A stretch of 64,000 nucleotides of DNA from Notolepis coatsorum (taxonomy: Eukaryota; Chordata; Actinopteri; Aulopiformes; Paralepididae), in assembly GCA_963971535.1 (NCBI GenBank), contig CAXASK010002257.1, positions 62,001 to 126,000 on the forward strand. The letters run 5' to 3'. Every line of letters starts with the position of its first letter. The stretch's first letter is position 1. The position numbers and the translations under genes were made by a program. This document shows, one piece after another, positions 1 to 64,000 of this stretch. The notes under the pieces are model-generated. The model searched no databases. It was not told the origin of the DNA and saw only the letters and a list, made by a program, of their open reading frames with translations.

Positions 1-2340
1 ACTCTCTCTCACTCTTAATATCTCACTCTCTCTCACTCTTAATCTCTCACTCTTACTCTCTCACTCTCTCTCACTCTTACTCTCTCACGCTTACTCTCTC
101 ACTCTCTCTCTCACTCTTAATCTCTCACTCTCTCTCACTCTTAATATCTCACTCTCTCTCACTCTTAATCTCTCACTCTTACTCTCTCACTCTCTCTCAC
201 TCTTAATATCTCACTCTCTCTCACTCTTACTCTCTCACTCTCTCTCACTCTTAATTTCTCACTCTTACTCTCTCACTCTCTCTCACTCTTACTCTCTCAC
301 TCTTAATCTATCACTCTTACTCTCTTACTCTCTCTCACTCTTAATCTCTCACTCTTAATCTCTCACTCTCTCTCACTCTTAATCTCTCACTCTTACTCTC
401 TCACTCTCTCTCACTCTTAATATCTCACTATCTCTCACTCTTAATCTCTCACTCTTACTATCTCACTATTTCTCTCTCACTCTTAATATATCACTCTTAA
501 TCTCTCACTCTCTCTCACTCTTAATCTCTCACTCTTACACTCTCTCTCACTCTTAATCTCTCACTCTCTCTCACTCGTAATCTCTCACTCTTAATCTCTC
601 ACTCTCTCTCACTCTTAATCTCTCACTCTTACTCTCTCACTCTCTCTCACTCTTAATATCTCACTCTCTCTCACTCTTAATCTCTCACTCTTACTCTCTC
701 ACTCTCTCTCACTCTTACTCTCTCACGCTTACTCTCTCACTCTCTCTCTCACTCTTAATCTATCACTCTCTCTCACTCTTAATATCTCACTCTCTCTCAC
801 TCTTAATCTATCACTCTTACTCTCTTACTCTCTCTCACTCTTAATCTCTCACTCTCTCTCACTCTTAATATCTCACTCTATCTCACTCTTACTCTCTCTC
901 TCACTCTTAATATCTCACTATCTCTCACTCTTAATCTCTCACTCTTACTATCTCACTCTTTCTCTCTCACTCTTAATATCTCACTCTCTCACTCTTTCTC
1001 TCTCACTCTTACTATCTCACTCTCTCTCACTCTTAATCTCTCACTCTATCTCACTCTTAATCTCTCACTCTTAATCTCTCACTCTCTCTCACTCTTAATA
1101 TCTCACTCTTACTATCTCACTCTTAATATCTCACTCTCTCTCACTCTTACTCTCTCACTCTCTCTCACTCTTAATCACTCACTCTTACTCTCTCACTCTC
1201 TCGCACTCTTACTATCTCACTATCTCTCACTCTTAATCTATCACTCTTACTCTCTTACTCTCTATCACTCTTACTCTCTCACTCTCTCTCACTCTTACTC
1301 TCTCACTCTTAATCTCTCACTCTCTCTCACTCTTAATCTCTCACTCTTAATCTCTCACTCTCTCTCACTCTTACTCTCTCACTCTTACTCTCTCACTCTC
1401 TCTCACTCTTACTATCTCACTCTCTCTCACTCTCTCTCACTATTACTCTCTCACTCTTAATCTCTCACTCTCTCTCACTCTTAATCTCTCACTCTCTATC
1501 TCTCACTCTTAATCTCTCATTCTCTATCTCTCACTCTTACTCTCTCACTCTATCTCACTCTTACGCTCTCACTCTTACTATCTCACTCTCTCTCTCACTC
1601 TTAATATCTCACTCTTAATCTCTCACTCTCTCTCACTCTTAATCTCTCACTCTTACACTCTCTCACTCTTACGCTCTCACGCTTACTCTCTCACTCTCTC
1701 TCACTCTTAATATCTCACTCTTAATCTCTCACTCTCTCTCACTCTTAATCTCTCACTCTTACACTCTCTCACTCTTACTCTCTCACGCTTACTCTCTCAC
1801 TCTCTCTCACTCTTAATCTCTCACTCTCTCTCACTCGTAATCTCTCACTCTTAATATCTCACTCTCTCTCACTCTTAATCTCTCACTCTTACTCTCACTC
1901 TCTCTCACTCTTAATATCTCACTCTCTCTCACTCTTAATCTCTCACTCTTACTCTCTCACTCTCTCTCACTCTTACTCTCTCACGCTTACTCTCTCACTC
2001 TCTCTCTCACTCTTAATCTCTCACTCTCTCTCACTCTTAATATCTCACTCTCTCTCACTCTTAATCTCTCACTCTTACTCTCTCACTCTCTCTCACTCTT
2101 AATATCTCACTCTCTCTCACTCTTACTCTCTCACTCTCTCTCACTCTTAATTTCTCACTCTTACTCTCTCACTCTCTCTCACTCTTACTCTCTCACTCTT
2201 AATCTATCACTCTTACTCTCTTACTCTCTCTCACTCTTAATCTCTCACTCTTAATCTCTCACTCTCTCTCACTCTTAATCTCTCACTCTTACTCTCTCAC
2301 TCTCTCTCACTCTTAATATCTCACTCTCTCTCACTCTTAA
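1..2340 (+). repeat. Left domain, X-type satellite, first block
   Basis: This block is rich in X-type markers: CACGCTT (about 87, 725, 1679, 1787, 1983), TCGTAATC (about 575, 1835), TTAATTTC (251 and 2147, spaced 1,896 bp), CTCTTACTC and TCTTTCTCTC. Bases 1 to about 800 read the same as 9,431-10,230 in the lines compared (offset 9,430). At 801 this copy jumps ahead by 146 bp relative to that second copy. The CATTC variant at 1519 recurs near 11124, 12610 and 14106. The spacing of the two TTAATTTC sites suggests a local unit of about 1.9 kb. The block shows the same word set as the rest of the array but in an order closer to the 7.6-14.6 kb region than to the supra-units further right. Confidence 0.75.
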
Positions 2341-4140
2341 TCTCTCACTCTTAATCTCTCACTCTCTCTCACTCTTACTCTCTCACTCTTACTCTCTCAC
2401 TCTCTCTCACTCTTACTATCTCACTCTCTCTCACTCTTACTATCTCACTCTCTCTCACTCTTAATCTATCACTCTTACTCTCTCACTCTTACTCTCTCAC
2501 TCACTCTTACTCTCTCACTCTCTCTCACTCTTAATCTCTCACTCTCTCTCACTCTTAATCTCTCACTCTTACTCTCTCACGCTCTCTCACTCTTAATATC
2601 TCACTCTCTCTCACTCTTACTCTCTCACTCTCTTTCACTCTTAATCTCTCACTCTTACTCTCTCACTCTCTCTCACTCTTACTCTCTCACTCTCTCTCAC
2701 TCTTAATCTATCACTCTTACTCTCGCACTCTCTCTCACTCTTACTATCTCACTCTCTCTCACTCTTACTCTCTCACTCTCTCTAACTCTTAATCTCTCAC
2801 TCTTAATCTCTCACTCTCTCTCACTCTTAATCTCTCACTCTCTATCTCTCACTCTTACTCTCTCACTCTCTCTCACTCTTAATCTCTCACTCTTACTCTC
2901 TCTCACTCTTAATCTCTCATTCTTAATCTCTCACTCTCTCTCACTCTTAATATCTCACTCTTACTCTCTCACTCTCTCTCACTCTTAATCTCTCACTCTT
3001 ACTATCTCTCACTCTTACTCTCTCACTCTTACTCTCTAACTCTCTCTCACTCTTAATATCTCACTCTTACTCTCTCACTCTCCCTCACTCTTAATCTCTC
3101 ACTCTTACTCTCTCACTCTCTCTCACTCGTACTCTCTCACGCTTACTCTCTCACTCTCTCTCACTCTTACTATCTCACTCTCTCTCACTCTTAATCTCTC
3201 AATCTTACTCTCTCACTCTCTCTCACTCTTACTCTCTCACTCTCTCTCACTCTTACTCTCTCACTCTCTCTCACTCTTACTCTCTCACTCTCTCTCACTC
3301 TTAATCTCTCACTCTTAATCTCTCACTCTCTCTCACTCTTAATCTCTCACTCTCTATCTCTCACTCTTACGCTCTCACTCTCTCTCACTCTTAATCTATC
3401 ACTCTTACTCTCTCTCACTCTCTATCTCTCACTCGTACTCTCTCACTCTCTCTCACTCTTAATCTCTCACTCTCTCTCACTCTTACGCTCTCACTCTATC
3501 TCACTCTTACTATCTCACTCTCTCTCACTCTCTCTCACTCTCTCTCACTCTTACTCGCTCACTCGATCTCACTCTTACTATCTCACTCTCTCTCACTCTT
3601 ACTCGCTCACTCTATCTCACTCTTAATCTCTCACTCTTAATCTCTCACTCTCTCTCACTCTTAATCTCTCACTCTCTCTCACTCTTACGCTCTCACTCTA
3701 TCTCACTCTTACTATCTCACTCTCTCTCACTCTCTCTCACTCTTACTCTCTCACTCTCTCTCACTCTTAATCTATCACTCTCTCTCACTCTTAATCTCTC
3801 ACTCTTACTCTCTCACTCTCTCTCACTCTTAATCTATCACTCTTACTCTCTCTCACTCTTAATCTCTCACTCTTAATCTCTCACTCTCTCTCACTCTTAA
3901 TATCTCACTCTTACTCTCTCACTCTCTCTCACTCTTAATCTCTCACTCTTAATCTCTCACTCTCTCTCACTCTTACTCTCTCACTCTCTCTCACTCTTAA
4001 TCTATCACTCTTACTCTCTCACTCTTACTCTCTCACTCTATCTCACTCTTACTCTCTCACTCTCACTCTCTCTCACTCTTAATCTCTCACTCTCTCTCGC
4101 TCTTAATATCTCACTCTTACTCTCTCACTCTCTCTCACTC
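2341..4140 (+). repeat. A module, detached left copy
   Basis: This is a copy of the module that recurs inside each supra-unit of the right domain. Its ordered markers are CACGCTCTC at about 2580, TCTTTCAC near 2632, TCTAACTC near 2784, TCATTCTT at 2919, TCCCTC at 3081, TCAATCTT near 3200, TCGATC at 3563 and TCTCGCTCTT at about 4098. The same markers sit exactly 13,460 bp further on (16040, 16541, 17024, 17558), so the 1.8 kb has no net length difference from the first right-domain copy. The TCCCTC-to-TCGATC distance is 483 bp, as in the A modules of S1 and S2; later copies have 497 bp because of an extra 14-nt word before TCAATCTT. This copy therefore belongs to the S1/S2 lineage. Homology ends at about 4,140. 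Confidence 0.85.
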
Positions 4141-4858
4141 TTACTCTCTCACTCTCTCTCACTCTTAATCTCTCACTCTCTCTCACTCTTAATCTCTCAC
4201 TCTTACTCTCTCACTCTCTCTCACTCTTAATATCTCACTCTCTCTCACTCTTACTCTCTCACTCTCTCTCACTCTTACTCTCTCACTCTCTCTCACTCTT
4301 AATCTATCACTCTTACTATCTCACTCTCTCTCACTCTTACTCTCTCACTCTTACTCTCTCACTCTCTCTCACTCTTAATCTCTCACTCTCTCTCACTCTT
4401 ACTCTCTCACTCTTACTCTCTCACTCTCTCGCACTCTTAATCTCTCACTCTTACTCTCTCACTCTCTCTCACTCTTAATCTCTCACTCTCTCTCACTCGT
4501 AATCTCTCACTCTTAATCTCTCACTCTCTCTCACTCTTAATCTCTCACTCTTACTCTCTCACTCGTAATCTCTCACTCTTAATCTCTCACTCTCTCTCAC
4601 TCTTAATCTCTCACTCTTACTCTCTCACTCTCTCTCACTCTTAATATCTCACTCTCTCTCACTCTTAATCTCTCACTCTTACTCTCTCACTCTCTCGCAC
4701 TCTTACTCTCTCACGCTTACTCTCTCACTCTCTCTCACTCTTAATCTCTCACTCTCTCTCACTCTTAATATCTCACTCTTAATCTCTTACTCTCTCACTC
4801 TCTCTCACTCTTAATATCTCACTCTCTCTCACTCTTACTCTCTCACTCTCTCTCACTC
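4141..4858 (+). repeat. C segment, fragment of a supra-unit tail
   Basis: Bases 4141-4490 read the same as 26701-27050 (offset 22,560) in every line compared, including the TCTCGCACTCTTAATC variant at 4430 and 26990. The order fits the segment that follows the internal dimer in supra-unit S2. Thus the A module on its left and this segment on its right come from different parts of the supra-unit, joined at about 4,140. TCGTAATC occurs at about 4498 and 4564. Beyond 4,500 the order returns to X-type markers, including CACGCTT near 4705. Confidence 0.75.
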
Positions 4859-6766
4859 TTAATTTCTCACTCTTACTCTCTCACTCTCTCTCACTCTTAC
4901 TCTCTCAGTCTCTCACTCTTAATCTATCACTCTTACTCTCTTACTCTCTCTCACTCTTAATCTCTCACTCTTAATCTCTCACTCTTAATCTCTCACTCTT
5001 ACTCTCTCACTCTCTCTCACTCTTAATATCTCACTATCTCTCACTCTTAATCTATCACTCTTACTATCTCACTCTTTCTCTCTCACTCTTACTATCTCAC
5101 TCTTTCTCTCTCACTCTTACTATCTCACTCTCTCTCTCACTCTCTCTCACTCTTAATCTCTCACTCTTAATCTCTCACTATATCTCACTCTTAATCTCTC
5201 ACTCTATATCTCTCACTCTTACTCTCTCACTCTCTCTCACTCTTAATCTATCACTCTTACTCTCTCTCACTCTTAATCTCTCACTCTTAATCTCTCACTC
5301 TCTCTCACTCTTAATATCTCACTCTTAATCTCTCACTCTTACTCTCTCTCACTCTTACTCTCTCACTCTCTCACTCTTAATATCTCACTCTTACTCTCTC
5401 ACTCTCTCTCACTCTTAATCTCTCACTCTCTATATCTCACTCTTACTCTCTCACTCTCTCTCACTCTTAATCTATCACTCTTACTCTCTCTCACTCTTAA
5501 TCTCTCACTCTTAATCTCTCACTCTCTCACTCTTAATATCTCACTCTTACTATCTCACTCTCTCTCACTCGTAATCTCTCACTCTTACTCTCTCTCACTC
5601 TTACTCTCTCACTCTTACTCTCTCACTCTCTCTCACTCTTAATCTCTCACTCTTACTCTCACTCTCTCTCACTCTTACTCTCTCACGCTTACTCTCTCAC
5701 TCTCTCTCACTCTTAATCTCTCACTCTCTCTCACTCTTAATCTCTCACTCTTAATCTCTCACTCTCTCTCACTCTTAATCTCTCACTCTTACTCTCTCAC
5801 TCTCTCTCACTCTTAATTTCTCACTCTTACTCTCTCACTCTCTCTCACTCTTACTCTCTCAGTCTCTCACTCTTAATCTATCACTCTTACTCTCTTACTC
5901 TCTCTCACTCTTAATCTCTCACTCTTAATCTCTCACTCTTAATCTCTCACTCTTACTCTCTCACTCTCTCTCACTCTTAATATCTCACTATCTCTCACTC
6001 TTAATCTATCACTCTTACTATCTCACTCTTTCTCTCTCACTCTTACTATCTCACTCTTTCTCTCTCACTCTTACTATCTCACTCTCTCTCTCACTCTCTC
6101 TCACTCTTAATCTCTCACTCTTAATCTCTCACTATATCTCACTCTTAATCTCTCACTCTATATCTCTCACTCTTACTCTCTCACTCTCTCTCACTCTTAA
6201 TCTATCACTCTTACTCTCTCTCACTCTTAATCTCTCACTCTTAATCTCTCACTCTCTCTCACTCTTAATATCTCACTCTTAATCTCTCACTCTTACTCTC
6301 TCTCACTCTTACTCTCTCACTCTCTCACTCTTAATATCTCACTCTTACTCTCTCACTCTCTCTCACTCTTAATCTCTCACTCTCTATATCTCACTCTTAC
6401 TCTCTCACTCTCTCTCACTCTTAATCTATCACTCTTACTCTCTCTCACTCTTAATCTCTCACTCTTAATCTCTCACTCTCTCACTCTTAATATCTCACTC
6501 TTACTATCTCACTCTCTCTCACTCGTAATCTCTCACTCTTACTCTCTCTCACTCTTACTCTCTCACTCTTACTCTCTCACTCTCTCTCACTCTTAATCTC
6601 TCACTCTTACTCTCACTCTCTCTCACTCTTACTCTCTCACGCTTACTCTCTCACTCTCTCTCACTCTTAATCTCTCACTCTCTCTCACTCTTAATCTCTC
6701 ACTCTTAATCTCTCACTCTCTCTCACTCTTAATCTCTCACTCTTACTCTCTCACTCTCTCTCACTC
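4859..6766 (+). repeat. 954-bp tandem duplication (two copies)
   Basis: Copy one spans about 4859-5812 and copy two 5813-6766. The pair is marked by TCAGTC, the only AG dinucleotide seen on the + strand, at 4905 and 5859. Lines compared across the pair agree at a constant 954-bp offset, including paired TCTTTCTCTC stretches (near 5060 and 6014), TATATCTC, TCGTAATC (near 5572 and 6526) and CACGCTT (near 5685 and 6639). Identity runs slightly past the unit end, until copy two reads TTAATATATC at 6767 where copy one continues into TTAATTTCTC. The absence of a difference in sampled lines suggests a recent event. No coding potential. Confidence 0.88.
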
Positions 6767-7600
6767 TTAATATATCACTCTCTCTCACTCTTACTCTCTC
6801 ACTCTTAATCACTCACTCTTACTCTCTCACTCTCTCTCACTCTTACTCTCTCACTCTCTCTCACTCTTAATCTATCACTCTTACTCTCTTACTCTTAATA
6901 TCTCACTCTCTCTCACTCTTAATCTCTCACTCTTAATCTCTCACTCTCTCTCACTCTTACTCTCTCACTCTTACTCTCTCACTCTCTCTCACTCTTACTA
7001 TCTCACTCTCTCTCACTCTTACTATCTCACTCTATCTCACTCTTAATCTATCACTCTTACTCTCTCACTCTCTCTCACTCTTACTCTCTCTCACTCTTAC
7101 TCTCTCACTCTTAATCTCTCACTCTCTCTCACTCTTAATCTCTCACTCTTACTCTCTCACGCTCTCTCACTCTTAATATCTCACTCTCTCTCACTCTTAC
7201 TCTCTCACTCTCTTTCACTCTTAATCTCTCACTCTTACTCTCTCACTCTCTCTCACTCTTACTCTCTCACTCTCTCTCACTCTTAATCTATCACTCTTAC
7301 TCTCGCACTCTCTCTCACTCTTACTATCTCACTCTCTCTCACTCTTACTATCTCACTCTCTCTAACTCTTAATCTCTCACTCTTAATCTCTCACTCTCTC
7401 TCACTCTTAATCTCTCACTCTCTATCTCTCACTCTTACTCTCTCACTCTCTCTCACTCTTAATCTCTCACTCTTACTCTCTCTCACTCTTAATCTCTCAC
7501 TCTTAATCTCTCACTCTCTCTCACTCTTAATATCTCACTCTTACTATCTCACTCTCTCTCACTCTTAATCTCTCACTCTTACTATCTCTCACTCTTAATC
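6767..7600 (+). repeat. Truncated A module copy
   Basis: After a short X-type link, the stretch from about 6,920 to 7,597 matches 2,340-3,017 at an offset of 4,580-4,582 bp: CACGCTCTC at 7160, TCTTTCAC near 7211, TCTCGCAC near 7303 and TCTAACTC near 7364. At the place where other copies carry TCATTCTT (2919 here +4,580) this copy has the unmodified TCACTCTT, and no TCCCTC or TCGATC follows. It is cut off at about 7,597, where the order switches to TCTTAATCTATCAC and CTCTTACTC of the X type. Confidence 0.75.
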
Positions 7601-10318
7601 TATCACTCTTACTCTCTTACTCTCTATCACTCTTAATATATCACTCTTACTCTCTCACTCTTACTCTCTCACTCTTAATCTCTCACTCTCTCTCACTCTT
7701 AATCTCTCACTCTTAATCTCTCACTCTCTATCACTCTTACTCTCTCACTCTTACTATCTCACTCTCTCTCACTCTTACTATCTCACTCTCTCTCACTCTC
7801 TCACTATTACTCTCTCACTCTCTCTCACTCTTAATCTCTCACTCTTAATCTCTCACTCTCTCTCACTCTTAATATCTCACTCTCTATCTCTCACTCTCTC
7901 ACTTTCTCTCACTCTTACGCTCTCACTCTTACTCTCTCACTCTCTCTCTCACTCTTAATATCTCACTCTTAATCTCTCACTCTCTCTCACTCTTAATCTC
8001 TCACTCTTACACTCTCTCTCACTCTTAATCTCTCACTCTCTCTCACTCGTAATCTCTCACTCTTAATCTCTCACTCTCTCTCACTCTTAATCTCTCACTC
8101 TTACTCTCTCACTCTCTCACTCTTAATATCTCACTCTCTCTCACTCTTAATCTCTCACTCTTACTCTCTCACTCTCTCTCACTCTTACTCTCTCACGCTT
8201 ACTCTCTCACTCTCTCTCTCACTCTTAATCTATCACTCTCTCTCACTCTTAATATCTCACTCTCTCTCACTCTTAATCTCTCACTCTTACTCTCTCACTC
8301 TCTCTCACTCTTAATATCTCACTCTCTCTCACTCTTACTCTCTCACTCTCTCTCACTCTTAATTTCTCACTCTTACTCTCGCACTCTCTCTCACTCTTAC
8401 TCTCTCACTCTCTCACTCTTAATCTATCACTCTTACTCTCTTACTCTCTCTCACTCTTAATCTCTCACTCTTAATCTCTCACTCTCTCTCACTCTTAATA
8501 TCTCACTCTCTCTCACTCTTACTCTCTCACTCTCTCTCACTCTTAATATCTCACTACCTCTCACTCTTAATCTCTCACTCTTACTATCTCACTCTTTCTC
8601 TCTCACTCTTAATATCTCACTCTCTCACTCTTTCTCTCTCACTCTTACTATCTCACTCTCTCTCACTCTCTCTCACTCTTAATCTCTCACTCTCTCTCAC
8701 TCTTAATCTCTCACTCTTAATCTCTCACTCTCTCTCACTCTTAATATATCACTCTTACTATCTCACTCTTAATATCTCACTCTCTCTTACTCTCTCACTC
8801 TCTCTCACTCTTAATCACTCACTCTTACTCTCTCACTCTCTCGCACTCTTACTATCTCACTATCTCTCACTCTTAATCTATCACTCTTACTCTCTTACTC
8901 TCTATCACTCTTACTCTCTCACTCTCTCTCACTCTTACTCTCTCACTCTTAATCTCTCACTCTCTCTCACTCTTAATCTCTCACTCTTAATCTCTCACTC
9001 TCTCTCACTCTTACTCTCTCACTCTTACTCTCTCACTCTCTCTCACTCTTACTATCTCACTCTCTCTCACTCTCTCTCACTATTACTCTCTCACTCTTAA
9101 TCTCTCACTCTCTCTCACTCTTAATCTCTCACTCTCTATCTCTCACTCTTAATCTCTCACTCTCTATCTCTCACTCTTACTCTCTCACTCTATCTCACTC
9201 TTACGCTCTCACTCTTACTCTCTCACTCTCTCTCTCACTCTTAATATCTCACTCTTAATCTCTCACTCTCTCTCACTCTTAATCTCTCACTCTTACACTC
9301 TCTCACTCTTACTCTCTCACGCTTACTCTCTCACTCTCTCTCACTCTTAATCTCTCACTCTCTCTCACTCGTAATCTCTCACTCTTAATATCTCACTCTC
9401 TCTCACTCTTAATCTCTCACTCTTACTCTCACTCTCTCTCACTCTTAATATCTCACTCTCTCTCACTCTTAATCTCTCACTCTTACTCTCTCACTCTCTC
9501 TCACTCTTACTCTCTCACGCTTACTCTCTCACTCTCTCTCTCACTCTTAATCTCTCACTCTCTCTCACTCTTAATATCTCACTCTCTCTCACTCTTAATC
9601 TCTCACTCTTACTCTCTCACTCTCTCTCACTCTTAATATCTCACTCTCTCTCACTCTTACTCTCTCACTCTCTCTCACTCTTAATTTCTCACTCTTACTC
9701 TCTCACTCTCTCTCACTCTTACTCTCTCACTCTTAATCTATCACTCTTACTCTCTTACTCTCTCTCACTCTTAATCTCTCACTCTTAATCTCTCACTCTC
9801 TCTCACTCTTAATCTCTCACTCTTACTCTCTCACTCTCTCTCACTCTTAATATCTCACTATCTCTCACTCTTAATCTCTCACTCTTACTATCTCACTATT
9901 TCTCTCTCACTCTTAATATATCACTCTTAATCTCTCACTCTCTCTCACTCTTAATCTCTCACTCTTACACTCTCTCTCACTCTTAATCTCTCACTCTCTC
10001 TCACTCGTAATCTCTCACTCTTAATCTCTCACTCTCTCTCACTCTTAATCTCTCACTCTTACTCTCTCACTCTCTCTCACTCTTAATATCTCACTCTCTC
10101 TCACTCTTAATCTCTCACTCTTACTCTCTCACTCTCTCTCACTCTTACTCTCTCACGCTTACTCTCTCACTCTCTCTCTCACTCTTAATCTATCACTCTC
10201 TCTCACTCTTAATATCTCACTCTCTCTCACTCTTAATCTCTCACTCTTACTCTCTCACTCTCTCTCACTCTTAATATCTCACTCTCTCTCACTCTTACTC
10301 TCTCACTCTCTCTCACTC
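7601..10318 (+). repeat. Left domain, X-type satellite, second block
   Basis: This block repeats the X-type word order with TTAATTTC at 8359, 9681 and 10319 (spacings 1,322 and 638 bp), TCGTAATC at about 8048, 9369 and 10005, and CACGCTT near 8195, 9315, 9516 and 10154. Bases 9,431-10,230 are the second copy of bases 1-800. A private ACTACCTC string occurs near 8554. At about 9150 this copy has CACTCTCTATC where the copies near 1519, 11124, 12610 and 14106 have CATTCTCTATC, so the substitution spread to some units only. Unit lengths are irregular, which suggests several overlapping deletions and duplications. Confidence 0.7.
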
Positions 10319-11626
10319 TTAATTTCTCACTCTTACTCTCGCACTCTCTCTCACTCTTACTCTCTCACTCTCTCACTCTTAATCTATCACTCTTACTCTC
10401 TTACTCTCTCACTCTTAATCTCTCACTCTTAATCTCTCACTCTCTCTCACTCTTAATATCTCACTCTCTCTCACTCTTAATATCTCACTATCTCTCACTC
10501 TTAATATCTCACTATCTCTCACTCTTAATCTCTCACTCTTACTATCTCACTCTTTCTCTCTCACTCTTAATATCTCACTCTCTCACTCTTTCTCTCTCAC
10601 TCTTACTATCTCACTCTCTCTCACTCTCTCTCACTCTTAATCTCTCACTCTCTCTCACTCTTAATATCTCACTCTTAATCTCTCACTCTCTCTCACTCTT
10701 AATATCTCACTCTTACTATCTCACTCTTAATATCTCACTCTCTCTCACTCTTACTCTCTCACTCTCTCTCACTCTTAATCACTCACTCTTACTCTCTCAC
10801 TCTCTCGCACTCTTACTATCTCACTATCTCTCACTCTTAATCTATCACTCTTACTCTCTTACTCTCTATCACTCTTACTCTCTCACTCTCTCTCACTCTT
10901 ACTCTCTCACTCTTAATCTCTCACTCTCTCTCACTCTTAATCTCTCACTATTAATCTCTCACTCTCTCTCACTCTTACTCTCTCACTCTTACTCTCTCAC
11001 TCTCTCTCACTCTTACTATCTCACTCTCTCTCACTCTCTCTCACTATTACTCTCTCACTCTTAATCTCTCACTCTCTCTCTCACTCTTAATCTCTCACTC
11101 TCTATCTCTCACTCTTAATCTCTCATTCTCTATCTCTCACTCTTACTCTCTCACTCTATCTCACTCTTACGCTCTCACTCTTACTCTCTCACTCTCTCTC
11201 TCACTCTTAATATCTCACTCTTAATCTCTCACTCTCTCTCACTCTTAATCTCTCACTCTTACACTCTCTCACTCTTACTCTCTCACGCTTACTCTCTCAC
11301 TCTCTCTCACTCTTAATCTCTCACTCTCTCTCACTCGTAATCTCTCACTCTTAATATCTCACTCTCTCTCACTCTTAATCTCTCACTCTTACTCTCACTC
11401 TCTCTCACTCTTAATATCTCACTCTCTCTCACTCTTAATCTCTCACTCTTACTCTCTCACTCTTACTCTCTCACGCTTACTCTCTCACTCTCTCTCTCAC
11501 TCTTAATCGCTCACTCTCTCTCACTCTTAATATCTCACTCTCTCTCACTCTTAATCTCTCACTCTTACTCTCTCACTCTTAATATCTCACTCTCTCTCAC
11601 TCTTACTCTCTCACTCTCTCTCACTC
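10319..11626 (+). repeat. X unit of about 1.31 kb
   Basis: Bounded by TTAATTTC at 10319 and 11627. It carries TCATTCTC at 11124 and TCGTAATC at 11335. Relative to the two units that follow it is about 175 bp shorter by these anchors. The CATTC-to-CGTAA spacing (212 bp) equals that of the next two units, so the length difference lies elsewhere. It ends with the private TCTTAATCGCTCAC word near 11505. Confidence 0.7.
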
Positions 11627-13108
11627 TTAATTTCTCACTCTCTCTCACTCTTACTCTCTCACTCTCTCACTCTTAATCTATCACTCTTACTCTCTTACTC
11701 TCTCTCACTCTTAATCTCTCACTCTTAATCTCTCACTCTATCTCACTCTTAATCTCTCACTCTTACTCTCTCACTCTCTCTCACTCTTAATATCTCACTC
11801 TCTCTCACTCTTACTCTCTCACTCTCTCTCACTCTTAATTTCTCACTCTTACTCTCGCACTCTCTCTCACTCTTACTCTCTCACTCTCTCACTCTTAATC
11901 TATCACTCTTACTCTCTTACTCTCTCTCACTCTTAATCTCTCACTCTCTCTCACTCTTAATATCTCACTCTATCTCACTCTTACTCTCTCTCTCACTCTT
12001 AATATCTCACTATCTCTCACTCTTAATCTCTCACTCTTACTATCTCACTCTTTCTCTCTCACTCTTAATATCTCACTCTCTCACTCTTTCTCTCTCACTC
12101 TTACTATCTCACTCTCTCTCACTCTTAATCTCTCACTCTATCTCACTCTTAATCTCTCACTCTTAATCTCTCACTCTCTCTCACTCTTAATATCTCACTC
12201 TTACTATCTCACTCTTAATATCTCACTCTCTCTCACTCTTACTCTCTCACTCTCTCTCACTCTTAATCACTCACTCTTACTCTCTCACTCTCTCGCACTC
12301 TTACTATCTCACTATCTCTCACTCTTAATCTATCACTCTTACTCTCTTACTCTCTATCACTCTTACTCTCTCACTCTCTCTCACTCTTACTCTCTCACTC
12401 TTAATCTCTCACTCTCTCTCACTCTTAATCTCTCACTCTTAATCTCTCACTCTCTCTCACTCTTACTCTCTCACTCTTACTCTCTCACTCTCTCTCACTC
12501 TTACTATCTCACTCTCTCTCACTCTCTCTCACTATTACTCTCTCACTCTTAATCTCTCACTCTCTCTCACTCTTAATCTCTCACTCTCTATCTCTCACTC
12601 TTAATCTCTCATTCTCTATCTCTCACTCTTACTCTCTCACTCTATCTCACTCTTACGCTCTCACTCTTACTATCTCACTCTCTCTCTCACTCTTAATATC
12701 TCACTCTTAATCTCTCACTCTCTCTCACTCTTAATCTCTCACTCTTACACTCTCTCACTCTTACTCTCTCACGCTTACTCTCTCACTCTCTCTCACTCTT
12801 AATCTCTCACTCTCTCTCACTCGTAATCTCTCACTCTTAATATCTCACTCTCTCTCACTCTTAATCTCTCACTCTTACTCTCACTCTCTCTCACTCTTAA
12901 TATCTCACTCTCTCTCACTCTTAATCTCTCACTCTTACTCTCTCACGCTTACTCTCTCACTCTCTCTCTCACTCTTAATCTCTCACTCTCTCTCACTCTT
13001 AATATCTCACTCTCTCTCACTCTTAATCTCTCACTCTTACTCTCTCACTCTCTCTCACTCTTAATATCTCACTCTCTCTCACTCTTACTCTCTCACTCTC
13101 TCTCACTC
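11627..13108 (+). repeat. 1.48-kb X unit
   Basis: Bounded by TTAATTTC at 11627 and TTAATTTCGC at 13109. Inner markers: second TTAATTTC at 11836, TCATTCTC at 12610, TCGTAATC at 12821. The CATTC and CGTAA markers are each 1,486 bp after those of the preceding unit and 1,496 bp before those of the next, and 11836 to 13331 is 1,495 bp. This is a clear tandem repeat of about 1.49 kb whose copies differ by even-length indels and a few substitutions. Confidence 0.85.
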
Positions 13109-14606
13109 TTAATTTCGCACTCTTACTCTCTCACTCTCTCTCACTCTTACTCTCTCACTCTCTCACTCTTAATCTATCACTCTTACTCTCTTACTCTCTC
13201 TCACTCTTAATCTCTCACTCTTAATCTCTCACTCTATCTCACTCTTAATCTCTCACTCTTACTCTCTCACTCTCTCTCACTCTTAATATCTCACTCTCTC
13301 TCACTCTTACTCTCTCACTCTCTCTCACTCTTAATTTCTCACTCTTACTCTCGCACTCTCTCTCACTCTTACTCTCTCACTCTCTCACTCTTAATCTATC
13401 ACTCTTACTCTCTTACTCTCTCTCACTCTTAATCTCTCACTCTCTCTCACTCTTAATATCTCACTCTATCTCACTCTTACTCTCTCTCTCACTCTTAATA
13501 TCTCACTATCTCTCACTCTTAATCTCTCACTCTTACTATCTCACTCTTTCTCTCTCACTCTTAATATCTCACTCTCTCACTCTTTCTCTCTCACTCTTAC
13601 TATCTCACTCTCTCTCACTCTTAATCTCTCACTCTATCTCACTCTTAATCTCTCACTCTTAATCTCTCACTCTCTCTCACTCTTAATATCTCACTCTTAC
13701 TATCTCACTCTTAATATCTCACTCTCTCTCACTCTTACTCTCTCACTCTCTCTCACTCTTAATCACTCACTCTTACTCTCTCACTCTCTCGCACTCTTAC
13801 TATCTCACTATCTCTCACTCTTAATCTATCACTCTTACTCTCTTACTCTCTATCACTCTTACTCTCTCACTCTCTCTCACTCTTACTCTCTCACTCTTAA
13901 TCTCTCACTCTCTCTCACTCTTAATCTCTCACTCTTAATCTCTCACTCTCTCTCACTCTTACTCTCTCACTCTTACTCTCTCACTCTCTCTCACTCTTAC
14001 TATCTCACTCTCTCTCACTCTCTCTCACTATTACTCTCTCACTCTTAATCTCTCACTCTCTCTCACTCTTAATCTCTCACTCTCTATCTCTCACTCTTAA
14101 TCTCTCATTCTCTATCTCTCACTCTTACTCTCTCACTCTATCTCACTCTTACGCTCTCACTCTTACTATCTCACTCTCTCTCTCACTCTTAATATCTCAC
14201 TCTTAATCTCTCACTCTCTCTCACTCTTAATCTCTCACTCTTACACTCTCTCACTCTTACTCTCTCACGCTTACTCTCTCACTCTCTCTCACTCTTAATC
14301 TCTCACTCTCTCTCACTCGTAATCTCTCACTCTTAATATCTCACTCTCTCTCACTCTTAATCTCTCACTCTTACTCTCACTCTCTCTCACTCTTAATATC
14401 TCACTCTCTCTCACTCTTAATCTCTCACTCTTACTCTCTCACGCTTACTCTCTCACTCTCTCTCTCACTCTTAATCTCTCACTCTCTCTCACTCTTAATA
14501 TCTCACTCTCTCTCACTCTTAATCTCTCACTCTTACTCTCTCACTCTCTCTCACTCTTAATATCTCACTCTCTCTCACTCTTACTCTCTCACTCTCTCTC
14601 ACTCTT
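13109..14606 (+). repeat. 1.496-kb X unit, last before the supra-unit domain
   Basis: Bounded by the TTAATTTCGC variants at 13109 and 14605. Inner markers: TTAATTTC at 13331, TCATTCTC at 14106, TCGTAATC at 14317. AATTTCGC becomes the hallmark of every supra-unit to the right, so this unit, or one like it, gave rise to the tail of those units. The 289-bp distance from CGTAA to AATTTCGC (14318 to 14607) is repeated at 20412 to 20701, offset 6,094 bp. Confidence 0.85.
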
Positions 14607-17600
14607 AATTTCGCACTCTTACTCTCTCACTCTCTCTCACTCTTACTCTCTCACTCTCTCACTCTTAATCTATCACTCTTACTCTCTTACTCTCTCTCAC
14701 TCTTAATCTCTCACTCTTAATCTCTCACTCTCTCTCACTCTTAATCTCTCACTCTTACTCTCTCACTCTCTCTCACTCTTAATCTCTCACTCTTACTATC
14801 TCACTCTTTCTCTCTCACTCTTAATATATCACTCTCTCACTCTTTCTCTCTCACTCTTACTATCTCACTCTCTCTCACTCTTAATCTCTCACTCTTAATC
14901 TCTCACTCTATCTCACTCTTAATCTCTCACTCTATATCTCTCACTCTTACTCTCTCACTCTCTCTCACTCTTAATCTATCACTCTTACTCTCTCTCACTC
15001 TTAATCTCTCACTCTTAATCTCTCACTCTCTCTCACTCTTAATATCTCACTCTTACTCTATCTCACTCTTAATCTCTCACTCTTACTCTCTCTCACTCTT
15101 ACTCTCTCACTCTCTCACTCTTAATATCTCACTCTTACTCTCTCACTCTCTCTCACTCTTAATCTCTCACTCTCTATCTCTCACTCTTACTCTCTCACTC
15201 TCTCTCACTCTTAATCTATCACTCTTACTCTCTCTCACTCTTAATCTCTCACTCTTACTCTCTCACTCTCTCTCACTCTTAATCTATCACTCTTACTCTC
15301 TCTCACTCTTAATCTCTCACTCTTAATCTCTCACTCTCTCACTCTTAATATCTCACTCTTACTATCTCACTCTCTCTCACTCTTACTCTCTCTCACTCTT
15401 ACTCTCTCACTCTTACGATCTCACTCTCTCTCACTCTTAATCTCTCACGCTTACTCTCACTCTCTCTCACTCTTAATCTCTCACTCTCTCTCACTCTTAA
15501 TCTCTCACTCTTAATCTCTCACTCTCTCTCACTCTTAATCTCTCACTCTTACTCTCTCACTCTCTCTCACTCTTAATATATCACTCTCTCTCACTCTTAC
15601 TCTCTCACTCTCTCTCACTCTTAATCACTCACTCTTACTCTCTCACTCTCTCTCACTCTTACTCTCTCACTCTCTCTCACTCTTAATCTATCACTCTTAC
15701 TCTCTTACTCTCTCTCACTCTTAATCTATCACTCTTACTCTCTCACTCTCTCTCACTCTTACTCTCTCACTCTTAATATCTCACTCTCTCTCACTCTTAA
15801 TCTCTCACTCTTAATCTCTCACTCTCTCTCACTCTTACTCTCTCACTCTTACTCTCTCACTCTCTCTCACTCTTACTATCTCACTCTCTCTCACTCTTAC
15901 TATCTCACTCTCTCTCACTCTTAATCTATCACTCTTACTCTCTCACTCTTACTCTCTCACTCACTCTTACTCTCTCACTCTCTCTCACTCTTAATCTCTC
16001 ACTCTCTCTCACTCTTAATCTCTCACTCTTACTCTCTCACGCTCTCTCACTCTTAATATCTCACTCTCTCTCACTCTTACTCTCTCACTCTCTTTCACTC
16101 TTAATCTCTCACTCTTACTCTCTCACTCTCTCTCACTCTTACTCTCTCACTCTCTCTCACTCTTAATCTATCACTCTTACTCTCGCACTCTCTCTCACTC
16201 TTACTATCTCACTCTCTCTCACTCTTACTCTCTCACTCTCTCTAACTCTTAATCTCTCACTCTTAATCTCTCACTCTCTCTCACTCTTAATCTCTCACTC
16301 TCTATCTCTCACTCTTACTCTCTCACTCTCTCTCACTCTTAATCTCTCACTCTTACTCTCTCTCACTCTTAATCTCTCATTCTTAATCTCTCACTCTCTC
16401 TCACTCTTAATATCTCACTCTTACTCTCTCACTCTCTCTCACTCTTAATCTCTCACTCTTACTATCTCTCACTCTTACTCTCTCACTCTTACTCTCTAAC
16501 TCTCTCTCACTCTTAATATCTCACTCTTACTCTCTCACTCTCCCTCACTCTTAATCTCTCACTCTTACTCTCTCACTCTCTCTCACTCGTACTCTCTCAC
16601 GCTTACTCTCTCACTCTCTCTCACTCTTACTATCTCACTCTCTCTCACTCTTAATCTCTCAATCTTACTCTCTCACTCTCTCTCACTCTTACTCTCTCAC
16701 TCTCTCTCACTCTTACTCTCTCACTCTCTCTCACTCTTACTCTCTCACTCTCTCTCACTCTTAATCTCTCACTCTTAATCTCTCACTCTCTCTCACTCTT
16801 AATCTCTCACTCTCTATCTCTCACTCTTACGCTCTCACTCTCTCTCACTCTTAATCTATCACTCTTACTCTCTCTCACTCTCTATCTCTCACTCGTACTC
16901 TCTCACTCTCTCTCACTCTTAATCTCTCACTCTCTCTCACTCTTACGCTCTCACTCTATCTCACTCTTACTATCTCACTCTCTCTCACTCTCTCTCACTC
17001 TCTCTCACTCTTACTCGCTCACTCGATCTCACTCTTACTATCTCACTCTCTCTCACTCTTACTCGCTCACTCTATCTCACTCTTAATCTCTCACTCTTAA
17101 TCTCTCACTCTCTCTCACTCTTAATCTCTCACTCTCTCTCACTCTTACGCTCTCACTCTATCTCACTCTTACTATCTCACTCTCTCTCACTCTCTCTCAC
17201 TCTTACTCTCTCACTCTCTCTCACTCTTAATCTATCACTCTCTCTCACTCTTAATCTCTCACTCTTACTCTCTCACTCTCTCTCACTCTTAATCTATCAC
17301 TCTTACTCTCTCTCACTCTTAATCTCTCACTCTTAATCTCTCACTCTCTCTCACTCTTAATATCTCACTCTTACTCTCTCACTCTCTCTCACTCTTAATC
17401 TCTCACTCTTAATCTCTCACTCTCTCTCACTCTTACTCTCTCACTCTCTCTCACTCTTAATCTATCACTCTTACTCTCTCACTCTTACTCTCTCACTCTA
17501 TCTCACTCTTACTCTCTCACTCTCACTCTCTCTCACTCTTAATCTCTCACTCTCTCTCGCTCTTAATATCTCACTCTTACTCTCTCACTCTCTCTCACTC

Positions 17601-20600
17601 TTAATATCTCACTCTATCTCACTCTTACTCTCTCACTCTCTCTCACTCTTAATCTATCACTCTTACTCGCTCACTCTCTCTCACTCTTACTATCTCACTC
17701 TCTCTCACTCTCTCTCACTCTTACTCTCTCACTCTCTCTCACTCTTAATCTCTCACTCTTAATCTCTCACTCTCTCACTCTTAATCTATCACTCTCTATC
17801 TCTCACTCTTACTCTCTCACTCTCTCTCACTCTTACTCTCTCTCACTCTTAATCTATCACTCTTAATCGCTCACTCTCTCTCACTCTTAATATCTCACTC
17901 TTACTCTCTCACTCTTAATCTCTCACTCTTACTCTCTCACTCTCTCTCACTCTTAATCTCTCACTCTTTCTCACTCTTACTATCTCACTCTTACTCTCTC
18001 ACTCTCTCTCACTCTTACTATCTCACTCTCTCTCACTCTCTCTCACTCTCTCTCACTCTTAATCTCTCACTCTTAATCTCTCACTCTCTCTCACTCTTAA
18101 TATCTCACTCTCTATATCTCACTCTTACTCTCTCACTCTCTCTCACTCTTAATCTATCACTCTCACTCTCTCTCACTCTTACTCTCTCACTCTCTCTCAC
18201 TCTTAATCTCTCACTCTCTCTCACTCTTACTCTCTCACTCTTACTCTCTCACTCTCTCACACTCTTAATCTCTCACTCTTACTCTCTCACTCTCTCTCAC
18301 TCTTAATCTCTCACTCTCTCACTCTTAATATCTCACTCGCTCACTCTTAATCTCTCACTCTTACTCTCTCACTCTCTCTCACTCTTAATCTCTCACTCTC
18401 TCTCACTCTTAATCTCTCACTCTCTATCTCTCACTCTCTCACTCTTAATCTATCACTCTTACTCTCTCTCACTCTTAATCTCTCACTCTTAATCTCTCAC
18501 TCTTAATCTCTCACTCTCTCTCACTCTTAATATCTCACTCTTACTCTCTCACTCTCTCTCACTCTTAATCTCTCACTCTCTCTCACTCTTAATCTATCAC
18601 TCTTAATCTCTCACTCTCTCTCACTCTTAATCTCTCACTCTCTATCTCTCACTCTTACTCTCTCACTCTCTCTCACTCTTAATCTATCACTCTTACTCTC
18701 TCTCACTCTTAATCTCTCACTCTATCTCACTCTTAATCTCTCACTCTCTCTCACTCTTAATCTCTCACTCTTAATCTCTCACTCTCTCTCACTCTTACTA
18801 TCTCACTCTCTCTCACTCTTACTCTCTCACTCTCTCTAACTCTTAATATCTCACTCTTAATCTCTCTCTCACTCTTAATCTCTCACTCTCTATCTCTCAC
18901 TCTTACTCTCTCACTCTCTCTCACTCTTAATCTCTCACTCTTACTCTCTCTCACTCTTAATCTCTCACTCTTAATCTCTCACTCTCTCTCACTCTTAATA
19001 TCTCACTCTCTCTCACTCTTAATCTCTCACTCTTACTATCTCTCACTCTTACTCTCTCACTCTTACTCTCTAACTCTCTCTCACTCTTAATATCTCACTC
19101 TTACTCTCTCACTCTCCCTCACTCTTAATCTCTCACTCTTACTCTCACTCTCTCTCACTCGTACTCTCTCACGCTTACTCTCTCACTCTCTCTCACTCTT
19201 ACTATCTCACTCTCTCTCACTCTTAATCTCTCACTCTTAATCTCTCAATCTTACTCTCTCACTCTCTCTCACTCTTACTCTCTCACTCTCTCTCACTCTT
19301 ACTCTCTCACTCTCTCTCACTCTTACTCTCTCACTCTCTCTCACTCTTAATCTCTCACTCTTAATCTCTCACTCTCTCTCACTCTTAATCTCTCACTCTC
19401 TATCTCTCACTCTTACGCTCTCACTCTCTCTCACTCTTAATCTATCACTCTTACTCTCTCTCACTCTCTATCTCTCACTCGTACTCTCTCACTCTCTCTC
19501 ACTCTTAATCTCTCACTCTCTCTCACTCTTACGCTCTCACTCTATCTCACTCTTACTATCTCACTCTCTCTCACTCTCTCTCACTCTCTCTCACTCTTAC
19601 TCGCTCACTCGATCTCACTCTTACTATCTCACTCTCTCTCACTCTTACTCGCTCACTCTATCTCACTCTTAATCTCTCACTCTTAATCTCTCACTCTCTC
19701 TCACTCTTAATCTCTCACTCTCTCTCACTCTTACGCTCTCACTCTATCTCACTCTTACTATCTCACTCTCTCTCACTCTCTCTCACTCTTACTCTCTCAC
19801 TCTCTCTCACTCTTAATCTCTCACTCTCTCTCACTCTTAATCTCTCACTCTTACTCTCTCACTCTCTCTCACTCTTAATCTATCACTCTTACTCTCTCTC
19901 ACTCTTAATCTCTCACTCTTAATCTCTCACTCTCTCTCACTCTTAATATCTCACTCTTACTCTCTCACTCTCTCTCACTCTTAATCTCTCACTCTTAATC
20001 TCTCACTCTCTCGCACTCTTACTATCTCACTATCTCTCACTCTTAATCTATCACTCTTACTCTCTTACTCTCTATCACTCTTACTCTCTCACTCTCTCTC
20101 ACTCTTACTCTCTCACTCTTAATCTCTCACTCTCTCTCACTCTTAATCTCTCACTCTTAATCTCTCACTCTCTCTCACTCTTACTCTCTCACTCTTACTC
20201 TCTCACTCTCTCTCACTCTTACTCTCTCACTCTATCTCACTCTTACGCTCTCACTCTTACTATCTCACTCTCTCTCTCACTCTTAATATCTCACTCTTAA
20301 TCTCTCACTCTCTCTCACTCTTAATCTCTCACTCTTACACTCTCTCACTCTTACTCTCTCACGCTTACTCTCTCACTCTCTCTCACTCTTAATCTCTCAC
20401 TCTCTCTCACTCGTAATCTCTCACTCTTAATATCTCACTCTCTCTCACTCTTAATCTCTCACTCTTACTCTCACTCTCTCTCACTCTTAATATCTCACTC
20501 TCTCTCACTCTTAATCTCTCACTCTTACTCTCTCACGCTTACTCTCTCACTCTCTCTCTCACTCTTAATCTCTCACTCTCTCTCACTCTTAATATCTCAC

Positions 20601-20700
20601 TCTCTCTCACTCTTAATCTCTCACTCTTACTCTCTCACTCTCTCTCACTCTTAATATCTCACTCTCTCTCACTCTTACTCTCTCACTCTCTCTCACTCTT
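14607..20700 (+). repeat. Supra-unit S1 (6,094 bp)
   Basis: Starts at AATTTCGC 14607. Ordered markers: TTACGATC (CGATC at 15416, 809 bp in), CACGCTCTC (16040), TCCCTC (16541), TCGATC (17023), TCTCGCTCTT (17558), second TCCCTC (19115), second TCGATC (19609), then an X-type tail with TCGCAC (20012) and TCGTAATC (20411). The internal dimer period is 2,574 bp at TCCCTC. Its tail carries a 128-bp loss relative to the preceding X unit: the TCGCAC marker is offset by 6,222 bp but TCGTAATC by 6,094 bp, and the CATTC site is missing. TTACGATC to TCCCTC is 1,125 bp, 6 bp shorter than in S3-S7. Confidence 0.85.
16541..19114 (+). repeat. Internal A-to-B interval of S1 (2,574 bp)
   Basis: The interval from the first to the second TCCCTC of S1. 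The A half has TCCCTC to TCGATC of 483 bp; the B half has 495 bp, through one additional 14-nt word before TCAATCTT and a 2-bp loss in CTTACTCTCACTC. These length states are repeated in S2, which makes S1 and S2 sister copies. Confidence 0.8.
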
Positions 20701-23700
20701 AATTTCGCACTCTTACTCTCTCACTCTCTCTCACTCTTACTCTCTCACTCTCTCACTCTTAATCTATCACTCTTACTCTCTTACTCTCTCTCACTCTTAA
20801 TCTCTCACTCTTAATCTCTCACTCTCTCTCACTCTTAATCTCTCACTCTTACTCTCTCACTCTCTCTCACTCTTAATCTCTCACTCTTACTATCTCACTC
20901 TTTCTCTCTCACTCTTAATATATCACTCTCTCACTCTTTCTCTCTCACTCTTACTATCTCACTCTCTCTCACTCTTAATCTCTCACTCTTAATCTCTCAC
21001 TCTATCTCACTCTTAATCTCTCACTCTATATCTCTCACTCTTACTCTCTCACTCTCTCTCACTCTTAATCTATCACTCTTACTCTCTCTCACTCTTAATC
21101 TCTCACTCTTAATCTCTCACTCTCTCTCACTCTTAATATCTCACTCTTACTCTATCTCACTCTTAATCTCTCACTCTTACTCTCTCTCACTCTTACTCTC
21201 TCACTCTCTCACTCTTAATATCTCACTCTTACTCTCTCACTCTCTCTCACTCTTAATCTATCACTCTCTATCTCTCACTCTTACTCTCTCACTCTCTCTC
21301 ACTCTTAATCTATCACTCTTACTCTCTCTCACTCTTAATCTCTCACTCTTACTCTCTCACTCTCTCTCACTCTTAATCTATCACTCTTACTCTCTCTCAC
21401 TCTTAATCTCTCACTCTTAATCTCTCACTCTCTCACTCTTAATATCTCACTCTTACTATCTCACTCTCTCTCACTCTTACTCTCTCTCACTCTTACTCTC
21501 TCACTCTTACGATCTCACTCTCTCTCACTCTTAATCTCTCACGCTTACTCTCACTCTCTCTCACTCTTAATCTCTCACTCTCTCTCACTCTTAATCTCTC
21601 ACTCTTAATCTCTCACTCTCTCTCACTCTTAATCTCTCACTCTTACTCTCTCACTCTCTCTCACTCTTAATATATCACTCTCTCTCACTCTTACTCTCTC
21701 ACTCTCTCTCACTCTTAATCACTCACTCTTACTCTCTCACTCTCTCTCACTCTTACTCTCTCACTCTCTCTCACTCTTAATCTATCACTCTTACTCTCTT
21801 ACTCTCTCTCACTCTTAATCTATCACTCTTACTCTCTCACTCTCTCTCACTCTTACTCTCTCACTCTTAATATCTCACTCTCTCTCACTCTTAATCTCTC
21901 ACTCTTAATCTCTCACTCTCTCTCACTCTTACTCTCTCACTCTTACTCTCTCACTCTCTCTCACTCTTACTATCTCACTCTCTCTCACTCTTACTATCTC
22001 ACTCTCTCTCACTCTTAATCTATCACTCTTACTCTCTCACTCTTACTCTCTCACTCACTCTTACTCTCTCACTCTCTCTCACTCTTAATCTCTCACTCTC
22101 TCTCACTCTTAATCTCTCACTCTTACTCTCTCACGCTCTCTCACTCTTAATATCTCACTCTCTCTCACTCTTACTCTCTCACTCTCTTTCACTCTTAATC
22201 TCTCACTCTTACTCTCTCACTCTCTCTCACTCTTACTCTCTCACTCTCTCTCACTCTTAATCTATCACTCTTACTCTCGCACTCTCTCTCACTCTTACTA
22301 TCTCACTCTCTCTCACTCTTACTCTCTCACTCTCTCTAACTCTTAATCTCTCACTCTTAATCTCTCACTCTCTCTCACTCTTAATCTCTCACTCTCTATC
22401 TCTCACTCTTACTCTCTCACTCTCTCTCACTCTTAATCTCTCACTCTTACTCTCTCTCACTCTTAATCTCTCATTCTTAATCTCTCACTCTCTCTCACTC
22501 TTAATATCTCACTCTTACTCTCTCACTCTCTCTCACTCTTAATCTCTCACTCTTACTATCTCTCACTCTTACTCTCTCACTCTTACTCTCTAACTCTCTC
22601 TCACTCTTAATATCTCACTCTTACTCTCTCACTCTCCCTCACTCTTAATCTCTCACTCTTACTCTCTCACTCTCTCTCACTCGTACTCTCTCACGCTTAC
22701 TCTCTCACTCTCTCTCACTCTTACTATCTCACTCTCTCTCACTCTTAATCTCTCAATCTTACTCTCTCACTCTCTCTCACTCTTACTCTCTCACTCTCTC
22801 TCACTCTTACTCTCTCACTCTCTCTCACTCTTACTCTCTCACTCTCTCTCACTCTTAATCTCTCACTCTTAATCTCTCACTCTCTCTCACTCTTAATCTC
22901 TCACTCTCTATCTCTCACTCTTACGCTCTCACTCTCTCTCACTCTTAATCTATCACTCTTACTCTCTCTCACTCTCTATCTCTCACTCGTACTCTCTCAC
23001 TCTCTCTCACTCTTAATCTCTCACTCTCTCTCACTCTTACGCTCTCACTCTATCTCACTCTTACTATCTCACTCTCTCTCACTCTCTCTCACTCTCTCTC
23101 ACTCTTACTCGCTCACTCGATCTCACTCTTACTATCTCACTCTCTCTCACTCTTACTCGCTCACTCTATCTCACTCTTAATCTCTCACTCTTAATCTCTC
23201 ACTCTCTCTCACTCTTAATCTCTCACTCTCTCTCACTCTTACGCTCTCACTCTATCTCACTCTTACTATCTCACTCTCTCTCACTCTCTCTCACTCTTAC
23301 TCTCTCACTCTCTCTCACTCTTAATCTATCACTCTCTCTCACTCTTAATCTCTCACTCTTACTCTCTCACTCTCTCTCACTCTTAATCTATCACTCTTAC
23401 TCTCTCTCACTCTTAATCTCTCACTCTTAATCTCTCACTCTCTCTCACTCTTAATATCTCACTCTTACTCTCTCACTCTCTCTCACTCTTAATCTCTCAC
23501 TCTTAATCTCTCACTCTCTCTCACTCTTACTCTCTCACTCTCTCTCACTCTTAATCTATCACTCTTACTCTCTCACTCTTACTCTCTCACTCTATCTCAC
23601 TCTTACTCTCTCACTCTCACTCTCTCTCACTCTTAATCTCTCACTCTCTCTCGCTCTTAATATCTCACTCTTACTCTCTCACTCTCTCTCACTCTTAATA

Positions 23701-26700
23701 TCTCACTCTATCTCACTCTTACTCTCTCACTCTCTCTCACTCTTAATCTATCACTCTTACTCGCTCACTCTCTCTCACTCTTACTATCTCACTCTCTCTC
23801 ACTCTCTCTCACTCTTACTCTCTCACTCTCTCTCACTCTTAATCTCTCACTCTTAATCTCTCACTCTCTCACTCTTAATCTATCACTCTCTATCTCTCAC
23901 TCTTACTCTCTCACTCTCTCTCACTCTTACTCTCTCTCACTCTTAATCTATCACTCTTAATCGCTCACTCTCTCTCACTCTTAATATCTCACTCTTACTC
24001 TCTCACTCTTAATCTCTCACTCTTACTCTCTCACTCTCTCTCACTCTTAATCTCTCACTCTTTCTCACTCTTACTATCTCACTCTTACTCTCTCACTCTC
24101 TCTCACTCTTACTATCTCACTCTCTCTCACTCTCTCTCACTCTCTCTCACTCTTAATCTCTCACTCTTAATCTCTCACTCTCTCTCACTCTTAATATCTC
24201 ACTCTCTATATCTCACTCTTACTCTCTCACTCTCTCTCACTCTTAATCTATCACTCTCACTCTCTCTCACTCTTACTCTCTCACTCTCTCTCACTCTTAA
24301 TCTCTCACTCTCTCTCACTCTTACTCTCTCACTCTTACTCTCTCACTCTCTCACACTCTTAATCTCTCACTCTTACTCTCTCACTCTCTCTCACTCTTAA
24401 TCTCTCACTCTCTCACTCTTAATATCTCACTCGCTCACTCTTAATCTCTCACTCTTACTCTCTCACTCTCTCTCACTCTTAATCTCTCACTCTCTCTCAC
24501 TCTTAATCTCTCACTCTCTATCTCTCACTCTCTCACTCTTAATCTATCACTCTTACTCTCTCTCACTCTTAATCTCTCACTCTTAATCTCTCACTCTTAA
24601 TCTCTCACTCTCTCTCACTCTTAATATCTCACTCTTACTCTCTCACTCTCTCTCACTCTTAATCTCTCACTCTCTCTCACTCTTAATCTATCACTCTTAA
24701 TCTCTCACTCTCTCTCACTCTTAATCTCTCACTCTCTATCTCTCACTCTTACTCTCTCACTCTCTCTCACTCTTAATCTATCACTCTTACTCTCTCTCAC
24801 TCTTAATCTCTCACTCTATCTCACTCTTAATCTCTCACTCTCTCTCACTCTTAATCTCTCACTCTTAATCTCTCACTCTCTCTCACTCTTACTATCTCAC
24901 TCTCTCTCACTCTTACTCTCTCACTCTCTCTAACTCTTAATATCTCACTCTTAATCTCTCTCTCACTCTTAATCTCTCACTCTCTATCTCTCACTCTTAC
25001 TCTCTCACTCTCTCTCACTCTTAATCTCTCACTCTTACTCTCTCTCACTCTTAATCTCTCACTCTTAATCTCTCACTCTCTCTCACTCTTAATATCTCAC
25101 TCTCTCTCACTCTTAATCTCTCACTCTTACTATCTCTCACTCTTACTCTCTCACTCTTACTCTCTAACTCTCTCTCACTCTTAATATCTCACTCTTACTC
25201 TCTCACTCTCCCTCACTCTTAATCTCTCACTCTTACTCTCACTCTCTCTCACTCGTACTCTCTCACGCTTACTCTCTCACTCTCTCTCACTCTTACTATC
25301 TCACTCTCTCTCACTCTTAATCTCTCACTCTTAATCTCTCAATCTTACTCTCTCACTCTCTCTCACTCTTACTCTCTCACTCTCTCTCACTCTTACTCTC
25401 TCACTCTCTCTCACTCTTACTCTCTCACTCTCTCTCACTCTTAATCTCTCACTCTTAATCTCTCACTCTCTCTCACTCTTAATCTCTCACTCTCTATCTC
25501 TCACTCTTACGCTCTCACTCTCTCTCACTCTTAATCTATCACTCTTACTCTCTCTCACTCTCTATCTCTCACTCGTACTCTCTCACTCTCTCTCACTCTT
25601 AATCTCTCACTCTCTCTCACTCTTACGCTCTCACTCTATCTCACTCTTACTATCTCACTCTCTCTCACTCTCTCTCACTCTCTCTCACTCTTACTCGCTC
25701 ACTCGATCTCACTCTTACTATCTCACTCTCTCTCACTCTTACTCGCTCACTCTATCTCACTCTTAATCTCTCACTCTTAATCTCTCACTCTCTCTCACTC
25801 TTAATCTCTCACTCTCTCTCACTCTTACGCTCTCACTCTATCTCACTCTTACTATCTCACTCTCTCTCACTCTCTCTCACTCTTACTCTCTCACTCTCTC
25901 TCACTCTTAATCTCTCACTCTCTCTCACTCTTAATCTCTCACTCTTACTCTCTCACTCTCTCTCACTCTTAATCTATCACTCTTACTCTCTCTCACTCTT
26001 AATCTCTCACTCTTAATCTCTCACTCTCTCTCACTCTTAATATCTCACTCTTACTCTCTCACTCTCTCTCACTCTTAATCTCTCACTCTTAATCTCTCAC
26101 TCTCTCTCACTCTTACTCTCTCACTCTCTCTCACTCTTAATCTATCACTCTTACTCTCTCACTCTTACTCTCTCACTCTATCTCACTCTTACTCTCTCAC
26201 TCTCACTCTCTCTCACTCTTAATCTCTCACTCTCTCTCGCTCTTAATATCTCACTCTTACTCTCTCACTCTCTCTCACTCTTAATATCTCACTCTATCTC
26301 ACTCTTACTCTCTCACTCTCTCTCACTCTTAATCTATCACTCTTACTCGCTCACTCTCTCTCACTCTTACTATCTCACTCTCTCTCACTCTCTCTCACTC
26401 TTACTCTCTCACTCTCTCTCACTCTTAATCTCTCACTCTTAATCTCTCACTCTCTCACTCTTAATCTATCACTCTTACTCTCTCACTCTTACTCTCTCAC
26501 TCTCTCTCACTCTTACTCTCTCTCACTCTTAATCTCTCACTCTTAATCTCTCACTCTCTCTCACTCTTAATATCTCACTCTTACTATCTCACTCTCTCTC
26601 ACTCTTAATCTCTCACTATTACTCTATCTCACTCTTACTCTCTCACTCTTAATCTATCACTCTTACTCTCTCACTCTTACTCTCTCACTCTCTCTCACTC

Positions 26701-28222
26701 TTACTCTCTCACTCTCTCTCACTCTTAATCTCTCACTCTCTCTCACTCTTAATCTCTCACTCTTACTCTCTCACTCTCTCTCACTCTTAATATCTCACTC
26801 TCTCTCACTCTTACTCTCTCACTCTCTCTCACTCTTACTCTCTCACTCTCTCTCACTCTTAATCTATCACTCTTACTATCTCACTCTCTCTCACTCTTAC
26901 TCTCTCACTCTTACTCTCTCACTCTCTCTCACTCTTAATCTCTCACTCTCTCTCACTCTTACTCTCTCACTCTTACTCTCTCACTCTCTCGCACTCTTAA
27001 TCTCTCACTCTTACTCTCTCACTCTCTCTCACTCTTAATCTCTCACTCTCTCACTCTTAATATCTCACTCGCTCACTCTTAATCTCTCACTCTTACTCTC
27101 TCACTCTCTCTCACTCTTAATCTCTCACTCTCTCTCACTCTTAATCTCTCACTCTCTATCTCTCACTCTCTCACTCTTAATCTATCACTCTTACTCTCTC
27201 TCACTCTTAATCTCTCACTCTTAATCTCTCACTCTCTCTCACTCTTAATATCTCACTCTTACTCTCTCACTCTCTCTCACTCTTAATCTCTCACTCTCTC
27301 TCACTCTTAATCTATCACTCTTAATCTCTCACTCTCTCTCACTCTTAATCTCTCACTCTCTCTCACTCTTAATTTCTCACTCTTACTCTCGCACTCTCTC
27401 TCACTCTTACTCTCTCACTCTCTCACTCTTAATCTATCACTCTTACTCTCTTACTCTCTCTCACTCTTAATCTCTCACTCTCTCTCACTCTTAATATCTC
27501 ACTCTATCTCACTCTTACTCTCTCTCTCACTCTTAATATCTCACTATCTCTCACTCTTAATCTCTCACTCTTACTATCTCACTCTTTCTCTCTCACTCTT
27601 AATATCTCACTCTCTCACTCTTTCTCTCTCACTCTTACTATCTCACTCTCTCTCACTCTTAATCTCTCACTCTATCTCACTCTTAATCTCTCACTCTTAA
27701 TCTCTCACTCTCTCTCACTCTTAATATCTCACTCTTACTATCTCACTCTTAATATCTCACTCTCTCTCACTCTTACTCTCTCACTCTCTCTCACTCTTAA
27801 TCACTCACTCTTACTCTCTCACTCTCTCGCACTCTTACTATCTCACTATCTCTCACTCTTAATCTATCACTCTTACTCTCTTACTCTCTCTCACTCTTAA
27901 TCTCTCACTCTTAATCTCTCACTCTCTCTCACTCTTAATCTCTCACTCTTACTCTCTCACTCTCTCTCACTCTTAATCTCTCACTCTTACTCTCACTCTC
28001 TCTCACTCTTAATATCTCACTCTCTCTCACTCTTAATCTCTCACTCTTACTCTCTCACGCTTACTCTCTCACTCTCTCTCTCACTCTTAATCTCTCACTC
28101 TCTCTCACTCTTAATATCTCACTCTCTCTCACTCTTAATCTCTCACTCTTACTCTCTCACTCTCTCTCACTCTTAATATCTCACTCTCTCTCACTCTTAC
28201 TCTCTCACTCTCTCTCACTCTT
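20701..28222 (+). repeat. Supra-unit S2 (7,522 bp)
   Basis: AATTTCGC 20701, TTACGATC (21510), CACGCTCTC (22130), TCCCTC A (22635), TCGATC A (23117), TCCCTC B (25209), TCGATC B (25703), CTATTACTC (26614), then an 852-bp X-type tail from AATTTC 27371 to the next anchor. Anchor-to-marker distances equal those of S1 (809 and 1,125 bp), and the A and B length states (483, 495) match S1. It is longer than S1 mainly after the B half. The stretch 26701-27050 equals 4141-4490 of the left domain. Confidence 0.85.
22635..25208 (+). repeat. Internal A-to-B interval of S2 (2,574 bp)
   Basis: First to second TCCCTC of S2, the same length as in S1, S3 and S4. The constant 2,574 bp over four supra-units, while the supra-units themselves vary in length, shows the dimer was formed before the supra-unit was amplified. 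Confidence 0.82.
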
Positions 28223-31200
28223 AATTTCGCACTCTTACTCTCTCACTCTCTCTCACTCTTACTCTCTCACTCTCTCACTCTTAATCTATCACTCTTACTC
28301 TCTTACTCTCTCTCACTCTTAATCTCTCACTCTTAATCTCTCACTCTCTCTCACTCTTAATCTCTCACTCTTACTCTCTCACTCTCTCTCACTCTTAATC
28401 TCTCACTCTTACTATCTCACTCTTTCTCTCTCACTCTTAATATATCACTCTCTCACTCTTTCTCTCTCACTCTTACTATCTCACTCTCTCTCACTCTTAA
28501 TCTCTCACTCTTAATCTCTCACTCTATCTCACTCTTAATCTCTCACTCTATATCTCTCACTCTTACTCTCTCACTCTCTCTCACTCTTAATCTATCACTC
28601 TTACTCTCTCTCACTCTTAATCTCTCACTCTTAATCTCTCACTCTCTCTCACTCTTAATATCTCACTCTTACTCTATCTCACTCTTAATCTCTCACTCTT
28701 ACTCTCTCTCACTCTTACTCTCTCACTCTCTCACTCTTAATATCTCACTCTTACTCTCTCACTCTCTCTCACTCTTAATCTCTCACTCTCTATCTCTCAC
28801 TCTTACTCTCTCACTCTCTCACTCTCTTAATCTATCACTCTTACTCTCTCTCACTCTTAATCTCTCACTCTTACTCTCTCACTCTCTCTCACTCTTAATC
28901 TATCACTCTTACTCTCTCTCACTCTTAATCTCTCACTCTTAATCTCTCACTCTCTCACTCTTAATATCTCACTCTTACTATCTCACTCTCTCTCACTCTT
29001 ACTCTCTCTCACTCTTACTCTCTCACTCTTACGATCTCACTCTCTCTCACTCTTAATCTCTCACGCTTACTCTCACTCTCTCTCACTCTTAATCTCTCAC
29101 TCTCTCTCACTCTTAATCTCTCACTCTTAATCTCTCACTCTCTCTCACTCTTAATCTCTCACTCTTACTCTCTCACTCTCTCTCACTCTTAATATATCAC
29201 TCTCTCTCACTCTTACTCTCTCACTCTCTCTCACTCTTAATCACTCACTCTTACTCTCTCACTCTCTCTCACTCTTACTCTCTCACTCTCTCTCACTCTT
29301 AATCTATCACTCTTACTCTCTTACTCTCTCTCACTCTTAATCTATCACTCTTACTCTCTCACTCTCTCTCACTCTTACTCTCTCACTCTTAATATCTCAC
29401 TCTCTCTCACTCTTAATCTCTCACTCTTAATCTCTCACTCTCTCTCACTCTTACTCTCTCACTCTTACTCTCTCACTCTCTCTCACTCTTACTATCTCAC
29501 TCTCTCTCACTCTTACTATCTCACTCTCTCTCACTCTTAATCTATCACTCTTACTCTCTCACTCTTACTCTCTCACTCTCTCTCACTCTTACTCTCTCAC
29601 TCTCTCTCACTCTTAATCTCTCACTCTCTCTCACTCTTAATCTCTCACTCTTACTCTCTCACGCTCTCTCACTCTTAATATCTCACTCTCTCTCACTCTT
29701 ACTCTCTCACTCTCTTTCACTCTTAATCTCTCACTCTTACTCTCTCACTCTCTCTCACTCTTACTCTCTCACTCTCTCTCACTCTTAATCTATCACTCTT
29801 ACTCTCGCACTCTCTCTCACTCTTACTATCTCACTCTCTCTCACTCTTACTCTCTCACTCTCTCTAACTCTTAATCTCTCACTCTTAATCTCTCACTCTC
29901 TCTCACTCTTAATCTCTCACTCTCTATCTCTCACTCTTACTCTCTCACTCTCTCTCACTCTTAATCTCTCACTCTTACTCTCTCTCACTCTTAATCTCTC
30001 ATTCTTAATCTCTCACTCTCTCTCACTCTTAATATCTCACTCTTACTCTCTCACTCTCTCTCACTCTTAATCTCTCACTCTTACTATCTCTCACTCTTAC
30101 TCTCTCACTCTTACTCTCTAACTCTCTCTCACTCTTAATATCTCACTCTTACTCTCTCACTCTCCCTCACTCTTAATCTCTCACTCTTACTCTCTCACTC
30201 TCTCTCACTCGTACTCTCTCACGCTTACTCTCTCACTCTCTCTCACTCTTACTATCTCACTCTCTCTCACTCTTAATCTCTCACTCTTAATCTCTCAATC
30301 TTACTCTCTCACTCTCTCTCACTCTTACTCTCTCACTCTCTCTCACTCTTACTCTCTCACTCTCTCTCACTCTTACTCTCTCACTCTCTCTCACTCTTAA
30401 TCTCTCACTCTTAATCTCTCACTCTCTCTCACTCTTAATCTCTCACTCTCTATCTCTCACTCTTACGCTCTCACTCTCTCTCACTCTTAATCTATCACTC
30501 TTACTCTCTCTCACTCTCTATCTCTCACTCGTACTCTCTCACTCTCTCTCACTCTTAATCTCTCACTCTCTCTCACTCTTACGATCTCACTCTATCTCAC
30601 TCTTACTATCTCACTCTCTCTCACTCTCTCTCACTCTCTCTCACTCTTACTCGCTCACTCGATCTCACTCTTACTATCTCACTCTCTCTCACTCTTACTC
30701 GCTCACTCTATCTCACTCTTAATCTCTCACTCTTAATCTCTCACTCTCTCTCACTCTTAATCTCTCACTCTCTCTCACTCTTACGCTCTCACTCTATCTC
30801 ACTCTTACTATCTCACTCTCTCTCACTCTCTCTCACTCTTACTCTCTCACTCTCTCTCACTCTTAATCTATCACTCTCTCTCACTCTTAATCTCTCACTC
30901 TTACTCTCTCACTCTCTCTCACTCTTAATCTATCACTCTTACTCTCTCTCACTCTTAATCTCTCACTCTTAATCTCTCACTCTCTCTCACTCTTAATATC
31001 TCACTCTTACTCTCTCACTCTCTCTCACTCTTAATCTCTCACTCTTAATCTCTCACTCTCTCTCACTCTTACTCTCTCACTCTCTCTCACTCTTAATCTA
31101 TCACTCTTACTCTCTCACTCTTACTCTCTCACTCTATCTCACTCTTACTCTCTCACTCTCACTCTCTCTCACTCTTAATCTCTCACTCTCTCTCGCTCTT

Positions 31201-34200
31201 AATATCTCACTCTTACTCTCTCACTCTCTCTCACTCTTAATATCTCACTCTATCTCACTCTTACTCTCTCACTCTCTCTCACTCTTAATCTATCACTCTT
31301 ACTCGCTCACTCTCTCTCACTCTTACTATCTCACTCTCTCTCACTCTCTCTCACTCTTACTCTCTCACTCTCTCTCACTCTTAATCTCTCACTCTTAATC
31401 TCTCACTCTCTCACTCTTAATCTATCACTCTCTATCTCTCACTCTTACTCTCTCACTCTCTCTCACTCTTACTCTCTCTCACTCTTAATCTATCACTCTT
31501 AATCGCTCACTCTCTCTCACTCTTAATATCTCACTCTTACTCTCTCACTCTTAATCTCTCACTCTTACTCTCTCACTCTCTCTCACTCTTAATCTCTCAC
31601 TCTTTCTCACTCTTACTATCTCACTCTTACTCTCTCACTCTCTCTCACTCTTACTATCTCACTCTCTCTCACTCTCTCTCACTCTCTCTCACTCTTAATC
31701 TCTCACTCTTAATCTCTCACTCTCTCTCACTCTTAATATCTCACTCTCTATATCTCACTCTTACTCTCTCACTCTCTCTCACTCTTAATCTATCACTCTC
31801 ACTCTCTCTCACTCTTACTCTCTCACTCTCTCTCACTCTTAATCTCTCACTCTCTCTCACTCTTACTCTCTCACTCTTACTCTCTCACTCTCTCACACTC
31901 TTAATCTCTCACTCTTACTCTCTCACTCTCTCTCACTCTTAATCTCTCACTCTCTCACTCTTAATATCTCACTCGCTCACTCTTAATCTCTCACTCTTAC
32001 TCTCTCACTCTCTCTCACTCTTAATCTCTCACTCTCTCTCACTCTTAATCTCTCACTCTCTATCTCTCACTCTCTCACTCTTAATCTATCACTCTTACTC
32101 TCTCTCACTCTTAATCTCTCACTCTTAATCTCTCACTCTCTCTCACTCTTAATATCTCACTCTTACTCTCTCACTCTCTCTCACTCTTAATCTCTCACTC
32201 TCTCTCACTCTTAATCTATCACTCTTAATCTCTCACTCTCTCTCACTCTTAATCTCTCACTCTCTATCTCTCACTCTTACTCTCTCACTCTCTCTCACTC
32301 TTAATCTATCACTCTTACTCTCTCTCACTCTTAATCTCTCACTCTATCTCACTCTTAATCTCTCACTCTCTCTCACTCTTAATCTCTCACTCTTAATCTC
32401 TCACTCTCTCTCACTCTTACTATCTCACTCTCTCTCACTCTTACTCTCTCACTCTCTCTAACTCTTAATATCTCACTCTTAATCTCTCTCTCACTCTTAA
32501 TCTCTCACTCTCTATCTCTCACTCTTACTCTCTCACTCTCTCTCACTCTTAATCTCTCACTCTTACTCTCTCTCACTCTTAATCTCTCACTCTTAATCTC
32601 TCACTCTCTCTCACTCTTAATATCTCACTCTCTCTCACTCTTAATCTCTCACTCTTACTATCTCTCACTCTTACTCTCTCACTCTTACTCTCTAACTCTC
32701 TCTCACTCTTAATATCTCACTCTTACTCTCTCACTCTCCCTCACTCTTAATCTCTCACTCTTACTCTCTCACTCTCTCTCACTCGTACTCTCTCACGCTT
32801 ACTCTCTCACTCTCTCTCACTCTTACTATCTCACTCTCTCTCACTCTTAATCTCTCACTCTTAATCTCTCAATCTTACTCTCTCACTCTCTCTCACTCTT
32901 ACTCTCTCACTCTCTCTCACTCTTACTCTCTCACTCTCTCTCACTCTTACTCTCTCACTCTCTCTCACTCTTAATCTCTCACTCTTAATCTCTCACTCTC
33001 TCTCACTCTTAATCTCTCACTCTCTATCTCTCACTCTTACGCTCTCACTCTCTCTCACTCTTAATCTATCACTCTTACTCTCTCTCACTCTCTATCTCTC
33101 ACTCGTACTCTCTCACTCTCTCTCACTCTTAATCTCTCACTCTCTCTCACTCTTACGCTCTCACTCTATCTCACTCTTACTATCTCACTCTCTCTCACTC
33201 TCTCTCACTCTCTCTCACTCTTACTCGCTCACTCGATCTCACTCTTACTATCTCACTCTCTCTCACTCTTACTCGCTCACTCTATCTCACTCTTAATCTC
33301 TCACTCTTAATCTCTCACTCTCTCTCACTCTTAATCTCTCACTCTCTCTCACTCTTACGCTCTCACTCTATCTCACTCTTACTATCTCACTCTCTCTCAC
33401 TCTCTCTCACTCTTACTCTCTCACTCTCTCTCACTCTTAATCTCTCACTCTCTCTCACTCTTAATCTCTCACTCTTACTCTCTCACTCTCTCTCACTCTT
33501 AATCTATCACTCTTACTCTCTCACTCTTAATCTCTCACTCTTAATCTCTCACTCTCTCTCACTCTTAATCTCTCACTCTTACTCTCTCACTCTCTCTCAC
33601 TCTTAATCTCTCACTCTTAATCTCTCACTCTCTCTCACTCTTACTCTCTCACTCTCTCTCACTCTTAATCTATCACTCTTACTCTCTCACTCTTACTCTC
33701 TCACTCTATCTCACTCTTACTCTCTCACTCTCACTCTCTCTCACTCTTAATCTCTCACTCTCTCTCGCTCTTAATATCTCACTCTTACTCTCTCACTCTC
33801 TCTCACTCTTAATATCTCACTCTATCTCACTCTTACTCTCTCACTCTCTCTCACTCTTAATCTATCACTCTTACTCGCTCACTCTCTCTCACTCTTACTA
33901 TCTCACTCTCTCTCACTCTCTCTCACTCTTACTCTCTCACTCTCTCTCACTCTTAATCTCTCACTCTTAATCTCTCACTCTCTCACTCTTAATCTATCAC
34001 TCTCTATCTCTCACTCTTACTCTCTCACTCTCTCTCACTCTTACTCTCTCTCACTCTTAATCTATCACTCTTAATCGCTCACTCTCTCTCACTCTTAATA
34101 TCTCACTCTTACTCTCTCACTCTTAATCTCTCACTCTTACTCTCTCACTCTTAATCTCTCACTCTTTCTCACTCTTACTATCTCACTCTTACTCTCTCAC

Positions 34201-35512
34201 TCTCTCTCACTCTTACTATCTCACTCTCTCTCACTCTTAATCTCTCACTCTTAATCTCTCACTCTCTCTCACTCTTAATATCTCACTCTCTATATCTCAC
34301 TCTTACTCTCTCACTCTCTCTCACTCTTAATCTATCACTCTTACTCTCTCTCACTCTTAATCTCTCACTCTTAATCTCTCACTCTCTCTCACTCTTAATA
34401 TCTCACTCTTACTATCTCACTCTCTCTCACTCTTAATCTCTCACTATTACTCTATCTCACTCTTACTCTCTCACTCTTAATCTATCACTCTTACTCTCTC
34501 ACTCTTACTCTCTCACTCTCTCTCACTCTTACTCTCTCACTCTCTCTCACTCTTAATCTCTCACTCTCTCTCACTCTTAATCTCTCACTCTTACTCTCTC
34601 ACTCTCTCTCACTCTTAATATCTCACTCTCTCTCACTCTTACTCTCTCACTCTCTCTCACTCTTACTCTCTCACTCTCTCTCACTCTTAATCTATCACTC
34701 TTACTATCTCACTCTCTCTCACTCTTACTCTCTCACTCTTACTCTCTCACTCTCTCTCACTCTTAATCTCTCACTCTCTCTCACTCTTACTCTCTCACTC
34801 TTACTCTCTCACTCTCTCGCACTCTTAATCTCTCACTCTTACTCTCTCACTCTCTCTCACTCTTAATCTCTCACTCTCTCACTCTTAATATCTCACTCGC
34901 TCACTCTTAATCTCTCACTCTTACTCTCTCACTCTCTCTCACTCTTAATCTCTCACTCTCTCTCACTCTTAATCTCTCACTCTCTATCTCTCACTCTCTC
35001 ACTCTTAATCTATCACTCTTACTCTCTCTCACTCTTAATCTCTCACTCTTAATCTCTCACTCTCTCTCACTCTTAATATCTCACTCTTACTCTCTCACTC
35101 TCTCTCACTCTTAATCTCTCACTCTCTCTCACTCTTAATCTATCACTCTTAATCTCTCACTCTCTCTCACTCTTAATCTCTCACTCTCTCTCACTCTTAA
35201 TTTCTCACTCTTACTCTCGCACTCTCTCTCACTCTTACTCTCTCACTCTCTCACTCTTAATCTATCACTCTTACTCTCTTACTCTCTCTCACTCTTAATC
35301 TCTCACTCTCTCTCACTCTTAATATCTCACTCTATCTCACTCTTACTCTCTCTCTCACTCTTAATATCTCACTATCTCTCACTCTTAATCTCTCACTCTT
35401 ACTATCTCACTATTTCTCTCTCACTCTTAATATCTCACTCTCTCACTCTTTCTCTCTCACTCTTACTATCTCACTCTCTCTCACTCTTACTCTCTCACTC
35501 TCTCTCACTCTT
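28223..35512 (+). repeat. Supra-unit S3 (7,290 bp)
   Basis: AATTTCGC 28223, TTACGATC (29032), CACGCTCTC (about 29660), TCCCTC A (30163), private TTACGATCTCACTCTATC (CGATC at 30582), TCGATC A (30659), TCTCGCTCTT (31194), CACACTC (near 31895), TCCCTC B (32737), TCGATC B (33233), second CGCTC (33766), CTATTACTC (34442), TATTTCTC (35411). TTACGATC to TCCCTC is 1,131 bp and TCCCTC to TCGATC is 497 bp in both halves, the state of all later units. Its X-type tail is only 314 bp, against about 850 bp in S2, S4, S5 and S6, so about 0.54 kb is missing. The B half lacks 2 bp near 33,525. S7 shares these private states. Confidence 0.86.
30163..32736 (+). repeat. Internal A-to-B interval of S3 (2,574 bp)
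   Basis: First to second TCCCTC of S3. Both halves have a 497-bp TCCCTC-to-TCGATC spacing. The A half carries the private change of TTACGCTC to TTACGATC at 30582, seen again only at 58088 in S7. Confidence 0.82.
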
Positions 35513-38500
35513 AATTTCGCACTCTTACTCTCTCACTCTCTCTCACTCTTACTCTCTCACTCTCTCACTCTTAATCTATCACTCTTACTCTCTTACTCTC
35601 TCTCACTCTTAATCTCTCACTCTTAATCTCTCACTCTCTCTCACTCTTAATCTCTCACTCTTACTCTCTCACTCTCTCTCACTCTTAATCTCTCACTCTT
35701 ACTATCTCACTCTTTCTCTCTCACTCTTAATATATCACTCTCTCACTCTTTCTCTCTCACTCTTACTATCTCACTCTCTCTCACTCTTAATCTCTCACTC
35801 TTAATCTCTCACTCTATCTCACTCTTAATCTCTCACTCTATATCTCTCACTCTTACTCTCTCACTCTCTCTCACTCTTAATCTATCACTCTTACTCTCTC
35901 TCACTCTTAATCTCTCACTCTTAATCTCTCACTCTCTCTCACTCTTAATATCTCACTCTTACTCTATCTCACTCTTAATCTCTCACTCTTACTCTCTCTC
36001 ACTCTTACTCTCTCACTCTCTCACTCTTAATATCTCACTCTTACTCTCTCACTCTCTCTCACTCTTAATCTCTCACTCTCTATCTCTCACTCTTACTCTC
36101 TCACTCTCTCTCACTCTTAATCTATCACTCTTACTCTCTCTCACTCTTAATCTCTCACTCTTACTCTCTCACTCTCTATCACTCTTAATCTATCACTCTT
36201 ACTCTCTCTCACTCTTAATCTCTCACTCTTAATCTCTCACTCTCTCACTCTTAATATCTCACTCTTACTATCTCACTCTCTCTCACTCTTACTCTCTCTC
36301 ACTCTTACTCTCTCACTCTTACGATCTCACTCTCTCTCACTCTTAATCTCTCACGCTTACTCTCACTCTCTCTCACTCTTAATCTCTCACTCTCTCTCAC
36401 TCTTAATCTCTCACTCTTAATCTCTCACTCTCTCTCACTCTTAATCTCTCACTCTTACTCTCTCACTCTCTCTCACTCTTAATATATCACTCTCTCTCAC
36501 TCTTACTCTCTCACTCTCTCTCACTCTTAATCACTCACTCTTACTCTCTCACTCTCTCTCACTCTTACTCTCTCACTCTCTCTCACTCTTAATCTATCAC
36601 TCTTACTCTCTTACTCTCTCTCACTCTTAATCTATCACTCTTACTCTCTCACTCTCTCTCACTCTTACTCTCTCACTCTTAATATCTCACTCTCTCTCAC
36701 TCTTAATCTCTCACTCTTAATCTCTCACTCTCTCTCACTCTTACTCTCTCACTCTTACTCTCTCACTCTCTCTCACTCTTACTATCTCACTCTCTCTCAC
36801 TCTTACTATCTCACTCTCTCTCACTCTTAATCTATCACTCTTACTCTCTCACTCTTACTCTCTCACTCTCTCTCACTCTTACTCTCTCACTCTCTCTCAC
36901 TCTTAATCTCTCACTCTCTCTCACTCTTAATCTCTCACTCTTACTCTCTCACGCTCTCTCACTCTTAATATCTCACTCTCTCTCACTCTTACTCTCTCAC
37001 TCTCTTTCACTCTTAATCTCTCACTCTTACTCTCTCACTCTCTCTCACTCTTACTCTCTCACTCTCTCTCACTCTTAATCTATCACTCTTACTCTCGCAC
37101 TCTCTCTCACTCTTACTATCTCACTCTCTCTCACTCTTACTCTCTCACTCTCTCTAACTCTTAATCTCTCACTCTTAATCTCTCACTCTCTCTCACTCTT
37201 AATCTCTCACTCTCTATCTCTCACTCTTACTCTCTCACTCTCTCTCACTCTTAATCTCTCACTCTTACTCTCTCTCACTCTTAATCTCTCATTCTTAATC
37301 TCTCACTCTCTCTCACTCTTAATATCTCACTCTTACTCTCTCACTCTCTCTCACTCTTAATCTCTCACTCTTACTATCTCTCACTCTTACTCTCTCACTC
37401 TTACTCTCTAACTCTCTCTCACTCTTAATATCTCACTCTTACTCTCTCACTCTCCCTCACTCTTAATCTCTCACTCTTACTCTCTCACTCTCTCTCACTC
37501 GTACTCTCTCACGCTTACTCTCTCACTCTCTCTCACTCTTACTATCTCACTCTCTCTCACTCTTAATCTCTCACTCTTAATCTCTCAATCTTACTCTCTC
37601 ACTCTCTCTCACTCTTACTCTCTCACTCTCTCTCACTCTTACTCTCTCACTCTCTCTCACTCTTACTCTCTCACTCTCTCTCACTCTTAATCTCTCACTC
37701 TTAATCTCTCACTCTCTCTCACTCTTAATCTCTCACTCTCTATCTCTCACTCTTACGCTCTCACTCTCTCTCACTCTTAATCTATCACTCTTACTCTCTC
37801 TCACTCTCTATCTCTCACTCGTACTCTCTCACTCTCTCTCACTCTTAATCTCTCACTCTCTCTCACTCTTACGCTCTCACTCTATCTCACTCTTACTATC
37901 TCACTCTCTCTCACTCTCTCTCACTCTCTCTCACTCTTACTCGCTCACTCGATCTCACTCTTACTATCTCACTCTCTCTCACTCTTACTCGCTCACTCTA
38001 TCTCACTCTTAATCTCTCACTCTTAATCTCTCACTCTCTCTCACTCTTAATCTCTCACTCTCTCTCACTCTTACGCTCTCACTCTATCTCACTCTTACTA
38101 TCTCACTCTCTCTCACTCTCTCTCACTCTTACTCTCTCACTCTCTCTCACTCTTAATCTATCACTCTCTCTCACTCTTAATCTCTCACTCTTACTCTCTC
38201 ACTCTCTCTCACTCTTAATCTATCACTCTTACTCTCTCTCACTCTTAATCTCTCACTCTTAATCTCTCACTCTCTCTCACTCTTAATATCTCACTCTTAC
38301 TCTCTCACTCTCTCTCACTCTTAATCTCTCACTCTTAATCTCTCACTCTCTCTCACTCTTACTCTCTCACTCTCTCTCACTCTTAATCTATCACTCTTAC
38401 TCTCTCACTCTTACTCTCTCACTCTATCTCACTCTTACTCTCTCACTCTCACTCTCTCTCACTCTTAATCTCTCACTCTCTCTCGCTCTTAATATCTCAC

Positions 38501-41500
38501 TCTTACTCTCTCACTCTCTCTCACTCTTAATATCTCACTCTATCTCACTCTTACTCTCTCACTCTCTCTCACTCTTAATCTATCACTCTTACTCGCTCAC
38601 TCTCTCTCACTCTTACTATCTCACTCTCTCTCACTCTCTCTCACTCTTACTCTCTCACTCTCTCTCACTCTTAATCTCTCACTCTTAATCTCTCACTCTC
38701 TCACTCTTAATCTATCACTCTCTATCTCTCACTCTTACTCTCTCACTCTCTCTCACTCTTACTCTCTCTCACTCTTAATCTATCACTCTTAATCGCTCAC
38801 TCTCTCTCACTCTTAATATCTCACTCTTACTCTCTCACTCTTAATCTCTCACTCTTACTCTCTCACTCTCTCTCACTCTTAATCTCTCACTCTTTCTCAC
38901 TCTTACTATCTCACTCTTACTCTCTCACTCTCTCTCACTCTTACTATCTCACTCTCTCTCACTCTCTCTCACTCTCTCTCACTCTTAATCTCTCACTCTT
39001 AATCTCTCACTCTCTCTCACTCTTAATATCTCACTCTCTATATCTCACTCTTACTCTCTCACTCTCTCTCACTCTTAATCTATCACTCTCACTCTCTCTC
39101 ACTCTTACTCTCTCACTCTCTCTCACTCTTAATCTCTCACTCTCTCTCACTCTTACTCTCTCACTCTTACTCTCTCACTCTCTCACACTCTTAATCTCTC
39201 ACTCTTACTCTCTCACTCTCTCTCACTCTTAATCTCTCACTCTCTCACTCTTAATATCTCACTCGCTCACTCTTAATCTCTCACTCTTACTCTCTCACTC
39301 TCTCTCACTCTTAATCTCTCACTCTCTCTCACTCTTAATCTCTCACTCTCTATCTCTCACTCTCTCACTCTTAATCTATCACTCTTACTCTCTCTCACTC
39401 TTAATCTCTCACTCTTAATCTCTCACTCTCTCTCACTCTTAATATCTCACTCTTACTCTCTCACTCTCTCTCACTCTTAATCTCTCACTCTCTCTCACTC
39501 TTAATCTATCACTCTTAATCTCTCACTCTCTCTCACTCTTAATCTCTCACTCTCTATCTCTCACTCTTACTCTCTCACTCTCTCTCACTCTTAATCTATC
39601 ACTCTTACTCTCTCTCACTCTTAATCTCTCACTCTATCTCACTCTTAATCTCTCACTCTCTCTCACTCTTAATCTCTCACTCTTAATCTCTCACTCTCTC
39701 TCACTCTTACTATCTCACTCTCTCTCACTCTTACTCTCTCACTCTCTCTAACTCTTAATATCTCACTCTTAATCTCTCTCTCACTCTTAATCTCTCACTC
39801 TCTATCTCTCACTCTTACTCTCTCACTCTCTCTCACTCTTAATCTCTCACTCTTACTCTCTCTCACTCTTAATCTCTCACTCTTAATCTCTCACTCTCTC
39901 TCACTCTTAATATCTCACTCTCTCTCACTCTTAATCTCTCACTCTTACTATCTCTCACTCTTACTCTCTCACTCTTACTCTCTAACTCTCTCTCACTCTT
40001 AATATCTCACTCTTACTCTCTCACTCTCCCTCACTCTTAATCTCTCACTCTTACTCTCTCACTCTCTCTCACTCGTACTCTCTCACGCTTACTCTCTCAC
40101 TCTCTCTCACTCTTACTATCTCACTCTCTCTCACTCTTAATCTCTCACTCTTAATCTCTCAATCTTACTCTCTCACTCTCTCTCACTCTTACTCTCTCAC
40201 TCTCTCTCACTCTTACTCTCTCACTCTCTCTCACTCTTACTCTCTCACTCTCTCTCACTCTTAATCTCTCACTCTTAATCTCTCACTCTCTCTCACTCTT
40301 AATCTCTCACTCTCTATCTCTCACTCTTACGCTCTCACTCTCTCTCACTCTTAATCTATCACTCTTACTCTCTCTCACTCTCTATCTCTCACTCGTACTC
40401 TCTCACTCTCTCTCACTCTTAATCTCTCACTCTCTCTCACTCTTACGCTCTCACTCTATCTCACTCTTACTATCTCACTCTATCTCACTCTCTCTCACTC
40501 TCTCTCACTCTTACTCGCTCACTCGATCTCACTCTTACTATCTCACTCTCTCTCACTCTTACTCGCTCACTCTATCTCACTCTTAATCTCTCACTCTTAA
40601 TCTCTCACTCTCTCTCACTCTTAATCTCTCACTCTCTCTCACTCTTACGCTCTCACTCTATCTCACTCTTACTATCTCACTCTCTCTCACTCTCTCTCAC
40701 TCTTACTCTCTCACTCTCTCTCACTCTTAATCTCTCACTCTCTCTCACTCTTAATCTCTCACTCTTACTCTCTCACTCTCTCTCACTCTTAATCTATCAC
40801 TCTTACTCTCTCTCACTCTTAATCTCTCACTCTTAATCTCTCACTCTCTCTCACTCTTAATATCTCACTCTTACTCTCTCACTCTCTCTCACTCTTAATC
40901 TCTCACTCTTAATCTCTCACTCTCTCTCACTCTTACTCTCTCACTCTCTCTCACTCTTAATCTATCACTCTTACTCTCTCACTCTTACTCTCTCACTCTA
41001 TCTCACTCTTACTCTCTCACTCTCACTCTCTCTCACTCTTAATCTCTCACTCTCTCTCGCTCTTAATATCTCACTCTTACTCTCTCACTCTCTCTCACTC
41101 TTAATATCTCACTCTATCTCACTCTTACTCTCTCACTCTCTCTCACTCTTAATCTATCACTCTTACTCGCTCACTCTCTCTCACTCTTACTATCTCACTC
41201 TCTCTCACTCTCTCTCACTCTTACTCTCTCACTCTCTCTCACTCTTAATCTCTCACTCTTAATCTCTCACTCTCTCACTCTTAATCTATCACTCTCTATC
41301 TCTCACTCTTACTCTCTCACTCTCTCTCACTCTTACTCTCTCTCACTCTTAATCTATCACTCTTAATCGCTCACTCTCTCTCACTCTTAATATCTCACTC
41401 TTACTCTCTCACTCTTAATCTCTCACTCTTACTCTCTCACTCTTAATCTCTCACTCTTTCTCACTCTTACTATCTCACTCTTACTCTCTCACTCTCTCTC

Positions 41501-43350
41501 ACTCTTACTATCTCACTCTCTCTCACTCTCTCTCACTCTTAATCTCTCACTCTTAATCTCTCACTCTCTCTCACTCTTAATATCTCACTCTCTATATCTC
41601 ACTCTTACTCTCTCACTCTCTCTCACTCTTAATCTATCACTCTTACTCTCTCTCACTCTTAATCTCTCACTCTTAATCTCTCACTCTCTCTCACTCTTAA
41701 TATCTCACTCTTACTATCTCACTCTCTCTCACTCTTAATCTCTCACTATTACTCTATCTCACTCTTACTCTCTCACTCTTAATCTATCACTCTTACTCTC
41801 TCACTCTTACTCTCTCACTCTCTCTCACTCTTACTCTCTCACTCTCTCTCACTCTTAATCTCTCACTCTCTCTCACTCTTAATCTCTCACTCTTACTCTC
41901 TCACTCTCTCTCACTCTTAATATCTCACTCTCTCTCACTCTTACTCTCTCACTCTCTCTCACTCTTACTCTCTCACTCTCTCTCACTCTTAATCTATCAC
42001 TCTTACTATCTCACTCTCTCTCACTCTTACTCTCTCACTCTTACTCTCTCACTCTCTCTCACTCTTAATCTCTCACTCTCTCTCACTCTTACTCTCTCAC
42101 TCTTACTCTCTCACTCTCTCGCACTCTTAATCTCTCACTCTTACTCTCTCACTCTCTCTCACTCTTAATCTCTCACTCTCTCACTCTTAATATCTCACTC
42201 GCTCACTCTTAATCTCTCACTCTTACTCTCTCACTCTCTCTCACTCTTAATCTCTCACTCTCTCTCACTCTTAATCTCTCACTCTCTATCTCTCACTCTC
42301 TCACTCTTAATCTATCACTCTTACTCTCTCTCACTCTTAATCTCTCACTCTTAATCTCTCACTCTCTCTCACTCTTAATATCTCACTCTTACTCTCTCAC
42401 TCTCTCTCACTCTTAATCTCTCACTCTCTCTCACTCTTAATCTATCACTCTTAATCTCTCACTCTCTCTCACTCTTAATCTCTCACTCTCTCTCACTCTT
42501 AATTTCTCACTCTTACTCTCGCACTCTCTCTCACTCTTACTCTCACTCTCTCACTCTTAATCTATCACTCTTACTCTCTTACTCTCTCTCACTCTTAATC
42601 TCTCACTCTCTCTCACTCTTAATATCTCACTCTATCTCACTCTTACTCTCTCTCTCACTCTTAATATCTCACTATCTCTCACTCTTAATCTCTCACTCTT
42701 ACTATCTCACTATTTCTCTCTCACTCTTAATATCTCACTCTCTCACTCTTTCTCTCTCACTCTTACTATCTCACTCTCTCTCACTCTTAATCTCTCACTC
42801 TATCTCACTCTTAATCTCTCACTCTTAATCTCTCACTCTCTCTCACTCTTAATATCTCACTCTTACTATCTCACTCTTAATATCTCACTCTCTCTCACTC
42901 TTACTCTCTCACTCTCTCTCACTCTTAATCACTCACTCTTACTCTCTCACTCTCTCGCACTCTTACTATCTCACTATCTCTCACTCTTAATCTATCACTC
43001 TTACTCTCTTACTCTCTCTCACTCTTAATCTCTCACTCTTAATCTCTCACTCTCTCTCACTCTTAATCTCTCACTCTTACTCTCTCACTCTCTCTCACTC
43101 TTAATCTCTCACTCTTACTCTCACTCTCTCTCACTCTTAATATCTCACTCTCTCTCACTCTTAATCTCTCACTCTTACTCTCTCACGCTTACTCTCTCAC
43201 TCTCTCTCTCACTCTTAATCTCTCACTCTCTCTCACTCTTAATATCTCACTCTCTCTCACTCTTAATCTCTCACTCTTACTCTCTCACTCTCTCTCACTC
43301 TTAATATCTCACTCTCTCTCACTCTTACTCTCTCACTCTCTCTCACTCTT
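35513..43350 (+). repeat. Supra-unit S4 (7,838 bp, longest)
   Basis: AATTTCGC 35513, TCTCTATCAC (near 36176, shared with S8), TTACGATC (36322), TCCCTC A (37453), TCGATC A (37949), CGCTC (38484), TCCCTC B (40027), TCGATC B (40523), CGCTC (41058), CTATTACTC (41744), TATTTCTC (42711), 850-bp X-type tail. It is 548 bp longer than S3: 546 bp from the tail that S3 lacks and 2 bp near the B half. It is the most complete unit and a good reference for the others. Confidence 0.87.
37453..40026 (+). repeat. Internal A-to-B interval of S4 (2,574 bp)
   Basis: First to second TCCCTC of S4, with 497 bp from TCCCTC to TCGATC and 534 bp from TCGATC to TCTCGCTC in both halves. This is the cleanest example of the dimer. 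Confidence 0.82.
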
Positions 43351-46300
43351 AATTTCGCACTCTTACTCTCTCACTCTCTCTCACTCTTACTCTCTCACTC
43401 TCTCACTCTTAATCTATCACTCTTACTCTCTTACTCTCTCTCACTCTTAATCTCTCACTCTTAATCTCTCACTCTCTCTCACTCTTAATCTCTCACTCTT
43501 ACTCTCTCACTCTCTCTCACTCTTAATCTCTCACTCTTACTATCTCACTCTTTCTCTCTCACTCTTAATATATCACTCTCTCACTCTTTCTCTCTCACTC
43601 TTACTATCTCACTCTCTCTCACTCTTAATCTCTCACTCTTAATCTCTCACTCTATCTCACTCTTAATCTCTCACTCTATATCTCTCACTCTTACTCTCTC
43701 ACTCTCTCTCACTCTTAATCTATCACTCTTACTCTCTCTCACTCTTAATCTCTCACTCTTAATCTCTCACTCTCTCTCACTCTTAATATCTCACTCTTAC
43801 TCTATCTCACTCTTAATCTCTCACTCTTACTCTCTCTCACTCTTACTCTCTCACTCTCTCACTCTTAATATCTCACTCTTACTCTCTCACTCTCTCTCAC
43901 TCTTAATCTCTCACTCTCTATCTCTCACTCTTACTCTCTCACTCTCTCTCACTCTTAATCTATCACTCTTACTCTCTCTCACTCTTAATCTCTCACTCTT
44001 ACTCTCTCACTCTCTCTCACTCTTAATCTATCACTCTTACTCTCTCTCACTCTTAATCTCTCACTCTTAATCTCTCACTCTCTCACTCTTAATATCTCAC
44101 TCTTACTATCTCACTCTCTCTCACTCTTACTCTCTCTCACTCTTACTCTCTCACTCTTACGATCTCACTCTCTCTCACTCTTAATCTCTCACGCTTACTC
44201 TCACTCTCTCTCACTCTTAATCTCTCACTCTCTCTCACTCTTAATCTCTCACTCTTAATCTCTCACTCTCTCTCACTCTTAATCTCTCACTCTTACTCTC
44301 TCACTCTCTCTCACTCTTAATATATCACTCTCTCTCACTCTTACTCTCTCACTCTCTCTCACTCTTAATCACTCACTCTTACTCTCTCACTCTCTCTCAC
44401 TCTTACTCTCTCACTCTCTCTCACTCTTAATCTATCACTCTTACTCTCTTACTCTCTCTCACTCTTAATCTATCACTCTTACTCTCTCACTCTCTCTCAC
44501 TCTTACTCTCTCACTCTTAATATCTCACTCTCTCTCACTCTTAATCTCTCACTCTTAATCTCTCACTCTCTCTCACTCTTACTCTCTCACTCTTACTCTC
44601 TCACTCTCTCTCACTCTTACTATCTCACTCTCTCTCACTCTTACTATCTCACTCTCTCTCACTCTTAATCTATCACTCTTACTCTCTCACTCTTACTCTC
44701 TCACTCTCTCTCACTCTTACTCTCTCACTCTCTCTCACTCTTAATCTCTCACTCTCTCTCACTCTTAATCTCTCACTCTTACTCTCTCACGCTCTCTCAC
44801 TCTTAATATCTCACTCTCTCTCACTCTTACTCTCTCACTCTCTTTCACTCTTAATCTCTCACTCTTACTCTCTCACTCTCTCTCACTCTTACTCTCTCAC
44901 TCTCTCTCACTCTTAATCTATCACTCTTACTCTCGCACTCTCTCTCACTCTTACTATCTCACTCTCTCTCACTCTTACTCTCTCACTCTCTCTAACTCTT
45001 AATCTCTCACTCTTAATCTCTCACTCTCTCTCACTCTTAATCTCTCACTCTCTATCTCTCACTCTTACTCTCTCACTCTCTCTCACTCTTAATCTCTCAC
45101 TCTTACTCTCTCTCACTCTTAATCTCTCATTCTTAATCTCTCACTCTCTCTCACTCTTAATATCTCACTCTTACTCTCTCACTCTCTCTCACTCTTAATC
45201 TCTCACTCTTACTATCTCTCACTCTTACTCTCTCACTCTTACTCTCTAACTCTCTCTCACTCTTAATATCTCACTCTTACTCTCTCACTCTCCCTCACTC
45301 TTAATCTCTCACTCTTACTCTCTCACTCTCTCTCACTCGTACTCTCTCACGCTTACTCTCTCACTCTCTCTCACTCTTACTATCTCACTCTCTCTCACTC
45401 TTAATCTCTCACTCTTAATCTCTCAATCTTACTCTCTCACTCTCTCTCACTCTTACTCTCTCACTCTCTCTCACTCTTACTCTCTCACTCTCTCTCACTC
45501 TTACTCTCTCACTCTCTCTCACTCTTAATCTCTCACTCTTAATCTCTCACTCTCTCTCACTCTTAATCTCTCACTCTCTATCTCTCACTCTTACGCTCTC
45601 ACTCTCTCTCACTCTTAATCTATCACTCTTACTCTCTCTCACTCTCTATCTCTCACTCGTACTCTCTCACTCTCTCTCACTCTTAATCTCTCACTCTCTC
45701 TCACTCTTACGCTCTCACTCTATCTCACTCTTACTATCTCACTCTCTCTCACTCTCTCTCACTCTCTCTCACTCTTACTCGCTCACTCGATCTCACTCTT
45801 ACTATCTCACTCTCTCTCACTCTTACTCGCTCACTCTATCTCACTCTTAATCTCTCACTCTTAATCTCTCACTCTCTCTCACTCTTAATCTCTCACTCTC
45901 TCTCACTCTTACGCTCTCACTCTATCTCACTCTTACTATCTCACTCTCTCTCACTCTCTCTCACTCTTACTCTCTCACTCTCTCTCACTCTTAATCTATC
46001 ACTCTCTCTCACTCTTAATCTCTCACTCTTACTCTCTCACTCTCTCTCACTCTTAATCTATCACTCTTACTCTCTCTCACTCTTAATCTCTCACTCTTAA
46101 TCTCTCACTCTCTCTCACTCTTAATATCTCACTCTTACTCTCTCACTCTCTCTCACTCTTAATCTCTCACTCTTAATCTCTCACTCTCTCTCACTCTTAC
46201 TCTCTCACTCTCTCTCACTCTTAATCTATCACTCTTACTCTCTCACTCTTACTCTCTCACTCTATCTCACTCTTACTCTCTCACTCTCACTCTCTCTCAC

Positions 46301-49300
46301 TCTTAATCTCTCACTCTCTCTCGCTCTTAATATCTCACTCTTACTCTCTCACTCTCTCTCACTCTTAATATCTCACTCTATCTCACTCTTACTCTCTCAC
46401 TCTCTCTCACTCTTAATCTATCACTCTTACTCGCTCACTCTCTCTCACTCTTACTATCTCACTCTCTCTCACTCTCTCTCACTCTTACTCTCTCACTCTC
46501 TCTCACTCTTAATCTCTCACTCTTAATCTCTCACTCTCTCACTCTTAATCTATCACTCTCTATCTCTCACTCTTACTCTCTCACTCTCTCTCACTCTTAC
46601 TCTCTCTCACTCTTAATCTATCACTCTTAATCGCTCACTCTCTCTCACTCTTAATATCTCACTCTTACTCTCTCACTCTTAATCTCTCACTCTTACTCTC
46701 TCACTCTCTCTCACTCTTAATCTCTCACTCTTTCTCACTCTTACTATCTCACTCTTACTCTCTCACTCTCTCTCACTCTTACTATCTCACTCTCTCTCAC
46801 TCTCTCTCACTCTCTCTCACTCTCTCTCACTCTTAATCTCTCACTCTTAATCTCTCACTCTTAATATCTCACTCTCTATATCTCACTCTTACTCTCTCAC
46901 TCTCTCTCACTCTTAATCTATCACTCTCACTCTCTCTCACTCTTACTCTCTCACTCTCTCTCACTCTTAATCTCTCACTCTCTCTCACTCTTACTCTCTC
47001 ACTCTTACTCTCTCACTCTCTCACACTCTTAATCTCTCACTCTTACTCTCTCACTCTCTCTCACTCTTAATCTCTCACTCTCTCACTCTTAATATCTCAC
47101 TCGCTCACTCTTAATCTCTCACTCTTACTCTCTCACTCTCTCTCACTCTTAATCTCTCACTCTCTCTCACTCTTAATCTCTCACTCTCTATCTCTCACTC
47201 TCTCACTCTTAATCTATCACTCTTACTCTCTCTCACTCTTAATCTCTCACTCTTAATCTCTCACTCTCTCTCACTCTTAATATCTCACTCTTACTCTCTC
47301 ACTCTCTCTCACTCTTAATCTCTCACTCTCTCTCACTCTTAATCTATCACTCTTAATCTCTCACTCTCTCTCACTCTTAATCTCTCACTCTCTATCTCTC
47401 ACTCTTACTCTCTCACTCTCTCTCACTCTTAATCTATCACTCTTACTCTCTCTCACTCTTAATCTCTCACTCTATCTCACTCTTAATCTCTCACTCTCTC
47501 TCACTCTTAATCTCTCACTCTTACTATCTCACTCTCTCTCACTCTTAATCTCTCACTATTACTCTATCTCACTCTTACTCTCTCACTCTTAATCTATCAC
47601 TCTTACTCTCTCACTCTTACTCTCTCACTCTCTCTCACTCTTACTCTCTCACTCTCTCTCACTCTTAATCTCTCACTCTCTCTCGCTCTTAATATCTCAC
47701 TCTTACTCTCTCACTCTCTCTCACTCTTAATATCTCACTCTATCTCACTCTTACTCTCTCACTCTCTCTCACTCTTAATCTATCACTCTTACTCGCTCAC
47801 TCTCTCTCACTCTTACTATCTCACTCTCTCTCACTCTCTCTCACTCTTACTCTCTCACTCTCTCTCACTCTTAATCTCTCACTCTTAATCTCTCACTCTC
47901 TCACTCTTAATCTATCACTCTCTATCTCTCACTCTTACTCTCTCACTCTCTCTCACTCTTACTCTCTCTCACTCTTAATCTATCACTCTTAATCGCTCAC
48001 TCTCTCTCACTCTTAATATCTCACTCTTACTCTCTCACTCTTAATCTCTCACTCTTACTCTCTCACTCTCTCTCACTCTTAATCTCTCACTCTTTCTCAC
48101 TCTTACTATCTCACTCTTACTCTCTCACTCTCTCTCACTCTTACTATCTCACTCTCTCTCACTCTCTCTCACTCTTAATCTCTCACTCTTAATCTCTCAC
48201 TCTCTCTCACTCTTAATATCTCACTCTCTATATCTCACTCTTACTCTCTCACTCTCTCTCACTCTTAATCTATCACTCTTACTCTCTCTCACTCTTAATC
48301 TCTCACTCTTAATCTCTCACTCTCTCTCACTCTTAATATCTCACTCTTACTATCTCACTCTCTCTCACTCTTAATCTCTCACTATTACTCTATCTCACTC
48401 TTACTCTCTCACTCTTAATCTATCACTCTTACTCTCTCACTCTTACTCTCTCACTCTCTCTCACTCTTACTCTCTCACTCTCTCTCACTCTTAATCTCTC
48501 ACTCTCTCTCACTCTTAATCTCTCACTCTTACTCTCTCACTCTCTCTCACTCTTAATATCTCACTCTCTCTCACTCTTACTCTCTCACTCTCTCTCACTC
48601 TTACTCTCTCACTCTCTCTCACTCTTAATCTATCACTCTTACTATCTCACTCTCTCTCACTCTTACTCTCTCACTCTTACTCTCTCACTCTCTCTCACTC
48701 TTAATCTCTCACTCTCTCTCACTCTTACTCTCTCACTCTTACTCTCTCACTCTCTCGCACTCTTAATCTCTCACTCTTACTCTCTCACTCTCTCTCACTC
48801 TTAATCTCTCACTCTCTCACTCTTAATATCTCACTCGCTCACTCTTAATCTCTCACTCTTACTCTCTCACTCTCTCTCACTCTTAATCTCTCACTCTCTC
48901 TCACTCTTAATCTCTCACTCTCTATCTCTCACTCTCTCACTCTTAATCTATCACTCTTACTCTCTCTCACTCTTAATCTCTCACTCTTAATCTCTCACTC
49001 TCTCTCACTCTTAATATCTCACTCTTACTCTCTCACTCTCTCTCACTCTTAATCTCTCACTCTCTCTCACTCTTAATCTATCACTCTTAATCTCTCACTC
49101 TCTCTCACTCTTAATCTCTCACTCTCTCTCACTCTTAATTTCTCACTCTTACTCTCGCACTCTCTCTCACTCTTACTCTCTCACTCTCTCACTCTTAATC
49201 TATCACTCTTACTCTCTTACTCTCTCTCACTCTTAATCTCTCACTCTCTCTCACTCTTAATATCTCACTCTATCTCACTCTTACTCTCTCTCTCACTCTT

Positions 49301-49988
49301 AATATCTCACTATCTCTCACTCTTAATCTCTCACTCTTACTATCTCACTCTTTCTCTCTCACTCTTAATATCTCACTCTCTCACTCTTTCTCTCTCACTC
49401 TTACTATCTCACTCTCTCTCACTCTTAATCTCTCACTCTATCTCACTCTTAATCTCTCACTCTTAATCTCTCACTCTCTCTCACTCTTAATATCTCACTC
49501 TTACTATCTCACTCTTAATATCTCACTCTCTCTCACTCTTACTCTCTCACTCTCTCTCACTCTTAATCACTCACTCTTACTCTCTCACTCTCTCGCACTC
49601 TTACTATCTCACTATCTCTCACTCTTAATCTATCACTCTTACTCTCTTACTCTCTCTCACTCTTAATCTCTCACTCTTAATCTCTCACTCTCTCTCACTC
49701 TTAATCTCTCACTCTTACTCTCTCACTCTCTCTCACTCTTAATCTCTCACTCTTACTCTCACTCTCTCTCACTCTTAATATCTCACTCTCTCTCACTCTT
49801 AATCTCTCACTCTTACTCTCTCACGCTTACTCTCTCACTCTCTCTCTCACTCTTAATCTCTCACTCTCTCTCACTCTTAATATCTCACTCTCTCTCACTC
49901 TTAATCTCTCACTCTTACTCTCTCACTCTCTCTCACTCTTAATATCTCACTCTCTCTCACTCTTACTCTCTCACTCTCTCTCACTCTT
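43351..49988 (+). repeat. Supra-unit S5 (6,638 bp), B half lost and replaced
   Basis: AATTTCGC 43351, TTACGATC (44160), TCCCTC A (45291), TCGATC A (45787), CGCTC (46322). The order follows S4 to about 47,510: the TCTATCTCAC word near 47,470 is 2,178 bp from TCCCTC in both units. It then jumps to the S4 sequence near 41,711 (TTACTATC at 47,521), skipping the B-half TCCCTC and TCGATC. After about 160 bp it jumps back to the CGCTC segment at 47,694, which S4 has near 41,058. CTATTACTC therefore occurs twice, at 47554 and 48380. Two exchange junctions are needed to explain this. Confidence 0.8.
47521..48390 (+). repeat. Recombinant segment in S5 (about 0.82 kb)
   Basis: Two copies of the CTATTACTC-containing stretch begin near 47,521 and 48,347 and are about 826 bp apart. 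The first copy runs only to about 47,685, then joins a TCTCGCTCTT segment; the second continues into the normal supra-unit tail. The crossover lies within words common to both partners, so the exact base cannot be set. Confidence 0.65.
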
Positions 49989-52900
49989 AATTTCGCACTC
50001 TTACTCTCTCACTCTCTCTCACTCTTACTCTCTCACTCTCTCACTCTTAATCTATCACTCTTACTCTCTTACTCTCTCTCACTCTTAATCTCTCACTCTT
50101 AATCTCTCACTCTCTCTCACTCTTAATCTCTCACTCTTACTCTCTCACTCTCTCTCACTCTTAATCTCTCACTCTTACTATCTCACTCTTTCTCTCTCAC
50201 TCTTAATATATCACTCTCTCACTCTTTCTCTCTCACTCTTACTATCTCACTCTCTCTCACTCTTAATCTCTCACTCTTAATCTCTCACTCTATCTCACTC
50301 TTAATCTCTCACTCTATATCTCTCACTCTTACTCTCTCACTCTCTCTCACTCTTAATCTATCACTCTTACTCTCTCTCACTCTTAATCTCTCACTCTTAA
50401 TCTCTCACTCTCTCTCACTCTTAATATCTCACTCTTACTCTATCTCACTCTTAATCTCTCACTCTTACTCTCTCTCACTCTTACTCTCTCACTCTCTCAC
50501 TCTTAATATCTCACTCTTACTCTCTCACTCTCTCTCACTCTTAATCTCTCACTCTCTATCTCTCACTCTTACTCTCTCACTCTCTCTCACTCTTAATCTA
50601 TCACTCTTACTCTCTCTCACTCTTAATCTCTCACTCTTACTCTCTCACTCTCTCTCACTCTTAATCTATCACTCTTACTCTCTCTCACTCTTAATCTCTC
50701 ACTCTTAATCTCTCACTCTCTCACTCTTAATATCTCACTCTTACTATCTCACTCTCTCTCACTCTTACTCTCTCTCACTCTTACTCTCTCACTCTTACGA
50801 TCTCACTCTCTCTCACTCTTAATCTCTCACGCTTACTCTCACTCTCTCTCACTCTTAATCTCTCACTCTCTCTCACTCTTAATCTCTCACTCTTAATCTC
50901 TCACTCTCTCTCACTCTTAATCTCTCACTCTTACTCTCTCACTCTCTCTCACTCTTAATATATCACTCTCTCTCACTCTTACTCTCTCACTCTCTCTCAC
51001 TCTTAATCACTCACTCTTACTCTCTCACTCTCTCTCACTCTTACTCTCTCACTCTCTCTCACTCTTAATCTATCACTCTTACTCTCTTACTCTCTCTCAC
51101 TCTTAATCTATCACTCTTACTCTCTCACTCTCTCTCACTCTTACTCTCTCACTCTTAATATCTCACTCTCTCTCACTCTTAATCTCTCACTCTTAATCTC
51201 TCACTCTCTCTCACTCTTACTCTCTCACTCTTACTCTCTCACTCTCTCTCACTCTTACTATCTCACTCTCTCTCACTCTTACTATCTCACTCTCTCTCAC
51301 TCTTAATCTATCACTCTTACTCTCTCACTCTTACTCTCTCACTCTCTCTCACTCTTACTCTCTCACTCTCTCTCACTCTTAATCTCTCACTCTCTCTCAC
51401 TCTTAATCTCTCACTCTTACTCTCTCACGCTCTCTCACTCTTAATATCTCACTCTCTCTCACTCTTACTCTCTCACTCTCTTTCACTCTTAATCTCTCAC
51501 TCTTACTCTCTCACTCTCTCTCACTCTTACTCTCTCACTCTCTCTCACTCTTAATCTATCACTCTTACTCTCGCACTCTCTCTCACTCTTACTATCTCAC
51601 TCTCTCTCACTCTTACTCTCTCACTCTCTCTAACTCTTAATCTCTCACTCTTAATCTCTCACTCTCTCTCACTCTTAATCTCTCACTCTCTATCTCTCAC
51701 TCTTACTCTCTCACTCTCTCTCACTCTTAATCTCTCACTCTTACTCTCTCTCACTCTTAATCTCTCATTCTTAATCTCTCACTCTCTCTCACTCTTAATA
51801 TCTCACTCTTACTCTCTCACTCTCTCTCACTCTTAATCTCTCACTCTTACTATCTCTCACTCTTACTCTCTCACTCTTACTCTCTAACTCTCTCTCACTC
51901 TTAATATCTCACTCTTACTCTCTCACTCTCCCTCACTCTTAATCTCTCACTCTTACTCTCTCACTCTCTCTCACTCGTACTCTCTCACGCTTACTCTCTC
52001 ACTCTCTCTCACTCTTACTATCTCACTCTCTCTCACTCTTAATCTCTCACTCTTAATCTCTCAATCTTACTCTCTCACTCTCTCTCACTCTTACTCTCTC
52101 ACTCTCTCTCACTCTTACTCTCTCACTCTCTCTCACTCTTACTCTCTCACTCTCTCTCACTCTTAATCTCTCACTCTTAATCTCTCACTCTCTCTCACTC
52201 TTAATCTCTCACTCTCTATCTCTCACTCTTACGCTCTCACTCTCTCTCACTCTTAATCTATCACTCTTACTCTCTCTCACTCTCTATCTCTCACTCGTAC
52301 TCTCTCACTCTCTCTCACTCTTAATCTCTCACTCTCTCTCACTCTTACGCTCTCACTCTATCTCACTCTTACTATCTCACTCTCTCTCACTCTCTCTCAC
52401 TCTCTCTCACTCTTACTCGCTCACTCGATCTCACTCTTACTATCTCACTCTCTCTCACTCTTACTCGCTCACTCTATCTCACTCTTAATCTCTCACTCTT
52501 AATCTCTCACTCTCTCTCACTCTTACTCTCTCACTCTCTCTCACTCTTAATCTCTCACTCTCTCTCACTCTTAATCTCTCACTCTTACTCTCTCACTCTC
52601 TCTCACTCTTAATCTATCACTCTTACTCTCTCTCACTCTTAATCTCTCACTCTTAATCTCTCACTCTCTCTCACTCTTAATATCTCACTCTTACTCTCTC
52701 ACTCTCTCTCACTCTTAATCTCTCACTCTTAATCTCTCACTCTCTCTCACTCTTACTCTCTCACTCTCTCTCACTCTTAATCTATCACTCTTACTCTCTC
52801 ACTCTTACTCTCTCACTCTATCTCACTCTTACTCTCTCACTCTCACTCTCTCTCACTCTTAATCTCTCACTCTCTCTCGCTCTTAATATCTCACTCTTAC

Positions 52901-55180
52901 TCTCTCACTCTCTCTCACTCTTAATATCTCACTCGATCTCACTCTTACTCTCTCACTCTCTCTCACTCTTAATCTATCACTCTTACTCGCTCACTCTCTC
53001 TCACTCTTACTATCTCACTCTCTCTCACTCTCTCTCACTCTTACTCTCTCACTCTCTCTCACTCTTAATCTCTCACTCTTAATCTCTCACTCTCTCACTC
53101 TTAATCTATCACTCTCTATCTCTCACTCTTACTCTCTCACTCTCTCTCACTCTTACTCTCTCTCACTCTTAATCTATCACTCTTAATCGCTCACTCTCTC
53201 TCACTCTTAATATCTCACTCTTACTCTCTCACTCTTAATCTCTCACTCTTACTCTCTCACTCTCTCTCACTCTTAATCTCTCACTCTTTCTCACTCTTAC
53301 TATCTCACTCTTACTCTCTCTCTCACTCTTACTATCTCACTCTCTCTCACTCTCTCTCACTCTTAATCTCTCACTCTTAATCTCTCACTCTCTCTCACTC
53401 TTAATATCTCACTCTCTATATCTCACTCTTACTCTCTCACTCTCTCTCACTCTTAATCTATCACTCTTACTCTCTCTCACTCTTAATCTCTCACTCTTAA
53501 TCTCTCACTCTCTCTCACTCTTAATATCTCACTCTTACTATCTCACTCTCTCTCACTCTTAATCTCTCACTATTACTCTATCTCACTCTTACTCTCTCAC
53601 TCTTAATCTATCACTCTTACTCTCTCACTCTTACTCTCTCACTCTCTCTCACTCTTACTCTCTCACTCTCTCTCACTCTTAATCTCTCACTCTCTCTCAC
53701 TCTTAATCTCTCACTCTTACTCTCTCACTCTCTCTCACTCTTAATATCTCACTCTCTCTCACTCTTACTCTCTCACTCTCTCTCACTCTTACTCTCTCAC
53801 TCTCTCTCACTCTTAATCTATCACTCTTACTATCTCACTCTCTCTCACTCTTAATATCTCACTCTATCTCACTCTTACTCTCTCTCTCACTCTTAATATC
53901 TCACTATCTCTCACTCTTAATCTCTCACTCTTACTATCTCACTCTTTCTCTCTCACTCTTAATATCTCACTCTCTCACTCTTTCTCTCTCACTCTTACTA
54001 TCTCACTCTCTCTCACTCTTAATCTCTCACTCTATCTCACTCTTAATCTCTCACTCTTACTCTCTCACTCTCTCTCACTCTTAATCTCTCACTCTCTCTC
54101 ACTCTTAATCTCTCACTCTCTATCTCTCACTCTCTCACTCTTAATCTATCACTCTTACTCTCTCTCACTCTTAATCTCTCACTCTTAATCTCTCACTCTC
54201 TCTCACTCTTAATATCTCACTCTTACTCTCTCACTCTCTCTCACTCTTAATCTCTCACTCTCTCTCACTCTTAATCTATCACTCTTAATCTCTCACTCTC
54301 TCTCACTCTTAATCTCTCACTCTCTCTCACTCTTAATTTCTCACTCTTACTCTCGCACTCTCTCTCACTCTTACTCTCTCACTCTCTCACTCTTAATCTA
54401 TCACTCTTACTCTCTTACTCTCTCTCACTCTTAATCTCTCACTCTCTCTCACTCTTAATATCTCACTCTATCTCACTCTTACTCTCTCTCTCACTCTTAA
54501 TATCTCACTATCTCTCACTCTTAATCTCTCACTCTTACTATCTCACTCTTTCTCTCTCACTCTTAATATCTCACTCTCTCACTCTTTCTCTCTCACTCTT
54601 ACTATCTCACTCTCTCTCACTCTTAATCTCTCACTCTATCTCACTCTTAATCTCTCACTCTTAATCTCTCACTCTCTCTCACTCTTAATATCTCACTCTT
54701 ACTATCTCACTCTTAATATCTCACTCTCTCTCACTCTTACTCTCTCACTCTCTCTCACTCTTAATCACTCACTCTTACTCTCTCACTCTCTCGCACTCTT
54801 ACTATCTCACTATCTCTCACTCTTAATCTATCACTCTTACTCTCTTACTCTCTCTCACTCTTAATCTCTCACTCTTAATCTCTCACTCTCTCTCACTCTT
54901 AATCTCTCACTCTTACTCTCTCACTCTCTCTCACTCTTAATCTCTTACTCTCACTCTCTCTCACTCTTAATATCTCACTCTCTCTCACTCTTAATCTCTC
55001 ACTCTTACTCTCTCACGCTTACTCTCTCACTCTCTCTCTCACTCTTAATCTCTCACTCTCTCTCACTCTTAATATCTCACTCTCTCTCACTCTTAATCTC
55101 TCACTCTTACTCTCTCACTCTCTCTCACTCTTAATATCTCACTCTCTCTCACTCTTACTCTCTCACTCTCTCTCACTCTT
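49989..55180 (+). repeat. Supra-unit S6 (5,192 bp, shortest complete unit)
   Basis: AATTTCGC 49989, TTACGATC (50798), TCCCTC A (51929), TCGATC A (52425), CGCTC (52878), CTATTACTC (53568). It has only one TCCCTC. TCGATC to CGCTC is 452 bp instead of 534 bp, an 82-bp loss near 52,530 that removes the TTACGCTCTCAC stretch present in the other units. The X-type TCTTTCTCTC pair occurs twice, near 53,943 and 54,547 (604 bp apart), so the tail is partly duplicated while the B half is gone. A private ACTCGATC replaces ACTCTATC near 52,931. Confidence 0.82.
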
Positions 55181-55781
55181 AATTTCGCACTCTTACTCTC
55201 TCACTCTCTCTCACTCTTACTCTCTCACTCTCTCACTCTTAATCTATCACTCTTACTCTCTTACTCTCTCTCACTCTTAATCTCTCACTCTTAATCTCTC
55301 ACTCTCTCTCACTCTTAATCTCTCACTCTTACTCTCTCACTCTCTCTCACTCTTAATCTCTCACTCTTACTATCTCACTCTTTCTCTCTCACTCTTAATA
55401 TATCACTCTCTCACTCTTTCTCTCTCACTCTTACTATCTCACTCTCTCTCACTCTTAATCTCTCACTCTTAATCTCTCACTCTATCTCACTCTTAATCTC
55501 TCACTCTATATCTCTCACTCTTACTCTCTCACTCTCTCTCACTCTTAATCTATCACTCTTACTCTCTCTCACTCTTAATCTCTCACTCTTAATCTCTCAC
55601 TCTCTCTCACTCTTAATATCTCACTCTTACTCTATCTCACTCTTAATCTCTCACTCTTACTCTCTCTCACTCTTACTCTCTCACTCTCTCACTCTTAATA
55701 TCTCACTCTTACTCTCTCACTCTCTCTCACTCTTAATCTCTCACTCTCTATCTCTCACTCTTACTCTCTCACTCTCTCTCA

Positions 55782-56877
55782 CTCTTAATCTATCACTCTT
55801 ACTCTCTCTCACTCTTAATCTCTCACTCTTACTCTCTCACTCTCTCTCACTCTTAATCTATCACTCTTACTCTCTCTCACTCTTAATCTCTCACTCTTAA
55901 TCTCTCACTCTCTCACTCTTAATATCTCACTCTTACTATCTCACTCTCTCTCACTCTTACTCTCTCTCACTCTTACTCTCTCACTCTTACGATCTCACTC
56001 TCTCTCACTCTTAATCTCTCACGCTTACTCTCACTCTCTCTCACTCTTAATCTCTCACTCTCTCTCACTCTTAATCTCTCACTCTTAATCTCTCACTCTC
56101 TCTCACTCTTAATCTCTCACTCTTACTCTCTCACTCTCTCTCACTCTTAATATATCACTCTCTCTCACTCTTACTCTCTCACTCTCTCTCACTCTTAATC
56201 ACTCACTCTTACTCTCTCACTCTCTCTCACTCTTACTCTCTCACTCTCTCTCACTCTTAATCTATCACTCTTACTCTCTTACTCTCTCTCACTCTTAATC
56301 TATCACTCTTACTCTCTCACTCTCTCTCACTCTTAATCTATCACTCTTACTCTCTCTCACTCTTAATCTCTCACTCTTACTCTCTCACTCTCTCTCACTC
56401 TTAATCTATCACTCTTACTCTCTCTCACTCTTAATCTCTCACTCTTAATCTCTCACTCTCTCACTCTTAATATCTCACTCTTACTATCTCACTCTCTCTC
56501 ACTCTTACTCTCTCTCACTCTTACTCTCTCACTCTTACGATCTCACTCTCTCTCACTCTTAATCTCTCACGCTTACTCTCACTCTCTCTCACTCTTAATC
56601 TCTCACTCTCTCTCACTCTTAATCTCTCACTCTTAATCTCTCACTCTCTCTCACTCTTAATCTCTCACTCTTACTCTCTCACTCTCTCTCACTCTTAATA
56701 TATCACTCTCTCTCACTCTTACTCTCTCACTCTCTCTCACTCTTAATCACTCACTCTTACTCTCTCACTCTCTCTCACTCTTACTCTCTCACTCTCTCTC
56801 ACTCTTAATCTATCACTCTTACTCTCTTACTCTCTCTCACTCTTAATCTATCACTCTTACTCTCTCACTCTCTCTCA
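55782..56877 (+). repeat. 548-bp tandem duplication in S7
   Basis: The stretch with TTACGATC and TCTCACGCTTACTCTCAC is present twice: 55990 and 56538 for TTACGATC, and 56197 and 56745 for AATCACTC, all 548 bp apart. The join is near 56,330, where the order falls back from the position that S3 has near 29,360 to the position just before the first TTACGATC segment. The two partners share a stretch of about 38 bp around the join, enough for homologous unequal exchange. Confidence 0.82.
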
Positions 56878-57668
56878 CTCTTACTCTCTCACTCTTAATA
56901 TCTCACTCTCTCTCACTCTTAATCTCTCACTCTTAATCTCTCACTCTCTCTCACTCTTACTCTCTCACTCTTACTCTCTCACTCTCTCTCACTCTTACTA
57001 TCTCACTCTCTCTCACTCTTACTATCTCACTCTCTCTCACTCTTAATCTATCACTCTTACTCTCTCACTCTTACTCTCTCACTCTCTCTCACTCTTACTC
57101 TCTCACTCTCTCTCACTCTTAATCTCTCACTCTCTCTCACTCTTAATCTCTCACTCTTACTCTCTCACGCTCTCTCACTCTTAATATCTCACTCTCTCTC
57201 ACTCTTACTCTCTCACTCTCTTTCACTCTTAATCTCTCACTCTTACTCTCTCACTCTCTCTCACTCTTACTCTCTCACTCTCTCTCACTCTTAATCTATC
57301 ACTCTTACTCTCGCACTCTCTCTCACTCTTACTATCTCACTCTCTCTCACTCTTACTCTCTCACTCTCTCTAACTCTTAATCTCTCACTCTTAATCTCTC
57401 ACTCTCTCTCACTCTTAATCTCTCACTCTCTATCTCTCACTCTTACTCTCTCACTCTCTCTCACTCTTAATCTCTCACTCTTACTCTCTCTCACTCTTAA
57501 TCTCTCATTCTTAATCTCTCACTCTCTCTCACTCTTAATATCTCACTCTTACTCTCTCACTCTCTCTCACTCTTAATCTCTCACTCTTACTATCTCTCAC
57601 TCTTACTCTCTCACTCTTACTCTCTAACTCTCTCTCACTCTTAATATCTCACTCTTACTCTCTCACTC

Positions 57669-60082
57669 TCCCTCACTCTTAATCTCTCACTCTTACTCTC
57701 TCACTCTCTCTCACTCGTACTCTCTCACGCTTACTCTCTCACTCTCTCTCACTCTTACTATCTCACTCTCTCTCACTCTTAATCTCTCACTCTTAATCTC
57801 TCAATCTTACTCTCTCACTCTCTCTCACTCTTACTCTCTCACTCTCTCTCACTCTTACTCTCTCACTCTCTCTCACTCTTACTCTCTCACTCTCTCTCAC
57901 TCTTAATCTCTCACTCTTAATCTCTCACTCTCTCTCACTCTTAATCTCTCACTCTCTATCTCTCACTCTTACGCTCTCACTCTCTCTCACTCTTAATCTA
58001 TCACTCTTACTCTCTCTCACTCTCTATCTCTCACTCGTACTCTCTCACTCTCTCTCACTCTTAATCTCTCACTCTCTCTCACTCTTACGATCTCACTCTA
58101 TCTCACTCTTACTATCTCACTCTCTCTCACTCTCTCTCACTCTCTCTCACTCTTACTCGCTCACTCGATCTCACTCTTACTATCTCACTCTCTCTCACTC
58201 TTACTCGCTCACTCTATCTCACTCTTAATCTCTCACTCTTAATCTCTCACTCTCTCTCACTCTTAATCTCTCACTCTCTCTCACTCTTACGCTCTCACTC
58301 TATCTCACTCTTACTATCTCACTCTCTCTCACTCTCTCTCACTCTTACTCTCTCACTCTCTCTCACTCTTAATCTATCACTCTCTCTCACTCTTAATCTC
58401 TCACTCTTACTCTCTCACTCTCTCTCACTCTTAATCTATCACTCTTACTCTCTCTCACTCTTAATCTCTCACTCTTAATCTCTCACTCTCTCTCACTCTT
58501 AATATCTCACTCTTACTCTCTCACTCTCTCTCACTCTTAATCTCTCACTCTTAATCTCTCACTCTCTCTCACTCTTACTCTCTCACTCTCTCTCACTCTT
58601 AATCTATCACTCTTACTCTCTCACTCTTACTCTCTCACTCTATCTCACTCTTACTCTCTCACTCTCACTCTCTCTCACTCTTAATCTCTCACTCTCTCTC
58701 GCTCTTAATATCTCACTCTTACTCTCTCACTCTCTCTCACTCTTAATATCTCACTCTATCTCACTCTTACTCTCTCACTCTCTCTCACTCTTAATCTATC
58801 ACTCTTACTCGCTCACTCTCTCTCACTCTTACTATCTCACTCTCTCTCACTCTCTCTCACTCTTACTCTCTCACTCTCTCTCACTCTTAATCTCTCACTC
58901 TTAATCTCTCACTCTCTCACTCTTAATCTATCACTCTCTATCTCTCACTCTTACTCTCTCACTCTCTCTCACTCTTACTCTCTCTCACTCTTAATCTATC
59001 ACTCTTAATCGCTCACTCTCTCTCACTCTTAATATCTCACTCTTACTCTCTCACTCTTAATCTCTCACTCTTACTCTCTCACTCTCTCTCACTCTTAATC
59101 TCTCACTCTTTCTCACTCTTACTATCTCACTCTTACTCTCTCACTCTCTCTCACTCTTACTATCTCACTCTCTCTCACTCTCTCTCACTCTCTCTCACTC
59201 TTAATCTCTCACTCTTAATCTCTCACTCTCTCTCACTCTTAATATCTCACTCTCTATATCTCACTCTTACTCTCTCACTCTCTCTCACTCTTAATCTATC
59301 ACTCTCACTCTCTCTCACTCTTACTCTCTCACTCTCTCTCACTCTTAATCTCTCACTCTCTCTCACTCTTACTCTCTCACTCTTACTCTCTCACTCTCTC
59401 ACACTCTTAATCTCTCACTCTTACTCTCTCACTCTCTCTCACTCTTAATCTCTCACTCTCTCACTCTTAATATCTCACTCGCTCACTCTTAATCTCTCAC
59501 TCTTACTCTCTCACTCTCTCTCACTCTTAATCTCTCACTCTCTCTCACTCTTAATCTCTCACTCTCTATCTCTCACTCTCTCACTCTTAATCTATCACTC
59601 TTACTCTCTCTCACTCTTAATCTCTCACTCTTAATCTCTCACTCTCTCTCACTCTTAATATCTCACTCTTACTCTCTCACTCTCTCTCACTCTTAATCTC
59701 TCACTCTCTCTCACTCTTAATCTATCACTCTTAATCTCTCACTCTCTCTCACTCTTAATCTCTCACTCTCTATCTCTCACTCTTACTCTCTCACTCTCTC
59801 TCACTCTTAATCTATCACTCTTACTCTCTCTCACTCTTAATCTCTCACTCTATCTCACTCTTAATCTCTCACTCTCTCTCACTCTTAATCTCTCACTCTT
59901 AATCTCTCACTCTCTCTCACTCTTACTATCTCACTCTCTCTCACTCTTACTCTCTCACTCTCTCTAACTCTTAATATCTCACTCTTAATCTCTCTCTCAC
60001 TCTTAATCTCTCACTCTCTATCTCTCACTCTTACTCTCTCACTCTCTCTCACTCTTAATCTCTCACTCTTACTCTCTCACTC
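57669..60082 (+). repeat. Shortened internal A-to-B interval of S7 (2,414 bp)
   Basis: First to second TCCCTC of S7. It is 160 bp shorter than in S1-S4. The missing piece lies just before the second TCCCTC and includes the second TCTAACTC word pair that S3 has near 32,692. Confidence 0.8.
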
Positions 60083-62858
60083 TCCCTCACTCTTAATCTC
60101 TCACTCTTACTCTCTCACTCTCTCTCACTCGTACTCTCTCACGCTTACTCTCTCACTCTCTCTCACTCTTACTATCTCACTCTCTCTCACTCTTAATCTC
60201 TCACTCTTAATCTCTCAATCTTACTCTCTCACTCTCTCTCACTCTTACTCTCTCACTCTCTCTCACTCTTACTCTCTCACTCTCTCTCACTCTTACTCTC
60301 TCACTCTCTCTCACTCTTAATCTCTCACTCTTAATCTCTCACTCTCTCTCACTCTTAATCTCTCACTCTCTATCTCTCACTCTTACGCTCTCACTCTCTC
60401 TCACTCTTAATCTATCACTCTTACTCTCTCTCACTCTCTATCTCTCACTCGTACTCTCTCACTCTCTCTCACTCTTAATCTCTCACTCTCTCTCACTCTT
60501 ACGCTCTCACTCTATCTCACTCTTACTATCTCACTCTCTCTCACTCTCTCTCACTCTCTCTCACTCTTACTCGCTCACTCGATCTCACTCTTACTATCTC
60601 ACTCTCTCTCACTCTTACTCGCTCACTCTATCTCACTCTTAATCTCTCACTCTTAATCTCTCACTCTCTCTCACTCTTAATCTCTCACTCTCTCTCACTC
60701 TTACGCTCTCACTCTATCTCACTCTTACTATCTCACTCTCTCTCACTCTCTCTCACTCTTACTCTCTCACTCTCTCTCACTCTTAATCTCTCACTCTCTC
60801 TCACTCTTAATCTCTCACTCTTACTCTCTCACTCTCTCTCACTCTTAATCTATCACTCTTACTCTCTCACTCTTAATCTCTCACTCTTAATCTCTCACTC
60901 TCTCTCACTCTTAATCTCTCACTCTTACTCTCTCACTCTCTCTCACTCTTAATCTCTCACTCTTAATCTCTCACTCTCTCTCACTCTTACTCTCTCACTC
61001 TCTCTCACTCTTAATCTATCACTCTTACTCTCTCACTCTTACTCTCTCACTCTATCTCACTCTTACTCTCTCACTCTCACTCTCTCTCACTCTTAATCTC
61101 TCACTCTCTCTCGCTCTTAATATCTCACTCTTACTCTCTCACTCTCTCTCACTCTTAATATCTCACTCTATCTCACTCTTACTCTCTCACTCTCTCTCAC
61201 TCTTAATCTATCACTCTTACTCGCTCACTCTCTCTCACTCTTACTATCTCACTCTCTCTCACTCTCTCTCACTCTTACTCTCTCACTCTCTCTCACTCTT
61301 AATCTCTCACTCTTAATCTCTCACTCTCTCACTCTTAATCTATCACTCTCTATCTCTCACTCTTACTCTCTCACTCTCTCTCACTCTTACTCTCTCTCAC
61401 TCTTAATCTATCACTCTTAATCGCTCACTCTCTCTCACTCTTAATATCTCACTCTTACTCTCTCACTCTTAATCTCTCACTCTTACTCTCTCACTCTTAA
61501 TCTCTCACTCTTTCTCACTCTTACTATCTCACTCTTACTCTCTCACTCTCTCTCACTCTTACTATCTCACTCTCTCTCACTCTTAATCTCTCACTCTTAA
61601 TCTCTCACTCTCTCTCACTCTTAATATCTCACTCTCTATATCTCACTCTTACTCTCTCACTCTCTCTCACTCTTAATCTATCACTCTTACTCTCTCTCAC
61701 TCTTAATCTCTCACTCTTAATCTCTCACTCTCTCTCACTCTTAATATCTCACTCTTACTATCTCACTCTCTCTCACTCTTAATCTCTCACTATTACTCTA
61801 TCTCACTCTTACTCTCTCACTCTTAATCTATCACTCTTACTCTCTCACTCTTACTCTCTCACTCTCTCTCACTCTTACTCTCTCACTCTCTCTCACTCTT
61901 AATCTCTCACTCTCTCTCACTCTTAATCTCTCACTCTTACTCTCTCACTCTCTCTCACTCTTAATATCTCACTCTCTCTCACTCTTACTCTCTCACTCTC
62001 TCTCACTCTTACTCTCTCACTCTCTCTCACTCTTAATCTATCACTCTTACTATCTCACTCTCTCTCACTCTTACTCTCTCACTCTTACTCTCTCACTCTC
62101 TCTCACTCTTAATCTCTCACTCTCTCTCACTCTTACTCTCTCACTCTTACTCTCTCACTCTCTCGCACTCTTAATCTCTCACTCTTACTCTCTCACTCTC
62201 TCTCACTCTTAATCTCTCACTCTCTCACTCTTAATATCTCACTCGCTCACTCTTAATCTCTCACTCTTACTCTCTCACTCTCTCTCACTCTTAATCTCTC
62301 ACTCTCTCTCACTCTTAATCTCTCACTCTCTATCTCTCACTCTCTCACTCTTAATCTATCACTCTTACTCTCTCTCACTCTTAATCTCTCACTCTTAATC
62401 TCTCACTCTCTCTCACTCTTAATATCTCACTCTTACTCTCTCACTCTCTCTCACTCTTAATCTCTCACTCTCTCTCACTCTTAATCTATCACTCTTAATC
62501 TCTCACTCTCTCTCACTCTTAATCTCTCACTCTCTCTCACTCTTAATTTCTCACTCTTACTCTCGCACTCTCTCTCACTCTTACTCTCTCACTCTCTCAC
62601 TCTTAATCTATCACTCTTACTCTCTTACTCTCTCTCACTCTTAATCTCTCACTCTCTCTCACTCTTAATATCTCACTCTATCTCACTCTTACTCTCTCTC
62701 TCACTCTTAATATCTCACTATCTCTCACTCTTAATCTCTCACTCTTACTATCTCACTATTTCTCTCTCACTCTTAATATCTCACTCTCTCACTCTTTCTC
62801 TCTCACTCTTACTATCTCACTCTCTCTCACTCTTACTCTCTCACTCTCTCTCACTCTT

Positions 62859-64000
62859 AATTTCGCACTCTTACTCTCTCACTCTCTCTCACTCTTACTC
62901 TCTCACTCTCTCACTCTTAATCTATCACTCTTACTCTCTTACTCTCTCTCACTCTTAATCTCTCACTCTTAATCTCTCACTCTCTCTCACTCTTAATCTC
63001 TCACTCTTACTCTCTCACTCTCTCTCACTCTTAATCTCTCACTCTTACTATCTCACTCTTTCTCTCTCACTCTTAATATATCACTCTCTCACTCTTTCTC
63101 TCTCACTCTTACTATCTCACTCTCTCTCACTCTTAATCTCTCACTCTTAATCTCTCACTCTATCTCACTCTTAATCTCTCACTCTATATCTCTCACTCTT
63201 ACTCTCTCACTCTCTCTCACTCTTAATCTATCACTCTTACTCTCTCTCACTCTTAATCTCTCACTCTTAATCTCTCACTCTCTCTCACTCTTAATATCTC
63301 ACTCTTACTCTATCTCACTCTTAATCTCTCACTCTTACTCTCTCTCACTCTTACTCTCTCACTCTCTCACTCTTAATATCTCACTCTTACTCTCTCACTC
63401 TCTCTCACTCTTAATCTCTCACTCTCTATCTCTCACTCTTACTCTCTCACTCTCTCTCACTCTTAATCTATCACTCTTACTCTCTCTCACTCTTAATCTC
63501 TCACTCTTACTCTCTCACTCTCTATCACTCTTAATCTATCACTCTTACTCTCTCTCACTCTTAATCTCTCACTCTTAATCTCTCACTCTCTCACTCTTAA
63601 TATCTCACTCTTACTATCTCACTCTCTCTCACTCTTACTCTCTCTCACTCTTACTCTCTCACTCTTACGATCTCACTCTCTCTCACTCTTAATCTCTCAC
63701 GCTTACTCTCACTCTCTCTCACTCTTAATCTCTCACTCTCTCTCACTCTTAATCTCTCACTCTTAATCTCTCACTCTCTCTCACTCTTAATCTCTCACTC
63801 TTACTCTCTCACTCTCTCTCACTCTTAATATATCACTCTCTCTCACTCTTACTCTCTCACTCTCTCTCACTCTTAATCACTCACTCTTACTCTCTCACTC
63901 TCTCTCACTCTTACTCTCTCACTCTCTCTCACTCTTAATCTATCACTCTTACTCTCTTACTCTCTCTCACTCTTAATCTATCACTCTTACTCTCTCACTC
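62859..64000 (+). repeat. Supra-unit S8, cut by the window end
   Basis: AATTTCGC 62859, TCTCTATCAC near 63522 and TTACGATC 63668 (809 bp in). It corresponds to 35,513-36,654 of S4 at an offset of 27,346 bp, including the TCTCTATCAC change otherwise seen at this place only in S4. By the constant 1,131-bp spacing its TCCCTC would lie near 64,799, outside the window. Confidence 0.85.

Follow-up and report, generated by a model that had tools for sequence, protein, structure and literature searches.

Imperfect dinucleotide microsatellites, and the satellites derived from them, have a dinucleotide rhythm and slip in two-base steps. Human satellite 1A (HSat1A/SAR) is described, in the accessible part of its source, as a 42-bp AT-rich repeat in which A units of 17 bp alternate with B units of 25 bp (PMC9909926). 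CUS-TR24 of Cuscuta europaea is a satellite associated with simple repeats; its monomer is given as 389 bp in the accessible part of the source (PMC8091179), which rules it out as a 24-bp relative; its name alone had suggested it as a candidate.

The window (the whole stretch of DNA analysed, 64,000 bases) corresponds to C1831:62001-126000. C1831 is an unplaced contig of 237,118 bp in a genome of 3,421,551,600 bases and 4,787 contigs, by its size that of a eukaryote. The contig consists entirely of one array in a single register, and both of its ends lie inside that array.

1..64000, + strand: TC-framed satellite array of 10-base (ACTCTCTCTC) and 14-base (ACTCTTAATCTCTC / ACTCTTACTCTCTC) units, with the register unbroken to both ends of C1831

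Splitting at AC yields 54 token types for the window. The contig has 56, all of even length. Four tokens (ACTCTCTCTC, ACTCTT, ACTCTCTC and ACTCTTAATCTCTC) make up 73% of all tokens. They are interpreted as two units, A of 10 bases and B of 14 bases, with B present as ACTCTTAATCTCTC (3,526 tokens) or as ACTCTTACTCTCTC (2,916 adjacent pairs). The periods of 14, 24 and 38 reported by TRF are read as B, A+B and A+B+B, respectively. As in a satellite, short units form a long head-to-tail array and copies are homogenised over kilobases, although an assembly artefact may inflate the latter property. The array is not the uninterrupted dinucleotide run of a pure (TC)n microsatellite, being interrupted by AC, TT, AA and TA, and with units of 10 and 14 bases and a G+C content of 41% it does not have the 17- and 25-bp AT-rich A and B units of HSat1A.

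Read from base 1 in steps of two, the window resolves into eleven dinucleotide types (TC 19119, AC 6556, TT 3212, AA 1648, TA 1155, GC 218, GT 39, GA 25, CC 14, AT 12, AG 2), which account for 32,000 of its 32,000 dinucleotides. This is the set named in the earlier note, which had described an unbroken two-base frame. Only 14 of the 25,921 C in the window stand at odd coordinates, every one within CC, and in the 50 bases downstream of each of them all C are again at even coordinates.

3083..60086, + strand: 14 odd-coordinate C (CC dinucleotides), at 3083, 8557, 16543, 19117, 22637, 25211, 30165, 32739, 37455, 40029, 45293, 51931, 57671 and 60085

Thirteen of these share one context and the C at 8557 has a second. 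The whole contig has 49 odd-coordinate C, which collapse to two contexts and are again all CC; a C at an odd start other than in CC is found neither in the window nor in the contig. None of the 1,067 sixty-base lines of the window starts with C, and the only ten-base groups that do (25211, 51931 and 57671) are each CC, both as previously noted. The even marker spacings reported earlier hold generally: successive spacings of identical 100-mers include no odd value among 50,151 in the window or among 221,328 in the contig. The contig contains no 40-base stretch with most C in the opposite phase, and a phase HMM assigns all 237,118 bp, neighbouring sequence included, to a single segment in one register. 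Neither a lasting one-base move of the frame nor an odd indel between copies was found in the contig or in the seven aligned copies considered below. An unbroken two-base register over the window and the whole contig is therefore confirmed. Spacing is preserved modulo 2 and not modulo 3 or 4, so that a fixed codon frame is absent.

An RNA or coding explanation was rejected, given this lack of spacing modulo 3 and given that window 1-10000 has no Rfam hit reaching the gathering score. A prokaryote, phage, plasmid or viral source was also rejected, as the probes used gave no match: a 48-mer had 0 exact matches in genome_contigs, a 28-mer had 0 in viral_contigs, and megablast of window 1-3000 against plasmids and phages found none. 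In the literature, one of two 12-base fragments occurs in 2 papers, which are probably unrelated.

The weight of the pattern is smaller than 64 kb implies, because the window is mostly repeated sequence.

1..56335, + strand: share of the window in a repeat of 87,940 bases within C1831, whose two copies (C1831:30396-118335 and 144428-232367) are identical letter for letter at a distance of 114,032

By this repeat alone, 56,335 of the 64,000 window bases recur exactly elsewhere in C1831, 114,032 bases downstream. It represents either a very recent duplication or an assembly artefact or loop. A second exact copy comprises 18,339 bases at a distance of 28,130. The window has 13,750 distinct 100-mers among 63,901 and the contig 15,691. 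Greedy parsing of the 237,118-base contig into exact earlier matches of at least 100 bases gave 117 matches, 0 of them at odd distances, and left 7,974 literal bases. The 1,082 G letters of the contig reduce to 23 distinct contexts at ±10 bases (22 for the T slot and 1 for the C slot), or to 40 at ±20. The contig thus holds about 8-16 kb of distinct sequence. As it consists nearly entirely of copies, its 237-kb frame is largely one short frame repeatedly copied, so the earlier argument, in which random indels should have disrupted such a frame repeatedly, is not established.

In C1831, G in the T slot occurs in 22 distinct contexts versus 2 for C in the T slot, and in the sister arrays (see below) the ratio is 53 to 22, whereas transitions are usually the commoner class. 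Every one of the 282 T-slot G in the window is preceded by C, forming CpG.

The exact repeats raise the question of whether the length of the register and the extreme identity of copies are partly a product of assembly, through a path walked repeatedly or through consensus smoothing that erased rare variants. The chance of this is put at somewhat less than even, and it would be compatible with the explanation preferred below. Besides the two long exact copies, it is favoured by the start and end of C1831 within the array and by the end of a placed relative on C6 at a 200-N gap. Against it stand observations that are independent of the duplicated path, namely the five C7 array segments described below, which are fully in phase, and a series of non-identical copies within the contig.

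16364..64000, + strand: seven successive irregular higher-order copies (C1831 78364 to 126621) with lengths of 6094, 7528, 7290, 7838, 6638, 5740 and 7130, the last extending 621 bases beyond the window

The 21 pairwise alignments of these copies comprise 130,158 aligned bases with 466 mismatches and 361 gaps, 0 of them odd; the pairs are non-independent, and a number of the alignments appear forced, as in a pair with 87 mismatches and 60 gaps. The two most similar copies align over 7,130 bases and show 0 mismatches and a single 160-base gap. In a De Bruijn graph (k=80), a small sample of 10 simple bubbles was found, 2 of equal length, 8 with an even difference and 0 with an odd one. Simple bubbles are probably few since mosaic joins make up most differences between copies.

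Gaps of 2, 4, 6 and 8 bases are common between the seven copies (106 of 361), as would be expected had two-base slippage alone made the array as a degenerate TC microsatellite. Such an origin is very unlikely, because long exact copies at irregular kilobase spacings account for most of the sequence and, unless they are assembly artefacts, require segment duplication or exchange.

In a 20-kb sample (C1831:30001-50000), the share of identical k-mer pairs up to 400 bases apart that lie at an odd offset falls from 13.8% at k=1 to 1.0% at k=2 and 0.007% at k=3. It is 0 of 744,265 pairs at k=4 and also 0 for k=5-10. Slippage, annealing or exchange guided by at least four matching bases is therefore even. 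Together with the even-only gaps of the seven copies, this supports the mechanism put forward in the earlier note, slippage combined with in-register exchange. Homopolymer slippage is the main source of one-base indels; in the window, homopolymers reach 3 bases at most.

Sister arrays in the same genome served as an internal control. A 30-base probe matched at least 1,519 places in the genome, 1,266 in C1831 and 253 elsewhere among the matches listed. The set covered comprises 11 loci on C1, C4, C6 and C7, with 16 array segments longer than 400 bases and 33,637 bases in all; other arrays, e.g. at C6:119.16 Mb and C7:4.41 Mb and on C30 and C1369, fall outside it. Only direct phase changes were counted as shifts, changes across foreign interrupting sequence being excluded. 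The first seven loci contain 12 shifts in 24,291 array bases. Two are isolated in the assembly sequence: at C6:101,223,817 the shifted frame persists for 2,067 bases, and at C4:127,243,345 for only 83 bases, until the end of the array. Of the remaining ten, nine belong to the C6:111 array, with one at its diverged edge and eight clustered in its interior, and the tenth lies in a pure TC run past that array. No phase shift was seen in the five C7 array segments. The extra-A form at the C6:101 shift occurs, with its 23-base context, once genome-wide, and the missing-A form within the C6:111 cluster occurs, with its 21-base context, also once. Odd indels are thus not absent wherever the family occurs. 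C1831 itself shows 0 odd events; the family, with its isolated one-base shifts on C6 and C4, does not change exclusively in twos.

The sister arrays also supply a yardstick for the contig. Against 87 distinct G variants they have 2-3 odd events. The count of 87 is unmerged across arrays, and merging shared variants would make it smaller and the expectation larger; the contig has 22-40 such variants. On this scaling the contig should contain 0.5-1.4 odd events, compared with the 0 observed (P(0) 0.25-0.60). If the C6:111 cluster is counted as real, the expectation becomes 2.8-5.1, with P(0) of 0.06-0.006 and Fisher values of 0.21-0.03.

Further features of the sister arrays were recorded. In L039 and L040 (C7:208.86-208.87 Mb), G stands mainly in the C slot, with 12 and 11 distinct contexts versus 2 each for the T slot; these arrays are perhaps a distinct sub-family. 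L023 (C6:101.22 Mb) adjoins other short repeats that are CTGTCTCACTGCACAC-like, and the edge of the C6:111 array adjoins GGGTTAACCCTTTCACTGCC-like short repeats via transitional units such as TTAATGTCTCAC. Such adjoining short repeats are a possible origin of the satellite.

A placed relative of C1831 is the L027/L028 array at C6:111,115,138-111,127,122. Of its 100-mers, 66% are common to C1831, compared with at most 3.2% for the other ten loci. It terminates at the 200-N gap mentioned above (C6:111,114,938-111,115,137). Judging from the shared 100-mers and the gap, the home of C1831 is probably the gap beside this array, and the array may help to identify the sequence missing there on the chromosome-scale contig C6. 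A 7.8-kb part of the copy at C6:111.12 Mb was aligned with C1831:5294-13819 over 7,721 bases, giving 20 gaps of even length and 7 substitutions, besides 10 one-base gaps that are all confined to 671 bases (L028, C6:111,121,735-111,122,405). Because the rest of the alignment is without one-base gaps, this cluster is read as probable uncorrected consensus errors in an unpolished stretch.

Chance alone was also considered with a toy growth model that had a 2-kb founder and no slippage, run 150 times per setting with odd-indel ratios from 0.05 to 0.2; a literature search found no published indel ratios. At an assumed ratio of 0.1, the simulated probability of no odd indel was 0.65, 0.19 and 0.00 at means of ~4, 17 and 51 substitutions. 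The 13,750 distinct 100-mers of the window were reached only between ~50 and ~170 substitutions, where the probability was 0.00-0.09 over three ratios. As modelled, this points against an easy chance explanation of the frame. The simulation probably overstates the substitutions required, because it includes neither even slippage nor mosaic exchange, both of which are sources of distinct 100-mers. The number of independent substitutions in the array is uncertain. The sister arrays are taken as a better yardstick than the crude simulation.

The earlier note had offered, as a speculative alternative, that the frame itself is under constraint, which would mean that selection, repair or a reading process maintains it. 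This is highly improbable, even though 237 kb contain zero odd indels, the placed C6 copy outside the 671-base stretch shows 19 even length differences and 0 odd ones, and the simulation at matching diversity was seldom without odd indels. The isolated one-base shifts of the sister arrays speak against such a constraint, as do copy gaps of up to 2,570 bases and spacing that is not preserved modulo 3 or 4. Sequence homology alone yields even-only change, so the constraint is unnecessary, and no positive evidence for it was found. It is very unlikely, too, that the satellite resists odd-length change beyond homology-guided joining, for example through repair bias or selection against out-of-register TC/GA pairing. 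A mild deficit of odd indels may nevertheless exist.

The window is best explained, with a probability of roughly 0.8, as an internal part of a satellite that is young and strongly homogenised and whose frame is ordinary and results from phase-specific letters and copying. The array would have grown from a short in-phase founder, composed of TC-rich units of 10 and 14 bases, through segment duplication, unequal exchange and slippage. With a two-base rhythm and phase-specific letters, events guided by about four or more homologous bases would join in phase and change the length by even numbers. The phase would then be breakable solely by point indels, which act without homology guidance. These may be rare here, given the lack of long homopolymers and a presumably small mutational depth, and any that arose would be copied or lost together with whole segments. 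The pattern is most likely not evidence of a hidden code. Phase-specific letters that make homology-guided rearrangement even can give a perfect frame over hundreds of kilobases without constraint, and such patterns are to be weighed by independent sequence and not by array length.

Among known systems, imperfect dinucleotide microsatellites resemble this array in dinucleotide rhythm and two-base slippage, but the present array is broken by A and TT every 10 or 14 bases and was amplified as kilobase blocks. HSat1A, as far as the accessible part of its source describes it, resembles the array in that both have two short unit types per array, which build longer higher-order repeats (PMC9909926). 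Compared by description and not by alignment, the two differ in their units, which are 42-bp and AT-rich in HSat1A and 10- and 14-base and TC-rich here.
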